64,000 nucleotides of DNA from Neorhizobium petrolearium (GTDB lineage: Bacteria > Pseudomonadota > Alphaproteobacteria > Rhizobiales > Rhizobiaceae). The position numbers and the translations under genes were made by a program. A model generated the notes under the pieces. That model had not been told where the DNA came from and did not search any database. It worked only from the letters and a program-made list of their open reading frames with translations. The stretch covers positions 62,001 to 126,000 of the forward strand of contig NZ_JAGGJW010000002.1 of NCBI RefSeq assembly GCF_017873175.1. Reading direction: 5' to 3'. Shown here piece by piece: positions 1 through 64,000 of the stretch (position 1 is the stretch's first letter; each line of letters begins with the position of its first letter).

Positions 1-68
1 TGACGCACCAAGGCCGCTGTAACCTGCTGAGGCTTCTATGGAGTGATGATGTAGGCAATGCGTTCCCT

Positions 69-89
69 CTTCTCCCCAGCGGGGAGAAG
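69..89. repeat. RIME-type palindromic repeat, copy 1
   Basis: CTTCTCCCC and GGGGAGAAG form a perfect 9-bp stem around a 3-nt loop. The flank reads towards GGATGAGGGG, a pattern typical of abundant intergenic palindromic elements of rhizobia. A second copy lies at 35796-35820. It sits downstream of the glucose dehydrogenase gene and could also act as a transcript-end hairpin. I see nothing else in bases 1-225. Confidence 0.6.
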
Positions 90-225
90 GTGGTCCGAAC
101 CGGATGAGGGGGGCGAAGCCAAATGAGCTGGCGATGAGTTTGTCGCGTGTGCACCCCCTCATCGCCTCGCTTTGTTCGGTTCCCCATATGCAGTTGCCTG
201 ACCTCTAGGGAAAAGTGAACAACAA

Positions 226-2568
226 TCAGCGCGGCAGCGCGTAGGCGATCACGTAATCGCCGGGTTTGGTTCCGATCGAACCGTGGCCGCCGGCGACCAT
301 CACCACCAATTGCCGGCCGTCGTCGATTGCGTAGGTCATCGGCGTAGCCTGACCGCCGGCCGGAAGTCGTGCCTTCCACAATTCCCGGCCGTTGGTGAGG
401 TTATAGGCACGCAGATAATTATCGACTGCTGCACCGAGAAAGGCGACGCCACCCTTGGTGATGATCGGCCCGCCGATGCCGGGCACGCCGACCTTGAAGG
501 GCAGCGGCAGCGGCGTCATGTCGTAGACCGTACCGTTGCGGTGCATGTAGGCGATCTTGCCCGTGCGCAGGTCGGCGCCTGCCACGTAACCCCAGGGCGG
601 CGCCTGGCAGGGAATCTGCAAAGGCCCCAGGAACGGCCCCATATAGACGCCGTAGGGCGCACCTTCGTTGCGGTTGAGCCCCTGCTCGCTGCCCCTCTCG
701 CCCTGTCCCTTCGGCGGGATTTCCGCGCGCGGCACGAGCCGCGAGGTGAAGGCGAGATAAGTCGGCATGCCGAACATCACCTGGCGTTCGGGATCGACCG
801 CGACGCTGCCCCAGTTGAACGTGCCGAAATTGCCTGGATAGACGATCGTGCCTTTGAGAGAGGGCGGCGTATAGCGGCCCTCGTAGTTGTACTGGTGATA
901 CCAGATACGGCACACCATCTGGTCGAACATGGTGATGCCCCACATGTCCTTTTCTCGCAGCGGCTGCGGCTTGAACGTCAATGCGGAGGTCGGCTGCGTT
1001 GGCGCCGTGTGATCCTCGGGGATGGCACCACCCGGCGCCGGCTCCTCGGTGACCGGAATAATCGGCTCCCCCGTACGCCGGTCGAGAACATAGATGTCGC
1101 CCTGCTTGGTCGGCCCGACCAGCGCCGGCACGACCGTATTGTCCGGCATGGTGAGATTGAGGAGCACCGGCTGGGCCGGAACGTCCATGTCCCAGAGATC
1201 GTGATGCACCGTCTGGCGCACCCAGCGATCTGCGCCGGTATTCAGGTCGAGGGCCACGATCGAGGAGGAATATTTCTCGACGTTTTCGCTGCGCCCCATG
1301 CCGAGTTGGTCGGGCACCTGGTTGCCGAGTGGGATATAGACGAGGCCGAGTTCCTCATCGACGCTGAAGACGGACCAGCTGTTTGGCGAATTGGTCGTGT
1401 AGGTTTGCCCCGGCTGGAGCGGTTGCGTCTGGGTGGGGTTGCCGGAATCCCAGTTCCAGATGAGTTGCCCCGTATTCACGTCATAGGCGCGGATGACGCC
1501 GGACTGTTCCTGTGTGGAATAGTTGTCGTTGACCGCACCGCCGATGATGATCTTGTTGCCTGCGATAGCCGGCGGTGAGGTCGAGTAATAATAGCCTGCA
1601 GGATTGTACTGCATGCCGGTTTCGAGATGCAGCGTGCCGCTGTCTGCAAAGGACGCGCAAACCTCACCGTTTGCAGCATCGAGCGCAATCAGCCGCGCAT
1701 CCGAGGTGGGCAGGTAAACCCGTTCGGCGCAGGGCGAACCGGGAGCCGTCGCCTGGTCTCGATAATAGCTGACCCCGCGGCAGGTCTGGTGCTGGCGGTC
1801 CGGGTTCATGCCGGAATTCGGATCGTATTTCCATTTCTCCTGACCGGTCGTCGCATCGAGCGCAATCGCCAGATTGTGCGGCGTGCAGAGGTAAAGCGTA
1901 TTGGCGACCTTCAGCGGCGTCACCTGATAGGTCGTTTCGCCCACATCGTCCGGCCGCTTCACGTCGCCCGTCTGGTAGCGCCAGACCTCCTGGAGATTCG
2001 CGACGTTCTCGACATTGATCTGGTCGAGCGGCGAATAACGCTGGCCGTAGGGTGTACGGCCGTACTGGTGCCATTCGCCGGGCGGCACGTCGCCCCCCAT
2101 TTCGGGGGCTGCGGCGACGGACTGCTCCGGCAACTCGCCACTCTGATCCAGCGGATCGATGAACATCGAGAAGATCGCCACCGCAATGGCGATGACGACC
2201 GCAAGCGCCAGCGGCGTGCTGCTTGCGCCGTAGCGCATACCGGTCGGGCTTGAGAAACCGAGCGGCCTGCGGATCCAGGGCGTCAGCAGCCAGATACCCA
2301 GCAAAATGATGACACCGCCGCGCGGACCGAGTTGCCACCAGTCGAACCCGACCTCCCAGACCGCCCAGACCAGCGAGGCGAGTATGAGGACGGCATAGAC
2401 CCGGAGGGCAATGGCGTGTCTGAGAAACAGAAGAATGGCAGTCAGTACGAAACCGAGACCGCAAATCAGATAATAGGCACTTCCGCCGAGCAGCACCAAT
2501 TGCCCGCCCCCGACGGCCAGCGCGATCCCGATCAGCGTGAAGAGGATCGCGGTAATCTTAATGGCCAT
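226..2568 (-). CDS. gcd: Membrane-bound PQQ-dependent glucose dehydrogenase
   Basis: This 780-aa protein matches the glucose/quinate/shikimate family of membrane quinoprotein dehydrogenases, which oxidise aldoses in the periplasm and pass electrons to ubiquinone. The first ~140 residues are hydrophobic and form about five membrane helices. The rest is a PQQ beta-propeller, starting around the motif YGQRYSPLDQINVENVANLQ and containing Trp-rich propeller repeats such as GQLIWNWDSGNP. Length is close to the usual ~790-800 aa. The start is an ATG at 2568. No pqq biosynthesis genes are visible, so cofactor supply must come from elsewhere. A weak EcfG-like promoter (2637-2661) lies upstream. Glucose is the most likely substrate, but quinate or another polyol cannot be excluded from sequence alone. 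Confidence 0.93.
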   Translation of the reverse strand: MAIKITAILFTLIGIALAVGGGQLVLLGGSAYYLICGLGFVLTAILLFLRHAIALRVYAVLILASLVWAVWEVGFDWWQLGPRGGVIILLGIWLLTPWIRRPLGFSSPTGMRYGASSTPLALAVVIAIAVAIFSMFIDPLDQSGELPEQSVAAAPEMGGDVPPGEWHQYGRTPYGQRYSPLDQINVENVANLQEVWRYQTGDVKRPDDVGETTYQVTPLKVANTLYLCTPHNLAIALDATTGQEKWKYDPNSGMNPDRQHQTCRGVSYYRDQATAPGSPCAERVYLPTSDARLIALDAANGEVCASFADSGTLHLETGMQYNPAGYYYSTSPPAIAGNKIIIGGAVNDNYSTQEQSGVIRAYDVNTGQLIWNWDSGNPTQTQPLQPGQTYTTNSPNSWSVFSVDEELGLVYIPLGNQVPDQLGMGRSENVEKYSSSIVALDLNTGADRWVRQTVHHDLWDMDVPAQPVLLNLTMPDNTVVPALVGPTKQGDIYVLDRRTGEPIIPVTEEPAPGGAIPEDHTAPTQPTSALTFKPQPLREKDMWGITMFDQMVCRIWYHQYNYEGRYTPPSLKGTIVYPGNFGTFNWGSVAVDPERQVMFGMPTYLAFTSRLVPRAEIPPKGQGERGSEQGLNRNEGAPYGVYMGPFLGPLQIPCQAPPWGYVAGADLRTGKIAYMHRNGTVYDMTPLPLPFKVGVPGIGGPIITKGGVAFLGAAVDNYLRAYNLTNGRELWKARLPAGGQATPMTYAIDDGRQLVVMVAGGHGSIGTKPGDYVIAYALPR

Positions 2569-2636
2569 AGTGAAATCCCGTCCGTGAAAACAGTAAAGCG
2601 AGGCGCGCGGGAACCCTGCGACACCTTTGCGCTTTC

Positions 2637-2661
2637 AACACGGGTTTTGCCCAAAAGTTCC
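2637..2661 (-). promoter_or_regulatory. Possible EcfG-type promoter of gcd
   Basis: Minus strand shows GGAAC (2661-2657), 16 nt, then TGTT (2640-2637), matching GGAAC-N18-TT. It lies about 70 nt upstream of the gcd start. The -10 differs from CGTT at one base and the leader is long, so this is one of the weaker sites. Confidence 0.35.
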
Positions 2662-2695
2662 AATGGATATTGGACAACCTTTTCCGTCGACTTCC

Positions 2696-2720
2696 GGAAC
2701 CGCCGGACATCGAACTGGTT
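2696..2720 (+). promoter_or_regulatory. EcfG-type promoter of udgX-GST
   Basis: GGAAC (2696-2700), 16 nt, GGTT (2717-2720). It fits GGAAC-N18-TT and ends 25 nt before the udgX start, leaving a short leader with the ribosome site GAAGGGAG. Confidence 0.6.
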
Positions 2721-2745
2721 TGGCGCCCATGAAGGGAGTTCCGTC

Positions 2746-3381
2746 ATGTTGACGTCGCGCAAGGGCCCCGCCTTCGAGACAACCGGTGCAGAAGGCTCAA
2801 GCATTTCCAGGGTCAGGGAAGAGGCGGAAAGCTGCACCCGTTGCGATCTCTACAAGAGCGCCACTCATCTCGTCTTCGGAAAAGGGCCGGCAAGAGCGAA
2901 GGTTCTTTTCGTTGGCGAACAGCCGGGCGACAGGGAAGATCAGGCCGGACAGCCTTTTGTCGGCCCTGCCGGCAAGCTGCTCGACCGGTGCCTCGAGGAG
3001 GCCGGCATCGATCGCGACATGTGTTACGTCACCAATGCAGTGAAACACTTCAAGTTCACGCTGCGTGGCAAGCGGCGCATCCATTCAAAACCGAAGACCG
3101 GAGAGGTGCAGGCCTGCGCCTGGTGGCTGGCAGCGGAATTGCGCCTCATCAAGCCGACACTGGTAGTGGCGCTTGGCGCGACTGCGCTCTATTCTCTGCT
3201 GGGCAGACAGGCAAAAGTCACGCGTGACCGCGGCAAGGTCCTGAATTCGCCGAACGGTGTGCCCATGCTTGTGACGTTTCACCCCTCGGCCTTGCTGAGG
3301 AGCCGGGATCGGGCGGATGCGGAACTCAACCGTGCCCGCTTTGTCGAGGATCTGAGGAAAATTGCCGATTTTCTGGAGTGA
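2746..3381 (+). CDS. udgX: UdgX-type uracil-DNA glycosylase
   Basis: This 211-aa protein belongs to the UDG superfamily with an iron-sulfur cluster. It has the nucleotide-pocket motif GEQPG at residues 57-61, the C-x2-C pair at 30/33, a C-terminal HPSALLR motif, and the insertion loop KRRIH at 109-113. That loop is diagnostic of UdgX, in which the histidine (here His113) forms a covalent bond to the uracil-derived abasic site instead of simply excising the base. The reading frame is open further upstream, but ATG 2746 has a clear ribosome site (GAAGGGAG) 7 nt before it and matches the family's N-terminus. It overlaps the ribosome site of the next gene, so the two are likely co-transcribed from the promoter at 2696. 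Role: tight uracil capture in DNA repair. Confidence 0.9.
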   Translation: MLTSRKGPAFETTGAEGSSISRVREEAESCTRCDLYKSATHLVFGKGPARAKVLFVGEQPGDREDQAGQPFVGPAGKLLDRCLEEAGIDRDMCYVTNAVKHFKFTLRGKRRIHSKPKTGEVQACAWWLAAELRLIKPTLVVALGATALYSLLGRQAKVTRDRGKVLNSPNGVPMLVTFHPSALLRSRDRADAELNRARFVEDLRKIADFLE

Positions 3382-3383
3382 TC

Positions 3384-4112
3384 ATGGCTTACGAACTTTA
3401 TTACTGGGACGGTCTCCAGGGGCGCGGCGAATTCGTGCGGCTGGCTTTGGAAGAGGCCGGCGCCAAATATGTGGATGTCGCCCGATCGAGCCACGGCATG
3501 TCGGCGATGATGGCGTATCTGAATGGCAAGCAAGGGTATCTGGCAATGCCTTTTGCGCCTCCCTTTCTGAAGGACGGCGATATCGTCGTCTCGCATGTGG
3601 CAAATATCCTCCATTATCTCGGGCCGAAGCTGAACCTCGTGCCCAGGGAGGAGAAAAGCCGCATCTTCATCCATGGCCTTCAGCTTACCCTGACGGATTT
3701 TGTCGCGGAAGCGCATGACACGCACCACCCGATCAGCACCACAGACTATTACGAGGATCAGAAGGAAGAGGCGAAGGCCCGCACACAGGCCTTCCTGCGG
3801 CAGAGGGTGCCGAAATTTCTGGGCTATTTCAACCATGTCATCCAGGCAAACCGGGCAAAGAACGGTCACACCGTCGGTGACGCCCTGAGCTATGCCGATC
3901 TATCGCTCTTCCAGATCGCCGAGGGGCTCGCCTACGCCTTTCCCCGTGCCATGCGGAACTTCGACAGGGATTATCCGGATGTCGCGAAGTTGCGCGACCT
4001 CGTCCGGAAGCGTCCCAATATCGAGGCTTATGTCAATTCGAAGCGCCGGCTCGCATTCAACGACTCGGGCATATTCAGGCACTATCCGGAATTGGACCAG
4101 GACCCGGCCTGA
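3384..4112 (+). CDS. Glutathione S-transferase family protein
   Basis: This 242-aa protein has a GST thioredoxin-fold N-terminus (YELYYWDGLQGRGEFVRLAL) followed by an all-helical C-terminal domain with the HxxG-like segment around SYADLSLFQIAEGL. It resembles sigma/pi-like GSTs in which an N-terminal Tyr (YYW) activates glutathione. It starts at ATG 3384, 2 nt after the udgX stop, with the ribosome site CTGGAG inside the udgX end; a GTG at 3378 in frame is less well placed. Co-transcription with udgX suggests detoxification of oxidised or electrophilic products under stress. The substrate cannot be read from the sequence. Confidence 0.85.
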   Translation: MAYELYYWDGLQGRGEFVRLALEEAGAKYVDVARSSHGMSAMMAYLNGKQGYLAMPFAPPFLKDGDIVVSHVANILHYLGPKLNLVPREEKSRIFIHGLQLTLTDFVAEAHDTHHPISTTDYYEDQKEEAKARTQAFLRQRVPKFLGYFNHVIQANRAKNGHTVGDALSYADLSLFQIAEGLAYAFPRAMRNFDRDYPDVAKLRDLVRKRPNIEAYVNSKRRLAFNDSGIFRHYPELDQDPA

Positions 4113-4116
4113 TGGC

Positions 4117-4623
4117 TTAGGTCGTCTCTTCGCCCAATTCCTGCAGGATCTGATGCCGGGCCCGGTTGAGCCGGCTTTTGACCGTACCGACCGCGCAATC
4201 GCAGATTTCGGCCGCCGCCTCGTAGCTCTCGCCAAGAATAGCCACCAGCGTCAGCACCTCGCGATAATGCGGCGGCAGCTTCTGGAGCGCGCGCTGCACC
4301 TCCCTCGCCCGCGCGGCCATTTCCTGCGATGCGGCTACCGCCGTATCGCCCGAAACGTTTTCCTCGATTCCCGGTGCCTCACGTCCCAGCACCTTGGCGC
4401 GCGTGTAGAACGTGTTGCGCATGATCGTGAAGAGCCAGCTTTTGAGCTTGGTGCCCGGCTCGAACTTGTCGAGATTGGCGAGCGCCTTCATCAGCGTTTC
4501 CTGCACCAGATCGTCCGCATCGGTGGGATTGCGGCAGAAGGTACGGGCAAAGGCGCGGAGAGCCGGAATGAGCCTCACTATGTCTGCACGTGCGAGATCA
4601 CCATTCAACTGTGATTCAGACAC
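4117..4623 (-). CDS. EcfG-type (general stress) ECF sigma factor
   Basis: This 168-aa two-domain sigma factor has region 2 at about residues 15-80 (DADDLVQETLMKAL, then FEPGTKLKSWLFTIMRNTFY) and region 4 at 105-160 (YEAAAEICDCAVGTVKSRLNRAR). The wording of both regions is that of the alphaproteobacterial EcfG/RpoE2 group (ECF15). The start is GTG 4623, preceded by GGAGAGG. An exact EcfG promoter (4671-4696) precedes it, so autoregulation is expected. Unlike the principal locus, no phyR adjoins it; a NepR-like gene is 5 kb away at 9817. It is probably a second EcfG paralogue. It is divergent from ku, which has a related promoter in the same intergenic gap. Confidence 0.85.
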   Translation of the reverse strand: MSESQLNGDLARADIVRLIPALRAFARTFCRNPTDADDLVQETLMKALANLDKFEPGTKLKSWLFTIMRNTFYTRAKVLGREAPGIEENVSGDTAVAASQEMAARAREVQRALQKLPPHYREVLTLVAILGESYEAAAEICDCAVGTVKSRLNRARHQILQELGEETT

Positions 4624-4670
4624 CGTTGCCTACCTCTCCGAAGTCTCGATGGGCGGGGATTTTGGTGGCA

Positions 4671-4696
4671 AACGCGCGCCTTGCGCATTTGGTTCC
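4671..4696 (-). promoter_or_regulatory. EcfG-type promoter of the ECF sigma gene (exact match)
   Basis: Minus strand GGAAC (4696-4692), 17 nt, CGTT (4674-4671). This is an exact match to the EcfG consensus, about 48 nt before the sigma-factor start, implying autoregulation or control by a paralogue. Confidence 0.75.
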
Positions 4697-4728
4697 GCCA
4701 AGATGAACGGCCTGTTCATACTGATGAC

Positions 4729-4754
4729 GGAACAAAGCGGCTGGCAGGCCGGTT
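4729..4754 (+). promoter_or_regulatory. EcfG-type promoter of ku-ligD
   Basis: GGAAC (4729-4733), 17 nt, GGTT (4751-4754), fitting GGAAC-N19-TT. It ends 25 nt before the ku start. Confidence 0.6.
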
Positions 4755-4779
4755 GATAGGTTTTCACGGAGTTATGATC

Positions 4780-5640
4780 GTGGCACCGCGTGCGAACTGG
4801 AAAGGTTATCTCAAAATCGGGGAGCTGAGCTGCCAGGTAGGGCTTTATACGGCCGCTTCCACATCCGACCGCGTCAGTTTCCATATCATCAATCGGGAGA
4901 CCGGCAACCGCGTCCACCGCCAGATGATTGATGCCGACACCGGCAAGCCAGTGGAAAGCGACGACATCGTCAAGGGCTACGAAATTTCAAGCGGCGAATA
5001 CGTCTTCCTCGAACCGGACGAAGTGAAGGCGGCGATACCCGAAAGCGACAAGACGCTCGAACTCGAAACCTTCATCCCCTGCGATGGAGTGGACACGATC
5101 TATCTCGACCGCCCCTATTACTTGATGCCTGTGGACAGGCCGTCCGCCGAGGTGTTTGCGCTGATCCGCAAGGCGCTGGAAGAAAAGAGCGTCGCAGCAC
5201 TGGCCCGCACGGTTCTCTTCCGGCGCCTGCGGACGTTGCTTATCCGTCCGAGCGAAAGCGGTATGATCGCCAGTACGCTCAACTATGAATACGAGGTGCG
5301 ACCCGCCAAGGAAATCTTCTCCGATATCAAGGACTTCAAGATCGAGGGCGAAATGCTGGACCTTGCCGGACACATCATCGAAACCAAGCGCGGAAAATTC
5401 GACCCGACCGAATTCGACGACCGTTACGAGGCGGCCCTCGCCGAACTCGTCAGAGCGAAGATCGAAGGCCGCAAGCTGAAGAAGAAGCCCAAGCCGGAAG
5501 TCAAGAAAGTGTCGAACCTGCTTGACGCGCTCCGCCAGAGCGCCGGCGCTCCCGACAAGCGGAAGAAGACGACCGCCAAGAAGACCGCCTCCAGGGCAAC
5601 CTCGCGTAAGACGACCACCCCCCAGAGAAAGGCCGGCTGA
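4780..5640 (+). CDS. ku: Ku protein, NHEJ DNA-end binding (first copy)
   Basis: This 286-aa bacterial Ku forms the ring that loads on double-strand break ends and recruits LigD. It begins APRANWKGYLKIGELSC, the classical Ku core start, and runs through the beta-barrel core to about residue 240. A basic tail rich in Lys, Thr and Arg follows (KKTTAKKTASRATSRKTT), typical of DNA-binding C-terminal extensions. GTG 4780 is preferred: ACGGAG lies 8 nt upstream and homologues start at APRANW; the ATG at 4774 is only 2 nt from that ribosome site. It is followed after 2 nt by ligD, clearly one operon, with an EcfG-type promoter at 4729. Confidence 0.93.
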   Translation: MAPRANWKGYLKIGELSCQVGLYTAASTSDRVSFHIINRETGNRVHRQMIDADTGKPVESDDIVKGYEISSGEYVFLEPDEVKAAIPESDKTLELETFIPCDGVDTIYLDRPYYLMPVDRPSAEVFALIRKALEEKSVAALARTVLFRRLRTLLIRPSESGMIASTLNYEYEVRPAKEIFSDIKDFKIEGEMLDLAGHIIETKRGKFDPTEFDDRYEAALAELVRAKIEGRKLKKKPKPEVKKVSNLLDALRQSAGAPDKRKKTTAKKTASRATSRKTTTPQRKAG

Positions 5641-5642
5641 TC

Positions 5643-8165
5643 ATGGCGCTTGAAACCTACCACCAGAAGCGAAACTTCAAGGTTTCTCCCGAACCACGAG
5701 GAAAGGTATCTCGCACCCGCAAGACAAAGGCGACCGGCAACAGTTTCGTGATCCAGAAGCACGACGCGACCAGGCTGCATTACGATTTCCGGCTGGAAAT
5801 GGATGGCGTGCTGAAAAGCTGGGCCGTGACCCGCGGTCCGAGCCTCGTACCCGGCGAAAAACGTCTTGCGGTCCATGTGGAAGACCACCCCCTCGATTAT
5901 GGCGGCTTCGAGGGCATGATCCCGGAAAGCAATTACGGTGCCGGCGCGGTGCTGCTCTGGGATCGCGGCGCCTGGGAGCCGATCGGCGATCCGCACAAGG
6001 CCTACCGGAAAGGCCGCATGGAATTCGAATTGAAAGGCGAGAAGCTGGAAGGCCGCTGGCATCTCGTCCGCATGGGGCAGAGGCAAGGCGAGAAACGCGA
6101 AAACTGGCTGCTGATCAAAGGCGAAGACGAGTTCGCCCGCGACGAAGGCGACCCTGACATTCTCGAAGAAATGCCGCTTTCCGTGAAAACCGGCAAGACG
6201 ATCGAGGAGGTCTGGGGCAGGAAGCGGCCGGCAAAAAAGGCGCGCTCGAAAACGAAAACCCGGACCGATCCAGACCCGCAAGACACCGACATCGCGGTTT
6301 CGAAGATCCGGGGTGCGAAGAAGGGCAAGCTGCCGGATTTCATCGAACCGCAGCTTGCGACGCTGGTCAAAAGCGCCCCTTCCGGAAAACGCTGGGTCCA
6401 CGAGATCAAGATCGACGGCTATCGGCTTCAGGCACATATTGAAAACGGCAAGGTGACGCTGCTCACCCGAACCGGCCTCGACTGGACCCACAAGTTCGGT
6501 AAGGAGATCGTTGCAGCATTCGCGAAGCTTCCGGTCTCCGAGGCCATCATCGACGGCGAGGTGGCGGTCGAAGCAGGCTCCGGCGCGACGGATTTCTCGC
6601 TGCTCCAGCAGGCTCTCAGCGAGGGCCACACCGATCACTTCACCTTCTATGCCTTCGACCTTCTTCATCTCGACGGTTATGACCTGACCGGCGCAACCTT
6701 GCTCAGGCGCAAGGAAGCGCTTGAAACACTGCTTGCCGACAGCGGCTCGGTGCTGCGCTACAGCGAGCATTTCAGCGACGAGGGCGCGCTGGTGCTGAAA
6801 CATGCCTGCCGGCTGAGCCTGGAGGGCATCATTTCGAAAATCGCCGATGCCCCTTACCGTCCCGGTCGCGGGCGCGATTGGGTCAAATCGAAATGCTCGG
6901 CAAGACAGGAATTCGTAGTTGCGGGTTACGTTCCCTCCTCCGTCAACCGCAAGGCGATCGGTTCGCTGGTCATGGGTTATTATGAGAAGGGAAAGCTTCG
7001 TCATGCCGGCCGTGTCGGCACGGGCTACTCCAATACCGTGGCGCAATCGCTCTTCAAGCGGGTCAACGGCATTCGAAGCGACAAGAGCCCATTTGACGAA
7101 AAGCTCGCAGCAGTGGAAAAGAAGGATGTCGTCTTCGTCAGACCAGAACTGGTGGCGGAAGTCGAGTTTCGCGGCTGGACGGCGGATGCCCATATCCGCC
7201 ACGCCTCTTTCAGAGGTCTGAGGGAAGACAAGGATCCGAAGGATATCGTCCGGGAGGGCGGGCCTGTGAATGCAGCGGAAGAACCGACACCGCCCAAGCG
7301 GACGGTCAATCTCACCCATCCGGATCGGGTGTACTGGCCGGATGCCGGAGTGACCAAGGCGGGGCTCGCGGACTACTATACCGAGGTCTGGCGGCTGATG
7401 GCGCCTTTCGTTGTCAACCGGCCGCTGGCGCTCGTTCGCGGGCCGGACGGAATTACCAAACCACTGTTTTTCCAGAAGCACGCCTGGAAAGGCATGACGA
7501 AAAATGTGGTTCTGGTGAAGGATCCCGCCGACCCGAGCGAGGAATATATCTCCATCCGCGACCTCGACGGGCTGCTCGGGCTCGTGCAGGGCGGGACACT
7601 GGAAGTCCATCCCTGGGGGGCATCGCTCAATGATTGGGAAAAGCCGGATATGGTCAATATCGACCTCGATCCCGGTGAAGGCGTTTCATGGACGGAGATC
7701 ATCGCCGCGGCCCACGAAGTGAAACGGCGCTTCGAGGACATGGGCCTCGCGCCCTTCGTCAAAACGTCCGGCGGCAAGGGCCTGCACGTCGTCGCCCCCG
7801 TGAAGCCCAAGGCGGAATGGCCTGAGGTGAAGGCTGCGATGAAGGCGCTCGCCGACGGCATGGCCGGTGATGACCCGGACAAATACGTCTCGACCATCAC
7901 CAAGTCGAAACGCAAGGGCAAGATCCTGATCGACTACCTGCGCAACGGCCGAGGCAACACCGCGGTCGCCCCCTATTCCACTCGCGCGCGGCCGGGTGCG
8001 CCCGTCTCCATGCCGCTCGCCTGGGACGAGCTCGGCGGCGTGATCGGCCCCAACTATTTCACGGTCAACAACACCTCGACGCGGATTGCCCGGCAGGCGA
8101 GCGATCCTTGGGCTGATTTTCGCAAGGCGGAAGCGCCGATCGAGTTCAAGGTGAAGAAGAGATAG
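5643..8165 (+). CDS. ligD: Multifunctional NHEJ DNA ligase LigD (PE-LIG-POL)
   Basis: This 840-aa protein has all three LigD modules. The 3'-phosphoesterase domain (~res 1-190) carries HDATRLHYDFRLEMDG. The ATP-dependent ligase domain (~225-540) has the nucleotidyl-acceptor motif KIDG at 256-259. The archaeo-eukaryotic-primase-type polymerase domain (~555-840) begins LTHPDRVYWPDAG and carries the metal motif DLDPGEG. The order PE-LIG-POL matches Agrobacterium and Pseudomonas LigD. Lys-rich linkers separate the modules (KRPAKKARSKTKT around 200). It starts at ATG 5643, 2 nt after ku. It seals double-strand breaks with Ku, filling and trimming the ends. Confidence 0.96.
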   Translation: MALETYHQKRNFKVSPEPRGKVSRTRKTKATGNSFVIQKHDATRLHYDFRLEMDGVLKSWAVTRGPSLVPGEKRLAVHVEDHPLDYGGFEGMIPESNYGAGAVLLWDRGAWEPIGDPHKAYRKGRMEFELKGEKLEGRWHLVRMGQRQGEKRENWLLIKGEDEFARDEGDPDILEEMPLSVKTGKTIEEVWGRKRPAKKARSKTKTRTDPDPQDTDIAVSKIRGAKKGKLPDFIEPQLATLVKSAPSGKRWVHEIKIDGYRLQAHIENGKVTLLTRTGLDWTHKFGKEIVAAFAKLPVSEAIIDGEVAVEAGSGATDFSLLQQALSEGHTDHFTFYAFDLLHLDGYDLTGATLLRRKEALETLLADSGSVLRYSEHFSDEGALVLKHACRLSLEGIISKIADAPYRPGRGRDWVKSKCSARQEFVVAGYVPSSVNRKAIGSLVMGYYEKGKLRHAGRVGTGYSNTVAQSLFKRVNGIRSDKSPFDEKLAAVEKKDVVFVRPELVAEVEFRGWTADAHIRHASFRGLREDKDPKDIVREGGPVNAAEEPTPPKRTVNLTHPDRVYWPDAGVTKAGLADYYTEVWRLMAPFVVNRPLALVRGPDGITKPLFFQKHAWKGMTKNVVLVKDPADPSEEYISIRDLDGLLGLVQGGTLEVHPWGASLNDWEKPDMVNIDLDPGEGVSWTEIIAAAHEVKRRFEDMGLAPFVKTSGGKGLHVVAPVKPKAEWPEVKAAMKALADGMAGDDPDKYVSTITKSKRKGKILIDYLRNGRGNTAVAPYSTRARPGAPVSMPLAWDELGGVIGPNYFTVNNTSTRIARQASDPWADFRKAEAPIEFKVKKR

Positions 8166-8487
8166 CTGCGAAGCCGGAACGATACGGCATCCGCTCAAGA
8201 CCAGGGCAATCGCATATGCGGGTTTTGCCCCTCGCCACGCTTCCGTTCCGCGACCCTCTTCCCGCAAGCGAAGGACGACCGGGAGTCTCCACACATCCCG
8301 GCCGCCTGCATACCGCTGGAACCCCTGCCCCAGAGAGATGCGTGGCCAGTAAACATGCTTAGGACGGACAATGCAAGTTCGTGGATACCCAAACCGTTCG
8401 AGTAGCAGGGGTTCGGAATGCTAGAGCCCCGCTAGCAGGGCATCCCGGGTGCCCGCAGCACGCACATCCTCAATACTCCTGAAACGA
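8166..8487. other. Intergenic gap between convergent ligD and second ku
   Basis: This is 322 bases without a supported gene. The only structure I see is a near-palindrome, GGGCATCCCGGGTGCCC, at 8438-8454, and no T-run follows it. It lies close to the 3' ends of two convergent genes and may help separate their transcripts. Confidence 0.4.
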
Positions 8488-9294
8488 TCACTTCCGGGGC
8501 GATTTCCGTTCTGCCTCAAGGCTCTTCTTGAGCGCCGCCGTGATGTCGATGACGTTGCTCGGCCGCTCCGGCGCCTTCTCCTGGGTACGCTTCTTCGTCT
8601 TGCGGCCTTTCCTGCGTTCGGCGATGATGTCGAGAAGCCGGTCCTGCACCGGATCGTCTGCCATCGATGGCTTCCAAGCCTCGGTGCGCTCCTCGATGAT
8701 CTTCTCCATCATCGCCAGATGCTTGGCGCCCGGCTTTTCCTTCGGTATCTCTGCGGCATAATCATCGGCATCGCGCACCTCGTCGCCGTAGCGAAGCGTC
8801 CAGACAACGATCCCCTTGTCCTTCGGCAGCAGAAGCACCGCCCGCTCGCGGCGGTACATAACAAGCCGGGCGACGCCGCCCGTTTTGGTCTTCGCCATCG
8901 CCTCGCGGATGACGGCAAAAGCCTCTGCGCTCACCTCGTCGTCCGGTGCCAGATAATGCGGCCTGTCGTACCATATCCAGCCGATCGAATTGGCCGGCAC
9001 GAAGGTCTCGATGTCGATCGTGCGCGTGCTCTCAAGTCCGACGTCATCGAGTTCCTCGTCCTCGAAAAGCACATAGTCGTCCTCGCCCTTGGGATAACCC
9101 TTCACCTGATCGTCGTCTTCGACCGCCTCGCCGGTATCCGCATCCACATACTGGCTGAGGACACGGTTGTGGGTCTTTCGATTGACGTTGTGGAAACGCA
9201 CCCTGGCGCCTTCGGAAACGGCAGGCGTCATCGTCACCCGGCAGGTGACGAGCGAGAGCTTCAGATAACCTTTCCAGAATACACGCGGCGCCAC
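8488..9294 (-). CDS. ku: Ku protein, NHEJ DNA-end binding (second copy)
   Basis: This 268-aa Ku paralogue of the gene at 4780 starts APRVFWKGYLKLSLVTC and has the conserved core (NVNRKTHNRVLSQYVDADTG, YDRPHYLAP). The C-terminal tail is shorter and basic (RRKGRKTKKRTQEKAPERP). The frame is open upstream, but GTG 9294 has AAGGAG 7 nt before it, so the N-terminal extension is not real. It faces the ku-ligD operon tail to tail. Its promoter (9320-9344) abuts that of the small gene at 9403. Two Ku paralogues could form hetero-oligomers or act under different conditions; both arrangements are known for rhizobia with several ku genes. Confidence 0.93.
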   Translation of the reverse strand: MAPRVFWKGYLKLSLVTCRVTMTPAVSEGARVRFHNVNRKTHNRVLSQYVDADTGEAVEDDDQVKGYPKGEDDYVLFEDEELDDVGLESTRTIDIETFVPANSIGWIWYDRPHYLAPDDEVSAEAFAVIREAMAKTKTGGVARLVMYRRERAVLLLPKDKGIVVWTLRYGDEVRDADDYAAEIPKEKPGAKHLAMMEKIIEERTEAWKPSMADDPVQDRLLDIIAERRKGRKTKKRTQEKAPERPSNVIDITAALKKSLEAERKSPRK

Positions 9295-9319
9295 GGCAGA
9301 ACTCCTTCCTTTCCGCGAT

Positions 9320-9603
<284 letters not shown>

Positions 9604-9632
9604 ACAAGAACAAAATCCGTGTGGAACAATTC

Positions 9633-9667
9633 AGGCGTCTTCCGTGATAGGAAGACGCCTTATTTCA
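9633..9667 (+). terminator. Rho-independent terminator after the 9403 gene
   Basis: AGGCGTCTTCC (9633-9643) pairs perfectly with GGAAGACGCCT (9650-9660) over a 6-nt loop, giving an 11-bp stem. The T-rich tail TATTTC follows. Confidence 0.85.
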
Positions 9668-9816
9668 TTTGTGTCGGTATTTCATGCATCCCTGTGACTT
9701 TTTCGGGATATCCGAAGTCGACCATATTGCGGTAAGGAGGGCGATAGCGGAATTATCGGCGAGGCGGACATTATTTCGGCGCGAGTTTGCCGATATTGGT
9801 TACGTCAGAGGTCGGG

Positions 9817-9996
9817 ATGGCGAAGCAAAACACTCCGGTTGAGGAACAGGAAGTCAGGATGGGAAGGCGCGTGAACCGCCGGGTCTCGGTCCTGCTCGCC
9901 GAAATCGAGAAGGAAGAAATCCCCGATCGTCTGCTCGAACTGGCGCGCGAGCTGCAGAAGGCGCTCAACGAAAAGATGGGCAGCCCTGCCGGCTGA
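9817..9996 (+). CDS. NepR-like small protein (possible anti-sigma factor)
   Basis: This 59-aa protein is helical and charged. Residues ~14-46 read as NRRVSVLLAEIEKEEIPDRL followed by LELARELQKALNEK. The pattern E-x-IPDRLLEL with a preceding amphipathic helix resembles the core of NepR, the anti-sigma factor that binds EcfG and is released by phosphorylated PhyR (there, E-P-[IV]-PDR-[FL]-LDLL). The start is ATG 9817 with AGAGGTCGGG upstream. I found no EcfG box directly upstream. The match is by eye and the Pro before IPDR is replaced, so it may instead be an unrelated small helical protein. Partner candidates are the sigma factor at 4117 or a paralogue elsewhere. Confidence 0.5.
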   Translation: MAKQNTPVEEQEVRMGRRVNRRVSVLLAEIEKEEIPDRLLELARELQKALNEKMGSPAG

Positions 9997-10004
9997 AGCG
10001 CGTC

Positions 10005-10334
10005 TCAAAGTTGGGTCGAGATCAGATTGTCGGTGCGCACCCGGCCTGCCACGACACCTCTCGGGCCCTCCGCCTCGTAACGTCCGCTCCCATCCTCGAG
10101 CACCGTATAGAGCTTTTCGTTGCGGAAGGCGCTTGCCATTCCGGTCGAGTTACCTTCCGAAGGTGAAGCGTCGATCTCGGTAAAATCGAGCTCCGCCGCA
10201 CTCGCGACGAGGCGCGCGTCACCCGCGGTTCTGGCCCGGACCACCACCTCGCCGTGCGGCGGCGAATTCTGCCAGTTCGGGTCATCGGGAGCCGCGTTCG
10301 GCACCAGCCGATAGATCTTCAGCTTTTCCTGCAT
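10005..10334 (-). CDS. Conserved hypothetical protein
   Basis: This 109-aa cytoplasmic protein has no recognised catalytic motif. It contains the segment GEVVVRARTAGDARLVASAA, which in many rhizobial hypothetical proteins pairs with a C-terminal beta-rich part (YTVLEDGSGRYEAEGPRG). The sequence suggests a small beta domain handling a charged surface, but no function can be assigned. The start is ATG 10334 with GGGAGAGAG immediately upstream; the frame extends further 5' without support. An exact EcfG promoter at 10374-10398 drives it, divergent from the hydrolase gene at 10473. Confidence 0.75.
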   Translation of the reverse strand: MQEKLKIYRLVPNAAPDDPNWQNSPPHGEVVVRARTAGDARLVASAAELDFTEIDASPSEGNSTGMASAFRNEKLYTVLEDGSGRYEAEGPRGVVAGRVRTDNLISTQL

Positions 10335-10373
10335 CTCTCTCTCCCTTGAGACATCACATCTGCTGCTGTTCGC

Positions 10374-10398
10374 AACGTTCTCGGTCAGGCCCGGTTCC
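10374..10398 (-). promoter_or_regulatory. EcfG-type promoter of the 10005-10334 gene (exact match)
   Basis: Minus strand GGAAC (10398-10394), 16 nt, CGTT (10377-10374): exact consensus, 40 nt before the start codon. Confidence 0.75.
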
Positions 10399-10410
10399 AT
10401 CACCGGCGGT

Positions 10411-10436
10411 GGAACTTTTGCCGCCGCTTTTCTGTT
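10411..10436 (+). promoter_or_regulatory. EcfG-type promoter of the isochorismatase-family gene
   Basis: GGAAC (10411-10415), 17 nt, TGTT (10433-10436), matching GGAAC-N19-TT. It lies 13 nt from the divergent promoter at 10374-10398. Confidence 0.5.
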
Positions 10437-10472
10437 CCTGACCACCGTGGAAGTTTTCTATTCCTGACAAGT

Positions 10473-11078
10473 ATGGAAGCTGAAGAAGACATGAAGGACC
10501 CGCATCACTGCCGGCATCTTTGCGTCGACATGCAGCGCATGTTCGCGGAAGACACGCCCTGGAATATTCCATGGATGCAGCGCGTGCGCCAACCGGTCGC
10601 GATGATTGCCGCAGCCTTTCCTGCAGGTACGATCTTTACTCGCTTCGTCCCCCCGACAACGCCTGCCGAAGCCCAGGGGAGTTGGCGCGACTATTACGAG
10701 AAATGGCCGATGATGACGCGCGGCGAGCTCGGCGACGAGATGGTCGACATTCTTCCGGAGCTGAGGGCACTGGCTCCTCCCGCAATCGTCTTCGACAAGA
10801 TGGTCTACTCGCCCTGGTTCGACAACCGGCTTCATCATTTCCTTCGAGGCCAGGGCGTCACCACGCTGATCATCTCCGGTGGGGAGACGGATGTCTGCGT
10901 CCTTGCCGCCATTCTCGGCGCCGTGGACCTCGGCTATGCGATCATTCTCGTCAAAGATGCAATCTGTAGCGCCTCCGACGAGACGCATGACGCATCCCTC
11001 GCCCTTTTCGGCAGGCGTTTTTCGAACCAGATCCGGCTCGCCGACACGGACGAGGTGCTGCGCTGGTGGAAAGGATGA
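10473..11078 (+). CDS. Isochorismatase-family cysteine hydrolase
   Basis: This 201-aa protein has the family's Rossmann-like fold and catalytic triad. Asp19 lies in HLCVDMQRMF, Lys109 in VFDKMVYSPW and Cys142 in GGETDVCVLAA. A cis-peptide-type Gly-Gly-x-x-Thr loop precedes the cysteine. The family hydrolyses isochorismate, nicotinamide, ureidoacrylate, N-carbamoyl compounds and others; nothing here fixes the substrate. The start could be ATG 10473 or ATG 10491; the second is preceded by GAAGAAG. It sits between EcfG-type promoters, so a stress-linked amidase or metabolite-repair role is plausible. Confidence 0.85.
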   Translation: MEAEEDMKDPHHCRHLCVDMQRMFAEDTPWNIPWMQRVRQPVAMIAAAFPAGTIFTRFVPPTTPAEAQGSWRDYYEKWPMMTRGELGDEMVDILPELRALAPPAIVFDKMVYSPWFDNRLHHFLRGQGVTTLIISGGETDVCVLAAILGAVDLGYAIILVKDAICSASDETHDASLALFGRRFSNQIRLADTDEVLRWWKG

Positions 11079-11089
11079 CGACGATTTCC

Positions 11090-11114
11090 GGAACCTTTGC
11101 GGCAACGGGCAGTT
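11090..11114 (+). promoter_or_regulatory. Possible EcfG-type promoter of the 11156 gene
   Basis: GGAAC (11090-11094), 16 nt, AGTT (11111-11114), fitting GGAAC-N18-TT. It starts just after the stop of the previous gene. Confidence 0.4.
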
Positions 11115-11155
11115 TTGCGGACATAGGCGACAAGTTCCCAGACAAGGAGAAAGCA

Positions 11156-11341
11156 ATGGCCGATAACTTCTGGTTCATAGTCGTGGCGATCGGGCCGATC
11201 CTTCTCGGTGCTGCGATCGCCTACGCGCTGTTACAGCGCCGTCGCCTGACAGACCGCGAAAAAGAGCAGCAGGACGAGGCGATAGAGCGTCTCTACGACA
11301 AGCCGCCGGGCGGCCGCGAACCTCATCCGCACAGCCGCTGA
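11156..11341 (+). CDS. Small single-span membrane protein
   Basis: This 61-aa protein has one N-terminal hydrophobic helix (about residues 5-26, WFIVVAIGPILLGAAIAYAL). A positively charged RRR stop and a soluble, charged C-terminal tail (LTDREKEQQDEAIERLYD) follow. The layout predicts N-out/C-in insertion in the inner membrane. The start ATG 11156 is preceded by AAGGAGAAAGCA. Similar short membrane proteins are common near stress genes in rhizobia, but no function is known. It lies between two EcfG-type promoters. Confidence 0.75.
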   Translation: MADNFWFIVVAIGPILLGAAIAYALLQRRRLTDREKEQQDEAIERLYDKPPGGREPHPHSR

Positions 11342-11349
11342 CTGGAACA

Positions 11350-11374
11350 GGAACCTTCGTGGCACCTCGTCGTT
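11350..11374 (+). promoter_or_regulatory. EcfG-type promoter of the DUF892 gene at 11429 (exact match)
   Basis: GGAAC (11350-11354), 16 nt, CGTT (11371-11374): exact consensus, 54 nt before the start codon. Confidence 0.75.
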
Positions 11375-11428
11375 AGGTGCCCCGCAATACCTTTTCATCC
11401 AACACCTATAAAACCCAAGGAGAGAGCA

Positions 11429-11926
11429 ATGGCCAGCAAGACCCTCGACGACCTTTTCCATGAAACCCTGAAAGACATTTATTATGCCGAACGCCAGATC
11501 GTGAAGGCTCTTCCGAAGATGGCGCGCGGCGCCCGGGATGAAAAGCTGAAGGCCGCTTTCGAGAAACACCGCGATGAGACTGAAGGCCAGATCGAACGCC
11601 TGAAACAGGTCTTCGAAATCATCGGCAAGCGGGCCCAGGGCAAGACCTGCCCGGCGATTGACGGCATCATCGAAGAGGGCGAGGAAATCCTCGACGAGTT
11701 CAAGGGCAATCCTGCGCTTGACGCTGGCCTGCTCGCTGCCGCACAGGCGGTCGAGCATTACGAAATCAGCCGTTATGGTACGCTGCGCACCTGGGCCCAG
11801 CAGCTTGGCCTCAAGGACGCCGTGAAGCTCCTGGAGGAAACGCTCGCCGAGGAAAGCAAGACGGACGAGGCCTTGACCAGCCTTGCCAAATCCGCCGTCA
11901 ACATGGCGGCTCAGAAGGCCGCCTGA
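11429..11926 (+). CDS. Ferritin-like DUF892 (YciE/YciF family) protein
   Basis: This 165-aa four-helix-bundle protein begins with the family signature LFHETLKDIYYAERQIVKAL and carries the paired metal-site patterns E-x-x-H at KHRDETEGQIERL and AVEHYEISRYG. YciF-type proteins are stress-induced dimeric ferritin-like proteins with an uncertain metal function. Length matches the family (~165 aa). The start ATG 11429 has AAGGAGAGAGCA upstream. It has an exact EcfG promoter and a strong terminator-type hairpin downstream. A second, divergent member of the same fold lies at 57426-57938. Confidence 0.9.
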   Translation: MASKTLDDLFHETLKDIYYAERQIVKALPKMARGARDEKLKAAFEKHRDETEGQIERLKQVFEIIGKRAQGKTCPAIDGIIEEGEEILDEFKGNPALDAGLLAAAQAVEHYEISRYGTLRTWAQQLGLKDAVKLLEETLAEESKTDEALTSLAKSAVNMAAQKAA

Positions 11927-11974
11927 GGCTTTCGATGAATGGGGCGCCGGTAAAGCCGCACAGCCCCTTTTCCC

Positions 11975-12010
11975 TGAGCAAAAGCCCGGTCAAAGCTGGG
12001 CTTTTGCTCA
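11975..12010 (+). terminator. Terminator-type hairpin after the DUF892 gene
   Basis: TGAGCAAAAGCCC (11975-11987) pairs perfectly with GGGCTTTTGCTCA (11998-12010) over a 10-nt loop. The core AGCCC/GGGCT is followed by TTTT, so it can act as an intrinsic terminator whose T-tract can also pair. In the rest of the gap 11927-12322 I see only the promoter at 12271 and a short direct repeat AAAATACCCCC (about 12175-12200). Confidence 0.7.
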
Positions 12011-12270
12011 CCCAAGGCGGAATGAGATGAGCATTTGCCATGGCTGGAGCGGAATGCCGGTGTGATAATAGGACGCAGATCGAATGGCGCTTATAATATG
12101 GACCCGAGCAGTTGCATGAAGGATTATATCGCAGTACCTTTGATTTGGATGCGCTCCTTCCCGGCGGCGACAAAAAATACCCCCAACTGCCAGAAAATAC
12201 CCCCCGGGGCCGATTTTTGAGTTCATGGCCGTGCTCTGCTGGCCAGGGTGCAATTTTTCGTTTGGACGAT

Positions 12271-12295
12271 GGAACTTTTCTGCGCTGCACACGTT
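12271..12295 (+). promoter_or_regulatory. EcfG-type promoter of the DUF2934 gene (exact match)
   Basis: GGAAC (12271-12275), 16 nt, CGTT (12292-12295): exact consensus, 27 nt before the start codon. Confidence 0.75.
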
Positions 12296-12322
12296 GGGGC
12301 GTTCGGTCGAATGGAGACGATA

Positions 12323-12682
12323 ATGGCGGAATCCGAGGAAGATTGGATCAAGAGGCGGGCATACGCTTTGTGGGAAGAGGAAGGTTACCCTTCCGGTAAG
12401 GATCGGGAGCATTGGGAAAGGGCGAAGCTGGAGCATGCGACGCTCAAGCCGACCGCCTCGAACACGCCACCAACAGCAAGTCCCCGTAAGAAGGCAGCCG
12501 CAGTCGTAAAACCTCCAAAGGCAGCAGCGCCGAAAGCTCCAAAGACTGTCACGAAGACGGCCACATCGAAGCCGGCATCAACAGGGACTGCTGCCAAGAC
12601 GACTTCGAAGGCCCCCGCAGCTATTCCGGCGGCGGTCGAACCGGCGAAAAAGCGCTCCAAGAAAGTGCCGGCCGGCCAGTAA
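12323..12682 (+). CDS. DUF2934 protein with a basic Lys/Ala/Pro tail
   Basis: This 119-aa protein has an N-terminal DUF2934 segment (SEEDWIKRRAYALWEEEGYP, then SGKDREHWERA). The remaining ~80 residues are low-complexity Lys/Ala/Pro/Thr resembling histone H1-like tails (KKAAAVVKPPKAAAPKAPKT). Such a tail may bind DNA or another polyanion, but that is inference. The start ATG 12323 has GGAG 6 nt upstream; ATG 12311 is an alternative. An exact EcfG promoter precedes it. Together with Ku and topoisomerase IB it adds to the DNA-protection theme. Confidence 0.8.
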   Translation: MAESEEDWIKRRAYALWEEEGYPSGKDREHWERAKLEHATLKPTASNTPPTASPRKKAAAVVKPPKAAAPKAPKTVTKTATSKPASTGTAAKTTSKAPAAIPAAVEPAKKRSKKVPAGQ

Positions 12683-12818
12683 CGCCGCCCGGACCGTATA
12701 CATCAAGACCAGTTTCATCAATCGCGGCGAGTGGCATTGTCGCGAGAGCGTATTTTCTTGCCTTGGAAGATTGAGATGACCGTTGCGTCTGAGCTCCGCC
12801 CGACACCGAACCCGACAG

Positions 12819-12844
12819 GGAACATTGGCCATGGCCGAAATGTT
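12819..12844 (+). promoter_or_regulatory. EcfG-type promoter of glgA
   Basis: GGAAC (12819-12823), 17 nt, TGTT (12841-12844), matching GGAAC-N19-TT, 35 nt before the glgA start. Confidence 0.5.
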
Positions 12845-12879
12845 CCGAGGGGTGCAAACGGCCCACGGCGGAGGCGGAC

Positions 12880-14460
12880 ATGATGAACGCTCACGCCCCC
12901 CTCGGCAATACGCACCGCGATCAGCACACCATGTCTGGGAGCGTGGTCACCCCGGTCGAGGAAACGCGGGTGCAGCCGCAAATGAGGGTGCTGTCGGTCA
13001 CGTCCGAGATCTTTCCATTCGTGAAGACGGGCGGCCTGGCGGATGTGACAGGTTCCCTGCCCAAAGCGCTTGCCCCGCTTGGCATAGAAACGACGTCGTT
13101 GATCCCCGGATATCCGAATGTGATGCGGCAATTGCAAAGCGCCGTGCCGCTCGTAGCCTTCGACAGCCTGCTGGGCGAAAAGGCCTTGCTCTTGCACACC
13201 CGTATCGAGGGCCTCAGCCTTTTCGTGCTCGACGCGCCCACTCTCTATGACCGCCTGGGCGGTCCCTATGTCGATGAACGGGGCATCGACCATCCCGACA
13301 ACTGGAAGCGGTTTGCCGCCCTTTCGCTGGCCGCGGCGGAAATCGCCGGCGGCGTCCTGCCCGCCTGGCGTCCCGATCTCGTCCACACACACGATTGGCA
13401 ATCGGCGCTCGCCTCCGTCTACATGCGGGAACGGGGCTGCTCGACGCCGGTCGTGCTGACGATCCACAACCTGGCCTTCCAGGGCCAATATCCCGCGAAC
13501 CTGCTCGACAAACTCGGATTGCCTCCGGAAGCATATTCCATGGATCGGATGGAATATTTCGGGGACATCAGCTTCCTTAAGGGCGGGCTGCAGACAGCCG
13601 ACGCGATCACCACCGTCAGCCCGACCTATGCGCGCGAAATCCTCACGCCACGCTTCGGCATGGGCATGAACGGCGTTCTGAACGAACGCGTCTCGGTCCT
13701 GCGCGGCATCGTCAACGGCATCGATCTCGACGTTTGGAATCCCTCGACGGATCCGCACCTGCCGCGCAACTACGACATCAACAGCCTGCGCCGCAAACGC
13801 GACAATCGCGTCGTTCTGCTGCAAAAATTCGGGCTCGACCCGTCGGACACCGGTCCGGTCTTTTCCGCAGTCAGTCGGTTCACCTGGCAGAAGGGTATCG
13901 ACATGCTCGCCGAAACCGCCGACGAGGTGATTCACAACGGCGGCAAGGTGATCGTGTTTGGCCAGGGCGACCGCGAGATCGAACAGGCACTTCTGGATAC
14001 TGCCTCGCGTTTTCCTGGCCGCATGGCCGTCCATATCGGCTATGACGAGCCGACGGCGCATCTGATCCACGGCGGCTCGGATGCGATCGTGCAACCGTCC
14101 CGCTTCGAGCCATGCGGCCTCACTCAGCTCTATGCCCTGCGCTACGGCTGCGTGCCGGTCGTCTCGCGAACCGGCGGGCTCTCCGAAACCATCATCGACG
14201 CCAATGATGCGGCAATGTCGGCCCGCGTGGCAACAGGCTTCCAGTTTCATCCGGTCACGACGGACGGGTTGCGCCTGGCGCTTCGCCGCGCACTGCAAAC
14301 CTATGCCGATCCGAAAATGTGGGCTCGCTTGCAGAACCAGGGGATGAAAGCGAAATTCTCCTGGGAACGAAGCGCCCACCAATATGCTGCTGTCTATGCC
14401 AGCCTGGCGCGCAAATCCGGGCGGGTTCCGGCGAGCGAGATGCGTCGCGCCACGCTCTGA
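12880..14460 (+). CDS. glgA: Glycogen synthase (ADP-glucose, GT5)
   Basis: This 526-aa enzyme transfers glucose from ADP-glucose to alpha-1,4-glucan. The GT5 motif K-x-G-G-L is at residues 49-53 (FVKTGGLADV). The C-terminal GT-B domain has the sugar-nucleotide motif PSRFEPCGLTQLYALRYG. Compared with most GlgA proteins, which begin MRVLSVTSEIFP, there is a 34-residue N-terminal extension. It is supported by the ribosome site GGAGGCGG before ATG 12880; ATG 12982 has no good site. No glgB, glgC or glgP lies nearby; glgX does (15083-17161). An EcfG-type promoter suggests stress- or stationary-phase glycogen synthesis. Confidence 0.93.
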   Translation: MMNAHAPLGNTHRDQHTMSGSVVTPVEETRVQPQMRVLSVTSEIFPFVKTGGLADVTGSLPKALAPLGIETTSLIPGYPNVMRQLQSAVPLVAFDSLLGEKALLLHTRIEGLSLFVLDAPTLYDRLGGPYVDERGIDHPDNWKRFAALSLAAAEIAGGVLPAWRPDLVHTHDWQSALASVYMRERGCSTPVVLTIHNLAFQGQYPANLLDKLGLPPEAYSMDRMEYFGDISFLKGGLQTADAITTVSPTYAREILTPRFGMGMNGVLNERVSVLRGIVNGIDLDVWNPSTDPHLPRNYDINSLRRKRDNRVVLLQKFGLDPSDTGPVFSAVSRFTWQKGIDMLAETADEVIHNGGKVIVFGQGDREIEQALLDTASRFPGRMAVHIGYDEPTAHLIHGGSDAIVQPSRFEPCGLTQLYALRYGCVPVVSRTGGLSETIIDANDAAMSARVATGFQFHPVTTDGLRLALRRALQTYADPKMWARLQNQGMKAKFSWERSAHQYAAVYASLARKSGRVPASEMRRATL

Positions 14461-14555
14461 ACGATCTGTCCGGACAGCCCGGCGTTTGTCGCCAGTTGAA
14501 GAATCGGATAGCGAATCGTCCGCGCAACGCAGATTTGCTTCTGACAGGCTTTCCG

Positions 14556-15065
14556 ATGAACAATCCGACACGGACCATGATCGTTATGGACTCGGGGCGT
14601 TCGCGTTTCCAGTTTCGAACCGCAGCGCTCATCCGCGCCAATGGACATCTACTCATCCACCGGGGAACGACCGAACCCTTCTGGTCGCTTCCGGGCGGCC
14701 GCGTGGAATTTCAGGAAGCAACGACGGAAACGCTGGCGCGGGAAATCGAGGAGGAAATCGGATGCCGGGCAGCCATCGGTCCGTTGCGCTTTGTCATCGA
14801 GAACTTCTTCACACTGGACGGGCGGACAGTCCATGAAGTCGGCTTTTATTACGAGACCGAACTACTGCGCCCCATGCCTTTCCACGAAAATGAGGTCGTC
14901 CACCGTTGTCGCGACGGTTCCAACGACCTGGAATTCCGCTGGGTTCGCCCCACGGCAGGCACGCTTGACGAATATGACCTGAAGCCCTTTCCGCTCCGTG
15001 CGTTGATTGCCGGCACGTCAAGCGACATCATCACGCATCTGGTCTATCGAGATCATGCCACCTGA
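14556..15065 (+). CDS. Nudix hydrolase
   Basis: This 169-aa protein has a complete Nudix box, G-x5-E-x7-RE-I-x-EE-x-G (residues ~48-70), in the stretch GGRVEFQEATTETLAREIEE. Nudix enzymes hydrolyse nucleoside diphosphates linked to another group (NDP-sugars, NADH, oxidised dNTPs). Its place between glgA and glgX makes a nucleotide-sugar or a damaged nucleotide a reasonable guess, but the substrate is not determinable. ATG 14556 is chosen because the domain starts soon after; the ribosome site is weak (ACAGG). It lies 95 nt after glgA and may be co-transcribed with it. Confidence 0.85.
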   Translation: MNNPTRTMIVMDSGRSRFQFRTAALIRANGHLLIHRGTTEPFWSLPGGRVEFQEATTETLAREIEEEIGCRAAIGPLRFVIENFFTLDGRTVHEVGFYYETELLRPMPFHENEVVHRCRDGSNDLEFRWVRPTAGTLDEYDLKPFPLRALIAGTSSDIITHLVYRDHAT

Positions 15066-15082
15066 GAGATACCTGACGAGCC

Positions 15083-17161
15083 TCACGGTCTGCGGAAGAG
15101 CGCCAGACTGCGGCCTTCGAGTTCGAAATCCTTTTCCTTGGTGATCACCAGGCCGCGCTTGGAAAGATCGGACGTGGTGAGTTCCAGCACCCAGCCGCCC
15201 TCGCCGAATTGCGGGATGCGGAAGGGAACATTTCCTTCAAACGGGTTGAAGAGCAGCAGGACGTCATGCCAGATGCCTTCCTGCCCCTTGAGATCCTCCC
15301 GGCCGATATGCAGGCCGAGTGTCGTGCCGTCATCCCAATGCTCGGGCTTCTGCTCGCCGCCGCCGGCATTGAACCAGTTCACCTCCATGCCGTCGCGCCA
15401 GTTTTCACGCCTCAGCAACGGCTGCTCCTGACGCAGCTTGATCAGGCCACGCGTAAACTCCCGCAGTTCTTCGCAGGTCTCCGGCAGATTCTCCCAGTGG
15501 ACCCAGGAAATCTCGTTGTCCTGGCAATAGCCGTTGTTATTGCCCATCTGGCTGCGGCCGAACTCGTCGCCGGCAAGCAGCATCGGCGTACCGTGCGAAA
15601 AGAAGAGCGTCGCGAGGAAATTGCGCTTCTGACGCTCACGGATCGCGTTGATCGCCTCGTCATCGGTCGGGCCTTCGGCGCCGTAATTGTAGCTGTGATT
15701 GTCGTTATGGCCGTCGTTGTTGTCTTCCCCGTTCGCCTCGTTGTGCTTTTCGTTGTAGGAGACGAGATCGTTGAGCGTGAAGCCGTCATGAGCGGCGATG
15801 AAGTTGACGCTTGCCCAGGGCCGGCGGCCGCGCTGGTCGTAGAGATCGCCGGAGCCAAGCAGGCGGGCGGCGAAATCGGTCGAGACGTTGGTGCCCTTCC
15901 AGTATTCCCGCACGGTATCGCGATACTTGTCGTTCCACTCTGACCAGCCGGGCGGAAAACCGCCGACCTGATAGCCGCCGGGACCAATATCCCAGGGTTC
16001 GCCGATCAGCTTCACTTGCCACAGCATCGGGTCCTGCGTCATCGCGTCGAAGAAGCCGCCGCGCTGGTCGAAACCCTGCGGCTCACGACCGAGGATGGTC
16101 CCGAGGTCGAAGCGGAAGCCGTCGACATGCATGGCGTCGGTCCAATAGCGGAGCGAATCCATGATCAACTGCAGCACGCGCGGATGCGAAGTGTTCACTG
16201 TGTTCCCGGTGCCCGTGTCGTTGATGTAGTAGCGGTGCTGATCCGGCATGGTCCGGTAATAGGAAAAGTTGTCGATGCCCTTGAACGAGAGCGTCGGGCC
16301 GAGTTCGTTGCCTTCCGCCGTGTGATTGAAGACCACGTCGAGGATCACCTCGATGCCGGCATCGTGGAAGGCCCGCACCATATCGCGAAAACCCTGGATG
16401 CCCCTCGGACCGTAGTAGCACGGAGCCGGAGCGAAGAAGCCGAGCGTGTTGTAGCCCCAATAATTCTTCAGGCCTTTGTCGAGGAGATGCTGGTCGTCGG
16501 GGAAATAATGGACGGGCATCAATTCGACCGAGGTGATGCCGAGGCTCTTGATGTAATCGACCGAAGCCTTGTGGCCCATGCCCTCGTAGGTGCCACGGAG
16601 CTCTTTCGGGATCGCCGGGTTGAGCTGGGTGAACCCCTTTACGTGAGTTTCATAGACGATCGCAGCCGGCCACGGGATGCTCGGGCGATTCTGATCCTGC
16701 CAATCGAACGCGTCCGGATCGATCACCCGGCATTTCGGCATGAAGGGCGCGCTGTCGCGCTCATCGAACGTCAGGTCCTTGTCTTCATTCTGCAGGTCAT
16801 AAGCGAAAAGCGCCTCGTTCCACTGCACATCACCGACAAGCTCGCGGGCGTATGGATCGATGACCAGTTTGTTCGGATTGAAACGGTGACCGTTTTCCGG
16901 ATCGTAGGGCCCGTGGACACGAAAGCCGTAAAGCGCGCCGGGCTTCAGGCCGGGAACATAACCGTGCCAGATCTCGTGCGTATATTCCGGGAGTTCGAGA
17001 CGCGCAGTCTCGATCTTGCCGCTCTCGTCATAAAGGCAGAGTTCGACGCGTTCCGCATGCGCCGAGAAGATCGCGAAATTGACGCCCTCGCCATCAAAAT
17101 TGGCCCCAAGCTGGTGCCAGGAGCCCGGCTCAATGACGATATTGCTCGATTTGGTATCCAT
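15083..17161 (-). CDS. glgX: Glycogen debranching enzyme
   Basis: This 692-aa GH13 isoamylase-type enzyme removes alpha-1,6 branches from phosphorylase-limit glycogen. It has an N-terminal CBM48 domain (WHQLGANFDGEGVNFAIFSA). The TIM barrel has the catalytic motifs of the family: DVVFNHTAEGNE, DGFRFDLGTILGRE (nucleophile Asp) and FIAAHDGFTLNDLV. ATG 17161 is preferred over the upstream in-frame TTG 17191, which lies inside the promoter. It converges on the Nudix gene with a 17-nt gap. An EcfG-type promoter (17190-17215) lies upstream. Confidence 0.95.
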   Translation of the reverse strand: MDTKSSNIVIEPGSWHQLGANFDGEGVNFAIFSAHAERVELCLYDESGKIETARLELPEYTHEIWHGYVPGLKPGALYGFRVHGPYDPENGHRFNPNKLVIDPYARELVGDVQWNEALFAYDLQNEDKDLTFDERDSAPFMPKCRVIDPDAFDWQDQNRPSIPWPAAIVYETHVKGFTQLNPAIPKELRGTYEGMGHKASVDYIKSLGITSVELMPVHYFPDDQHLLDKGLKNYWGYNTLGFFAPAPCYYGPRGIQGFRDMVRAFHDAGIEVILDVVFNHTAEGNELGPTLSFKGIDNFSYYRTMPDQHRYYINDTGTGNTVNTSHPRVLQLIMDSLRYWTDAMHVDGFRFDLGTILGREPQGFDQRGGFFDAMTQDPMLWQVKLIGEPWDIGPGGYQVGGFPPGWSEWNDKYRDTVREYWKGTNVSTDFAARLLGSGDLYDQRGRRPWASVNFIAAHDGFTLNDLVSYNEKHNEANGEDNNDGHNDNHSYNYGAEGPTDDEAINAIRERQKRNFLATLFFSHGTPMLLAGDEFGRSQMGNNNGYCQDNEISWVHWENLPETCEELREFTRGLIKLRQEQPLLRRENWRDGMEVNWFNAGGGEQKPEHWDDGTTLGLHIGREDLKGQEGIWHDVLLLFNPFEGNVPFRIPQFGEGGWVLELTTSDLSKRGLVITKEKDFELEGRSLALFRRP

Positions 17162-17189
17162 GCCACACCTGATGAGAGATTCGCGGAAC

Positions 17190-17215
17190 AATGGTGCGAC
17201 ACAGCATTTCGTTCC
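17190..17215 (-). promoter_or_regulatory. EcfG-type promoter of glgX
   Basis: Minus strand GGAAC (17215-17211), 17 nt, CATT (17193-17190), matching GGAAC-N19-TT, 28 nt before the glgX start. Confidence 0.45.
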
Positions 17216-17229
17216 CTTGGCTGTTGAGA

Positions 17230-17472
17230 TTACGGGTTATTGGATCCGGAAGGCGCAGGATTTGCGGGCGGAGTGTTCGTCGTCCCGGATGGTGAGGTGG
17301 CCGGGCTTTGTCCTCCGGTACCGGTTTGCGGCGTGGGATCCTTGTCCGCTGGAGCTGCCGCATTCGACCGTTGCGGAGGCGTGCTGTTGATCGGGCCGTT
17401 CTGATTTTCGCCACTGTCGTCACAAGCACTCAAGAGCATGAGGGCAGAAACGGCGACGATCAGGCGTTTCAT
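17230..17472 (-). CDS. Small Pro/Ser/Thr-rich lipoprotein
   Basis: This 80-aa protein has a lipoprotein signal (KRLIVAVSALMLLSAC) with the lipobox LSAC, so Cys17 is the lipidated residue. An Asp pair at +2/+3 (CDD) could favour inner-membrane retention if Lol rules apply. The mature part is a low-complexity, disordered Pro/Asn/Thr/Ser stretch, like a periplasmic spacer. Its start codon overlaps the stop of the upstream gene (ATGA at 17469-17472), so the two are translationally coupled and share the promoter at 17784-17808. Function unknown. Confidence 0.75.
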   Translation of the reverse strand: MKRLIVAVSALMLLSACDDSGENQNGPINSTPPQRSNAAAPADKDPTPQTGTGGQSPATSPSGTTNTPPANPAPSGSNNP

Positions 17473-17753
17473 GTCCGGTCTTCCCTTTCGGATGTGCCGG
17501 ATGCGCCCCGGCGGCGTGTATCGAGTGCAATGACTTTCTCAACGGCAGCAATATCTTCCGCCGCCGCGACCGGAACGGGGTCGCCGGCAATGGCTTCCAG
17601 GACTTCCGGTGCCAGCGCTCCGTTGCGGATCACATATTCCAGTGCTTCACGGGTCTGACGTTCTGCCTTCAATTGCGCATAGAGGGCCAGGATCAACCGG
17701 TCGCGAACATCGCGTCCATGCTGGTCAGCCCCTGATTTGATGACTTGCGCCAT
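17469..17753 (-). CDS. Conserved hypothetical small protein
   Basis: This 94-aa predicted soluble, mostly helical protein (DRLILALYAQLKAERQTREA) has an Ala/Pro/Val-rich C-terminal half. I do not recognise a domain. ATG 17753 is chosen because GGAGAAG lies 4 nt before it; ATG 17765 has its purine run too close. It is coupled by ATGA overlap to the lipoprotein gene downstream. Confidence 0.6.
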   Translation of the reverse strand: MAQVIKSGADQHGRDVRDRLILALYAQLKAERQTREALEYVIRNGALAPEVLEAIAGDPVPVAAAEDIAAVEKVIALDTRRRGASGTSEREDRT

Positions 17754-17783
17754 GATCTTCTCCATATCCTTGTTCAGGAGGCC

Positions 17784-17808
17784 AACTTTCGACCGGGCTG
17801 ATTGTTCC
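17784..17808 (-). promoter_or_regulatory. Possible EcfG-type promoter of the 17753/17472 pair
   Basis: Minus strand GGAAC (17808-17804), 16 nt, AGTT (17787-17784), fitting GGAAC-N18-TT, 30 nt before the start codon. Confidence 0.45.
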
Positions 17809-17866
17809 CTCCTGAAAAGCCTCCCCTATCTTCATGAGGAAACAAGATATGACGAGGAGGCCACCT

Positions 17867-18133
17867 ATGTCCGTGATGACGCCAGAGGAGCTGGAGGGGC
17901 GGTTGAACGCCCACCGCGAATTGCTCATCGAGCTTCTGGCCGCGATGATCGGTGGCGAAGTCACCATCACCGCTTTCCTGCAGCGGCTGAGGGATGATGC
18001 GACTTTCAAGGACAGCGAGGAAGACCCCGGGGTCATGCCTGAAGAAGCGTTTGCGATCGAGAATTCGGCTGCCCGTGAAGTGCGCGCGATCCTCGAAGCG
18101 GCCCGTGCCAGGGCGGAAGCGGATGGTCGTTAA
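17867..18133 (+). CDS. Conserved hypothetical small helical protein
   Basis: This 88-aa acidic, helical protein (EELEGRLNAHRELLIELLAA, then a C-terminal helix AAREVRAILEAARARAEAD) has no recognisable domain, membrane segment or signal. The start before SVMTPEEL has GAGGAGG about 7 nt upstream; open frame exists 11 codons further 5'. It is divergent from the lipoprotein pair. The amphipathic helices suggest oligomerisation or partner binding. Confidence 0.6.
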   Translation: MSVMTPEELEGRLNAHRELLIELLAAMIGGEVTITAFLQRLRDDATFKDSEEDPGVMPEEAFAIENSAAREVRAILEAARARAEADGR

Positions 18134-18184
18134 CCATAGCGCTTCACATTTATGACGATCTCGCCACGTTTATGGCCATTTCAT

Positions 18185-18209
18185 GGAACTAGAATGCCGC
18201 TTTCACGTT
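18185..18209 (+). promoter_or_regulatory. EcfG-type promoter of the 25-codon ORF at 18240 (exact match)
   Basis: GGAAC (18185-18189), 16 nt, CGTT (18206-18209): exact consensus in a gap with no larger gene to serve, 31 nt before a small ORF. Confidence 0.7.
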
Positions 18210-18239
18210 CATCTACCACCGATGCGGAGGGAGGCGTCT

Positions 18240-18317
18240 ATGGTCAGGGAATGGGTGGAGGCAGCAGGTTTCGTTCTGGTGATTGCAGCCTGCTACATGA
18301 TGGTCGTTCCGGTCTGA
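18240..18317 (+). CDS. Putative 25-aa membrane miniprotein
   Basis: The reading frame MVREWVEAAGFVLVIAACYM + MVVPV is a single hydrophobic helix with a charged N-terminus. It is preceded by a very strong ribosome site, GGAGGGAGG (18226-18234), 5 nt before ATG, and by an exact EcfG promoter. That combination is hard to explain unless the ORF is translated. The product would be an inner-membrane miniprotein induced by general stress. Its function is unknown and its existence needs experimental proof. Confidence 0.55.
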   Translation: MVREWVEAAGFVLVIAACYMMVVPV

Positions 18318-18362
18318 CACCGGTTTTCCGGACTCCTGGGGAGGAGAGCGTGGCCTGAAACT

Positions 18363-19427
18363 TCAGGGCACCCTGCTCTCGCGGCCGGCAAAGAAGGCTG
18401 CGAGAGCGGCAAAGTCCTCTTCCTTCAGCTTGCTGGCGACCTCGATCATGAGGTGGCTGAACGACGACCCGCCTCGGATGCCTGCATGGAACAGCTGGAG
18501 CTGACGCATGATATAGGCGGCGTTCTGGCCCGAAATACGCGGATAGGCGGGATTTCCTCCAGGTTTTTCATGACAGCTAAAGCAGGCAGGAACCTTGTCC
18601 GCCGGCCTTCCCTTTTCGGCAAGTTCCCTTCCTTTTTCGATCAACTGCGCATCAGCAGGAGAAACCGCGCGCTGCGGCCGCGCTTGTTTTGCGTAATAGC
18701 TCGCAAGCTCCGGCAGACTTTCATCGGCCAATGTGCCGACCGCCACCTCCATGATGCCACTCGGCCGCTGCCTTTGCGCATAAGCGCGCAGGCTGTTGAG
18801 CAGATAGGGCTCCGACTGGCCGGCGAGGCGCGGAATGATGCTGTCATTGGTAAGCCGCTTTTCCGCGTGACAGCTCTCGCAGGTGATCGGCAGCGGCGAA
18901 ACCTCGCCCGCATTGCCGATGCCGTGGAGGCCGGAGACCTGCAGATAGGCGTTGGTGTCCATCTCCGGCAGCTTTCTCAGGAAGGCGACCATCGCCCAGA
19001 CCTCGTCGTCGCGCATTTGCGTCGGCCAGGCAGGCATGCCGGTGAAGCGCACGCCATGTTTGACGATCTCGAAAAGCTGCCCATCGGTCCAGGTCGGCAC
19101 CACGGTCTTCAGGTCTGGCGGCGGCGGAAGCATGGCGCGCACCGCATCCGACCGGCCTTGCGCCGGCGAGCCGTGACAGATGGCGCAACCCGTCTCGAAA
19201 TGACCGGCAGCCGGCGGCAGGAGCGCCGGATTGTCGAGCGGGGGCGCCTCGACGGACAATGCGGCGGTGCGGACGGAATTCCGCATGACCCAATGCAGGA
19301 ACCAGTTCGTCGCAGCCCAATGGCCGCTGCTTGCCCCGACACTTACAACACCGGACCAGGCGACCAGAAGCCCGAGCACAGGCAGCACGATGACCAGGAC
19401 AATCAGATGCTTCCAACGGATCATCAT
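18363..19427 (-). CDS. Tri-haem cytochrome c of the oxidase operon
   Basis: This 354-aa protein has an N-terminal membrane anchor (residues ~7-30) and three c-haem sites: CAICH at 81, CESCH at 183 and CFSCH at 282. Met ligand candidates follow each (FTGMPAWP). The protein is therefore a membrane-anchored periplasmic electron carrier, probably feeding the oxidase encoded just upstream. Its start overlaps the stop of ctaG (ATGA at 19424-19427), so it is the last gene of that operon. It resembles gluconate-dehydrogenase-type or FixP-like multi-haem subunits, but no partner dehydrogenase is present. Confidence 0.88.
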   Translation of the reverse strand: MMIRWKHLIVLVIVLPVLGLLVAWSGVVSVGASSGHWAATNWFLHWVMRNSVRTAALSVEAPPLDNPALLPPAAGHFETGCAICHGSPAQGRSDAVRAMLPPPPDLKTVVPTWTDGQLFEIVKHGVRFTGMPAWPTQMRDDEVWAMVAFLRKLPEMDTNAYLQVSGLHGIGNAGEVSPLPITCESCHAEKRLTNDSIIPRLAGQSEPYLLNSLRAYAQRQRPSGIMEVAVGTLADESLPELASYYAKQARPQRAVSPADAQLIEKGRELAEKGRPADKVPACFSCHEKPGGNPAYPRISGQNAAYIMRQLQLFHAGIRGGSSFSHLMIEVASKLKEEDFAALAAFFAGRESRVP

Positions 19428-20077
19428 AGAACTTTCCTCCCCAACGGCTCTGCCACATTATCTCCCAGCGTCCGGACAAGCAGGGCAATGCCGCCGGCGA
19501 GGTAGACGACGGCACCAACCAGCAGCATGACCACCCCGCCGACCTGCTGATCCGCCGCCGCTGTCAGCGTCACACCCAGACAACTTGCTTCCCCGCCACC
19601 GTAAAGCGGACGAGGCGAAAGAGAAAGAAGCGCTCCAAGCAGTGTCATATGCATGGAGGTGAAGAGGAGCCCGAACGTGCCGGAAAGCCGTCGCTCTTCC
19701 CGTCCGCCTGATGTCCCGCCGAGGCAGGAAAGCCAGAGCGCCAGTCCTGCGCCGAGGAAGATAGCCTGCTCGATGGCCGCGAAAAGGACGGAGGATTCCG
19801 ACAAGGCCCGCATTGCCGGGACATGCCAGATCCACACGGCGAAGAGTTCGACAAGAGAAGCAGTGAGCGGCGTCATCCAGGCATGACCGGCGGTAAAATC
19901 AAAACGCGTCCCGGAAAGAGCGATGGCGATCAGCGGCGCGGCGCCCGCGACCACACCCATATGGGCGATCATGTGAACAGAGAAGGATGTCCGGTCGGCC
20001 AAAGGCAGCAGCACGCCCCAGAGCAGGAGCAACAGGGTAAGACCGAAAACGAGCGCGATCCTTCTCACGGCTGGCAC
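19424..20077 (-). CDS. ctaG: Cytochrome c oxidase assembly factor, CtaG/caa3 family
   Basis: This 217-aa multi-span membrane protein has the CtaG_caa3 hallmarks IWHVPAMR, MHMTLLGALLSL and DQQVGGVVML. The family differs from the copper chaperone CtaG/Cox11 despite the shared name; it supports biogenesis of caa3-type oxidases. About six to seven hydrophobic helices are visible. It overlaps the upstream gene by 13 nt and the downstream cytochrome gene by 4 nt. Confidence 0.85.
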   Translation of the reverse strand: MPAVRRIALVFGLTLLLLLWGVLLPLADRTSFSVHMIAHMGVVAGAAPLIAIALSGTRFDFTAGHAWMTPLTASLVELFAVWIWHVPAMRALSESSVLFAAIEQAIFLGAGLALWLSCLGGTSGGREERRLSGTFGLLFTSMHMTLLGALLSLSPRPLYGGGEASCLGVTLTAAADQQVGGVVMLLVGAVVYLAGGIALLVRTLGDNVAEPLGRKVL

Positions 20078-20448
20078 TCCGCGATGAACATCAGCGGGAT
20101 GGCCATATAGGCGACAGCCACGAAGCTGAGGCCGGATAACAGCAGCGTGGCAAAGCCCTGGAAATATCTGCGATCCTTACGGGTCGGAGCATCATGCGGC
20201 GGATCGCCGGAGCCGAAACCCCATTGCCGCCAGGCGAGATAGGCCGAGAGTACGATTATCGCCAACGCCAGCAGGGTGAAGATCGCAAGAGCAAGGCGGA
20301 TGGTATCGAACGAAATGTCGGAGGCAAGCCCCCTGGCGCAGAAGATTGCAACGGTCGCGTAGCAGACGATGAAATGCAGCGCCCAGACCGTCGGCGCGGT
20401 AAACAGCGTCCACAAGCTCTCGACTTCACGCGGGATGACGCTCTTCAT
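20065..20448 (-). CDS. Small membrane protein of the oxidase operon
   Basis: This 127-aa protein has three predicted helices (TAPTVWALHFIVCYATVAIF; LALAIFTLLALAIIVLSAYL; LLSGLSFVAVAYMAIPLMFI) with a soluble linker rich in charged residues. Its start codon overlaps the stop of the subunit I-III gene (ATGA at 20445-20448). Position and topology fit a subunit IV or assembly role; proteins of this kind recur next to caa3-type oxidases in rhizobia. I cannot name it further. Confidence 0.75.
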   Translation of the reverse strand: MKSVIPREVESLWTLFTAPTVWALHFIVCYATVAIFCARGLASDISFDTIRLALAIFTLLALAIIVLSAYLAWRQWGFGSGDPPHDAPTRKDRRYFQGFATLLLSGLSFVAVAYMAIPLMFIAECQP

Positions 20449-22961
20449 GCGCTCACCATCGGGAAAAGGCCGATGACGCCGAAAGTCACCACGGCGGTCA
20501 CCGCCATGAAGTGCCAGTAAAGCGCGACATTGCGGATATCCTGGTCGTATTCGGCAGTCATCTTGCCCGCAAAACTGCGAGCCAGGCAGTAGAGTTGCAT
20601 GATCGCGCCGACTGCTGCATGCGCCACCGTCCAGATCGCCAGAATCCAGACTGTCGCCGGATAAACGTTGGCTGTCGGGTCCATGCCATGGAGGTAAGGT
20701 CCGGCAAGGCCTGCAACCGAAGCCGCGACGGTAACGGTAAAAGCCGCAACCAGCGCCATGCGCGCACCAGCCGCCCCCTTGTTGTTGAACTCGCGGGCCA
20801 GCAGCGTCAGCCCCCAAGCGACCACGAAAAACACCAGCGCCATGATCGGCCAGAAGGCCCCTGGTCCGGGAACGGCAGCGGTGAAATCCTCGTGGATGGT
20901 CCAGTAGAAGAAATAGCCGAAGATGAGGCTCGCAAACGCCGTGCCATCACCGACCATGGTGATGAACATCGCCCACCACCCGACCGAGGCAGGGCCGGAA
21001 ACATAGATCGGCAGCTTCAGGCCAAGTCCGACATCGATCTCCGGAGCCTCCGGAATAGGCGCAGTACCGGTCCACAGCCAGACGATGATCGCGATGAAGG
21101 TGATGATGGCGAACCCGATCGTCATGATCCACCAATGAAACGTCAGTGCGATGAAAACACCGCCGAGTGCGATGGCCGCAATAATCGTCACATAGGAAAG
21201 GCCGCCCACCCGCAGACATTGGATCGGCTCGGCATCGAGCACGGAGGTCACCAAGGTCTCGCGTTCCCCGGATTTCGCATCCGGCAGATAATACCGTCCT
21301 TCTTCGATATTCCGCCGAAGATCTGGCTGGTCCCAGAGCGGATAGCGGCTGGTGATGATCGGCACCGAACGCATGCCCCAGCTTTCTTGCGGGTCGTTCG
21401 TCCATTCCAGTGTGCCGGAATTCCACGGGTTGAGGTTGCGCTCGTGGGGCCTGTGCTTCGGGCGGAGAATATCGATCACGAGGGTCGCCACGCCGGCCGC
21501 GAAGATGAAGGCACCAACCGTCGAGAGAAGGTTGAACCAGTCCCAGCCGATGCCTTCCGGATAGGTGAAGACGCGCCGCGGCATGCCGCGCAGGCCGGAA
21601 AAATGCATCGGGAAGAAGGCGATATTGAAGCCTGAGAACATCAGCCAGAAGGCGACCTTGCCCCAGAAATCGCTGAGCTTCTTTCCGGTAAAGAAGGGGA
21701 AATAATAGTATATGCCGGCGACGACCGGGAACAGCATGCCGCCGATCAGCACATAATGCAGATGGGCGACGACGAAATAGGTGTCGTGCGCCTGCCAGTC
21801 GAACGGCACCAGCGCCACCATGACGCCGGTCAACCCGCCAATCACGAAGATGATCAGCCCGCCGGCGCCGAACAGCATAGGCACGGAGAAGATGACGCGG
21901 CCCGCCAGCATCGTGGCGATGAAGACGAAGATCTGCACGGCGGTCGGAATGGCAACGGCCTCCGACGCCGCCGAGAAGAAAGCGAGCGAGATCTGCGGCA
22001 GGCCGGTGGCGAACATATGATGCACCCACAGCCCGAAGCTCAGGAAACCCGTGCCCACGGCTGCCAGCACGATCCACGAATAACCGACGATCGGCCGCTG
22101 CGAGAAGGTCGGGACGATCATCGCCATCAGCGCGATCGCAGGCAGGAAGATGATGTAGACTTCCGGATGGCCGAAGATCCAGAAGAGGTGTTGCCAGAGC
22201 AACGGATCGCCTCCCCTTTCCGCGTCGAAGAAGGGCCAGTCGAACATCCGCTCCATCTCGAACAGGATATCCCCCGCGATCAGCGGCGGAAAGGCAAAGA
22301 GGATCATTCCTGCGACGATCAGCAGATACCAGGCGAACATCGGCATCAGATTGATGCGCATGCCAGGCGCCCGGCATTTCATGATGCCGACGATAATCTC
22401 GACCGCCGCGGCGATCGAGGCCACTTCGATGAAGGAAAGGCCGAGCAGCCAGATATCCGCGCCGATGCCGGAATATTCTTCGTCGGTCGCGAGCGGCGGA
22501 TACATGAACCAGCCGGCATTCGGCGCGGCATTGAAGAAGATCGAGCCGCACACGAAGATGCCGCCGATGAGAAAACTCCAGAAACCGAAGGCCGAAAGCC
22601 GCGGGAACGGCAGTTCACGGGCGCCGAGCATGGAGGGCAGCAGGAAGATCGCGATCGCCTCGAAGATCGGCACCGCGAACAGGAACATCATCACCGTACC
22701 GTGCAGCGTGAAGGCCTGATTGAAGAGATCGGCGGAGATGAGATCGTTCTCCGGCACTGCAAGCTGCAACCGCATCAGCAGCGCCAGCAGGCCGGCAAAC
22801 AGCATGAAGGCAAAGGCGGTGACGCCGTACCAGAGGCCGATCTGGCTGTTGTTGACCGAGGTCCAGTAACGGATGCCCTTCGGCGTCTCCCACACCTTGC
22901 GGAGCCGCTCTTCCTGAGCGGCGCGCTCCTGAGGCGAGAAATTGCCCAGTTCCTCGTTCAT
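20445..22961 (-). CDS. Cytochrome c oxidase subunit I-III fusion
   Basis: This 838-aa fusion has residues ~30-560 as the haem-copper oxidase core. It shows the haem a ligand region (FTLHGTVMMFLFAVP), the CuB/Tyr motif WIFGHPEVYIIFLP, WVHHMFATG, and the distal histidines in VVAHLHYVLIGG. After a hydrophilic linker with WNSGTLEWTNDPQESWG, residues ~600-838 form subunit III. The fused I-III layout is typical of caa3-type A-family oxidases. It reduces O2 to water and pumps protons. Stop and start codons overlap with the neighbours on both sides, giving tight coupling. Confidence 0.94.
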   Translation of the reverse strand: MNEELGNFSPQERAAQEERLRKVWETPKGIRYWTSVNNSQIGLWYGVTAFAFMLFAGLLALLMRLQLAVPENDLISADLFNQAFTLHGTVMMFLFAVPIFEAIAIFLLPSMLGARELPFPRLSAFGFWSFLIGGIFVCGSIFFNAAPNAGWFMYPPLATDEEYSGIGADIWLLGLSFIEVASIAAAVEIIVGIMKCRAPGMRINLMPMFAWYLLIVAGMILFAFPPLIAGDILFEMERMFDWPFFDAERGGDPLLWQHLFWIFGHPEVYIIFLPAIALMAMIVPTFSQRPIVGYSWIVLAAVGTGFLSFGLWVHHMFATGLPQISLAFFSAASEAVAIPTAVQIFVFIATMLAGRVIFSVPMLFGAGGLIIFVIGGLTGVMVALVPFDWQAHDTYFVVAHLHYVLIGGMLFPVVAGIYYYFPFFTGKKLSDFWGKVAFWLMFSGFNIAFFPMHFSGLRGMPRRVFTYPEGIGWDWFNLLSTVGAFIFAAGVATLVIDILRPKHRPHERNLNPWNSGTLEWTNDPQESWGMRSVPIITSRYPLWDQPDLRRNIEEGRYYLPDAKSGERETLVTSVLDAEPIQCLRVGGLSYVTIIAAIALGGVFIALTFHWWIMTIGFAIITFIAIIVWLWTGTAPIPEAPEIDVGLGLKLPIYVSGPASVGWWAMFITMVGDGTAFASLIFGYFFYWTIHEDFTAAVPGPGAFWPIMALVFFVVAWGLTLLAREFNNKGAAGARMALVAAFTVTVAASVAGLAGPYLHGMDPTANVYPATVWILAIWTVAHAAVGAIMQLYCLARSFAGKMTAEYDQDIRNVALYWHFMAVTAVVTFGVIGLFPMVSA

Positions 22962-24031
22962 CTGAGCCCCTTCAGGTAAGCGGCGATCCGGTCGATCTCG
23001 GCATCCGGCAGCATGGAAAAATGCGGCATGCGGGCTTCCGGCTTGATCGCGCCGGGGTCGCGGATGAAGCGGGCGATATGGTCCTCCACATTCTCCAGAG
23101 TGCCGGCTCCGACCGAGCCACGTTCTCCGAAGGCAGTGAGATCCGGCCCGATCGTGCCGCGCGCATCGGTTCCGGAGATGGCATGACAGCCGTCACAGCC
23201 CTGTTTCAGGAAGAGCGCCAGTCCTTCCACGTCCTCGGCACCGGATGCACCCTGCCGCGCAGCCATCCAGGCCTCGAAATCCTGCGGCTCCATGGCGAGT
23301 ACGGTGAACGCCATCAGCGCATGCGACGAACCGCAGAATTCCGCACAGACGCCGCGATAGGTGCCGGACTTTTCTGCCATGAGCGTGAGTTGGTTGTCGC
23401 GGCCGGGGATCATGTCCATCTTGCCGCCAAGCACGGGAATCCAGAAAGAGTGGATGACGTCGGGCGATCTGAGCGAGAAGATGACACGCTCCCCGACGGG
23501 AATCCGTACCTCATTCGCCGTCTCGAATGCGACCGTGCCGTCTTGCCGGAGATACCTCACACGCCACCAGAACTGCTCGCCGGTGACCTCGATGCGACGC
23601 ACGCTGCCAGCCTCCTCCTGGAACCACGGCCGGATGTTTGGCATCAGCCATACGGCATAGGCAAGCAGTGCTGCCAGCACGACGGTGGGAAAGATTGCGC
23701 CTCCCCAGAGGATGAGCTGACCGGCACCCTTTTCCGAATGAACACGCCTCTTGCGCGCGGCATAAAACAGCAGACCGACCACCGCGAGCCATATCACCGC
23801 GCCACCAATCAGCATGGTGAAGAAAAGCGTCGCGACATGCGCCGCCTCGCGCCCGGCGGGATCGAGCGCCGATTGAATGCCGGAGCACGACACAAGCAAC
23901 GGACAGAGAAAAAGTGCGGAGGCGATCGGCCGGACCGATCGGCAACAGCTGCCCTTGATGCCCTGCTGACCGAGGCTTCTTTTTGATCGGATTGGCCGGC
24001 AGCAGGGGCCGGTCAAGCGGTCATCATCCAT
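22958..24031 (-). CDS. Cytochrome c oxidase subunit II with fused haem c domain
   Basis: This 357-aa protein has a lipobox-like LLVSCSG after an N-terminal hydrophobic stretch and two membrane helices. The CuA domain has the ligand set in CAEFCGSSHALM. A C-terminal cytochrome c domain has CDGCH and a Met ligand candidate in ARMPHFSML. This is the caa3-type architecture, which accepts electrons directly through its own haem c. The start is ATG 24031, and the ~30 residues before the signal are unusual, so the true start may be further in. It is the first gene of a five-gene operon with a possible EcfG promoter at 24092-24116. Confidence 0.9.
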   Translation of the reverse strand: MDDDRLTGPCCRPIRSKRSLGQQGIKGSCCRSVRPIASALFLCPLLVSCSGIQSALDPAGREAAHVATLFFTMLIGGAVIWLAVVGLLFYAARKRRVHSEKGAGQLILWGGAIFPTVVLAALLAYAVWLMPNIRPWFQEEAGSVRRIEVTGEQFWWRVRYLRQDGTVAFETANEVRIPVGERVIFSLRSPDVIHSFWIPVLGGKMDMIPGRDNQLTLMAEKSGTYRGVCAEFCGSSHALMAFTVLAMEPQDFEAWMAARQGASGAEDVEGLALFLKQGCDGCHAISGTDARGTIGPDLTAFGERGSVGAGTLENVEDHIARFIRDPGAIKPEARMPHFSMLPDAEIDRIAAYLKGLR

Positions 24032-24091
24032 TCAGCATGCACCCGGGCCAGAGGTCTTTTGCGACAGGAGATCACAGAAACGGTTGGCAAA

Positions 24092-24116
24092 AACACGCAA
24101 GCCGGAATTTTGTTCC
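24092..24116 (-). promoter_or_regulatory. EcfG-type promoter of the oxidase operon
   Basis: Minus strand GGAAC (24116-24112), 16 nt, TGTT (24095-24092), fitting GGAAC-N18-TT, 61 nt before subunit II. Confidence 0.45.
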
Positions 24117-24157
24117 AATGCCCGCGATAACTTTCTGTAACAGGCTGTGAAAAACGT

Positions 24158-24182
24158 GGAACGAATTCGCCACAGCGGGGTT
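24158..24182 (+). promoter_or_regulatory. EcfG-type promoter of the 24230-pfpI pair
   Basis: GGAAC (24158-24162), 16 nt, GGTT (24179-24182), fitting GGAAC-N18-TT, 48 nt before the first start codon. Confidence 0.55.
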
Positions 24183-24229
24183 TGCCTTTTCGTGAGGGCA
24201 GATGCCCTTGTTCGCGACGGGAGATTATC

Positions 24230-24430
24230 ATGCGACACTTTTTCAAAATGCTCAGGAACAGACTGAAGGGGACCCGGCAGGAGAAGAAGACGTTTGCCGT
24301 TGAACACCCGGAAGACGTGCAGGTCGTCGTACCTGAAGCCGTTGTCCTTCCACTGCCGAAGGCACCGCGCGACGAAATCTGCGTTCCTGCCTCCATCAAC
24401 GGCCGAGACCTTTCCAGCGGCCGCCTCTGA
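24230..24430 (+). CDS. Small basic protein of unknown function
   Basis: This 66-aa protein has a strongly basic N-terminus (RHFFKMLRNRLKGTRQEKK), then a Val/Pro-rich middle and a polar end. It has no domain I recognise. ATG 24230 has CGGGAG 6 nt upstream. It shares an EcfG-type promoter with the PfpI gene 40 nt downstream. Confidence 0.6.
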   Translation: MRHFFKMLRNRLKGTRQEKKTFAVEHPEDVQVVVPEAVVLPLPKAPRDEICVPASINGRDLSSGRL

Positions 24431-24470
24431 GCCCAACAGCAATGGAATTCGACTGAAAGGAGCACAGCAT

Positions 24471-25031
24471 ATGACCGCTATTGATACCGCTTCCATCCTG
24501 ATCCTTGCCACTGACGGCTATGAACGTTCGGAACTGCGGGTCCCGCTCGATGAGTTGAGGAAGCGCGGCGCGAATGTGAAGGTCGCCTCGATCAAGACCG
24601 GCGAAATCAAGAGCTGGGACAAGAAGGACTGGGGCGATACAATCGGTGTCGATCTGGAGGCAAAAAACGTCAAGGTTGAGGATTTCGATGCCCTCGTTCT
24701 ACCCGGCGGCCAGATCAATCCGGACCTCCTGCGCGTCAACGAGGATGCCGTGCGCGTCGTGCGTGATTTCGTGAAGAGCGGCAAGCCGGTTGCGGCGATC
24801 TGCCATGGTCCCTGGCTGCTGGTCGAGGCTGACGCCCTGCGCGGTCTAAAGGCGACATCCTATCGCTCGATCCGCTCAGACATCCGCAATGCAGGCGCCT
24901 CCTGGAAGGACGAAGCGGTCGTCGTCGACAACGGTATCATCACCTCGCGATCGCCGAGCGACCTGCCGCAGTTCGTTGACAAGATCATCGAGGAAGTCCA
25001 AGAAGGACGCCACAATCGCCGGGCGGCGTAG
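24471..25031 (+). CDS. DJ-1/PfpI-family protein
   Basis: This 186-aa protein has the DJ-1/PfpI fold with the nucleophile elbow AAICHGPWLL: Cys111, adjacent His112 and conserved Glu18 (GYERSE). Members act as glyoxalase III-like or deglycase enzymes, chaperones or proteases. PfpI-type proteins such as YhbO protect against oxidative, heat and carbonyl stress. ATG 24471 follows GAAAGGAG at 8 nt. It is cotranscribed with the small gene before it and convergent with the topoisomerase gene, only 2 nt apart. Confidence 0.9.
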   Translation: MTAIDTASILILATDGYERSELRVPLDELRKRGANVKVASIKTGEIKSWDKKDWGDTIGVDLEAKNVKVEDFDALVLPGGQINPDLLRVNEDAVRVVRDFVKSGKPVAAICHGPWLLVEADALRGLKATSYRSIRSDIRNAGASWKDEAVVVDNGIITSRSPSDLPQFVDKIIEEVQEGRHNRRAA

Positions 25032-25033
25032 AA

Positions 25034-26143
25034 TTACGCCCGCTCGGCCTCGGCCGCCCGCTGCTCCTCGCGGGCGGTCGTCGCGGGAACATCGGACACT
25101 TCCCGCAGGAATGCCAACAGACGCCGCTCGTTCGATCTCAAGCCCCTCGGACCGCTCAATACGGTCTCGTCCGCCATCACCTTTTCAAGCGGCGCGATAT
25201 CTTCAGACAGCGCAAGAATCCCCGGATGGATATAGCTTGACCGGCAGACCGCAGGTGTATTGTGCAGGGCAGCCGATGCTGCATTGGCCATCGTTTTGAT
25301 CTTCGGGCGGCCACCATTCATCTCCACCGCCTCCCACGCCGCCATGAATGCTGTGAGACTGCCACCCCAGGTACGGAATGTCTTGGCCGAGATGGCAAAG
25401 CCCGCCGCCTTGGCAAGATAGGCGTTCAGCCGGCCTGAATCGACCGGATGGGGCACGCCCTGCTCGTCCGGCCAGGAAAAGAGCCGCCGGCCGGGCAGGT
25501 CCGCAATGTCCTCGAGGATGCGCTGCAGACGCGGATGCCTCAAGGTATGCCGGACGCGCTTGCCGCCCTTGGCCGTGAAGCGAAGCAGGATCGTGGCGCC
25601 CGAGAGGGTCATATGCCGCTTGAGCAACGTCGTGGCGCCGTAGGTCTTGTTTTCCTTTGCATAAGCGCGATTGCCGACACGCAGATGCGTCGCATCCAGA
25701 AGGGCCACCAGAGCGGCGACAACCGTATCGGACCCCTCGAGATCAAGCGCGAGATGCCGCTTCACCTTGCGGCGTATGCGCGGCAGCGCCTCGCCGAACC
25801 GGATGAGTTGGTCGAACTTCTGCTCGCTGCGGAAATTCTGCCAATCGGAATGGTAGCGATACTGCTTCCGCCCGCGGGAATCATAACCCGTCGCCTGAAG
25901 GTGCCCACGCGGATCAAGGCAGATCCAGACATTCTCATAGGCCGGAGGCAGGCCGAGAGCGGCGATCCGGCGCCGTTCCTGATCATCCGTCAGCAAGCTC
26001 CCATCGGGCAGACGGTAGCAGAACCCTCTGCCGCGGCGGAGCCGCCGGATGCCCGGCTCCGTATCGCTGACATAGGTGAGGCCGGTGATTTTGAGAAAAC
26101 CCTGATCGATATCGAGCGAGGTGAGACGGGCGTCCATGTCCAT
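25034..26143 (-). CDS. DNA topoisomerase IB
   Basis: This 369-aa poxvirus-type topoisomerase IB relaxes supercoils through a 3'-phosphotyrosyl intermediate. The active-site Tyr304 is in CRSSYIHPGIL. Catalytic Arg155 (HLRVGN) and Arg257 (AKTFRTWGG) are present, as is the KENKTYGATTLLKRH block. Bacterial members are often near ku/ligD or stress genes. The start is ATG 26143, or ATG 26137 two codons on. No ribosome site is visible, and the exact EcfG promoter (26152-26177) would start transcription almost at the ATG, so a leaderless mRNA is likely. Confidence 0.93.
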   Translation of the reverse strand: MDMDARLTSLDIDQGFLKITGLTYVSDTEPGIRRLRRGRGFCYRLPDGSLLTDDQERRRIAALGLPPAYENVWICLDPRGHLQATGYDSRGRKQYRYHSDWQNFRSEQKFDQLIRFGEALPRIRRKVKRHLALDLEGSDTVVAALVALLDATHLRVGNRAYAKENKTYGATTLLKRHMTLSGATILLRFTAKGGKRVRHTLRHPRLQRILEDIADLPGRRLFSWPDEQGVPHPVDSGRLNAYLAKAAGFAISAKTFRTWGGSLTAFMAAWEAVEMNGGRPKIKTMANAASAALHNTPAVCRSSYIHPGILALSEDIAPLEKVMADETVLSGPRGLRSNERRLLAFLREVSDVPATTAREEQRAAEAERA

Positions 26144-26151
26144 GGCCGCTT

Positions 26152-26177
26152 AACGACAAGCATATCAACTTCGTTCC
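26152..26177 (-). promoter_or_regulatory. EcfG-type promoter of topoisomerase IB (exact match)
   Basis: Minus strand GGAAC (26177-26173), 17 nt, CGTT (26155-26152): exact consensus. The -10 lies only 9 nt before the start codon, predicting a leaderless or near-leaderless transcript. Confidence 0.7.
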
Positions 26178-26194
26178 AGCGATGTAGCCGGCGA

Positions 26195-27904
26195 TCAGAT
26201 CACGATGTCCTTGAGGCTTTCTGTACCTTCGCCCCGCTCGAAAGACGAACGTGGCGCAGTCAGCATCCAGCAGAGCCCCTCGGACCGGAAATCCACGTCG
26301 ACCTGCCCTGAAAAAGCTGCGGCCGCATGGCGCTTGATGATCGTCGTGCCGAAACCGGTCCGTGACGGCTCGTGGACCGGTGGGCCATCCCTTTCTTCCC
26401 ATACCAGCCGGAGATTGGGTTCGCTACCGGTCTCGTCGAGCACGTCCTTCCAGGCGATACGGACCTTGCCCTGCGGCACGGAAAGAGCCCCATACTTCAC
26501 GGAATTTGTGGCAAGCTCATGCAGGATGAGGCCGAGATTCTGCACCGCCTCGGCCTTCAATATGAAATCCGCGCCTTGCAACTCTACCCGGTCGGCCACT
26601 TCGGCAAAGGTGCTCATATGGATTTCCACCACGCGCCGGATCGACACCCCGGCCCACTGCTCCTTCGCGAGCGCCTCGATCGATTTCCCGAGGCCCTGCA
26701 AACGGTTGCCGATCGCCTTCTGGAATTCCTCCATCGTGGTGTCCTTCCGCGCGAGCTGGCGCATCATCGCCTGGACGAGCGTGAGGATGTTCTTCGTACG
26801 GTGCACGAGTTCATGCAGGATAAGGTGGATGCGGTCCTCTGCCTGGCTGCGGTCGAAAGAAGCATTCGAAAGCGCGATGGCCACCTGATTCGCTTCCCTG
26901 ATCTTTGTCTCCACCGGAGACACGATCTCGCCCTTGCCGATACGTTCGGCCATTTCCGCGATCTGCCGGATCGGGATGCGAAGCTGACGACCGACAAGCC
27001 AGGCGATCAGCATGCCGACGGCAAGGAAAACAGCGCCACCCGAGATCAACTGCCGCCATGTGGTCAGAATGCTCGCCTGCGCCGCATCGATCGGTCCCCA
27101 GACTACGGCCTTCCATGTCCAGCCGGTGATCTGCGCATAACCGTACATCTGCTTCAACTCGCCATCGACATCCTCGATCGTTCCCTTGAAGCCGGTCATC
27201 AGCTTGAGCGTATCGGCCGGGAAGGCCGTGCCCGACGACAACGCATGGGCACCCAAAGAGGTGACCACGTGTCCCGAACCGTCAACGATGGCGACCGTCC
27301 AGCCCTCTGAAAGCCCTTCAGTGGAGATGAGCTTCTGCAGGTCCTCGGCATTCTGGGTGATGATCATTGCCGCGCCCGAGGCGGAAACCTCCCTGGGCAG
27401 CGGCATGCTGATATTGAAAACGTGCTTTCCGCTGGTGGTGCCGAAAAAGACGTTGGAAGCCTCGGTCACGCGGCGACTGAGCACCGATTCGAGCGCCGGC
27501 ATGTTGGATACCTTGCCGAGCGGCGTCCCGAAAGGCAGGCGTGTGTTGAGCTGCTGCTGGCCCGCGGCATCGACCAGGATGACATAGAGTGAATTCGACC
27601 GCAGGCTGTTCTGTGTCCTGTTGTGGAAGGCGCGCAGATCGCGCCTTTCCAGTTCAGGGGACGTGACGAGCAGCCGAAGCGTCGTTGCCATGTCCTGCAA
27701 TTCGCGATCTATCGATCGCGCAATAAGCTGCGCATCCTCGGCTGTCTCGTTCGCCAGGATTTCGCGTTCGTTCGCCTCGAGCTCCATCATCAGATAGGCG
27801 ACGAAAACCAGCAAAGGCAACGCAACGCCGACAGCGAGCGCAACCAGATAAGCGCCGATGGGCGCAGTCGGGAAAAACCGCGAAACCCTCATCATTCCGC
27901 GCAT
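26195..27904 (-). CDS. HWE-family sensor histidine kinase
   Basis: This 569-aa protein has a membrane helix at ~16-38, a periplasmic sensor of ~240 residues (PDC/Cache-like, since QQQLNTRLPFGTPLGKVS and related blocks look like double-Cache folds), a second helix at ~285-308 and a HAMP region. The kinase core has the H-box ELVHRTKNILTLVQAMMRQL (His368) and the LVWEERDGPPV block with the W-x-E signature of HWE kinases. No receiver domain is attached. HWE/HisKA_2 kinases are the usual activators of PhyR, so it may feed the general stress response, but that is inference from family and position. No response regulator is adjacent. Confidence 0.88.
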   Translation of the reverse strand: MRGMMRVSRFFPTAPIGAYLVALAVGVALPLLVFVAYLMMELEANEREILANETAEDAQLIARSIDRELQDMATTLRLLVTSPELERRDLRAFHNRTQNSLRSNSLYVILVDAAGQQQLNTRLPFGTPLGKVSNMPALESVLSRRVTEASNVFFGTTSGKHVFNISMPLPREVSASGAAMIITQNAEDLQKLISTEGLSEGWTVAIVDGSGHVVTSLGAHALSSGTAFPADTLKLMTGFKGTIEDVDGELKQMYGYAQITGWTWKAVVWGPIDAAQASILTTWRQLISGGAVFLAVGMLIAWLVGRQLRIPIRQIAEMAERIGKGEIVSPVETKIREANQVAIALSNASFDRSQAEDRIHLILHELVHRTKNILTLVQAMMRQLARKDTTMEEFQKAIGNRLQGLGKSIEALAKEQWAGVSIRRVVEIHMSTFAEVADRVELQGADFILKAEAVQNLGLILHELATNSVKYGALSVPQGKVRIAWKDVLDETGSEPNLRLVWEERDGPPVHEPSRTGFGTTIIKRHAAAAFSGQVDVDFRSEGLCWMLTAPRSSFERGEGTESLKDIVI

Positions 27905-28111
27905 TTACCCAAAAGGAAAAACGCAGGCGCCTATGTCACCTGCCCCCGTATTCATTTTAGTATCCCGCCCTTTTGCTAATACAACTAGCGGGTCTTTCTA
28001 ACCGGTTTTGAAAGCTTGGCCAAGGATTGATTGCTGACCATATGCTTCTCCAAAAGGAGCGACCCGCCCGCCGGAAGGAGGCCTCCCGGCACCGCCTGCA
28101 AGCCGGAAGGC

Positions 28112-28131
28112 AAAAAGGGCCGAACCTGCCC
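28112..28131 (-). terminator. Possible terminator of the sugar ABC operon
   Basis: Read on the minus strand, GGGC and GCCC pair across a 7-nt loop and are followed by TTTTTG, a few bases after the ATPase stop codon. The stem is only 4 bp. The gap 27905-28111 shows nothing else convincing. Confidence 0.35.
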
Positions 28132-28134
28132 GTG

Positions 28135-29241
28135 TCAATCGATGCGGCCGGTCGTTTCCGGATCGAAGACGACCGCCTTGTCGAGATTGAAGGCGAAGGG
28201 GAATTTCTGGCCGACCGAGACATGCACATCGGCACGGGTACGGGCCGTAAAGCTTGCCCCATCCAGCTTGCCGGTCACGAACGTGTCGGAACCCGTCGGC
28301 TCGACCATGCTCACATCCGCTACGATTTGCGCCACGGAACGCACCTGCGGATCGAGAAGGCCGGTGTCGGTAATCGCTTCCGGACGCAGCCCCAGGATGA
28401 TCTCCTTACCATCGGCGAGGCTCTTCGTAACGGACGGCGGCATGGCGACCTTGACGTTCTCGTTGCCGAAAAGCGCAATTGCCTGTGCACCGCCCGAGGA
28501 AACGACCCTGCCCTTCAGCATGTTCATCGCCGGCGAGCCCATGAAGTCCGCGACGAAGAGATTGGCCGGACGGTTATAGATTTCCGAAGGCGTCCCGACC
28601 TGCTGCACGGTGCCTTCCTTCAAGACGACGATCTTGGTGGCCAGCGTCATCGCCTCGATCTGGTCGTGGGTGACATAGACGATGGTCGCATGGGTGTTCT
28701 GGTGCAGCGCCTTGATCTCGGCGCGAACCTCGACGCGCAGCTTGGCGTCGAGGTTCGAGAGCGGCTCGTCGAACAGGAAGACGCGAGGCTGGCGGACAAG
28801 CGCCCGGCCCATGGCGACGCGCTGGCGCTGACCGCCGGAAAGCTGGCTCGGACGGCGCTTGAGCAGATGCTCGATCTGCAGCGTCTTTGCGACCTGCTTC
28901 ACTGCCGCCTCACGGGCGGCCTTGTCCACGCCGCGCATTTCCAGCGCAAACGCGATGTTTTCTTCCACCGTCATGTTCGGGTATAGCGCGTAGGACTGGA
29001 AGACCATCGCGATGTCGCGTTTCGAAGGATGCAGATCGGTCACCACCTGACCGTCGATGACGATATCGCCCGATGACGGCGGCAGGAGGCCGGCGATCGC
29101 GTTCAGAAGCGTGGACTTTCCGCAGCCCGACGGACCGACAAGGACTAGGAAGCCGCCCTTTTCGAGATCGATATTGATGCCCTTCAGTATCTCGACATTG
29201 CCGATCTTCTTGCGAATGTCCTTGATTTCAAGAAAGCTCAT
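28135..29241 (-). CDS. Sugar ABC transporter ATP-binding protein (MalK/UgpC type)
   Basis: This 368-aa ATPase has Walker A (GPSGCGKST), signature (LSGGQRQRVAMGRALVRQP), Walker B (VFLFDEPLSNLDA) and the H-loop. A C-terminal TOBE/OB regulatory domain of the CUT1 family follows (from ~240). It energises the permeases at 29248 and 30126. The gene lies 6 nt after the inner permease. This type often serves more than one sugar importer. Confidence 0.93.
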   Translation of the reverse strand: MSFLEIKDIRKKIGNVEILKGINIDLEKGGFLVLVGPSGCGKSTLLNAIAGLLPPSSGDIVIDGQVVTDLHPSKRDIAMVFQSYALYPNMTVEENIAFALEMRGVDKAAREAAVKQVAKTLQIEHLLKRRPSQLSGGQRQRVAMGRALVRQPRVFLFDEPLSNLDAKLRVEVRAEIKALHQNTHATIVYVTHDQIEAMTLATKIVVLKEGTVQQVGTPSEIYNRPANLFVADFMGSPAMNMLKGRVVSSGGAQAIALFGNENVKVAMPPSVTKSLADGKEIILGLRPEAITDTGLLDPQVRSVAQIVADVSMVEPTGSDTFVTGKLDGASFTARTRADVHVSVGQKFPFAFNLDKAVVFDPETTGRID

Positions 29242-29247
29242 AAGCGG

Positions 29248-30129
29248 TCATCCCTTAACTGCGCCGGCCATGAGGCCACGCACGAAATAGCGTCCGGCGA
29301 CGATATAGACGAACAGGGTCGGCAAGGCGGCGAACACGGCGGCGGCCATGTCGACATTGTATTCCTTCACGCCGGTGGAGGAGGAAACGAGGTTGTTGAG
29401 CGCAACCGTCATCGGCGAGGCTTCGCCCCCCGCAAACGATACGCCGAACAGGAAGTCGTTCCAGATATTGGTGAACTGGTAGATGATGGTGACGACGATG
29501 ATCGGCCCCGAACTCGGCAGCAGGATGCGCCAGAAGATGCGGAAAAAGCCGGCGCCGTCGATCATCGCGGCCTTCACGAGTTCGTCCGGGAAGGCCTCGT
29601 AATAGTTGCGGAAGAACAGCGTCGTGAAGCCGAGACCGTAGATCACGTGCACCATCACGAGGCCGGTCGTGGAGTTGGACAACCCCATCAGGCCGAGCAG
29701 TCGCGCCATCGGGATGAGGACGGCCTGGAACGGAATGAAGCAGGCAAACAGCATCATGCCGAAGACGATCTTGTGGCCCGGGAACCGCCATTTGGTCAGC
29801 ACATAGCCGTTCAGCGCGCCGAGCAGGGTCGAGATGATCACCGCCGGAACGACCATCTTGATCGAATTCCAGAAATAGCCCTTGATGCCGACGCAGGAGA
29901 CACCGATACAGGCCTCGCCCCAGGCCCTCACCCAGGCGGCGATCGAAGGCTCGCGCGGCAGGGCCAGCATGTCGCCGCCGCGGATTTCGTCGAGCGGTTT
30001 CAGCGATGTGGTCAGCATCACATAGAGCGGCAGCAGGTAGACGACCGCCAGGATGATCAGGGCCGCGTAGATGAAATAGCGGGCGGTACGGGCCGAGCCG
30101 GCGCTGATGGTTTCGTTCGCGGCGCTCAT
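29248..30129 (-). CDS. Sugar ABC transporter permease (MalG type)
   Basis: This 293-aa CUT1 permease has six predicted helices and the EAA loop around YYEAFPDELVKAAMIDGAGFF, which contacts the ATPase. The N-terminus up to ~35 is hydrophilic and the first helix is YFIYAALIILAVVYLLPLYV. The start overlaps the upstream permease stop by 4 nt (ATGA). Confidence 0.92.
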   Translation of the reverse strand: MSAANETISAGSARTARYFIYAALIILAVVYLLPLYVMLTTSLKPLDEIRGGDMLALPREPSIAAWVRAWGEACIGVSCVGIKGYFWNSIKMVVPAVIISTLLGALNGYVLTKWRFPGHKIVFGMMLFACFIPFQAVLIPMARLLGLMGLSNSTTGLVMVHVIYGLGFTTLFFRNYYEAFPDELVKAAMIDGAGFFRIFWRILLPSSGPIIVVTIIYQFTNIWNDFLFGVSFAGGEASPMTVALNNLVSSSTGVKEYNVDMAAAVFAALPTLFVYIVAGRYFVRGLMAGAVKG

Positions 30130-31052
30130 TGCTTCTTCTCCCGCAGTTCCGAATAGAGATACGGCACGATGATCGCGGTGATGCCCATCAGCATCATGAC
30201 TGCGCTGGCGGAGCCGACATTCATCTGGTTGCGCGTGAACGTGTAGGAATACATGAAGGTCGACGGCAGTTCGGTCGCATTGCCCGGCCCCCCGCCGGTG
30301 AGCGCGATGACCAGGTCGTAGGACTTGATCGCCATATGCGCGAGCACGATGAAGGCGGAGAGGAAGACGGGGCGAAGCAGCGGGATGATGATGCGGCGGT
30401 AGATCGCGACGTTCGACGCACCGTCGATCTGCGCTGCCTTGACGATCTCGCCGTCGATGCCGCGAAGACCGGCGAGGAACATCGCCATCACGAAGCCGGA
30501 TGCCTGCCAGACGCCGGCAATGACGACGGTGTAGATCGCCATCTTCGGGTTGACCAGCCAGTCGAACCTGAAGCTCTCCCAGCCGAGATGATGCATGGTG
30601 TTCTCAAGCCCGAGGCCGGGGTTCAGGAACCATTTCCACGCCGTACCGGTCACCACGAAGGAGAGCGCCATCGGATAGAGGAAAATCGGCCTGAGTACTC
30701 CTTCGGCACGGATACGCTGGTCCATCAGGATGGCGATGAACAGGCCGAGCGCAATGCAGATGCCGATGTAGAGAACGCCGAAGATCGCCAGGTTCTGCAT
30801 GGCCACATACCAGTTCGGCTGCGACCAGAGACGGAAATAGGCATCGAACCCGCCCCACTTGTAAACCGGCAGGATGCGCGAGGTCGTAAAGGACAGATAA
30901 ACTGTCCAGAGGATGAAGCCGTAGACGAAGACGAGGATCACGGCGAACGAGGGCGCAAGCACGATCTTCGGCAGCGCGTTGCGCAATCCATCCGCAAAAG
31001 TGCGGCCTTGTCTCTGCGGCTCCACGACCGGAACCGGTTCGATTGTCGTCAT
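30126..31052 (-). CDS. Sugar ABC transporter permease (MalF type)
   Basis: This ~308-aa CUT1 permease has six to seven helices and the EAA motif RGIDGEIVKAAQIDGASNVA. ATG 31052 is chosen because GGAGG lies 5 nt upstream; ATG 31055 is adjacent and the longer frame extending 5' is unsupported. It belongs with the MalG-type gene (4-nt overlap) and the binding protein gene 95 nt upstream. Confidence 0.9.
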   Translation of the reverse strand: MTTIEPVPVVEPQRQGRTFADGLRNALPKIVLAPSFAVILVFVYGFILWTVYLSFTTSRILPVYKWGGFDAYFRLWSQPNWYVAMQNLAIFGVLYIGICIALGLFIAILMDQRIRAEGVLRPIFLYPMALSFVVTGTAWKWFLNPGLGLENTMHHLGWESFRFDWLVNPKMAIYTVVIAGVWQASGFVMAMFLAGLRGIDGEIVKAAQIDGASNVAIYRRIIIPLLRPVFLSAFIVLAHMAIKSYDLVIALTGGGPGNATELPSTFMYSYTFTRNQMNVGSASAVMMLMGITAIIVPYLYSELREKKQ

Positions 31053-31092
31053 CATGACCTCCGGCAAACACCAGAAAGAAGGAAATTTGAAA

Positions 31093-31119
31093 AGTGGCCG
31101 GGATTGCCTCCCGGCCACT
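31093..31119 (-). terminator. Intra-operon hairpin between binding protein and permeases
   Basis: AGTGGCCGGGA and TCCCGGCCACT form a perfect 11-bp stem over a 5-nt loop, followed by TTTTC on the minus strand, in the 95-nt gap after the binding-protein gene. It is expected to attenuate read-through, or protect the 3' end of the binding-protein mRNA, so that this gene is expressed above the permeases. Confidence 0.75.
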
Positions 31120-31147
31120 CAAGCTTCAGTAATTTGCGATCAACCGA

Positions 31148-32404
31148 TCACTTCGCGGCAGCGACCGCTTCCGGCAGGCGCTTCAGCGCTGCATCGGTGG
31201 TGAGCTGGCCGTTGAGGTGCTGGGTGATGACGTCCAGCATGGCTTCCTTGATGGCAGCCGGCTGGGCGTAGCCATGGGCGAGCGAGCCCATCATCGTGCC
31301 CTTCGAAGCAGCCTCGGCGAGATCCTTCATGCCCTTCTTGCCGCAGTCGTCAAACTTTTCGTCCGAGACGTCGGTACGAGCCGGAACCGAACCCTTGACC
31401 GTGTTGAAAGCGATCTGGAAGCCCGGATCTTCGACGGCGGATGCCATCTTGAGCTGGGCGTCGCGCTGGTCATCACCGACGTCGAACATCATGAACTGGT
31501 CGGCATTGAAGAGCACCGAACCCTGGGTGCCGGGGAAGCGGATGCAGACGAAGTCCGTGCCCGGCTTCTTATTGGCGCGCAGCCATTCGCCCTTCGACCA
31601 GTCGCCCATCTCCTGCGCGCCCGCCTTGCCTTCGATGACCATCGCGGTCGAGAGGTTCCATTCGCGGCCCGAGAAGTTCGGGTCGAAATAGGTGCGGATC
31701 TTCGACATGGTGTCGAAAACCTTCTTCATCGTGTCACCGGAAAGCGCTTCCGGATCGAGGTCGAGGACGGCTTTCTTGTAGAAGTCCGGGCCGCCGATGG
31801 AAAGAACGACGGCTTCCCACATCGTGCCGTCCTGCCACGGAACGCCGCCATGCGCGATCGGCGTGATGCCCTGCTCCTTGAACTTGTCGAGCATGGCGAT
31901 GAATTCGTCGATGTTCGTCGGCGGCTGAAGGCCGGCCTTATCGAGGGCAGCCTTGTTGATCCACAGCCAGTTGGTGGAGTGGATATTCACCGGAGCGGCG
32001 ATCCAGTGGCCGTCATACTTGGAGAAATCCTGGAGAGCAGCCGGGATGACCTTGTCCCAGCCTTCCTTGGCTGCAAGGTCGTCGAGGTTTGCGGCAACGC
32101 CCATTTCCGCCCAGTCGCGGAGGTCGAAGCCGAGAAGCTGGACGGCTGTCGGCGGATCGCCGGCTGTGACGCGGGCGCGAAGCGCGGTCATGGCGGCGGA
32201 GCCGGCACCGCCGGCAACCGGCATGTCCTTCCAGGCGACGCCTTCCTTCTGGAGGTTTTCCTTTAGCACGTTGAGAGCCGCAGCCTCACCGCCGGATGTC
32301 CACCAGTGGAGGACTTCAACGCTCTCCTGTGCTTTGGCGGCACCGGCCGTCAGGGCGATGATCGCCGCGCCTGCGGCGAATTTGCTGATCATTCGAATAT
32401 TCAT
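31148..32404 (-). CDS. Sugar ABC transporter substrate-binding protein (GtsA-like)
   Basis: This 418-aa periplasmic binding protein has a signal peptide ([20 protein letters not shown]). The mature N-terminus, [20 protein letters not shown], is characteristic of the glucose/mannose-type GtsA group of CUT1 binding proteins. Later blocks such as [20 protein letters not shown] agree. Substrate is likely glucose or a related sugar, but alpha-glucosides are possible. The start has GGGAG ~9 nt upstream. It is transcribed divergently from the LacI gene with operator-like sites between. Confidence 0.9.
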
Positions 32405-32449
32405 TGAGAAATCTCCCTTTGCATCCGGGCTCCTCTCCGGATATGGCGA

Positions 32450-32465
32450 TTTATAACGATATAAA
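32450..32465. promoter_or_regulatory. LacI-type operator near the binding-protein gene
   Basis: TTTATAACGATATAAA is palindromic at 7 of 8 positions per arm with a central CG, the usual LacI-family layout. It begins 46 nt before the binding-protein start. A related copy lies at 32605-32620. Confidence 0.6.
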
Positions 32466-32604
32466 CGCAGTCGGTGTCAACCCAGCCCGAGGATTTTTTG
32501 CAGGGTTTCGGGCGACACCTAACATGATGAAAAAAAACGCAAATCTTGAAATAGACAAATTTTTCCTCAGGAATCGAGAAAATTTCCTGACGACATCAGA
32601 AAAA

Positions 32605-32620
32605 TTTGTAACGATGTAGA
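32605..32620. promoter_or_regulatory. LacI-type operator near the regulator gene
   Basis: TTTGTAACGATGTAGA shares 13 of 16 positions with the site at 32450, including the core TAACGAT. It ends 45 nt before the lacI-type start, suggesting autoregulation. Confidence 0.55.
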
Positions 32621-32664
32621 TGAGGCCTGTTCCGATCTCGGAGCAGGAGCGGAGGAAAGAAGAC

Positions 32665-33717
32665 ATGTCGCTGGAAGACCTGGAGGACGAGGGTCGGCGG
32701 GCGAAGCCGGAGCCTGTCACGGAGAGAGCCGGTGCGTATACGAAGCCCACGCTGAAAACAATCGCCGAAATGACGGGGCTCGCCGTCACCACCGTGTCGC
32801 GGGCGCTCGCCGACGCGCCCCAGATTGCGCTTGAAACGCGGCTGCGCGTACGGCAGGCCGCGGAACAGATCGGCTATCTGCCGGACCGGGCGGCGCAACG
32901 TCTGCGTACCGGCCGTACCAATGTCATCAGCCTCATTCTCGATCCGCACGAGGAAATTTTAGGCTATGCGACGTCGATGATTCGGGGACTGACCGAGGCG
33001 CTGCGGCGCACGCCGTATCACCTCGTCGTCACACCTCATTTCTCCGACACGCCGCAAATCGACCCGGTGCGCCACATCATGCGCAACCGCATGGCCGACG
33101 GCATCATCTTCACACGCACCGAGCCTTCGGATCCTCGCGTGAAGCTCTTGATGGAGAACAACTTTCCCTTCATCTGTCACGGCCGAACCGAACTTGCGAC
33201 CGCTCACCCTTATGTCGATTACGACAATTACGGGTTCGCCTATCAGGCCGCGCGCAAGCTGATTGACGCCGGCGCTAAAAAGCTCTCGATCATCCTGCCG
33301 CCGGAGCGCTTCACGTTCGCCCACCACATGCGCCACGGCTTCATGACGGCGGTACGCGAGGAGGGTATCGGCTTCGAGATTGCCAGAGGCGTGACGCTCG
33401 ACAGCAAATCCGACGACATCCGCGACTATCTCTACCACCGCATGGGCGAGCCGGAATGTCCCGACGGCTTCATCTGCGGCGGCGAAGTTTCGGCACTCGC
33501 GGTCATGGCCGCCGCTTACGACCACGGCCTCGCACTCGGAAAGGATGTACGGCTGGTCGCCAAGCAGACCTCGGGCCTTTTCGACCAGGTTCGTCCGCGA
33601 GTCGAGACGATCTATGAGGACCTTTCCGAAGCAGGCCTCTTGATGGGGCGACTGCTCCTCAAGCGTATCGCCGGGCCAGTGCCCGTCCACGAATTACAGG
33701 CGCTCCAGACGGTCTGA
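32665..33717 (+). CDS. LacI-family transcriptional regulator
   Basis: This 350-aa protein has an N-terminal HTH (PTLKTIAEMTGLAVTTVSRA) and hinge helix (RRAAQRL-like, here DRAAQRLRTGRT), after a ~26-residue polar leader. A periplasmic-binding-type effector domain follows (~90-350). ATG 32665 has GGAGG 9 nt upstream. It is divergent from the sugar ABC operon and should respond to its sugar or a derivative. It resembles AglR-type regulators of rhizobia by overall layout, but I do not claim orthology. Confidence 0.9.
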   Translation: MSLEDLEDEGRRAKPEPVTERAGAYTKPTLKTIAEMTGLAVTTVSRALADAPQIALETRLRVRQAAEQIGYLPDRAAQRLRTGRTNVISLILDPHEEILGYATSMIRGLTEALRRTPYHLVVTPHFSDTPQIDPVRHIMRNRMADGIIFTRTEPSDPRVKLLMENNFPFICHGRTELATAHPYVDYDNYGFAYQAARKLIDAGAKKLSIILPPERFTFAHHMRHGFMTAVREEGIGFEIARGVTLDSKSDDIRDYLYHRMGEPECPDGFICGGEVSALAVMAAAYDHGLALGKDVRLVAKQTSGLFDQVRPRVETIYEDLSEAGLLMGRLLLKRIAGPVPVHELQALQTV

Positions 33718-33735
33718 CCGCCCGGAGCGCCGTCC

Positions 33736-33761
33736 GCATGATCCGTCAGGATTGATCATGC
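33736..33761. terminator. Hairpin between convergent lacI and tctA
   Basis: GCATGATC and GATCATGC form a perfect 8-bp stem with a 10-nt loop in the 65-nt gap between two convergent genes. No clear T-run follows on either strand, so a terminator role is only probable. Confidence 0.4.
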
Positions 33762-33782
33762 AAAGGTAGAGGTTCCAGCGTC

Positions 33783-35288
33783 CTAATCCTCTTCCTGGAA
33801 CACCGCTTCGCGCTTTGCCTTGACGCTCGGCAGGAAGACAATCACGAGGACGACAACCGCAATGAAAAGCAGGGTTGCGCTGATCGGACGCGTGACGAAC
33901 GTGCTCGGATCGCCGCGCGAAAGGATCATCGCACGTCTCAGGTTTTCTTCGAGAAGCGGACCGAGCACGAAGCCGAGCAGGAGCGGCGCGGGCTCGCAGC
34001 GCAGTTTCGACAACACGTAGCCGATGAGGCCGAAAAAAGCGACGGAATAGAGATCGTAGACGTTAGAATTGACGCTGTAGACCCCGATCGAGCAGAAGGC
34101 CATGATGATCGGGAACAGCACGTAATACGGGATGGTGAGCAGTTTCACCCACAGCCCGATCAGCGGCAGGTTCAGGACGACGAGCATCAGGTTGCCGATC
34201 CACATGGAGGCGATGATGCCCCAGAAGAGCGCCGGCTGCTCGGTCGCGACATTCGGACCGGGGACGATGCCCTGGATGATCATCGCACCGATCATCAGCG
34301 CCATGACGGGGTTTGCCGGAATGCCGAGGGTGAGCAGCGGGATGAACGAGGTCTGCGCGCCGGCATTGTTGGCCGATTCCGGCCCGGCGACGCCCGCCAC
34401 CGCTCCCTGGCCGAATTCCTGCGGGTTCTTCGAGACCTTCTTTTCAATCGTGTAGGAAGCGAAGGCCGCAAGGATCGCCCCCCCGCCCGGCAGGATACCG
34501 AGAACCGACCCGATAACAGTGCCGCGCAGCACCGGCGCGATCATCGCCTTGAAATCCTCCTTTGTGGGCATCAGACCGCTGACCTTGGCCATCAGCACCG
34601 TGCGGCTCTTTTCGTTTTCGAGATTGCGCAGGATTTCCGCAATGCCGAAGACGCCGACCGCGACCGCGACGAAATTCAACCCGTCGGAATATTCGCGGAT
34701 GCCGAGCGTGAACCGCGGCGTGCCGGTATAGATGTCCGTGCCGACCAGGCCGAGAAGCAGGCCCAGCACAACCATTGCCAGCGCCTTGACCATCGAGCCA
34801 TGCGCCAGCGCGATCGAGGAGACGAGGCCGACCACCATCAGCGAGAAATATTCGGCAGCGCCGAACTGGAGGGCGATTTCAGTCAGGGGCGGCGCAAAAA
34901 TGGCAACCAGGAAAGTCGAGACTGTGCCGGCGAAGAAGGAACCGAGCGCAGCGATCGCCAGAGCAGCCCCCGCCTTGCCCTTGCGTGCCATCTGGTAGCC
35001 ATCAATGGCAGTGACGGCTGACGAGGATTCGCCCGGCAGATTGATCAGGATCGCCGTGGTCGAGCCGCCGTATTGCGCACCGTAGTAGATGCCGGCCAGC
35101 ATGATCAGCGACGAGACCGGTTCGAGCTGGAACGTGATCGGCAGCAGCATGGCGATCGTCGCAGTCGGGCCGATGCCCGGCAGCACGCCGATGAGCGTCC
35201 CGAGAAGCACGCCGATCAGGCAGAAGAACAGGTTGGCGAGCGAGGAAGCGGTCGAAAAGCCGAGCGCGAGATTGTTGAGAAGATCCAT
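33783..35288 (-). CDS. tctA: Tripartite tricarboxylate transporter, large permease TctA
   Basis: This 501-aa protein has about 11-12 hydrophobic helices and the TctA signatures GVLPGIGPTATIAMLLPITF and VLGILPGGGAILAAF. With TctB and the binding protein TctC it imports citrate or other (di/tri)carboxylates using an ion gradient. ATG 35288 follows GAGG at 7 nt; the in-frame TTG 35294 is less likely. It lies 9 nt after tctB and closes the tctC-tctB-tctA operon. Confidence 0.93.
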   Translation of the reverse strand: MDLLNNLALGFSTASSLANLFFCLIGVLLGTLIGVLPGIGPTATIAMLLPITFQLEPVSSLIMLAGIYYGAQYGGSTTAILINLPGESSSAVTAIDGYQMARKGKAGAALAIAALGSFFAGTVSTFLVAIFAPPLTEIALQFGAAEYFSLMVVGLVSSIALAHGSMVKALAMVVLGLLLGLVGTDIYTGTPRFTLGIREYSDGLNFVAVAVGVFGIAEILRNLENEKSRTVLMAKVSGLMPTKEDFKAMIAPVLRGTVIGSVLGILPGGGAILAAFASYTIEKKVSKNPQEFGQGAVAGVAGPESANNAGAQTSFIPLLTLGIPANPVMALMIGAMIIQGIVPGPNVATEQPALFWGIIASMWIGNLMLVVLNLPLIGLWVKLLTIPYYVLFPIIMAFCSIGVYSVNSNVYDLYSVAFFGLIGYVLSKLRCEPAPLLLGFVLGPLLEENLRRAMILSRGDPSTFVTRPISATLLFIAVVVLVIVFLPSVKAKREAVFQEED

Positions 35289-35297
35289 GCTCAAACC

Positions 35298-35759
35298 TCA
35301 AAGACCGAGCCAGGGGCCGAAGCGGCGGAATGGCAGGCCAAGACCGTAGCTGAAGACCAGGACGCAGAAGATTGTCAGCGCCACTGACAGGACGATTGCC
35401 GTAAGTGGCTTCATGCGGCCGGACGCGAAGCAGGCAAAGAGCGCGGTCATGAACAGCGACGGCACGAAGCCGAGCCCCCGCACCGTCAGCCCGAAGAGGA
35501 TCGGCGCCGGCAGGATGAACAGCATGCCGCGCCAGGCGATATGGCCGATCGGCTCCCCCTGGACGCGTGCCGACTGGACGAGGATAATGATTCCGAACAG
35601 CATGAGCGCGCAGGCAAGGATGAACGGGAAATAGCCCGGCCCCATGCGAAACGCCGTGCCGAGATCGAGTTCAAAGGACTGATAGGCGAAGAAGATGCCG
35701 ATCGCCATGAACAGCAGTCCGCAGATCAGATTGGTTGTGTCGAATTTCAGAGAATTCAT
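35298..35759 (-). CDS. tctB: Tripartite tricarboxylate transporter, small permease TctB
   Basis: This 153-aa protein has four predicted helices with the family pattern LICGLLFMAIGIFFAYQSF and MGPGYFPFILACALMLFGI. ATG 35759 is preceded by GGAG at 5 nt; the open frame upstream runs into the palindromic repeat and is not coding. It forms the membrane complex with TctA. Confidence 0.9.
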   Translation of the reverse strand: MNSLKFDTTNLICGLLFMAIGIFFAYQSFELDLGTAFRMGPGYFPFILACALMLFGIIILVQSARVQGEPIGHIAWRGMLFILPAPILFGLTVRGLGFVPSLFMTALFACFASGRMKPLTAIVLSVALTIFCVLVFSYGLGLPFRRFGPWLGL

Positions 35760-35795
35760 GGGGTCTCCGTCAGTTGGAGAAGCGCGCCTTGCGGC

Positions 35796-35820
35796 CTCTT
35801 CTCCCCGCTGGGGAGAAGAG
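35796..35820. repeat. RIME-type palindromic repeat, copy 2
   Basis: CTCTTCTCCCC (35796-35806) and GGGGAGAAGAG (35810-35820) make a perfect 11-bp stem on a 3-nt loop, the same core as copy 1 at 69-89. It sits inside the tct operon between tctC and tctB and may affect mRNA processing or relative expression. Confidence 0.7.
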
Positions 35821-35859
35821 GGACCTGCGAAAACGGCATGCCTCGATCGCCCGACAGTC

Positions 35860-36843
35860 TCAGTCCGCGTACTGGCCGGCAGCTTCGATGACCGGTTTCC
35901 AGCGGGCGATCTCGCCTTCCAGCTTGGCCTTGAGCGCTTCCGGGGTCGCATCGGCTTCCGGCGAAGGCTTGGTGCCGAGTTCGACGAAGCGGGCCGCGAC
36001 ATTCGGGTCCTTCAGCGCCACCTGCAACGCCTTGGAGAGCTTGTCGATCGCCTCCTTGGGTGTGCCCTTCGGAGCATAGATGCCATGCCAGATGCCGACT
36101 TCCATCTGTGGCAGGCCGGCTTCCTTAACGGTCGGCAGATCCTTGAGCACGTCAAGCCGTTCCGGCGAGGTGACTGCATAGGCCTTCACAGTGCCGGCCT
36201 GGATCTGCTTGGTCGTATTGGTCGTCTGGTCGCACATGATGTCGACCTGGCCACCGAGAAGATCGGTCATCGCCGGACCGGTTCCCTTGTAGGGAACGGT
36301 GACGAGCGAGGTCTCGATCGCGCTCATGAATAGCATGCCGCACAGATGCGAGGCGGCGCCGATGCCGGCATTGGCGACCGTCACCTTGTCCTGGTTGGCC
36401 TTGGCATAGTCGATCAGGCCCTTGAGGTCGGTCGCCTCCATGTCCTTGCGGGCGAGAAGCGTCATCGGAACCTCCGTGACGAGGCCAACATATTCGAATG
36501 CGTTCAGCGTGTCATAGGGAAGCTTGCGGTAGAGGGTCGCGCTGGTCGCCATGCCGATATGGTGAAGCAAAAGGGTATAGCCGTCCGGCTCCGCATTCGC
36601 CACGCGGGCTGCCCCCAGCGTGCCGCCGGCGCCGCCGACGTTTTCGACGATGATCTGCTGGCCGAGATCCTTCGACATGGATTCCGCGACGAGGCGGGTG
36701 ACGGTGTCGGTCGGGCCGCCGGCCGAGAAAGGCACGACCATGGTGATCTGGCGCTCCGGATACCCCTGGGCATTAGCGGAAGCGGAAAAAAGCGAAAGTG
36801 CCGCGAGAGCGGTTGCGCCTAGGACGGCGTTCAGGATTTTCAT
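35860..36843 (-). CDS. tctC: Tricarboxylate-binding protein TctC (Bug family)
   Basis: This 327-aa periplasmic solute-binding protein has a signal peptide (LNAVLGATALAALSLFSASA-N-A). The Bug signature ITMVVPFSAGGPTDTVTRLV precedes the GGAGGTLGAARVANAEPDGY block. ATG 36843 has GGAGG 7 nt upstream. The ligand is a carboxylate, possibly citrate. It is the first gene of the operon. A sigma54-like promoter (36899-36914) and palindromic upstream sites point to control by the DctB/DctD-like pair just upstream. Confidence 0.92.
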   Translation of the reverse strand: MKILNAVLGATALAALSLFSASANAQGYPERQITMVVPFSAGGPTDTVTRLVAESMSKDLGQQIIVENVGGAGGTLGAARVANAEPDGYTLLLHHIGMATSATLYRKLPYDTLNAFEYVGLVTEVPMTLLARKDMEATDLKGLIDYAKANQDKVTVANAGIGAASHLCGMLFMSAIETSLVTVPYKGTGPAMTDLLGGQVDIMCDQTTNTTKQIQAGTVKAYAVTSPERLDVLKDLPTVKEAGLPQMEVGIWHGIYAPKGTPKEAIDKLSKALQVALKDPNVAARFVELGTKPSPEADATPEALKAKLEGEIARWKPVIEAAGQYAD

Positions 36844-36898
36844 CGGGGTCCTCCAAGATGAAATATATGGCAAAGCCAGCGCTCAAGTCTCCTCCGGC

Positions 36899-36914
36899 GC
36901 CAACCTGGCAGCCA
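36899..36914 (-). promoter_or_regulatory. Possible sigma54 promoter of tctC
   Basis: On the minus strand TGGC-TG-N5-TTGG approximates TGGCAC-N5-TTGC: the -24 GG and -12 G are present but the final C is G. It lies about 55 nt before tctC. Confidence 0.4.
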
Positions 36915-36991
36915 TTTGCTGCAAGCCGTGAAAGGCGTTCAACCGGTGCGAAAGTATTAAAACCGCATTTCTGCCGATATCGCGCCGCAAC

Positions 36992-37043
36992 ATGGGTGGA
37001 TTCGGAAACAACGCGCAAAAAGCATGGGTGGATTTCCACCCAT
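36992..37043. promoter_or_regulatory. Upstream palindrome with a repeated half-site, possible DctD-type sites
   Basis: ATGGGTGGATTTCCACCCAT at 37024-37043 is a perfect inverted repeat (9-bp arms). A matching half-site, ATGGGTGGATTC, starts at 36992, 32 nt away, or about three helical turns. The distance of ~150-200 nt from tctC suits an enhancer-binding protein. Alternatively the palindrome is the terminator of the two-component operon: on the minus strand it is followed by GCTTTTT and it lies 10 nt after the stop codon. Confidence 0.5.
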
Positions 37044-37053
37044 CCAGGAGCAG

Positions 37054-38439
37054 TCAGCCGTCTCTGTCGTCTTGAAGCAAGTGTTCCGGGCCGAGCAGCT
37101 TCTTGTCGAGCCCGTATTTCTGCATCTTTTCATAGAGCGTCTTGCGCGAAATACCGAGGGACTCGTAGACCGGTCTCAGCGCCCCGCCATGGGCTGCGAT
37201 CTCCCCCGCAATCAGGTTCCGCTCGAACGCCGCGACCTTGTCGGCAAGCCGGCCCATCCCTTCCCTGCCCCCGTCCCGTGCCGATCCGGCAGCTTCACCA
37301 GGCTTTACGTCGAGGCCGAGCACCAGCCGGTCGGCGGCATTGCGCAGCTCACGCACATTGCCGGGCCAGTCTCGCTGGGCAACCGCCGAGATCATGTCGG
37401 CCGGCACATCCATATCCTCGCGGTCGTAACGGGCCGCCGCCTCACGCACGAGCTGCAGGAAAAGCAACGGAATGTCCGCCCGGCGCTGCGCCAGTGACGG
37501 CACATGGATCGTCGCAACGTTGAGCCGATAGAAGAGATCCGCGCGAAAACGCCCCTCCGTGACCTCTGCTTCAAGATCAACTTTGCTGGTGGCGATGAAG
37601 CGCACGTCGAGCGGCACCATTTCGTTGGAACCGAGACGTGTGATCACGCGCTCCTGCAGCACGCGAAGGAACTTCGCCTGCAGGTCGACGGGCATCGAGC
37701 CGATCTCGTCGAGCAATATCGTGCCGCCGCGCCCATGCTCGAACTTGCCGTAGCGGGGCCTGAGCGCGCCCGGAAAAGCGCCGGCCTCGTGGCCGAAAAG
37801 CTCACTCTCGATCAGGTTCTCCGGCAGCGCCGCGCAATTGATGGCAATGAAGGGCCTGTTGTTACGCGGGCTGACGTCGTGCAGCGCCCTGGCCACCACT
37901 TCCTTGCCCACTCCCGTCTCGCCGATGATCAGCGTGTCGGCATCGGCAGCGCCGATCGCGCGGATGCGGTAGCGCAGGTCGACCATTACCTGGGTGCGGC
38001 CCGGCAGCCGCGTTTCGAGATCGTCGCGCTTGCCGGCGACCGCCTTCAGCCGCCGGTTTTCCAGCACGAGGCCGCGGCGATCAAGACCGCGACGGATGAT
38101 GCCGGCCAGATGCTGCGGCGTGAACGGCTTTTCCAGGAAGTCGTAGGCCCCTTCCCGCATCGCCTTGACTGCGAGTTGCACATCGCCATGGCCCGTCACC
38201 AGGATGACCGGGATTTCCGCGTCGAGTTCGCGGATGCGGTGGAGCAGCGTCATGCCGTCGATGCCGGGCATGCGGATATCGCTGACGACCACGCCGTCGA
38301 AGCCGAAGCCGGTCAGCTCCAGAACGTGATCGGCGTTGGAGAAGGTCTGGACGTTCAGGCCGAAAAGCTCCAACGCCTGTGCGGTCGAGCGGCGCAGTTC
38401 CTCCTCGTCATCGACCAGCAAGACCCTTTGCCCGTTCAC
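37054..38439 (-). CDS. Sigma54-dependent response regulator, DctD-like
   Basis: This 461-aa regulator has a receiver domain (phospho-acceptor Asp54 in VVSDIRMPG) and an AAA+ domain with Walker A GETGVGKE (173-180) and Walker B LLDEIG (242-247). A Fis-type HTH at the C-terminus reads GISRKTLYEKMQKYGL. The sigma54-contact loop reads GAFPGA (220-225) instead of GAFTGA. The GTG start at 38439 overlaps the sensor stop (GTGA). It is expected to activate the tct operon through upstream sites. Members of this DctD subgroup control C4-dicarboxylate or other carboxylate uptake. Confidence 0.9.
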   Translation of the reverse strand: MNGQRVLLVDDEEELRRSTAQALELFGLNVQTFSNADHVLELTGFGFDGVVVSDIRMPGIDGMTLLHRIRELDAEIPVILVTGHGDVQLAVKAMREGAYDFLEKPFTPQHLAGIIRRGLDRRGLVLENRRLKAVAGKRDDLETRLPGRTQVMVDLRYRIRAIGAADADTLIIGETGVGKEVVARALHDVSPRNNRPFIAINCAALPENLIESELFGHEAGAFPGALRPRYGKFEHGRGGTILLDEIGSMPVDLQAKFLRVLQERVITRLGSNEMVPLDVRFIATSKVDLEAEVTEGRFRADLFYRLNVATIHVPSLAQRRADIPLLFLQLVREAAARYDREDMDVPADMISAVAQRDWPGNVRELRNAADRLVLGLDVKPGEAAGSARDGGREGMGRLADKVAAFERNLIAGEIAAHGGALRPVYESLGISRKTLYEKMQKYGLDKKLLGPEHLLQDDRDG

Positions 38440-40262
38440 TCCGCCGCCTCCAGAAGATTGCCGTCGGCGACTTGCAGCTCGATGAGAAAGACCGCGCCGC
38501 CTTCGGGGTGATCGGCGACACTCAGACTGCCGCCGAAATCCTTGACGATATTGTAGGAGATCGAAAGACCGAGGCCCAACCCCTTGCCGACGCCCTTGGT
38601 GGTGAAGAAGGGATCGAAGATGCGCTCGCGGATTGCCGCCGCGACGCCCGGCCCGCGGTCGCGTACCGATACCGTCACCTTGTCGCCGTCACGTCCCGCG
38701 GAAACGGTGATGCGTCGGTCATCGAGCCCTTCGACCGCATCGGCGGCATTGGTGATGATATTGACCAGAACCTGCTGGAGCCTGACGGCGCCCGCCTTCA
38801 CCGCCGGCAGCGCGGGATCGATCTTGATTTCGAGTGTTGCATCCGCAGCCTTGAGCCGCGCTGCGACGATTTCCAGCGTGTCTCGCATCGCCTCGTCCAG
38901 CGTGACTGCTCCGAGCTTCTCGTTCGGCTTGCGGGCGAAGTTGCGCAGGTGCTTGCTGATCGACGCCATGCGGTCGATCAGCGCCGAAATGCGGCTGACA
39001 TTGTCTCTCGCCTCTTCGATGCGTCCGAGGTCGATCAATACACCGGTTGTCTCCGTATAGGTCTTGGCGGCCGCAAGCGGCTGATTGAGTTCGTGCGAGA
39101 GCGCCGCCGACATTTGCCCGAGACCGGCGAGTTTGCCGGCCTGGATGAGATCCGCCTGCGTCTGGCGCAACCGCTGCTCGGTGAGCCGCCGTTCGGCGAT
39201 CTCCTCCTCGATGCGGCTGTTGACGCGGGCAAGATCGGCGGTGCGCTCGGCCACCCGCCGCTCGAGCTCGTTGCGCGCTTCCGCCTGCAACTGCATGCGC
39301 TCGTTCAACCGGGCGCGGCGCTGCACGATGATAGCAAGCGCCAGTCCGGCAAGACAAAGCGTCAGGAAGGCGGCAACCGTTACGGTCTGCGCCTGGACAC
39401 GAACGGAGCCGGTATCCATCAGGACATTCACGGTCCAGCCCGCCTCCGGCATCAGCTGCGACACGACGAGATATTCCTTCTCGGCCCTGCCGTCGGCAAT
39501 CATCATCACATCGCGGCCGGCAAAGCTTCCCCGTTTTACCGGCAGTTCGCGCAATTTCGTATCCGCATACCGGCGCGACGCTTCGGTGCGGGCGATTCGA
39601 TCCGGCGTCAGCGGCAGGATGCTCGCATAGAGCCATTCCGGGCTGCCGGTCATGAAGATGATGCCTTCAGGATCGGAAACGAAAATACGGTCGTCGCCGC
39701 CACCCCAGGAAGCCTCGATGGAGTCGATATCCACCTTGAAGACGATCACACCGCGGATGATGCCGTCGATCTCGATCGGCGAGCCAAAGTAATAGCCGCG
39801 CTTGAGCGACGTGGTGCCGAGCGCATAGAACCGCGACTGCCGGCCCCCGACGGCATCCTGGAAATAGGGACGATAGATGAAATTCTCACCCACGAAGCTG
39901 ACGGGGGAATCGTAGTTGCTGGCAGCGATCGTCGCGCCGTCCAAGGTCATCACATAGATGTCCGAGGATGTCAGAAGCGCGTTGATCTCTTTGAGATAGG
40001 CATTCGTGCGCGCCCGCAGGCCCTCGTTCCTCGGATCAAAAATGAGTGCCTCTATATTGTTCTGGTCGGCGATCAGCGCCGGCAGCGCCTCGTAGCGCTT
40101 CAAATGCCCGTCCAATGCCGATACCGCCAGGCGCAGTGTCGTGCCGGCCTGCGCCTCGGCCTCGTTCATATAACTGCGCGCAGCAATCTCGCTGCCCTTC
40201 AAGACCAGCACCAGACCAATCGCTGCAAGTACGGCGAGCGGCAGAAGAATGCGATATCTCAA
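38436..40262 (-). CDS. DctB-like sensor histidine kinase
   Basis: This 608-aa sensor has a short N-terminal helix and a periplasmic double-Cache (PDC) domain (~30-290) with YYFGSPIEIDGIIRGVIVFK and related blocks. A second helix (~295-318), a coiled coil and the HisKA core follow (H-box AALSHELNQPLAA). The ATPase domain carries the G1 box of DctB type (DRGPGVA). It probably senses an external carboxylate. The start by frame is TTG 40262; the ribosome site is not well placed, so the start is uncertain. It is coupled to the regulator by a 4-nt overlap. Confidence 0.88.
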   Translation of the reverse strand: MRYRILLPLAVLAAIGLVLVLKGSEIAARSYMNEAEAQAGTTLRLAVSALDGHLKRYEALPALIADQNNIEALIFDPRNEGLRARTNAYLKEINALLTSSDIYVMTLDGATIAASNYDSPVSFVGENFIYRPYFQDAVGGRQSRFYALGTTSLKRGYYFGSPIEIDGIIRGVIVFKVDIDSIEASWGGGDDRIFVSDPEGIIFMTGSPEWLYASILPLTPDRIARTEASRRYADTKLRELPVKRGSFAGRDVMMIADGRAEKEYLVVSQLMPEAGWTVNVLMDTGSVRVQAQTVTVAAFLTLCLAGLALAIIVQRRARLNERMQLQAEARNELERRVAERTADLARVNSRIEEEIAERRLTEQRLRQTQADLIQAGKLAGLGQMSAALSHELNQPLAAAKTYTETTGVLIDLGRIEEARDNVSRISALIDRMASISKHLRNFARKPNEKLGAVTLDEAMRDTLEIVAARLKAADATLEIKIDPALPAVKAGAVRLQQVLVNIITNAADAVEGLDDRRITVSAGRDGDKVTVSVRDRGPGVAAAIRERIFDPFFTTKGVGKGLGLGLSISYNIVKDFGGSLSVADHPEGGAVFLIELQVADGNLLEAAE

Positions 40263-40504
40263 CAGGTTCCCGGCTCCTCCATCCTCCCGGTGCTTCTAAC
40301 GGAATTAGACGGTCATTTTAATCCTTGCACAACCGATTTCCATAAAATCCTGACACCGCACCGAATACACGCTTTGCGGGCGCTCAAACCCTTTAAAGCA
40401 GACATATGCCAAGCTTTATACAAGTTTTACTTGACCAGGTACGAGGTCGGGAACAGTGTCGCAACCGGGTAGGCCAAGGTCGACAACGGCGAAATGGGGG
40501 TCTC

Positions 40505-40981
40505 ATGCTTTATGTGCTTGCACTTCTAATCGGCGTCGTGGCCGGCCTTCGCGCCATGACGGCGCCGGCTGCCATCGCCTGGGCCGCCTATCTCGGCTGG
40601 CTTGATCTCTCGGGCTCCTGGCTTGCCTTCATGGGCACCATCTGGGCCGTCGGCGTCTTCACGATCCTGGCGGTCGTCGAATACGTCACCGACCAGCTTC
40701 CCTCGACGCCGAGCCGCAAGGTGCCGCAGCAATTCGGCGCCCGCGTCATCATGGGCGCATTGACCGGAGCGGCGATCGGCACACCCTATGGCGCGTGGAT
40801 CGTCGGGCTGGTTGCCGGCATCATCGGCGCGATTGCCGGCACCTATGGCGGGGCCGCCGCCCGCGCCGGGCTGGCCGCCAGCTTCGGCAAGGACCCGCCC
40901 GCCGCCTTCATCGAGGATGCGGTCGCGATCATCGGCGCCTACCTTATCGTCTCGGCATTACCTATCCCGGTCACCCCATGA
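40505..40981 (+). CDS. DUF4126 membrane protein
   Basis: This 158-aa protein has hydrophobic helices throughout and the family block GLRAMTAPAAIAWAAYLGWL, then PSRKVPQQFGARVIMGALTG. ATG 40505 has GGGGG a few nt upstream; the frame further 5' is not coding-like. It precedes the oxidoreductase, with a 4-nt overlap (ATGA at 40978-40981). No function is known for the family. Confidence 0.82.
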   Translation: MLYVLALLIGVVAGLRAMTAPAAIAWAAYLGWLDLSGSWLAFMGTIWAVGVFTILAVVEYVTDQLPSTPSRKVPQQFGARVIMGALTGAAIGTPYGAWIVGLVAGIIGAIAGTYGGAAARAGLAASFGKDPPAAFIEDAVAIIGAYLIVSALPIPVTP

Positions 40982-42351
40982 AAGCTTTCGACGCGATCAT
41001 CATCGGAGCAGGCCAAGCCGGCCCCTCGCTTGCCGGGCGCTTCAACGTTGCCGGCAAGACGGTTGCGATCATCGAGCGCAAGCATGTCGGCGGCACCTGC
41101 GTCAACACCGGCTGCAAGCCGACCAAGACGCTCGTCGCCAGCGCCTATGCCGCCCATCTCGCCCGCCGCGGCGCAGATTACGGCGTCGTGCTCGACAGCC
41201 CCGTGAAGATCGACATGCCGGCCGTGATGCGCCGCTCGCATCAAGTGACGCTCGATTCCCGCCACGGCAACGAAAGCTGGCTGGAGGGCATGCCGAACTG
41301 CACACTGATCCGCGGACACGCCCGCTTCGAAAGCAGGGATACGGTACGCGTTGGCGACGAGCTTCTGACCGCGCCGCAGATTTTCCTGAATGTCGGAGGA
41401 CGCGCCGCGATCCCGGATTTCGAGGGCATCGGCGACGTACCCTACATGACCAACAGCGACATCGTCATGCTGGACCGGGTGCCGGAACATCTCGTCATCG
41501 TCGGCGGCAGCTATATCGGGCTCGAATTCGCCCAGATGTACCGCCGCTTCGGCGCGCAGGTGACAATCGTCGAAAAAGGCCCCCGCCTCATCGGCCGCGA
41601 GGACGAAGAGATTTCCGAGGCTGTCCGCGGCATTCTCGAAGCGGAGGGCATCAAGGTCCGCACCGGCGCGGAATGCATCCGCTTCAGGAAGCATAAGGAT
41701 GGCGTCGCCGTCGGGGTGAACTGCACCGAAGGCGAGCCGGAGGTCATCGGTTCTGATATCCTGCTCGCGGTCGGCCGCAGCCCGAATACCGACGACCTTG
41801 GGCTCGACAAGGCAGGCGTGGAGTCGGACGCACGCGGCTATATCAAGGTCGGCGACGATCTCGCGACCAATGTCGAAGGCATTTGGGCAATGGGCGACTG
41901 CAACGGCCGCGGTGCCTTCACGCACACCGCCTATAACGACTTCGAGATTGTCGCTGCAAACCTCTTCGACGGCGAGAACCGCAAGGTCTCCGACCGGCTG
42001 CTCGGTTACGCGCTCTATATCGACCCGCCGCTCGGCCGCGTCGGCATGAGCGAGACGGAAGCGAAGAAGGCGGGCAAGAAGATTCTTGTCGGACGGCGGC
42101 CCATGACCCAGGTCGGCCGCGCGGTTGAAAAAGGCGAGACTCTGGGCTTCATGAAGATCGTCGTCGATGCGGAAACGAAGCAGATTCTGGGGGCCGCGAT
42201 CCTCGGCACCGGCGGGGACGAGTCGATCCACGGCGTGCTCGACATGATGAATGCCGGCGCAACGTTCGACGAGCTGCGCTGGGCGGTTCCGATCCATCCG
42301 ACCGTCTCGGAACTCTGGCCGACGGTGATCCTCAGCATGCAGCCAGGGTGA
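40978..42351 (+). CDS. FAD-dependent pyridine nucleotide-disulfide oxidoreductase
   Basis: This 457-aa flavoprotein has FAD-binding GAGQAGPSLAGRF, the redox disulfide in GGTCVNTGCKPTKT (Cys at ~42 and 47), an NAD(P)-binding GGSYIGLEFAQMY and the C-terminal dimerisation domain with HPTVSELWPT. The group includes mercuric reductase, dihydrolipoyl dehydrogenase and mycothione-type reductases. The terminal vicinal cysteines of true MerA are absent, so mercury reduction is unlikely. Coupled translation with the DUF4126 gene suggests a shared membrane-linked redox job, substrate unknown. Confidence 0.88.
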   Translation: MKAFDAIIIGAGQAGPSLAGRFNVAGKTVAIIERKHVGGTCVNTGCKPTKTLVASAYAAHLARRGADYGVVLDSPVKIDMPAVMRRSHQVTLDSRHGNESWLEGMPNCTLIRGHARFESRDTVRVGDELLTAPQIFLNVGGRAAIPDFEGIGDVPYMTNSDIVMLDRVPEHLVIVGGSYIGLEFAQMYRRFGAQVTIVEKGPRLIGREDEEISEAVRGILEAEGIKVRTGAECIRFRKHKDGVAVGVNCTEGEPEVIGSDILLAVGRSPNTDDLGLDKAGVESDARGYIKVGDDLATNVEGIWAMGDCNGRGAFTHTAYNDFEIVAANLFDGENRKVSDRLLGYALYIDPPLGRVGMSETEAKKAGKKILVGRRPMTQVGRAVEKGETLGFMKIVVDAETKQILGAAILGTGGDESIHGVLDMMNAGATFDELRWAVPIHPTVSELWPTVILSMQPG

Positions 42352-42454
42352 ACCTCTTTTGCACACGATTCGAATTTTACCGATCATGTAAGGGGACCGG
42401 CAAGCATTTCGATTTATGAACGACGGCACTAGTCCCTGTTCATGATGGAAACAG

Positions 42455-44421
42455 ATGTGCGGTTTTGCTGGCTTCATAGGTGAGGCATGCGGCTCCGGGA
42501 AGCCGGAGCGCCTCCTGTCATCGATGGCGCATGCGATCGCCCATCGTGGGCCGGACGGCCAGGGCGTGTTCACCGCGCCGGGTGTGGGGCTTGCCCATGT
42601 CAGGCTTTCGATCGTCGGCCTTTCCGACGGACAGCAGCCGATGACGGGCAGCGACGACCGCTTCACCATCGTCTTCAACGGCGAGATCTTCAATTACGTC
42701 GAACTGCGCGACGAGCTGAAGGCGCGCGGGGTCGTTTTCCGCACCGGCAGCGATACGGAAGTGCTGTTGCAGCTTTATGCCGCTTACGGCGAAGCCTGCC
42801 TGTCGCGCCTCAACGGTGACTTTGCTTTTGCGATCTGGGACGCCCGCGAACACCGGCTGATGCTGGCCCGCGACCGGATGGGTGTGCGGCCGCTGTTCTA
42901 TGCCGAGCACAAGGGTACGCTCTACTTCGCGTCGGAAATTAAGGCGTTGCTTGAAGTGCCAGGCATCGAGGCGGAACTCGACCCCGTCGCGCTCGACCAG
43001 ATCTTCACGCTCTGGACGCCGATTCCGCCACGCACGGCGTTCAAGGACATCTTCGAGCTCGAACCCGGCCATCTGATGATCGCGGAGAGCGCACGGAAGG
43101 ACATTCGCCCCTACTGGACCCTCGATTTCCCAGATGCCGGCGACCACGGGCAGGCCGATGAGGCTGCAAGCGAGGAAGAACTGAGAGCGCTGCTGACGGA
43201 TGCCACGCGGCTGCGCATGCGCGCTGACGTGCCGGTCGGAGCCTACCTGTCCGGCGGCCTCGATTCCTCGCTGATCGCGGCGCTCGCCGCGCCGATGGCC
43301 CCGAACGGCCTCAATACGTTCTCGGTCACGTTCGACGACGCCGAGCATGACGAAAGCGCCTTCCAGATGGAGGTTGCCCGCGCGCTCGGCACGCATCACC
43401 GTGCCGTCGCCTGCGGCCCGGCCGACATTACCGAGAGTTTCCCGGATGTCGTCCGCTTCACGGAGCGGCCGGTTCTGCGCACCGCGCCCGCCCCGCTCTA
43501 TCGCCTTTCCGGCCTTGTCCACGAGGCAGGCATGAAGGTCGTGCTGACTGGCGAAGGCGCCGATGAGGTCTTCGCCGGCTACGACATCTTCCGCGAGGCG
43601 CGCGTGCGCCGCTTCTGCGCGCGGCAGCCGGGCTCGAAGATCCGGTCGCATCTTTTCCGCAAGCTCTATCCCTATCTGCCGGGCCTCAAACAGCAGTCGG
43701 CGGAGTATCTCGCCGCCTTCTTCGGAGCGGGAAACGACGCGGCGGATGATCCGCTCTTCTCACACCGGCCGCGCTTTCGCACCACAGCGGCCGCCAAGAT
43801 CTTCTATTCCGACGACCTGCGCGCTACGTTGGGCACCTATGATCCAGCCGAAGAGCTGGCTTCCCGCCTGCCGGAAAATTTCGGCCGCTGGCACCCGCTT
43901 CATCAAGCACAATACCTGGAAAGCCGCTTCCTGCTGCCCGGCTATATCCTGTCGAGCCAGGGGGACCGCATGGCCATGGCGCATGGCATCGAAGGCCGCT
44001 TCCCTTTCCTTGACCATCGGTTGGTGGAATTCGCTGGCCGCCTGCCGCCCGGCATGAAACTGAAGGGCCTCGAGGAAAAGCATATTTTGCGTCGTGTGGC
44101 GAAGGATCTGTTGCCGGGGCAATCAGCAAGCGGCCGAAACAACCCTATCGCGCGCCCGACAGCCGATCCTTCACCGGAAACGAAGAGCAGGCTTATGTCA
44201 GCGAAATGTTGAGCGAACAGGCCATCACCTCCACCGGCCTCTTCAATACCCGGGCGGTGGCAAAACTTCATCACAAGTGCCGTACGCAGCCTGTTTCAGG
44301 TTTCCGCGACAACGCCGCCTTCGTCGGCATTCTTTCCACCCAGCTCTGGCTGAAGAATTTTAGCTCCCGCGCGACGGCAGACGTTCCGAACCTCGCAGCG
44401 GCGGCAGGAGGCCGAGCATGA
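42455..44421 (+). CDS. asnB: Asparagine synthase (glutamine-hydrolysing), C-terminus frameshifted
   Basis: The N-terminal class II glutaminase has catalytic Cys2 (MCGFAGFIGE). The ATP-binding synthetase domain has the PP-loop SGGLDSSLIAA. The frame as sequenced stops at 44212 after 585 aa, ending in a non-homologous tail. A one-base deletion in the G run at 44116-44119 restores the normal ending (AISKRPKQPYRAPDSRSF...) and continues to TGA 44421, giving about 655 aa with a 4-nt overlap to the flippase gene. In polysaccharide clusters such enzymes amidate uronic or amino-sugar carboxyls rather than make free asparagine. It may be a sequencing error, slippage-prone or a real lesion. Confidence 0.85.
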
Positions 44422-45731
44422 CCATGCCCCACTCGATCGGAAAGCTGCTGCGCTACCGCGAACTCGTGCCGATGATCGTGTCCTATGCAGCTTCCGGCGG
44501 CAGTCTGATCGTCAGTTCGGCGGCACAGCTCCTGACGTTTGCGATCCTCGCCCGGTCTCTCGGCGTGCATGAATTCAGCCTGTTCGTGGCAATCACCGCC
44601 GTTTCATTGATCGCCGTGCATCTCTGCGGCGTCGGCGCCACCGAATGTCTGGTGCGGCGCGTCGCCCGCGACCATGCGATGTATCCGGCGATGCTGGGGC
44701 ATAACATCATCCTGATCTCGGTAAGCGGCATCCTGCTCGTCGTCATCGGCGCGATCGTCCTGCCCTTCTTCTTCGAAGTTTCTCCCAATGCGGCTGTGAA
44801 CAGCATCGAAATCGCCATGATGCTGGTGACCAACATCATCCTGGTGCGCAGCATCCTCCTTTCCGAACAGGCCTTCATCGCGTTTTCGGACTTCGGTTCG
44901 GCCAACAAGGTGGTGATGGGCTTCGCGCTGATCCGCACTGCAGCCGCCGTGCTGGCCTGCCTCGTTTTCGGCGTCTCGACGCTCTCCGGCTGGATCATCT
45001 GGCAGTTCGCCGCCCATGCGATCATGCTGGCCTTCTGCATCAGGGCACTTCGCAACCTCGGCCGGCCGCAATTCCGGATCGTCCGGGAAGAGTTGCAGCT
45101 CGGCCTCTTCTTCAGCATTCCGTTCATTCTGAAGGCGGCGCGCCAGAACGCCGACCTGCTCGTGCTCAGTCTCGTCGCCACGGCCGAGATCGTCGCAAGC
45201 TACAGCGTCGCGCGGCGGATCATCGAAAGCAGCTACCTGTCCGTCGACGCGCTGAACCGCATCGTCTATCCAGGCACCGCCAAAGCGAGCCTTGGCGGCC
45301 TGCATCACGCGACGGAGAGAGTCTCGAAAATCTTCGCGGCGGCGATCGCGATCAGCATCGGCGCTACGATTGCGGTCTATATCCTCGCACCCGTGCTGCC
45401 CTATCTCTTCGGCCACGACTACACCTCGCTGGTGCTGTTCGTCCGCATCCTCTGCTGGGTCGTCATCCCGGTAACGTGCTGGTCGATCGCGGTAGAGGCT
45501 CTCGGTGCAGCCGGCCACCAGGGGGCACGCGCGTCCGTCCTTGGTCTGGGCAGCCTGCTCGGAGCGGCAATAGCCGCGTTGGCCACGTGGTACGCACCAC
45601 CCACCGGAACCTTCGTCTCGTATTATGTCATCGAAATCGCGATGGCGCTCGCCGCCTGGGCGGTCTATTCCCACATGGTCGGCAAGAGCAGGAAACAGGC
45701 AGGCCTTGCGGTTGGGGAGCCTGCCGAATGA
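44418..45731 (+). CDS. Polysaccharide flippase, Wzx/oligosaccharide transporter
   Basis: This 437-aa protein has 12 or so hydrophobic helices and the MVF/MATE-like pattern of Wzx flippases: paired blocks such as GVGATECLVRRVARDHAMYP and SYSVARRIIESSYLSVDALN. It would move the lipid-linked repeat unit across the inner membrane. It is coupled to asnB and to the acyltransferase gene by ATGA overlaps on each side. Confidence 0.86.
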   Translation: MTMPHSIGKLLRYRELVPMIVSYAASGGSLIVSSAAQLLTFAILARSLGVHEFSLFVAITAVSLIAVHLCGVGATECLVRRVARDHAMYPAMLGHNIILISVSGILLVVIGAIVLPFFFEVSPNAAVNSIEIAMMLVTNIILVRSILLSEQAFIAFSDFGSANKVVMGFALIRTAAAVLACLVFGVSTLSGWIIWQFAAHAIMLAFCIRALRNLGRPQFRIVREELQLGLFFSIPFILKAARQNADLLVLSLVATAEIVASYSVARRIIESSYLSVDALNRIVYPGTAKASLGGLHHATERVSKIFAAAIAISIGATIAVYILAPVLPYLFGHDYTSLVLFVRILCWVVIPVTCWSIAVEALGAAGHQGARASVLGLGSLLGAAIAALATWYAPPTGTFVSYYVIEIAMALAAWAVYSHMVGKSRKQAGLAVGEPAE

Positions 45732-46885
45732 ATCTTCAGCCAGGCATCATGCAGACGCTTCGTCCTCAAAACCCTGTCGCTGCTCGTGAACATGCCCATG
45801 GCGTGCGCCCGATGGAGGTTGCCGATGTTCAATCCGTCGGGCGGCTTTTCAACAAGGCATTCCGCAGGAAAAACGAAGAACCTCGCCCGGATCTCCTCGA
45901 CTATCTCGATCGCGTTTTCCTTAAGAACCCCGGATATGAGCCGGATTACGGCAGCATCGTGCATGAGGATGGCGCAGGCCGCATCGACAGCGCTCTGCTT
46001 GCACTTCCGATGGCCTTTCACGCTGCGGGCCGCCGGATCACAGCCCGGCTTCTGTGCGCCTTCATGGCGGATGGCAAGGCAGGGTTTGCGGGTGCTGCGA
46101 GACTGGCGCGGGCGGTCCGCCTGTCGCAACCCGACCTCTGCTTTTCCGACAACGCCTCCCCCGTCAGCGCCGATCACTGGACGACGGGCGGCGGCTTCAT
46201 GCTGCCGATTCAAAGCCTCGAATGGCGCCGCACCTTCCGGCCCTTCCATACCGGGTTCAATCGGGTCCGGGAAAAGCTGCCGCTTGCCCGGCATCTGCCG
46301 CTTTCCCCATTCCTGAAGCCTGCCGATCTCGCCGCCAGGCGCCGCTTCGCAGCCTTCACGCCGCCGAGACCCGAGGGCACGGCTTCCATCGAGGCCGGCT
46401 TCGACGAATTCTTCGCCTGCGCCGGCAGGATGACCGAGCGCTTTGCCATCCGACCGGACTGGTCGCGCGACGACCTGCTCTGGCTGATGGACACCGCCGC
46501 ATCGAACATCTCGCTCGGCCGGCTCCACTGCAAGCTCGTGGTAAACGGCCAGGGCGTCACGATCGGCTGCTACCTCTTCTTCGGCAAGCCGGGCGAGGCG
46601 GCGCATGTGCTCAACATCCTCTGTCTCGAAGGCCGCGAATTCGATGTCGTCGGGCAGATGTTCGCCGATCTCGCCACATCCGGTTATGCCGCCGCCCATG
46701 GCACGGCTCAGCCTTTCCTGATGAATGCGCTGATGCGTCAGCGGCAGATGAGCTTCAAGCATCGCGGCTATTTCTGCATGGTGACCCGGCATTCCGATAT
46801 CCGTGAAGCGGCAACCCGCAACGACATCTTTGTCGGCGGCCTGGCATCCGAAAGCTGGAGCCGCCTTCTGACGGACTTTCGATAG
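45728..46885 (+). CDS. GNAT-type acyltransferase of the polysaccharide cluster
   Basis: This 385-aa protein has two GNAT-like halves. The first includes RPMEVADVQSVGRLFNKAFR and SALLALPMAFHAAGRRITAR; the second includes CYLFFGKPGEAAHVLNILCL. It has no transmembrane helix. It may acetylate or otherwise acylate a sugar of the repeat unit, or act like FemAB-type enzymes. The acceptor is not determinable. ATG 45728 overlaps the flippase stop. Confidence 0.7.
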   Translation: MNLQPGIMQTLRPQNPVAAREHAHGVRPMEVADVQSVGRLFNKAFRRKNEEPRPDLLDYLDRVFLKNPGYEPDYGSIVHEDGAGRIDSALLALPMAFHAAGRRITARLLCAFMADGKAGFAGAARLARAVRLSQPDLCFSDNASPVSADHWTTGGGFMLPIQSLEWRRTFRPFHTGFNRVREKLPLARHLPLSPFLKPADLAARRRFAAFTPPRPEGTASIEAGFDEFFACAGRMTERFAIRPDWSRDDLLWLMDTAASNISLGRLHCKLVVNGQGVTIGCYLFFGKPGEAAHVLNILCLEGREFDVVGQMFADLATSGYAAAHGTAQPFLMNALMRQRQMSFKHRGYFCMVTRHSDIREAATRNDIFVGGLASESWSRLLTDFR

Positions 46886-46997
46886 GACCAATGCCTTGGT
46901 TAACGCGATATTCATCGTGCTGACCTAGTGATTGAAGCGACGTTATTTGCTGAAACGCGGTCTCTCCGATGCGAAGGCTGCATGGCTGGAGGTGTGC

Positions 46998-48662
46998 ATG
47001 TACCGGCCGAAGGAGCCTGAGAACCAACGACCGGCATCATATGCCGCGTCCACCGGCCAGGGCACCGGCATGCCTTATCGCGGCTCGCTTCTCGATCGTC
47101 TCAATGACGACCGGTTCGAAACCGGAAAGCGGATCGAGGATGAGCGCGATGACGATCATGACGAATACTGGCGGCGCCCGACCCCGCGGCAGCCAGCGCC
47201 GGACCGTTTCGAGGAACCCGAAAAACCGGAGAAATCCTCGCTCGATGGCGTCATAGAGGCGCAGGTCCGCAGCCTTTCGGAAATCACGCCGGGAGACATT
47301 CTCTCCTGGCTGCGCGGCGGGCTGCGCTGGATCATCGTCATGACCGTCATTGGCGTGATTGCGGCCTTCCTCTATTCAGCAACCGCCACGCCCCGCTACA
47401 CCGTCTATACGGACCTCATCATCGATCCGCAGAACCTCAACGTCGTCAACGATGATGTCTTCGCCTCCAACCCTCAGCGGGATTCGCAACTGCTGGAGGT
47501 CGAAAGCAGGCTGCGCGTGCTCACCTCCCGCAATGTCCTGATGCAGGTCATCCGGGACATGAAGCTGACCGAGGACCCCGAGTTCACCAAACCGAGCCTG
47601 CTTGCGCCGCTGTACCGGCTGATTTCCGGCAACCGACCGGCCGGCGACAAGGAACTCGGCGTCTTGATGGAACTCGGCGACCGGGTGAAGGCAGGCCGGG
47701 AAGAGCGCTCCTTCGTGGTCACGCTCTCGGTCTGGACCTCCGATCCGGAAAAATCGGTCAGGCTTTCCGAGGCGATCGTCCGCGCCTTCGAGGCGGAACT
47801 CTTCGAATCCTCCGCCGACAGCGCCGGCCGCGTCGCCGCAACGTTGACCGGTCGGCTGGACGAGTTGCGCGCCGCCGTGACGGACGCGGAGGAAAGGGTC
47901 GCGCAGTTCAGGCGCGACAACAATATCCAGGAATCCAATACGGGCGAGCTGGCCAGCACCCGTATTTCGAGCGCACTCGACACCCAGGTCCTCGACGCGC
48001 AACAGAAGTTGATCCAGGCCGAGGCGCGCTACAACCAGATGCGGTCCGCCGTCGCCGACAGGCGTACGGTCACCGCGACCGTGTTCGACTCGCCCAGTAT
48101 GGAAACGCTGAGGGCCAGCTACAACACGCTGCAGCAGCAGATCGGTTCGCTGACCCTTACCTATGGTGCACGGCATCCGCGCCTGATCTCCATGCAATCC
48201 GAAAAGACCGCGCTCGAAAAAGCCATAGCCGACGAGGCGAACCGCATTCTTCAAAGTGCCAGGACCGACGTCGACGAAGCCCGCTCGACGCTCTCCCAGT
48301 TGCGCAGCAAGGCGGACGCGGAACGTTCGACCGTCTTCACCAACAACGACGCCCAGGTACGCCTCAGGGAACTGGAGCGGGATGCGCGCGCCAAGGCCGC
48401 CGTCTACGAGACCTATCTCGGCCGCACCCATCAGATCACCGAGCGCCAGCAGATCGACACGAGCAACGTGCGGGTCATATCCCCGCCCGTGCCGCCGAAG
48501 ACGAAAAGCTGGCCGCCGCGCACGCTAATCCTGCTTGTGGCAGGCGCGATCGGCGGCTTCATGGCCGGTACTGGCCTTGCTCTGATACTGGGATTGTGGG
48601 GGCATCTCGGCGATGCCCGTGAACGCTTTGCCTATACGCAGAGATACGCATTGGGGGGTTGA
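46998..48662 (+). CDS. Wzz/GumC-type chain-length co-polymerase
   Basis: This 554-aa protein starts with a long disordered, charged cytoplasmic segment. It has a membrane helix around residues 110-135 (LRWIIVMTVIGVIAAFLYSA) and a large periplasmic coiled-coil domain (~150-490, Wzz fold). A Pro-rich PPVPPKTKSWPP motif precedes the last helix. No tyrosine-kinase domain follows, so it is the GumC/PCP-2a type without the kinase. ATG 46998 has GGAGG 5 nt upstream. It controls chain length and export of the polymer. Confidence 0.88.
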   Translation: MYRPKEPENQRPASYAASTGQGTGMPYRGSLLDRLNDDRFETGKRIEDERDDDHDEYWRRPTPRQPAPDRFEEPEKPEKSSLDGVIEAQVRSLSEITPGDILSWLRGGLRWIIVMTVIGVIAAFLYSATATPRYTVYTDLIIDPQNLNVVNDDVFASNPQRDSQLLEVESRLRVLTSRNVLMQVIRDMKLTEDPEFTKPSLLAPLYRLISGNRPAGDKELGVLMELGDRVKAGREERSFVVTLSVWTSDPEKSVRLSEAIVRAFEAELFESSADSAGRVAATLTGRLDELRAAVTDAEERVAQFRRDNNIQESNTGELASTRISSALDTQVLDAQQKLIQAEARYNQMRSAVADRRTVTATVFDSPSMETLRASYNTLQQQIGSLTLTYGARHPRLISMQSEKTALEKAIADEANRILQSARTDVDEARSTLSQLRSKADAERSTVFTNNDAQVRLRELERDARAKAAVYETYLGRTHQITERQQIDTSNVRVISPPVPPKTKSWPPRTLILLVAGAIGGFMAGTGLALILGLWGHLGDARERFAYTQRYALGG

Positions 48663-48664
48663 CC

Positions 48665-50005
48665 ATGCGCAGCCCCGCCGCCGCAGCGATAAGTTCATCT
48701 GAGATCGATCATCGCAGCATGATCGGTTCGCTGCTGTTCATCGCCATATTCCTGTTCGTCGCGATATCGATCAATCCTTTCTACGATCTGACATTGCCTT
48801 CGTCCGCGAGCATCGAAACCGACAATTCCAGCAGGCTCAACCAGCTCCTGTTCATCTTCCTGCCGCTCGGCGCAGTCGCCTGCGCCATGATGACTCCGAT
48901 GCGGGGCACGCTCCTGCAGCCGTGGTGGCTGATGCTGACACTTTTCCTCTGGCTTCTGTTCGTGTCGCTTATCTCGAACCACAGCTTCAACAGCCTCAAG
49001 GCGCTGTTCGTCACATCGCTGATCGTCGTTGGCGCCAATGCCTGCCTGTTGCTGCCGCGTTCCGAAACCCATTTCGCCAAGCTTCTGGCGATTGGAACGC
49101 TTGCCTGCATCGGGCTTGCCTATTACGGTATCTACTTTCTGCCGTACTTTTCCATCCATTCGGCTGCAGAGGTTTCCGAACCCATGCATGCCGGGCTATG
49201 GCGCGGCTATTTTCCGCACAAGAACAATGCAGCGGCCGCCATGGTGCTGTTTGCCTTCTGCGGCATATTCATCATGCGAACCTGGTCGCGGCTGGTGGGC
49301 CTGACAATAGTCGTCAGCGCAACATGGTTTCTCATGCACACCGGCGGCAAGACCGCTTCGGCCATGCTGCCGGCAATTATCCTGCTGGCCTGGCTGTTCG
49401 AGAAATTCCCGCTCCTGCGCATCCCGCTTTCCTTGGGCGGGGTCGCAGCCTTCAACCTCGTCGCCGTCGGCGCCGCCCTTTCCCCGGCCCTGGGCGAACT
49501 GGTGACAAGCCTCGGCGTGGATGCGACCTTCACCAATCGCACCGATATCTGGCGGCTGGCCTTCAACGCGATTTCGCAATTCCCGATGACCGGTTTCGGC
49601 CTCAAATCCTTCTGGCGCACGCAGGAACTGGTCTATGGCGGTGAAGGTCTGGAGACCTGGGCGATCCAGGCGTCGCATGCGCATAATTCCTATGTGGAGA
49701 TCCTGCTGATCGGCGGAATACCCGCCCTCGTTCTTTCCTTGATCTGGTTCTTCGCGGTGCCGCTGCGGAGCTTTTCGAAGATCGGCGTTCAAGGAAAGAT
49801 AAGTCATAGCGGACGGCTTTTCCTGCGCATCTGGCTTTACATGATCTTCACCACGTGCCTCGAAAGCCTCCTTTATGAAAGTTCGGCCGGCTACATCATC
49901 GGCTGGTTCCTGTTCTGCATGGCGATCTTCGGGCTCCGCTATGAGGCGAATGCGGTCCATATCGAGGGGGAATCGATGCGAAGAGGGAAGCCAGCCCATG
50001 CCTGA
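48665..50005 (+). CDS. O-antigen ligase / polysaccharide polymerase (Wzy/WaaL family)
   Basis: This 446-aa protein has about 11-12 membrane helices and a large periplasmic loop. The C-terminal blocks TNRTDIWRLAFNAISQFPMT and HAHNSYVEILLIGGIPALVL are typical of the O-antigen ligase superfamily; the conserved His is in HAHNSY. It may polymerise or ligate the repeat unit. ATG 48665 follows the GGGGGG purine run 2 nt after the Wzz stop. Confidence 0.85.
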   Translation: MRSPAAAAISSSEIDHRSMIGSLLFIAIFLFVAISINPFYDLTLPSSASIETDNSSRLNQLLFIFLPLGAVACAMMTPMRGTLLQPWWLMLTLFLWLLFVSLISNHSFNSLKALFVTSLIVVGANACLLLPRSETHFAKLLAIGTLACIGLAYYGIYFLPYFSIHSAAEVSEPMHAGLWRGYFPHKNNAAAAMVLFAFCGIFIMRTWSRLVGLTIVVSATWFLMHTGGKTASAMLPAIILLAWLFEKFPLLRIPLSLGGVAAFNLVAVGAALSPALGELVTSLGVDATFTNRTDIWRLAFNAISQFPMTGFGLKSFWRTQELVYGGEGLETWAIQASHAHNSYVEILLIGGIPALVLSLIWFFAVPLRSFSKIGVQGKISHSGRLFLRIWLYMIFTTCLESLLYESSAGYIIGWFLFCMAIFGLRYEANAVHIEGESMRRGKPAHA

Positions 50006-50771
50006 CGCATTGGAGGCAATGGGCAGTTTGATCGATCGGGTGAGCAACCGGCTCATCTGGAAGATGGCACCGCGAACCCGTACGGTCGCAACCGATGTTC
50101 CAATCGTCTCGTTCACGTTCGATGACGTGCCGGAAACGGCCCTGACCCACGGCGCGGCGATCCTGGAGAAATACGATGCGCACGGCACGTTCTACATCGC
50201 CGGTGGCATCGAAGGTCGGGTCGAACCGGACCGGACCTTGATCAGCCGCGAAGGCTCTCTTGAGCTTTTCCGCCGGGGCCACGAGATCGGATGCCATACA
50301 TTCGCCCATCGTCGCGTCCGCTCCTACGGCTCAGCACTGGCCGACGACCTTGACAAAAGCGCCCGCTATCTGCGTGGTATCGGCATTCCCCGCCCGGCCA
50401 CTAACTTCGCCTTCCCCTATAACGCCGCATGGCCGCCGGCACGCCGTGAACTTGCCAGCCGCTACCGGACCTGTCGGGGAGCAGGCGAGGCGATCAACCG
50501 CGGCGCAGTCGACCCGCTGATGCTGCAAGCGGTGGAAATCCGTCAACCCGAGGAACATGCGCACGGGCTGACCTGCTGGATCGATGAGGTTGTGAAGAAT
50601 CCTGGCTGGCTCATCTTCTTCACCCACGACATTACCGAAACGCCGACGCCTTTTGGCTGCACGCCGGGGACTTTCGAACATCTGGTCCGTCATGCCCATC
50701 AGCGTGGATGCCGCATTTTGACGATAGAGGCGGCAGCGCGCGCCCTGGGCTGGGAGGCTGATCCACGATGA
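49998..50771 (+). CDS. Polysaccharide deacetylase family protein
   Basis: This 257-aa CE4/NodB-type protein has the motif FTFDDVPETALTHGAAIL (catalytic Asp pair) and a metal-binding GCHTFAHRR (His x3 His). No signal peptide is visible, so it may act in the cytoplasm or via an unusual route on sugar precursors. ATG 49998 overlaps the ligase gene stop by 8 nt. Confidence 0.85.
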   Translation: MPDALEAMGSLIDRVSNRLIWKMAPRTRTVATDVPIVSFTFDDVPETALTHGAAILEKYDAHGTFYIAGGIEGRVEPDRTLISREGSLELFRRGHEIGCHTFAHRRVRSYGSALADDLDKSARYLRGIGIPRPATNFAFPYNAAWPPARRELASRYRTCRGAGEAINRGAVDPLMLQAVEIRQPEEHAHGLTCWIDEVVKNPGWLIFFTHDITETPTPFGCTPGTFEHLVRHAHQRGCRILTIEAAARALGWEADPR

Positions 50772-52030
50772 ACGCTCCAATGAATGTCCAGGTGACGATG
50801 GCGGGCACACGTCGCCTTCTCAACATCAACAATTATTTCTACCGGCGCGGCGGCGCCGAGGCGGTGTTCTTCGACCATACGGCGCTTTTCGAAGAGATCG
50901 GCTGGGATGTTGTGCCCTTTGCCATGCAGCATGAAAAGAACCTGCCTTCGCCATGGTCGGACTATTTCGTATCCGAGATCGAATACGGCCGCGAGATCGG
51001 CTTGAAGGACAAGGTCGTGCAGGCCGCGAAGGTCATCTATTCTTTCGAAGCGCAGCGCAACCTGAAGCGCCTGATCGACAAGGCACGCCCTGACATCGCA
51101 CACGCGCATAACATCTATCATCATATCTCGCCGGCGATCTTCGCCACCCTGAAAGATGCCGGCATTCCGGTGGTGATGACGGCTCATGACCTGAAACTCG
51201 CCTGTCCCTCCTACAAGATGCTGCGCGACGGAGCGATTTGCGAAGACTGCAAGGGCGGCCGCATTCACAACGTCGTCGTCAACCGCTGCGTCAAGGGCTC
51301 GCTGCCGCTGAGCGCCGTGGTTTTCGCCGAGACGCTTCTCCATCGAACCCTCGGCCTCTATCGCAACAAGGTCGACCGCATCGTCGTGCCGAGCCGCTTC
51401 TATTGCGAAAAACTGATCGAATGGGGCTGGCCCGCAAAAAAGCTGGTCCATATCCCGAACTTCGTCGATGTGGATCATTTCTCCACCGACTGGACGGAGG
51501 GCGACTATTTCGTCTTTGCCGGACGCCTGGCGCCCGAGAAAGGCATCGCGACGCTGATCCGTGCCTGCGCCAGGGCGGGTCAGAAACTGGTGATCGCGGG
51601 AGCCGGACCGGAGGAAGCGGCTCTGAAGGAAATTGCGCATTCGACCGGGGCCGATGTCACCTTCGCCGGTTACCTGTCGGGCGAAAATCTCTTCCGGCTC
51701 ATCGGTCAGTCGCGCGGCCTCGTCCTGCCTTCCGAATGGTATGAGAATGCGCCGATCAGCATTCTGGAAGCCTATGCGCTCGGGCGCCCGGTCGTCGGTG
51801 CCGCAATCGGAGGCATCCCGGAAATGATCCGAGAAGGCGAGAGCGGCCTGACGGCTACCGCCGGTTCGGTGGACGGCCTGGCAGAGGCGCTTGCAGGTCT
51901 CGCCTCCCGTCCGGCCGCCGAGCGGGCGGCAATGGGACGGGCGGGCCGCGCCTGGATTGCCGCCGAATTCTCACGGGCGGCCTACCGCCGGAAAACGCTT
52001 GATCTTTACCAATCCCTTACCGGGATTTGA
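50768..52030 (+). CDS. Glycosyltransferase family 4
   Basis: This 420-aa GT-B enzyme has an N-terminal acceptor domain (NINNYFYRRGGAEAVFFDHT; a Cys-rich insertion CEDCKGGRIHN). The C-terminal donor domain has the E-x7-E region PSEWYENAPISILEAYALGR. It adds a sugar from an activated donor to the lipid-linked repeat unit. The CxxC insertion could bind metal and is a less common feature. It is coupled by ATGA overlap to the deacetylase gene. Confidence 0.9.
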   Translation: MNAPMNVQVTMAGTRRLLNINNYFYRRGGAEAVFFDHTALFEEIGWDVVPFAMQHEKNLPSPWSDYFVSEIEYGREIGLKDKVVQAAKVIYSFEAQRNLKRLIDKARPDIAHAHNIYHHISPAIFATLKDAGIPVVMTAHDLKLACPSYKMLRDGAICEDCKGGRIHNVVVNRCVKGSLPLSAVVFAETLLHRTLGLYRNKVDRIVVPSRFYCEKLIEWGWPAKKLVHIPNFVDVDHFSTDWTEGDYFVFAGRLAPEKGIATLIRACARAGQKLVIAGAGPEEAALKEIAHSTGADVTFAGYLSGENLFRLIGQSRGLVLPSEWYENAPISILEAYALGRPVVGAAIGGIPEMIREGESGLTATAGSVDGLAEALAGLASRPAAERAAMGRAGRAWIAAEFSRAAYRRKTLDLYQSLTGI

Positions 52031-52195
52031 CGGTCGCAAAAGCCGATTCCCAAAATAGGTCGAGTGTCTTCAAACTTTTCTGCCGCTTTGCTCAATAACT
52101 GCACAACTCCTTTAAAATCTTAGGGTTTTTCTTGCCGGTATAAGAAGGTTCCCTCCGTAGAACCGACGCTAGGAAATGATTTCTGGTATCGGTAG

Positions 52196-53563
52196 ATGGA
52201 CAAGAAAATCAACACGTCGAGCAAACGGCACCCGCAGTCTGCCCGGAAGCTTCCGGAGAACCTGTCGTCGCTCGAACAGATCCCTGCGCAGTTGCTGCAG
52301 GCCCAGGCTCTTCCGCGCCCCGATCCGGCCGGACAGCGCCGCATCGAACGTGTCGTCGTGGGCCAGGCACCACGCCTCTCCCCGGTCCTGCCGGACGTCG
52401 TCAGCGCTCCCGACATCCTTGTGGGGCGTGAGACCGCTCGCCAGCGCGTCATGATGCTTGGCCTCCGGGGCATCCCGAATGTGCAGGGCGGCGTCGAAAA
52501 ACATGTCGAAATGCTTGCCCAGGAACTCGTCGCACGCGGCTGGGACGTCGAAGTGCTAGGCCGCCGCCAGTATCTCGCCGAACAGAAGGGTTCGATCTGG
52601 CGCGGCATCCGCATCGCGCCGCTCTGGGCGCCAAAATCGATGCTCTTCGAGGCCTTCGCCCATACGCTCATCGGTGTCCTCCATGCCGCCGTCCGCCGTC
52701 CTGACATCCTGCATATCCACGCGGTCGGCCCCGGCCTGCTGACCCCGCTGGCGCGTCTTTTCGGACTGAAGGTGGTGATGACCCATCACGGCTACGATTA
52801 CGACCGCGAGAAATGGAGCCCGACGGCAAAACGGGTGCTGAAGCTCGGCGAGCGGCTGGCCATGCGCTTCGCGAACGCCAGGATCGCCGTCTCGCGCGAT
52901 GTGGCGGAGACGATGAAGCGTCGGTACGGCGCAAAGGTTGCCCATGTCCCGAACGGCGTGACGGTGAGGCCAAGCCTCGTCGGCAAGGCCACGCTCGACC
53001 GGTTCGGCCTACAGCGTCGCCGCTACATCGTCATGGTCGCCCGCTTCGTGCCCGAAAAGCGCCAGACCGACCTGATCGCCGCATTCGGGAAGCTGAAGCA
53101 GACAGACTGGCAGCTGGTCCTGGTTGGCGGCGCCGATCATCGGGGCACGACCTATGCAAAGGAGATCGAGGAGATGGCGGCACGCGTTCCAAACGTCGTG
53201 CTGACTGGCTTCCAGAGCGGCGAAGAGCTGGCCGCACTGTTCTCGCAGGCAGGGCTCTTCGTCCTGCCGTCGATTCACGAAGGCATGCCCATTTCACTCC
53301 TCGAAGCCATGGGTTACGGCCTGCCGGTGCTGGCAAGCGATATCGTCGCCAATCACGAGGTGGAGCTGCCGCCGGAAGATTATTTCCCCGCCGGGAATGT
53401 CGACGCCCTTGCCGAGGCTCTGGCACGCAAGATCGCCGAGCCCTTCGGTCACCAGACTGCCCTGTCGCGTATTCGGGAAATGGAACGGACCTATGCCTGG
53501 CCTTCCATCACCCGCAGCACGCTGGAGGTCTACCAGTCCGTGGCATCCACTGGGAAAAAATAA
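52196..53563 (+). CDS. Glycosyltransferase family 4 with a long N-terminal extension
   Basis: This 455-aa protein has a GT4 core that begins around residue 85 (VMMLGLRGIPNVQGGVEKHV) and contains PSIHEGMPISLLEAMGYGLP. The first ~84 residues are Pro/Ser/Arg-rich and look disordered. Either they are a real extension or the start is near 52449, where an ATG-ATG pair occurs without a clear ribosome site. It is preceded by a 165-nt gap (52031-52195) with AT-rich stretches that may hold a promoter; I see no strong motif there. Probable role: addition of one sugar to the repeat unit. Confidence 0.87.
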   Translation: MDKKINTSSKRHPQSARKLPENLSSLEQIPAQLLQAQALPRPDPAGQRRIERVVVGQAPRLSPVLPDVVSAPDILVGRETARQRVMMLGLRGIPNVQGGVEKHVEMLAQELVARGWDVEVLGRRQYLAEQKGSIWRGIRIAPLWAPKSMLFEAFAHTLIGVLHAAVRRPDILHIHAVGPGLLTPLARLFGLKVVMTHHGYDYDREKWSPTAKRVLKLGERLAMRFANARIAVSRDVAETMKRRYGAKVAHVPNGVTVRPSLVGKATLDRFGLQRRRYIVMVARFVPEKRQTDLIAAFGKLKQTDWQLVLVGGADHRGTTYAKEIEEMAARVPNVVLTGFQSGEELAALFSQAGLFVLPSIHEGMPISLLEAMGYGLPVLASDIVANHEVELPPEDYFPAGNVDALAEALARKIAEPFGHQTALSRIREMERTYAWPSITRSTLEVYQSVASTGKK

Positions 53564-53573
53564 AGGAGCGACC

Positions 53574-54641
53574 GTGAGCGTATCGGTCATCATCAAGACG
53601 CTGAACGAGGAAAAACGGATCGCCCGCACGATCGAATTCGCGCTGGCAGGCCTGCCTGGCGGTCGCGGCGAGGTGATCGTCGCCGACAGCGGCTCGTCGG
53701 ACGCCACCATCGAAATCGCATCGCGTTATCCGGTCCGCATCGTCCAGATCGAAAATCCGGCACGTCCGAGCTGCGGCATCGGCCCCCAGCTCGGCTTCCA
53801 GTATGCGCGGCACGATTTCATCTGCCTGATCGACGGCGACATGGATCTCGATCCCGAGTTCATCCCCGAGGCGCTTGCCTATCTCGACCGTTATCCAAAA
53901 GCCGGCGGCGTGACGGGCCATGTCGAGGAAATGATGCTCGACAATCTGGAATATACGCGCCGCGTCCAGCGCAATGCGCCGGAAAATCGCGCCGGCGCCA
54001 TCGACCGGATGAACGGCGGCGGGCTTTATCGTCGTGCTGCGGTCGAGAGCATCGGCTACCTGACGGACAGGAACCTGCACGGATACGAGGAGTTCGACCT
54101 TGGCATCCGGCTTCGCCATGCGGGCTGGAGCCTCTTCCGCCTCGACCGCCGCTTCGTCCGACACTACGGCCACAACGTCAATTCCTATCGCCTGCTCGTC
54201 CGCCGCTGGAAAACGAAATATCTCTTCGGCATCGGCGAATTGCTGCGTGCCTCGTTCGGAAAGCCCTATTTTGCCCGGCTGTTGACGGAATTGCCGGAGC
54301 TCCGGCTCTGGGCACTGGTATCGGCCTGGATCCTCCTTTCGCTCGGATTGCTGATCGCCATCCCCGACAAGCTCCTTGCGCTGGAATCGGTGCTCGGTAT
54401 TTTCGCGGCCGTCGTTGCGCTGATGTCGTGGCGGAAGGGTAGTTTCAAGCTCGGACTTTATACGGTAGTCGCCTGGCTGTTCCACACAATGGCGGTGCCC
54501 TTCGGCTTTTTCGCCCCGCGGCGCGATCCCGGCGGATGGGTGGAGAGCCGGGAGATCGGAGACGGAAATGAAAAGACTGGTCCGCATCCTGGCAGCGGCG
54601 CTCGCGCTCACGATTTCGACCAGCCCAGCCTGGCCGGCTGA
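53574..54641 (+). CDS. Glycosyltransferase family 2 with C-terminal membrane helices
   Basis: This 355-aa GT-A enzyme has SVSVIIKTLNEEKRIARTIE, the ADSGSSDATIE motif and the DGDMDL metal site. Three hydrophobic helices follow (LWALVSAWILLSLGLLIAIP, LGIFAAVVALMSW, LGLYTVVAWLFHTMAVPFGF). GTG 53574 has AAAGGAG 5 nt upstream; the longer open frame upstream is not supported. It overlaps the glycoside hydrolase gene by 74 nt. Confidence 0.87.
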   Translation: MSVSVIIKTLNEEKRIARTIEFALAGLPGGRGEVIVADSGSSDATIEIASRYPVRIVQIENPARPSCGIGPQLGFQYARHDFICLIDGDMDLDPEFIPEALAYLDRYPKAGGVTGHVEEMMLDNLEYTRRVQRNAPENRAGAIDRMNGGGLYRRAAVESIGYLTDRNLHGYEEFDLGIRLRHAGWSLFRLDRRFVRHYGHNVNSYRLLVRRWKTKYLFGIGELLRASFGKPYFARLLTELPELRLWALVSAWILLSLGLLIAIPDKLLALESVLGIFAAVVALMSWRKGSFKLGLYTVVAWLFHTMAVPFGFFAPRRDPGGWVESREIGDGNEKTGPHPGSGARAHDFDQPSLAG

Positions 54642-56736
54642 CTGGCTTCCGGTCCGGGAGATTTCGCTTACCATCGCTCCCGGCAGCCCGCTCGATTTTT
54701 CCGGCGTCCTTCCGAATGGCCCTATTGACGGGGATAGCCGGCTTGTCGCCGGAACGAACGGCCATCTGGCAAAAGCCGGCCCGCCGGACAGGCCGGCCCG
54801 CCTGTTCTGCGCCTCGCTCGCGTGGAGTCCGGCATCCGGCGGCTTTCCGAACCACGCGGACGCGGATGTCTATGCCAGACAGCTCGCCATGCATGGCTAC
54901 AACATCGCTCGCTTCCATTTCATCGACGGAAGCCTGATGTTCGACCGGCAAAGGGACTTCGACTTTGATCCGGAAATCCTCGATCGCATCCACTACCTGA
55001 TGGCTGCGCTGAAGAGGAACGGCATCTACTGGATGGTCGACGGGCTCACCTCCTGGCGCGGCGGTTATGGCGGTCATGACGACCGGTGGGCGCCCTCCGA
55101 AGGTCTCAAGCTCGAAGTCAACTATCAGGACAGGGCCTTCGCCCACTGGAAAAGGCTGGTCACGGATTTCCTCACCCGGGTCAATCCCTACACCGGCATC
55201 GCCCCGATCCGCGACGACGCGCTCGCCATGGTGATCCTCGTCAACGAAAACAGCATGGAATTCGAGACGGTTGTCCACGACCGGGCAGGCCGCCCCTACC
55301 CGGACAGCCTGCGCCAACCATTCAACATCTGGCTGCGCGAACGCTACGGCTCGACCCAGGCGCTCAGGGCCGCATGGCCGGACCTTCGGGCGAACGAACG
55401 GCTGGAAAATGCCTCGGTGCGCCTGCCCGTCGAACGTTATGCCGATAGTCCGCGCCTGCGCGATCTGCAGGCATTTTTCGTTGACACCGAAAAGGGCGCC
55501 GTTGCCCGCATGACCAGGGTCATGCGGGACCTCGGTTATCGCGGCCTCGTCAGCGATTACAACAACTGGCCAACGGTGCAGACCGGGCTCACCCGCCAGA
55601 ACCTCGAAGCCGTCACCATGAACACCTACCAGGACGGCGTGATGAGCTATGAGCCCGGAGCGAAGATCAAGAACGAAAGCTCGCTCGCCGATGCCGGCTC
55701 CTACATGCGCATGGCCGCTGCAAGCCGCTGGCTCGGCAAGCCTTTCGGCATCACGGAATACGATCATCTCTTCTGGAACCGGTATCGCTACGAGGCCGGC
55801 CTCGTGATGCCCGCCTATGCAGCCTTGCAGGGCTGGGACATGCTCTGCCGCCACGGGCACGGACCGATCGCCCTGCAATACGGCGAGCCCTTTCCTCACA
55901 AGCGCGCCATGCTGCCCTATGCGATCGCGCTCGATCCGGTCGCCCGCGCCGGTGAAACGCTCGCCGCCCTCCTCTTCCGGCGCGGCGATGTCTCCGTCTC
56001 ACGCAACACCTTTCCCTTCCTTGTCCGCGGCGAGGAGGACCTGACGGATGACATGCAGGCGGCCGAGCCTGACGCCCTGACCGTGCTGTCGCTCGTCTCC
56101 CGCATCGGCCTCAGACGATCGGACGGATTGCGTGAGCCGCTTGCGGTCAACCAGCCGCGCGGCGAGGCAGACGCCGGCAAGCTGCTGGCCGCAATGAAGA
56201 CCGCAGGCCTGCTACCGGAAAACAATCGCAGCGACCCGGCCCGGGGCATCTTCCAGAGCGATACCGGAGAACTACTCCTCGACAGGGATAAGCGCAGTCT
56301 GACGCTATCAACGCCGCGCACGGAAGCCGCCGCCTTCGCGGCGCTGGATGGCCCGATCGATCTCGGAACGATCCGCATCGAACGCGGGGACGGCGACGCG
56401 CTTTTTGCGGCCTCGGCGCTCGATGGGGCCGCATCTCTGGCGACGGCGAAGCGCATGCTGCTGATCTTCGCCACCGACGCCCGCAACACCAACATGCGGC
56501 TCCAGGATCGAGAGGAAAATGTGATCGAGGATTTCGGCACCTTGCCGGTCTTGATCCGCAAGGGCACGCTTTCGCTTGAATTCAAGCATCGAACCGGTCG
56601 CTGGCGGCTCTCGCCGGTCGGACTGGACGGCGTCGTGCACGCGCCGCTCGAAAGCGGCAATGGACCGCTGCGCTTCGACCTCGACAACGACACGCCGGCT
56701 GGCCCCGCCACATTCTTCCTGCTCGAAACAGACTGA
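54568..56736 (+). CDS. Secreted (clan GH-A-like) glycoside hydrolase
   Basis: This 722-aa protein has a signal peptide (RLVRILAAALALTISTSPAW). The TIM-barrel domain (~70-440) contains a candidate acid/base Glu in VNENSMEFE and nucleophile Glu in GITEYDHLFWNR. The C-terminal half is beta-rich. The pair of Glu motifs fits clan GH-A, but I cannot name a family. In polysaccharide clusters such enzymes trim the polymer or set its length in the periplasm. Its 5' end is inside the GT2 gene (74-nt overlap). Confidence 0.75.
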   Translation: MKRLVRILAAALALTISTSPAWPADWLPVREISLTIAPGSPLDFSGVLPNGPIDGDSRLVAGTNGHLAKAGPPDRPARLFCASLAWSPASGGFPNHADADVYARQLAMHGYNIARFHFIDGSLMFDRQRDFDFDPEILDRIHYLMAALKRNGIYWMVDGLTSWRGGYGGHDDRWAPSEGLKLEVNYQDRAFAHWKRLVTDFLTRVNPYTGIAPIRDDALAMVILVNENSMEFETVVHDRAGRPYPDSLRQPFNIWLRERYGSTQALRAAWPDLRANERLENASVRLPVERYADSPRLRDLQAFFVDTEKGAVARMTRVMRDLGYRGLVSDYNNWPTVQTGLTRQNLEAVTMNTYQDGVMSYEPGAKIKNESSLADAGSYMRMAAASRWLGKPFGITEYDHLFWNRYRYEAGLVMPAYAALQGWDMLCRHGHGPIALQYGEPFPHKRAMLPYAIALDPVARAGETLAALLFRRGDVSVSRNTFPFLVRGEEDLTDDMQAAEPDALTVLSLVSRIGLRRSDGLREPLAVNQPRGEADAGKLLAAMKTAGLLPENNRSDPARGIFQSDTGELLLDRDKRSLTLSTPRTEAAAFAALDGPIDLGTIRIERGDGDALFAASALDGAASLATAKRMLLIFATDARNTNMRLQDREENVIEDFGTLPVLIRKGTLSLEFKHRTGRWRLSPVGLDGVVHAPLESGNGPLRFDLDNDTPAGPATFFLLETD

Positions 56737-57074
56737 TCGTTCGGGCGCGGACCTGGGATGTCTTTCCAGAGAACATAGCCCTCCAACCCGACCAAGACCA
56801 AGCATTCGCGGAAACGCGGACCGGGTAGCAAAGCCGTGCAGACAGAGCAGTTTTACGGTCACGAGGCACACCATCTGGACGAGTAGAAAGCACGCGCATT
56901 CACGAGCGGGTGAAAACGGAACAAAACCACCCGCTCCAGACCGATCCGTCTTCGTTCTTCGCTTGCAAAGGGTAGGAGAAAGAGTCATCTTTCGGGCATC
57001 GCCAGCTATGGATAAGGGCAGCGGCGACTGGAAGACAGGAGCGCTTTCGCCCCCAGATAGTGGAGGCTGAAAAG
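56737..57074. other. Intergenic region after the polysaccharide cluster
   Basis: These 338 bases hold no supported gene. I saw no terminator hairpin, repeat or EcfG box, apart from the ribosome site GGAGG (57062-57066) of the gene at 57075. Confidence 0.4.
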
Positions 57075-57287
57075 ATGAATCCGGCAGTTCTGACAAGTAC
57101 TTTCGAACCGAATGAACTTGCATTTCTCAAACGTCTTTTTGACGGTCTCTGCGCCGAGCGCGGGCTGACCGGTGGAAGCCTTGCCGCCAACGACCTTGCA
57201 GCACGGATCATCCAGCTTTACCAGCAGGGCGTGCGGGATGAAAAAGACCTGCAAATCCAGTTGGATTGCGGAGCTTTGAGAAACTGA
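57075..57287 (+). CDS. Conserved hypothetical small protein
   Basis: This 70-aa helical protein includes FEPNELAFLKRLFDGLCAER, then AANDLAARIIQLYQQGVRDE. The pattern resembles short alphaproteobacterial proteins of unknown role that carry helical L-x-x-x-L periodicity. ATG 57075 has GGAGG 8 nt upstream. It has no signal or membrane segment. I do not recognise a function. Confidence 0.65.
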   Translation: MNPAVLTSTFEPNELAFLKRLFDGLCAERGLTGGSLAANDLAARIIQLYQQGVRDEKDLQIQLDCGALRN

Positions 57288-57425
57288 CATCGCGGCTGGG
57301 AGAGTTGGAGCGCTGGGCCGGGTAGAGTCAGGACATCCTGCTCGGGTTTCCTCCCGCATCAGCTTTGCTTCGGCTAAGAGGACTCTCTTAAAAAGGTCTC
57401 ATCATCCATTATGGCCGGTCAAAGG

Positions 57426-57938
57426 CTATCTCTTGGCCATAAGGTCGCGTTCGTCCCGCATCAGAAATATGCGAGTGATCGGATCGAGATTGGCTTCCAG
57501 CCAGTCTGCCATGGCAATTTCTTCCGCGAGGATGCGCTCGAAGACGGCTTTCGCCTCCATCTCTTCGAGTTCGTCGGCTGCAGCAATCAACACGCGATAG
57601 CTGGCTATTTCCAGATGCTCGAACGCATAGCTCGTCATCGCTCCCCTGACGACCTCGTCGCTGGTAAGCATGCCGCCGACACCCTGGGCCTTCGCGGCAA
57701 GCTTCGCCGCCATGTCCTTGAGCGTCGCTGCGCCGGTCCAACCCGATAGATGGTCAAGCAGGTCCTTCAAGGCCTGCGCATGCGCCTCCGTTTCATGAAG
57801 ATGCTGGACGATCCTGGCCTTGAGGTCGGGGTAGCTCTCTATCCGGCGCGATTGGTCGGTCAGCATGGTGACCGCCTGTTCCTCCATAGCATGGGCCGCG
57901 CGAAGCCATGCCAGGAAATTGTCTCGAGCATGTGCCAT
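57426..57938 (-). CDS. Ferritin-like protein, DUF892-type (second copy)
   Basis: This 170-aa four-helix protein is related to the gene at 11429 (AHARDNFLAWLRAAHAMEEQ at the start, H-E-T-E motif in HLHETEAHAQALKDLLDHLS, and AFEHLEIASYRVLIAAADEL). ATG 57938 is preferred because GAGGA lies 7 nt upstream; the frame extends further 5' without support. I did not find an EcfG box directly upstream. The gap 57939-58255 holds only the possible mini-ORF and the promoter at 58205. Confidence 0.8.
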   Translation of the reverse strand: MAHARDNFLAWLRAAHAMEEQAVTMLTDQSRRIESYPDLKARIVQHLHETEAHAQALKDLLDHLSGWTGAATLKDMAAKLAAKAQGVGGMLTSDEVVRGAMTSYAFEHLEIASYRVLIAAADELEEMEAKAVFERILAEEIAMADWLEANLDPITRIFLMRDERDLMAKR

Positions 57939-58060
57939 TCCCATTTCCTCGCAAAACCGGTTTCCCGCTCGGCAGACGGATGGCAAGCAGTTTACTAGCC
58001 ATAAGGGCAAGATCATGACACGGACAACCGGAACGAACTCAAATCCTCGGAGCCAATATT

Positions 58061-58162
58061 TTGGTGCTGCTGTTGCTGGCGGCCGGGCATTACCTCAGCG
58101 GCATATCGAACGACACGGCACAGGGAAGCGACCCCACAAGCACCGGCTCCACGAACCGATAG
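58061..58162 (+). CDS. Possible 33-aa hydrophobic peptide (no ATG)
   Basis: The frame has a hydrophobic start (VLLLLAAGHYLSGISND) and a polar Thr/Ser tail, a shape seen in short rhizobial membrane peptides. The only initiator candidate is TTG 58061, with CGGAG 8 nt upstream. It may be a decayed gene or a chance frame. I include it as a weak call. Confidence 0.25.
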   Translation: MVLLLLAAGHYLSGISNDTAQGSDPTSTGSTNR

Positions 58163-58204
58163 GGACTGTTGGATGTTGACGGTTTCCGGAACGGTGATTT
58201 GCGA

Positions 58205-58229
58205 GGAACAATCACCATGCCGGACGGTT
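58205..58229 (+). promoter_or_regulatory. EcfG-type promoter of the 58256 gene
   Basis: GGAAC (58205-58209), 16 nt, GGTT (58226-58229), fitting GGAAC-N18-TT, 27 nt before the start codon. Confidence 0.6.
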
Positions 58230-58255
58230 GTGGCTGAGTAACAGGGAGTATTCTT

Positions 58256-58438
58256 ATGATGCCTGATCCTCGCGAACCCAGCGAACAGCCGCCAATGCCG
58301 GCGCCTGTCTGGACCCCGGAGCCTCCGATCGAGGAACCGGAACCGGATCGTCTGCCGGATGAGGTGCCGGTGCCCAATCCTGATGAGAATCCCAACCCGC
58401 CAGCCCACATGCCGCCGGGCAACCCAACCGCACATTAA
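58256..58438 (+). CDS. Small Pro-rich protein
   Basis: This 60-aa protein is about one-third Pro, with acidic residues (MPAPVWTPEPPIEEPEPDRL). It has no signal peptide or membrane helix and is likely disordered. The start ATG 58256 (or 58259) has GGGAG 8 nt upstream. It is driven by an EcfG-type promoter and probably cotranscribed with the next small gene. Confidence 0.65.
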   Translation: MMPDPREPSEQPPMPAPVWTPEPPIEEPEPDRLPDEVPVPNPDENPNPPAHMPPGNPTAH

Positions 58439-58473
58439 AGCGATACCGGCGCAAGCGCGCCGGGAGGGCAACT

Positions 58474-58677
58474 ATGGATATCCATCGCCATACGCACTTG
58501 GACCACAGGCAGATACCACAAAAAGACAGCAGGACATCGGTGACGTCCGGGCTCTGGAAGCTGCTTGTCGCGGCAGTCCTCATCCTTCTCTCCTTGGTCG
58601 CCTCCATGGAAATTTTTGGAGACACGGGCGGTGATTTCGTCGCGCCGAACCCACCGCAGCAAACCGAAGGCGAATAG
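58474..58677 (+). CDS. Small single-span membrane protein
   Basis: This 67-aa protein has a His/Arg-rich N-terminus and one helix (WKLLVAAVLILLSLVASMEI), then an acidic, Pro-containing tail. ATG 58474 has GGGAGGG ~6 nt upstream. Position suggests the same transcript as the Pro-rich gene. Function unknown. Confidence 0.65.
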   Translation: MDIHRHTHLDHRQIPQKDSRTSVTSGLWKLLVAAVLILLSLVASMEIFGDTGGDFVAPNPPQQTEGE

Positions 58678-58725
58678 TTGCCGGCCCCCGCCCTCCGCTC
58701 TCTCCCGGAGCGGGATTGGCCTTCG

Positions 58726-58751
58726 GGAACAAAGGATAAAATTCACACGTT
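58726..58751 (+). promoter_or_regulatory. EcfG-type promoter of the PLD gene (exact match)
   Basis: GGAAC (58726-58730), 17 nt, CGTT (58748-58751): exact consensus. It rules out translation starts upstream of about 58758. Confidence 0.75.
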
Positions 58752-58782
58752 TCCTTATCAATTACACGACGAGGTGGTTGAG

Positions 58783-60288
58783 GTGGATACGAAGACACGA
58801 TCGCTTTCTTTTCAGGAATCCATATTCAAATTCGAGCCCATCATCCGGCCGGGCCGCAACGCCTGGCGTAGCGCTATGGCGGAAAAGCTCGCCTTCCTTA
58901 TCGACGGCGAGAATTATTTCTACCGGCTGGACCAGGTGTTGCGCCAAGCCAAGAGTTCGCTCTTCATCATCGGCTGGGATTTCAATCCCAACATCGTGTT
59001 GAGGCCCCACGATCCGGACGGAGAGACACTTGGTGGTCTTCTTCGCAAGCTGGTCGATGAAAAGCCCGCGCTCGAAATCCGCATCCTCGTCTGGGGCATG
59101 GGACCGGTCTATTCCGGCAAGAGCCTGAAGATTTTCGGCAAGATGGAATGGAGCGACCATCCCCGTATCTTTCTGCATTTCGATTTCGATCATCCGCTTC
59201 GCGCCAGCCATCACCAGAAGATCGTCGCCATCGACGACAACACGGCCTTCCTCGGCGGCATCGACCTGACGGCCCGCCGCTGGGACGACCGCAGCCATGC
59301 AGCTACAAATCCCCTGCGCTGCTCGCCAGATGGCACACCCTATGGACCGCTCCACGACATACAAACCATCATAACAGGCGATATCGCGCGATTGATCGGC
59401 GATGTGGCGCGACGGCGCTGGAAGAAGGCCACCGGCGAAGTCCTCACTCCCCAGCATATTCCCGGTGAAAAGCCTTGGCCGGCGGATCTCGAACCGGCGC
59501 TGACCCATTGCAGTACCGGCCTTGCCCTCACAGAACCGTGGAGGTGGAAAGGCCGCCTCGGCCACCGTGAAGCGATCCGCCTGACCCATGACGCGCTGCG
59601 CACCGCCAGGCGACATCTCTACATAGAGACCCAATACCTGGCCTCCTTTAGCGTGGCCCGCACCCTTGCCAGACGGCTCCGCCGGGCCGACAGCCCGGAG
59701 GTCGTCGTCATCGTCACCCGTGAATCCCACGGCTTCCTGGAGAAGCTGATGATGGGGCACAACCGAAACCGTCTGATCCGCCGTCTGAAGCGGGCCGACC
59801 GACACGGCCGGCTGCGTGTGTTCTATGCCGCCGTACCGGACGGCAAAGGCGGCGAACGGGAGATCATCGTGCATTCCAAGGTGATCATCGTCGATGATCG
59901 TTTCGCGCGTGTCGGATCGTCCAATCTGAACAATCGCTCGGAGGGACTGGACACAGAATGCGATCTTGCCGTCGAGACCGCCGATCCTGCCGGCCGGCAG
60001 GCCATCGCTGCTCTGCGCAACGACCTCCTGGCGGAACATCTCGATGCCGAACCGGCCGAAGTGGCACGGATCATCAACGAAACAGGCTCCATGCTGGCAG
60101 CTATCGACAGGCTTAACGTCAAGCCGCGCGGCTTGCGATCCTTCGATATCGATCCCGAAAAAGGCGAGACCGAATCCATGGTCGGCACCGGTATCATCGA
60201 TCCGAAACAGCCCTTCTGGCCGATTCCCCTGATCCGAAGCGGACTTCGGAACTTCTTCTCCAGTCTGTCACATCACCGTCTGTTCTGA
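58783..60288 (+). CDS. Phospholipase D family protein, cardiolipin synthase-like (ClsB/YbhO type)
   Basis: This ~501-aa protein has two HKD motifs: HHQKIVAIDD (His ~144) and HSKVIIVDD (His ~364). This is the catalytic pair of cardiolipin synthase and phosphatidyltransferases. The middle carries TRESHGFLEKLMMGHNRNRL. GTG 58783 is chosen since the exact EcfG promoter lies inside the longer open frame. Together with the YbhN-like and YbhP-like genes that follow it matches the E. coli clsB-ybhN-ybhP neighbourhood, so cardiolipin or related lipid synthesis under stress is likely. Its end overlaps the ybhN end by 21 nt. Confidence 0.85.
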   Translation: MDTKTRSLSFQESIFKFEPIIRPGRNAWRSAMAEKLAFLIDGENYFYRLDQVLRQAKSSLFIIGWDFNPNIVLRPHDPDGETLGGLLRKLVDEKPALEIRILVWGMGPVYSGKSLKIFGKMEWSDHPRIFLHFDFDHPLRASHHQKIVAIDDNTAFLGGIDLTARRWDDRSHAATNPLRCSPDGTPYGPLHDIQTIITGDIARLIGDVARRRWKKATGEVLTPQHIPGEKPWPADLEPALTHCSTGLALTEPWRWKGRLGHREAIRLTHDALRTARRHLYIETQYLASFSVARTLARRLRRADSPEVVVIVTRESHGFLEKLMMGHNRNRLIRRLKRADRHGRLRVFYAAVPDGKGGEREIIVHSKVIIVDDRFARVGSSNLNNRSEGLDTECDLAVETADPAGRQAIAALRNDLLAEHLDAEPAEVARIINETGSMLAAIDRLNVKPRGLRSFDIDPEKGETESMVGTGIIDPKQPFWPIPLIRSGLRNFFSSLSHHRLF

Positions 60289-61209
60289 ATACCTGCCGCC
60301 CCGATGGCGATAATAGGCTTCAGTCACGATGAAGATCGGCACGCCGATTGTCAGCGGCACGAAAAAATAGAGCACCCGGAAGGCGACCAGAGCGCCGATC
60401 GAGGCGGCCGACGGCAGGATGCCGAGCATCGTCGCCTCAAGGACTCCGAGCCCGCCCGGCACATGGCTGATGAGGGCAGCGATATTCGCGGTCACGTAAG
60501 CGCTCGCCACTTCAAGATAACCTGCGTCGGTGAACGTCGAGAGAAGCTGGCGGATCGCGGCGGCTACGCATGCAAAATTGAGCGCGCCAATGACGATCTG
60601 GCCTAGGGCAATTCTTGCTCCCGGCGGCTCGAAACGCCATGTCCGCAAGTGGAGAGGCCGGCGTACAAAGCCGCAAAGCAACAGATAAGCCGCCGGTATG
60701 GCAAGACAGAGGAGGCTCACGGCGATCCTCGCCCGGCCACCAAGCCCGATAAGGTTCGGCTCATCGCCCCGCTGCAGCAACAAGGCCAGACCGGCAAGCG
60801 TCGCAAGCCCCAGCCCGACCGTTATCCCGCAGAAGATGATGACCTTCGCAACCTCCTCGGCCGTCAGCCCCCAGCGCGAATAGAACCGATAGCGCACGGC
60901 GCCGCTGCTCAGGGCTGCAAGTCCGACATTGTGCCCGATAGAAAGCGCTGTGAACGAAGCAAGCGCCGTCTGCCGGTAGGCAAGCTGCTTGCCGGTGTAA
61001 AGCACTGCGAGGGTATCGAAGCCGGTCAGGCAGAGATAAGAGAGGACGACAAAGGAAAAGGCCGAAGCCAGCCGGAAACCGGCAATCGACTGGACCGATT
61101 CCTCGATTTCATCGAGGGTATAGCGGCCCAGGCTGCGATAGACGAGGAAGATTGCCAGGCAAATCGCCGCGCCGACGAGGAGCCTCACCATGTAACGTCT
61201 GAAGGTCAT
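60268..61209 (-). CDS. UPF0104 / YbhN-like membrane protein
   Basis: This 313-aa protein has about eight membrane helices and the blocks GFDTLAVLYTGKQLAYRQTA and SHVPGGLGVLEATMLGIL. These are conserved in the lysylphosphatidylglycerol-synthase membrane domain family (flippase-like, no synthase domain). It likely helps lipid handling with the PLD-type enzyme. The gene is inverted relative to its partners, and its end overlaps the PLD gene tail. The exact EcfG promoter at 61243 drives it. Confidence 0.85.
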   Translation of the reverse strand: MTFRRYMVRLLVGAAICLAIFLVYRSLGRYTLDEIEESVQSIAGFRLASAFSFVVLSYLCLTGFDTLAVLYTGKQLAYRQTALASFTALSIGHNVGLAALSSGAVRYRFYSRWGLTAEEVAKVIIFCGITVGLGLATLAGLALLLQRGDEPNLIGLGGRARIAVSLLCLAIPAAYLLLCGFVRRPLHLRTWRFEPPGARIALGQIVIGALNFACVAAAIRQLLSTFTDAGYLEVASAYVTANIAALISHVPGGLGVLEATMLGILPSAASIGALVAFRVLYFFVPLTIGVPIFIVTEAYYRHRGGRYSEQTVM

Positions 61210-61240
61210 ACCCTTTCCCGCGAGTGGTTATATGTGGACG

Positions 61241-61265
61241 GGAACGAAAAACCGGCAAAGGTGTT
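61241..61265 (+). promoter_or_regulatory. EcfG-type promoter of the ybhP-like gene, overlapping the ybhN promoter
   Basis: GGAAC (61241-61245), 16 nt, TGTT (61262-61265), matching GGAAC-N18-TT. It is face to face with the minus-strand promoter. Its -10 is only ~9 nt before ATG 61275, so it would give a near-leaderless mRNA. Confidence 0.5.
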
Positions 61266-61267
61266 CC
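61243..61267 (-). promoter_or_regulatory. EcfG-type promoter of the ybhN-like gene (exact match)
   Basis: Minus strand GGAAC (61267-61263), 16 nt, CGTT (61246-61243): exact consensus. It overlaps the plus-strand site almost completely, so each -35 box sits on the opposite promoter's -10. Confidence 0.7.
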
Positions 61268-61274
61268 CCGCCCT

Positions 61275-62027
61275 ATGAACGATCCGATAGTTCCGCCATC
61301 CTTCGACGGGCCTCGTCTGAAAATCCTGAGCTACAACGTCCACAGCTGCATCGGCACCGATCGCCAGCTTGACCCTGCGCGAGTGGCCGAAGTCATCGCA
61401 ACTGTGGAACCCGATATCATTGGATTGCAGGAACTGGATGTCGGCCGCAGCCGCACCGGCGGCGTTGATCAGGCTCATGCCATCGCCTCTCTGCTGCGCA
61501 TGGAATTCCATTTCCATCCAGCTCTCAACGTCGCTGAAGAACGTTATGGAGACGCCATCCTGACTGCTTTACCGGCAAGGATGATCAAGGGCGCAGGCCT
61601 GCCCTCCGTTGGCGAACCGCGTGGTGCGATATGGGTGGAGATCAAGGTCGGCGATCATTGCCTGCAGGTGGTCAATACGCATCTCGGACTGCGCGGCCGT
61701 GACCGGCTCAGCCAGATCAGCACGCTTCTCGGCCCCTCCTGGCTCGGGAGTCCCGCTTGCCATCGGAAACCTCGTATCCTGATCGGAGACTTCAATTCCA
61801 CCCCGTCTACCGCCACCTACAAAATCGTCGCCCGCCGGATGGCCGACGTACAATCTCGTTTGAAGGCAAAACCCAGGGCAACCTTCCCTTCACGTTACCC
61901 GCTGTTGAGGATAGACCACATCTTCGTTTCCAGCGAGGTCACGCCGGTAGACGTACAGGTCATTTCGACGCCGCTGACGCGCCGCGCCTCCGATCACCTA
62001 CCGCTTCTGACGACCATCCGTTTATGA
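61275..62027 (+). CDS. Endonuclease/exonuclease/phosphatase family protein (YbhP-like)
   Basis: This 250-aa EEP-fold protein has LKILSYNVHSCIGTDR, the metal motif QELDVGR, GDFNSTPSTATY and SDHLPLLTTI (catalytic His). The family hydrolyses phosphate esters in nucleic acids or lipids. In E. coli its homologue ybhP adjoins clsB. ATG 61275 matches the family start; no ribosome site is obvious. It ends 2 nt before the convergent phosphoribosyltransferase gene. Confidence 0.88.
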   Translation: MNDPIVPPSFDGPRLKILSYNVHSCIGTDRQLDPARVAEVIATVEPDIIGLQELDVGRSRTGGVDQAHAIASLLRMEFHFHPALNVAEERYGDAILTALPARMIKGAGLPSVGEPRGAIWVEIKVGDHCLQVVNTHLGLRGRDRLSQISTLLGPSWLGSPACHRKPRILIGDFNSTPSTATYKIVARRMADVQSRLKAKPRATFPSRYPLLRIDHIFVSSEVTPVDVQVISTPLTRRASDHLPLLTTIRL

Positions 62028-62029
62028 TT

Positions 62030-62710
62030 TCAATGGATCATCCGGTTCAGCCTTCGGGCTTCCTTCAGGAGACGCACGACATCCTGATCCGTCGTTTCCG
62101 GGAAATCGGCATAATGCGCGCTCACCGCCTCGAGGTGCTGCGGCGCAGACAGGCAGACGATGTCATCGACCTCTTCCCGCAGGGATTCCACAAGATCGCG
62201 CGGCGCGACGGGCACGGCGATCCGGATCGAGCCGACGCCCATTTCCTTCAGCGCATGGATGCCGGCACGGATCGAGTTCCCGTTGGCAATGCCGTCATCG
62301 ACCAGAATGATATCTCGGCCCGCCTGATCGTGGTCCTGGGGCTCATCTTCACCGAAATATATGCGGTGCCGGCGTTCAATCTCGGCCAACTGATGCTCCC
62401 GCTCGGTGGCGAGATATCCCGGTGGGATCTGGAAACGGCGGGCAGCCTCTTCGCTCACCACCACATGTGGTTCCTTGCCGTCGACCACCGCCCCGATACC
62501 ATATTCCGGATGGCCGGGTGCCCCGATCTTACGCACGATCAGGAGGTCAAGCGGCGCTCCCAGCCGCTGTGCGATCTCGAAGGCGACGGGCACACCGCCG
62601 CGAGGAAGTGCCACAACGACAGGATCCTGAAGCTGCACCGACTGCATCGCTTCCGCAAGCTGCCTGCCGGCATCTTCGCGATCGGAAAACGCGGGGGCCA
62701 AACCGGGCAT
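62030..62710 (-). CDS. Phosphoribosyltransferase family protein
   Basis: This 226-aa type-I PRTase-fold protein has the PRPP motif DIILVDDGIANGNSIRAG (~140-160). It also has the family blocks VVALPRGGVPVAFEIAQRLG and LLIVRKIGAPGHPEYGIGAV of predicted PRTases of unknown substrate. ATG 62710 follows GGAGGAAG at 5 nt; upstream in-frame ATGs at 62728 and 62803 are weaker. It could be in one transcript with the 62903-63172 gene. Confidence 0.82.
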   Translation of the reverse strand: MPGLAPAFSDREDAGRQLAEAMQSVQLQDPVVVALPRGGVPVAFEIAQRLGAPLDLLIVRKIGAPGHPEYGIGAVVDGKEPHVVVSEEAARRFQIPPGYLATEREHQLAEIERRHRIYFGEDEPQDHDQAGRDIILVDDGIANGNSIRAGIHALKEMGVGSIRIAVPVAPRDLVESLREEVDDIVCLSAPQHLEAVSAHYADFPETTDQDVVRLLKEARRLNRMIH

Positions 62711-62902
62711 GTCTTCCTCCCATAGCATGGCGGCGCGACCGCGGGCCACGCCTCCTGTTTCCTCCGGCACCAAGAGCATAACCACCACAGGGATGTGCGG
62801 CAACCTTAAGGCCGGTTTTAACTCCGATACGCAGCACCAGACGCCGCCATCCTTGCTATGTTCGCAGTTATGCTCCCGGCTGCAGCATGGAACTGCAGTC
62901 GC

Positions 62903-63172
62903 TCAGTGCTTCGACCGGGACACGAACTTGTTGAAGCGGCTGGTCTTTCCGGCCTCCGTTTCGTCCTGATAAAGGAAGGCGAGTTTGTTCTTGTCGAAGA
63001 TCGAGAAGAAATCGTTCCATTCGATCTTCTCCAACTCTTCCTCCGGCTTGCCGAAGTCGACACGCAGGATGCCGCCTTCCCTGGCGCCCTTGACGCGGGC
63101 CAGGTGAGCGCCGCGGTCTTCGATCCACTGCCGGATTTCAGTGTGGTCCGTGGTCTCCAAGGCTTTGCTCAT
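62903..63172 (-). CDS. Conserved hypothetical protein, often mislabelled as branching enzyme
   Basis: This 89-aa protein contains IRQWIEDRGAHLARVKGARE and FLYQDETEAGKTSRFNKFVS, the complete short form of a family of about 90 aa found widely in proteobacteria. It has no glucan-branching catalytic motif. The start is ATG 63172 with GGGAG ~10 nt upstream; the open frame 5' of it is not supported. A GGAAC box lies 30 nt upstream, so it is likely stress-regulated. Confidence 0.8.
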   Translation of the reverse strand: MSKALETTDHTEIRQWIEDRGAHLARVKGAREGGILRVDFGKPEEELEKIEWNDFFSIFDKNKLAFLYQDETEAGKTSRFNKFVSRSKH

Positions 63173-63203
63173 CGCTTTCGTTCTCCCTGTTGGTCGATTG
63201 CAG

Positions 63204-63228
63204 AACCGACGCCGCCGGGGATTGTTCC
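63204..63228 (-). promoter_or_regulatory. EcfG-type promoter of the 62903-63172 gene
   Basis: Minus strand GGAAC (63228-63224), 16 nt, GGTT (63207-63204), fitting GGAAC-N18-TT, 32 nt before the start codon. Confidence 0.6.
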
Positions 63229-63258
63229 GTTTGCGAACACGAGATCGAAATCCAAAAT

Positions 63259-63283
63259 GGAACAAAATTCACGAGTATGTGTT
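63259..63283 (+). promoter_or_regulatory. EcfG-type promoter of the candidate small RNA
   Basis: GGAAC (63259-63263), 16 nt, TGTT (63280-63283), fitting GGAAC-N18-TT. It points into a region with no plus-strand gene. Confidence 0.5.
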
Positions 63284-63289
63284 CACGGC

Positions 63290-63376
63290 GTGTCGGACGA
63301 CGAACCTCCACGCGGCCGACAGCGTCATAAGTACCCTCCCCAACTGCGCTTCCCCTGTGCGGGAAGCGCTTTTTCT
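63290..63376 (+). ncRNA. Candidate stress-induced small RNA
   Basis: Between the EcfG-type promoter at 63259 and the intrinsic terminator at 63346 lies ~87 nt without an ATG or ribosome site. It has CCTCC-like segments (ACCTCCA and TACCCTCCCC) that could pair with Shine-Dalgarno sequences. No plus-strand gene explains this terminator. The transcript start is inferred from the promoter spacing and may differ by several bases. Confidence 0.5.
63346..63376 (+). terminator. Strong intrinsic terminator, plus strand
   Basis: GCGCTTCCC (63346-63354) pairs with GGGAAGCGC (63361-63369) over a 6-nt loop, directly followed by TTTTTCTTT. The T-run is on the plus strand only, so it does not serve the minus-strand regulator gene nearby. 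Confidence 0.85.
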
Positions 63377-63389
63377 TTGCAGAGCCGTC

Positions 63390-63953
63390 TCAGCGTCTCG
63401 TCAGTGCCACCACATAGCGCGTTGGGATCTTGCCCGGATTGAAGAAGACGCAATCGACCGGCGGGCCGAGCAGCAGGCAATCCCCCTCGGAAAGATGATG
63501 CAGCGCTGCCCCTTCTTGAAAATCGAGCCGCCCCGAAAGCACCCAGATCTGCTGGTGCTGGAAAGCAAAGGCCGCTGCGGGATAAGGCACGCGCACGCCC
63601 GGCGGCAGCGAGACATCGATAAGCTCCAGCATGGAATTCGGTGGTGAGATGGCCCGGCGCGTGTAACCGGTTTCCGGGTCGGTCCAGACCGGTTGTTCTG
63701 CATGCGGGGCAATGCGCTCCTGTACCCGCTCCGCCAAGGCCAGCAAGACCGAAAGCGGCAGGCCGAAGGCACCGGAAAGCCGGCCGAGCACGGTCGCCGT
63801 CGGACTTGCCTCGCAGCGCTCGATCTTGCTGATCATCGCCTTGGAGACTCCGGAACGTTCCGCAAGCTCCGCAAGCGACCAACCGCGCGCTTCCCGCTCG
63901 ATCTTCACCCGCATGGCAATCGCCTGAACCGGATCCTTCTGCACCTGCTGCAA
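63390..63953 (-). CDS. XRE-family regulator with C-terminal cupin domain
   Basis: This 187-aa protein has an N-terminal HTH (RVKIEREARGWSLAELAERS, then VSKAMISKIER) and a C-terminal cupin sensor (VPYPAAAFAFQHQQIWVLSG). XRE-cupin regulators bind small molecules and often repress catabolic or polyamine genes. The start by frame is TTG 63953, with AAAGG ~9 nt before it; GTG 63944 is an alternative. The gene ends 13 nt from the small-RNA terminator, oriented the opposite way. Confidence 0.85.
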   Translation of the reverse strand: MQQVQKDPVQAIAMRVKIEREARGWSLAELAERSGVSKAMISKIERCEASPTATVLGRLSGAFGLPLSVLLALAERVQERIAPHAEQPVWTDPETGYTRRAISPPNSMLELIDVSLPPGVRVPYPAAAFAFQHQQIWVLSGRLDFQEGAALHHLSEGDCLLLGPPVDCVFFNPGKIPTRYVVALTRR

Positions 63954-64000
63954 AGCTGCTTGCCTTTCGTCAATCGTCTTTTATAGTGGACGCCAAAATC

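Follow-up and report, generated by a model that had tools for sequence, protein, structure and literature searches.

Roughly 118 kb of one Neorhizobium petrolearium contig (C2) carries 15 of the genome's 105 exact EcfG-type promoter sites (GGAAC-N16/17-CGTT). The same stretch includes phyR, nepR, and genes for two EcfG-type sigma factors, which very probably activate it as a clustered general-stress regulon. Its DNA-repair, sugar-storage, respiration, and membrane genes share a promoter signature and adjoin genes for a stress-type sigma factor and its predicted inhibitor; they are thus likely co-induced, turned on jointly as one stress-survival unit. This type of regulon is already known; what is new is its layout, which includes a second sigma/NepR-like pair. 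A first-pass annotation of the window (64,000 nucleotides, positions 62,001 to 126,000 of C2) had proposed such a regulon, a reading that now draws sequence support from the published consensus, the presence of phyR, nepR, and ecfG on the same contig, clustering, intergenic position, and conservation.

All nine exact sites named in that annotation were recovered with the positions and strands it gave. Dinucleotide shuffles (n = 100) yielded a mean of 0.93 and a maximum of 3 such sites. When the first base of the −10 element was left free (GGAAC-N16/17-NGTT), the window contained 26 sites, of which 24 are intergenic. The reversed pattern matched twice, never between genes, and wrong spacings of 12-13 and 20-21 gave zero and six matches (three intergenic), respectively. 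The looser form used previously, GGAAC-N18/19-TT, proved less specific, with 107 matches on the 497-kb contig. Its description of the ABC, tct, and polysaccharide regions as lacking promoter sites largely holds: between 26.2 and 57 kb there is one relaxed site (54070, plus strand), and it lies within a coding region.

Across the 6.97-Mb genome, the 105 exact sites compare with 124 matches to the reversed control. There is therefore no overall enrichment; the signal resides in clustering and intergenic position. This total favors the view that the sites are chance matches in intergenic DNA, which we nonetheless consider exceedingly improbable given the excess in the window, the local density (binomial P = 4e-10), and the intergenic location of all 15 exact sites within the cluster, compared with 38 of the 80 examined among the 88 off the window's contig; conservation at orthologous positions, described below, contradicts it. 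The same holds for NGTT sites: C2:1-126000 has 36, of which 30 are intergenic, and the remaining 371 kb has 7, of which 3 are intergenic, while the reversed pattern occurs 6 and 27 times, respectively.

The phyR, nepR, and canonical ecfG genes are located near the contig start (C2:7.8-9.5 kb), about 57 kb from the sigma gene of the window, with five exact sites around them (C2:5.9-11.9 kb). PhyR scored 372 bits against NCBIfam model NF006623 (cut-off, 240), NepR 58 bits against Pfam NepR (cut-off, 25.7), and EcfG (C2:8939-9505) 355 bits against NF009169 (cut-off, 321). The genome accordingly encodes the PhyR, NepR, and EcfG that an EcfG regulon requires, and it has promoter sites of the GGAAC-N16/17-CGTT type upstream of genes. 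Three further genes with the same sigma domain, on contigs C9 and C14, encode proteins that might read the same sites. It is also conceivable, but very unlikely, that the sites are recognized by a different ECF sigma factor whose −35 element is similar (e.g., of the ECF26 type) and that the cluster stands outside the PhyR-controlled response. Other ECF groups may share targets: in S. meliloti, 67% of the genes targeted by RpoE6 are targeted by RpoE2 as well (PMC6180224). Against this, a CGTT/NGTT −10 element with 16-17 spacing is the published EcfG motif, the window motif being the R. etli EcfG1 consensus (GGAAC-N16-CGTT, as given in excerpts of PMC3892343), and phyR and ecfG are inside the same cluster, flanked by exact sites.

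The features of the window are listed below, with the number of relatives in which each site is kept. Gene blocks and sites are also conserved in three long stretches of relatives (G013, G016, and G017).

2637..2661, minus: EcfG-type site (TGTT) of the PQQ-dependent dehydrogenase gene 226-2568; 16/18 relatives
2696..2720, plus: EcfG-type site (GGTT) of udgX (2746-3381; product above the cut-off of UdgX model TIGR03914); 10/11 gene-bearing relatives
4117..4578, minus: EcfG-type ECF sigma factor gene, paralogue of canonical EcfG by Pfam domains and identity
4671..4696, minus: EcfG-type site (CGTT) of the sigma gene; CGTT and 17-base spacer in 18/18
4729..4754, plus: EcfG-type site (GGTT) of ku1 (4774-5640), then ligD (5643-8165), with Ku and LigD domains detected; 18/18
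9320..9344, minus: EcfG-type site (GGTT) of ku2 (8488-9294), adjoining the following site back to back (GTTCCGGAAC); 18/18
9345..9370, plus: EcfG-type site (CGTT) of a 66-aa ORF (9403-9603); 17/18
9817..9996, plus: gene for a NepR-like 59-aa protein, predicted anti-sigma partner of the window's EcfG paralogue
10374..10398, minus: EcfG-type site (CGTT) of ORF 10005-10334; 16/16
10411..10438, both strands: overlapping two-way site, plus TGTT before the isochorismatase-like gene 10473-11078 (9/9 relatives with that gene), minus AGTT toward ORF 10005-10334
11350..11374, plus: EcfG-type site (CGTT) of DUF892 gene 11429-11926; 18/18, −10 variable
12271..12295, plus: EcfG-type site (CGTT) of DUF2934 gene 12323-12682; CGTT in 18/18
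12819..12844, plus: EcfG-type site (TGTT) of glgA (12880-14460); 16/18
17784..17808, minus: EcfG-type site (AGTT) of ORF 17469-17765, 5' of glgX (15083-17160); AGTT in 14/14
18185..18209, plus: EcfG-type site (CGTT) of a 25-aa hydrophobic ORF (18240-18317); CGTT in 12/12 ORF-bearing relatives
24092..24116, minus: EcfG-type site (TGTT) 199 bases 5' of the start called for cox2, which heads the cox2-cox1-ctaG-cytochrome c genes (23893-18363); CGTT site upstream of cox2 in G013 and G017, cox genes not found at this locus in G016
24158..24182, plus: EcfG-type site (GGTT) 289 bases 5' of the pfpI-like gene 24471-25031; similar position in G013, G016, and G017
26152..26177, minus: EcfG-type site (CGTT) of the topoisomerase IB gene (25034-26143; Topoisom_I domain); equal offset in G013, G016, and G017
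26195..27904, minus: dCache HWE-type histidine kinase gene (Pfam HWE_HK, dCache_1), with no EcfG-type site upstream in the window
58205..58229, plus: EcfG-type site (GGTT) of a 60-aa ORF (58256-58438); plus-strand GGTT site between the same two neighbors in G013, G016, and G017
58726..58751, plus: EcfG-type site (CGTT) of the phospholipase-D-like gene 58774-60288; CGTT before the gene in G013, G016, and G017
61241..61267, both strands: overlapping two-way EcfG-type site between the membrane protein gene 60268-61191 (minus) and gene 61275-62027 (plus); conserved in G013, G016, and G017
63204..63283, both strands: divergent pair, 63204 minus (GGTT) before ORF 62903-63172 and 63259 plus (TGTT); both conserved in G013 and G017

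The targets assigned earlier need two corrections: glgX and the second DUF892 gene lack a directly upstream site in the window. For glgX, the nearest one is 17784 (minus), before a small co-oriented gene (17469-17765) located 5' of it. No motif match precedes the second DUF892 gene (57426-58016) in this window, but a site does occur there in G013, G016, and G017. Since an Rfam scan of the window returned no family at its cut-off, we inspected seemingly orphan sites for small ORFs, and several of them precede ORFs 9403-9603, 12323-12682 (DUF2934), 18240-18317, and 58256-58438.

In 18 relatives, which are not phylogenetically independent samples, 203 of 212 orthologous upstream windows retain the site, compared with 0-4 for wrong-spacing, reversed, and permuted controls. 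A weaker case is gene 11156-11341, whose site is kept in just 3 of 6 relatives. Two further patterns cannot serve as neutral controls. One is the opposite-strand pattern, found in 132 of the 212 windows because divergent promoter pairs are frequent; the other is GGAAC-N16/17-NTGT, found in 29, probably because TGTT sites fit NTGT at the other spacer length. Within promoters, identity at the first −10 base is 0.70 versus about 0.52 for spacer bases (ungapped, site-bearing windows only). This base is fixed in 5 of 14 promoters and varies freely in others; hence, a two-class −10 element (CGTT versus other NGTT) remains a lead. Similar −10 flexibility is seen in S. granuli promoters. The cluster also contains three copies of GGAAC-N17/18-GTTCC, an interlocked two-way arrangement in which each −10 lies inside the opposite-strand −35. 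As the genome has 12 copies versus 13 control palindromes, and 121 family genomes gave no consistent excess over control as judged by eye, we make no claim for it as a special element.

The sigma factor encoded at 4117-4578 contains Pfam domains Sigma70_r2 and Sigma70_r4_2 and scores 52 bits with PhyR_sigma2 (cut-off, 27); it thus has ECF regions 2 and 4, with region 2 of the PhyR-sigma2 type. Its relationships rest on pairwise identities, including 45% with the canonical sigma factor of C2:8939-9505. The best PDB match is 5uxx_A, and chain B of that entry is NepR. The protein falls below the NCBIfam cut-offs of the curated models best matched by canonical EcfG (NF009198, 155 versus 270; NF009199, 145 versus 219; NF009169, 143 versus 321); therefore, we name it EcfG-type and do not place it under those models.

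EcfG paralogues elsewhere are also densely surrounded by sites: 91 in 20 loci, whereas 19 control loci have 20 in all (paired P = 2e-4). The exceptions are L204, with no sites, and L218, with fewer than its control locus; at L206, L213, and L218, counts do not exceed those of the reversed pattern. Across 12 named plasmid loci, 81 EcfG-type sites compare with 6 reversed-control matches, and plasmid loci of other genera place a related sigma gene near UdgX and DUF892, topoisomerase IB and a ferritin-like protein, or an HWE kinase. These similar neighbors and dense sites fit a mainly historical origin of the clustering, in which the clade ancestor would have captured, beside phyR, a stress islet that came from a plasmid and brought its own EcfG paralogue, so that proximity would reflect co-inheritance only. 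We regard this scenario as a serious possibility, though one that falls somewhat short of even; it is compatible with the regulon reading. Also in its favor, genes of the EcfG2 subgroup are plasmid borne according to excerpts of the R. etli study (PMC3892343), and two relatives have the locus on records titled chromosome. However, in 17 of 18 relatives phyR and the window sigma gene share a contig at a distance of 30-66 kb, and this retained linkage suggests some selection.

The second regulator of the window is the 59-aa protein encoded at 9817-9996, downstream of the 66-aa ORF 9403-9603 on the same strand and 5.2 kb from the sigma gene, with ku1, ligD, and ku2 between. Like NepR (PF18557; RsiA1/RsiA2 and the M. 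extorquens NepR paralogues), it has a 33-residue core, which aligns with NepR and shows the P-D-R and subsequent leucine pattern, although its score of 15.8 bits is below the Pfam gathering cut-off of 25.7 and it is located near an EcfG paralogue rather than a listed phyR. A profile comparison with NepR, in which both alignments are shallow, covered 33 columns (E = 9.4e-6; probability, 83%). The best PDB matches of the profile are two NepR chains (E = 0.0098 and 0.017), and NepR is among the matches for 13 of 14 aligned orthologues (best E = 0.0016). Among 16 genomes of other genera, 12 have an ORF that matches the profile no more than 6.4 kb from an EcfG-type sigma gene rather than at a listed phyR; in the other 4, the ORF is away from listed sigma matches. 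No NepR-like ORF was found at 5 of the 12 plasmid loci or at 13 of the 20 sigma loci.

Judging from these similarities and positions, the 59-aa protein is a likely partner of the window's EcfG paralogue, and the chances are about equal that it would act as a brake on this second sigma factor. We give similarly balanced weight to a broader proposal: noncanonical EcfG sigma factors may not be orphans but, with a divergent NepR-like anti-sigma factor and an islet of EcfG-type promoters, may form portable general-stress modules, and one such module may have become established next to phyR in the Neorhizobium clade, where it would provide a second switch that limits itself. A more doubtful alternative is that the promoters are real and read mainly by canonical EcfG, the window sigma factor being a minor paralogue and the NepR-like protein binding PhyR as an anti-anti-sigma sink. 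Overexpressed RpoE5 of S. meliloti raised one putative target (PMC6180224), and excerpts of PMC4814048 describe two M. extorquens NepR paralogues that bind PhyR, with binding to an EcfG not seen, although the authors allow that it may have been missed. Retention of the sigma gene with its CGTT promoter in 18 of 18 relatives and the association of NepR-like ORFs with EcfG-type sigma genes in other genera argue against this alternative.

In the clustered regulon we favor, promoter activity, the assignment of sigma factors to promoters, and contact between the second sigma factor and the NepR-like protein are predictions. Under stress, HWE-type kinases would phosphorylate PhyR, the kinase encoded at 26195..27904 being a candidate input. 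Phosphorylated PhyR would pull NepR from canonical EcfG, which could then start CGTT and NGTT promoters, including that of the window sigma gene. The second sigma factor would likely amplify or redirect the response, and the NepR-like protein, encoded 3' of another EcfG-type site, may restrain it as negative feedback.

This arrangement resembles the alphaproteobacterial PhyR-NepR-EcfG response (R. etli EcfG1/EcfG2 and S. meliloti RpoE2/RpoE5) in promoter consensus, regulator trio, and the presence of an extra EcfG-type sigma factor. Published EcfG regulons include Ku, topoisomerase IB, and GlgX in S. melonis and ku-ligD in S. granuli; ku-ligD, topoisomerase IB, and glgX are target types common to these regulons and the window. 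Unlike in R. etli and S. meliloti, a stretch of about 118 kb that includes phyR and a second EcfG is crowded with targets; this packing is conserved across a clade, and we found no description of it in the literature searched. The layout suggests that stress-survival genes (end joining, glycogen, terminal oxidase, and topoisomerase) may be heritable as blocks with their own sigma factor.

About half of completed alphaproteobacterial genomes have extra EcfG-like copies, whose occurrence is called not satisfactorily explained in excerpts of PMC3892343; the same excerpts call NepR control of EcfG2 unclear and report no anti-sigma gene near R. etli ecfG2, in contrast to the NepR-like gene found here. 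A NepR-like gene recurring near extra EcfG-type sigma genes offers a directly testable candidate anti-sigma factor. S. meliloti has an unannotated RsiA-like ORF next to rpoE5 (PMC6180224) that is probably of the same kind as the 59-aa protein, although it adjoins rpoE5 rather than lying kilobases away. A profile built partly from Sinorhizobium-like relatives places an opposite-strand ORF just after this sigma gene in both S. meliloti and S. fredii. The phyR block, the NepR-like gene, and conservation across relatives did not figure in the first-pass annotation.

All nine exact sites (GGAAC-N16/17-CGTT, an EcfG-type promoter) claimed by the first-pass annotation were recovered where it had placed them, compared with 0.93 expected from dinucleotide shuffles. 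The relaxed pattern (GGAAC-N16/17-NGTT) has 26 matches in the window, 24 of them intergenic; the reversed pattern has 2, none intergenic. Across the genome (6.97 Mb in 64 contigs), the enrichment expected from a motif scan did not appear in the total: there are 105 matches to the exact pattern against 124 to the reversed control, so a plain genome count would not expose a regulon. Local clustering and intergenic position did bear it out, as 15 of the 105 exact sites lie in C2:5900-123267 (binomial P 4e-10) and all 15 are intergenic; C2 is the contig of the window, which covers C2:62001-126000. The first 126 kb of C2 holds 36 relaxed sites (30 intergenic) and the remaining 371 kb holds 7 (3 intergenic), against 6 (1 intergenic) and 27 (5 intergenic), respectively, for the reversed control. 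Outside C2 we inspected 80 of 88 exact sites, omitting three listed and five unlisted ones; 38 of the 80 are intergenic, 30 of these with a same-strand gene at most 300 bases away. Because intergenic exact sites also occur outside C2 while 15 of 105 fall in its cluster, the regulon likely extends across the genome, as an EcfG regulon should, with a strong concentration at this place. Four intergenic exact sites within 14 kb on contig C12 (C12:64548-78106) and three within 13 kb on C13 (C13:209521-222337) are perhaps further stress blocks.

The regulators of such a system are encoded nearby.

Regulator genes near the start of contig C2 and in the window
C2:7796-8551, PhyR, near the contig start
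C2:8811-8912, NepR (58 bits), near the contig start
C2:8939-9505, canonical EcfG-type sigma factor, near the contig start
Window 4117-4578, minus strand, second EcfG-type sigma factor (window sigma)
Window 9817-9996, plus strand, NepR-like protein

Five exact sites surround phyR/nepR/ecfG between C2:5900 and 11884. The kinase gene adjoining phyR (C2:6477-7421) gives below-cut-off matches to two NCBIfam kinase models that also match the window's HWE-type kinase, which carries a dCache sensor; the abstract of PMC12148442 names HWE/HisKA2 kinases as input to the general stress response. The window sigma has 45% identity to canonical EcfG and its own CGTT site, and the same sigma domain occurs in three further genes, two on contig C9 and one on C14. 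The clustered general-stress regulon that had been suggested gains support from clustering, intergenic position, conservation in relatives and the nearby phyR/nepR/ecfG. Judged from sequence, a clustered regulon is very probable, and the best-supported mechanism would be a PhyR-controlled EcfG regulon with its targets gathered around their regulators. A second EcfG-type sigma gene would sit behind an EcfG-type promoter, with the NepR-like protein predicted as its likely brake, a role that we consider about evenly poised. We infer promoter activity, which sigma acts where, and contact between sigma and the NepR-like protein. In open-access PMC texts, we found no description of clustering of this type.

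Sites precede genes for PQQ dehydrogenase, udgX, the window sigma, ku1-ligD, ku2, an isochorismatase-like protein, DUF892, DUF2934, glgA, terminal-oxidase components, a pfpI-like protein, topoisomerase IB, a phospholipase-D-like protein and a membrane protein, and a number of genes for small proteins. Four sites seemingly remote from genes each lie upstream of a small ORF. Passages in earlier studies describe EcfG-dependent Ku, topoisomerase IB and GlgX in S. melonis (PMC6599016), ku-ligD in the S. granuli regulon (PMC7083833), and, in M. loti, heat induction of three out of four ku genes and of a single ligD gene out of three (PMC3989490).

A LigD search for relatives gave 32 loci, the closest named ones from Neorhizobium, Rhizobium and near genera; we used 18 from Rhizobiaceae. 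Genes and sites recur in these 18, although order is rearranged in one (L073) and several lack some genes. For 14 promoters of block A, one of the window's two site-bearing blocks, the relaxed site is present in 203 of 212 orthologous upstream windows, against 0-4 for patterns with wrong spacing, reversed order or permuted letters. GGAAC-N16/17-NTGT matched 29 windows and the opposite-strand pattern 132, the latter because of divergent promoter pairs. Sequence between and beside the two boxes is variable (mean pairwise identity ~0.5). Since the 18 relatives are akin to each other, the evidence lies in the contrast with the control patterns rather than in the raw count. In 17 of 18 genomes one contig carries both phyR and the sigma gene, 30-66 kb apart; in that of L066 the two are on different contigs. 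Three long stretches from relatives (G013, G016 and G017, which hold L072, L079 and L080) retain sites around phyR and in both blocks of the window, A and B; G013 and G017 lack most of the polysaccharide genes that separate the two blocks. The stretch with such genes at window 44418-56736 looks variable, as they are largely absent there in G017 and G013 and present in G016.

The 59-residue NepR-like product has a core resembling NepR, and its Pfam NepR score (15.8 bits) falls below the cut-off of 25.7; it is the genome's second-best NepR match (E 0.155), with the next one close (E 0.735). Its identity is firmer with a profile of relatives than from the single sequence: profile-profile comparison aligned 33 columns with NepR (E 9.4e-6, probability 83%; both alignments shallow), and a PDB search placed two NepR chains on top (E 0.0098 and 0.017). 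Several database relatives carry UniRef names starting "anti-sigma factor NepR". Among 199 family genomes, the profile matched in 19, three of the same genus and 16 from 14 other genera. In twelve of these 16 a listed EcfG-type sigma match is no more than 6.4 kb away, and in ten of the twelve no more than 1.2 kb; in four the NepR-like match is elsewhere; in one genome (G125), the adjoining sigma is not the top sigma match. None of the 19 lies at phyR, among the phyR places listed. In the window, 5.2 kb containing ku1, ligD and ku2 separates the NepR-like gene from the sigma gene. The only precedent found in open-access PMC texts for tying such a family to extra EcfG sigma factors is a single S. 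meliloti ORF, in a passage of PMC6180224.

Similar site islets surround EcfG paralogues elsewhere. The best 20 sigma matches outside the genus (one per genome, 14 genera, +/-6 kb where the contig allows) contain 91 relaxed sites, 28 of them exact, while four control patterns give 21, 16, 15 and 6 matches there. In 19 control loci of comparable size, taken from the same genomes, there are 20 relaxed sites, 12 of them exact (paired P 2e-4). As exceptions, L204 has no site and L218 fewer than its own control, and in L206, L213 and L218 relaxed sites do not exceed the reversed pattern. The profile found a NepR-like ORF in 7 of the 20 sigma loci (five at E <1e-7) and in 0 of the 19 controls. Twelve named plasmid loci, ten picked in two rounds from the 25 matches listed plus two from Sinorhizobium, hold 81 relaxed and 6 reversed sites, with just one site in L190. 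Seven of the 12 have a NepR-like ORF; the profile used there included sigma-adjacent sequences, two seemingly from Sinorhizobium, so the Sinorhizobium matches are not independent. Among the annotated neighbours are UdgX and DUF892 (Chelatococcus), topoisomerase IB with a ferritin-like protein (Martelella) and an HWE kinase (Mesorhizobium jarvisii).

Outside the clade, a Devosia sediminis locus (L091, 794-12514) carries genes resembling cox1, cox2, ctaG, a PQQ dehydrogenase, topoisomerase IB and ku-ligD (34-64% identity) within ~12 kb, also with EcfG-type sites. At window 9320-9370, divergent -35 boxes abut as GTTCCGGAAC, with ku2 on one side and a 66-aa ORF on the other, and this back-to-back pair is kept in 17 of 18 relatives. 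A hydrophobic 25-aa ORF (18240-18317), convergent with a cytochrome c gene and preceded by a conserved CGTT site, is a small-protein candidate. In the interval 26143-26177, the topoisomerase IB site stops 9 bases ahead of the called start codon, an offset identical in three relatives; either the mRNA is near-leaderless or the true start lies further on.
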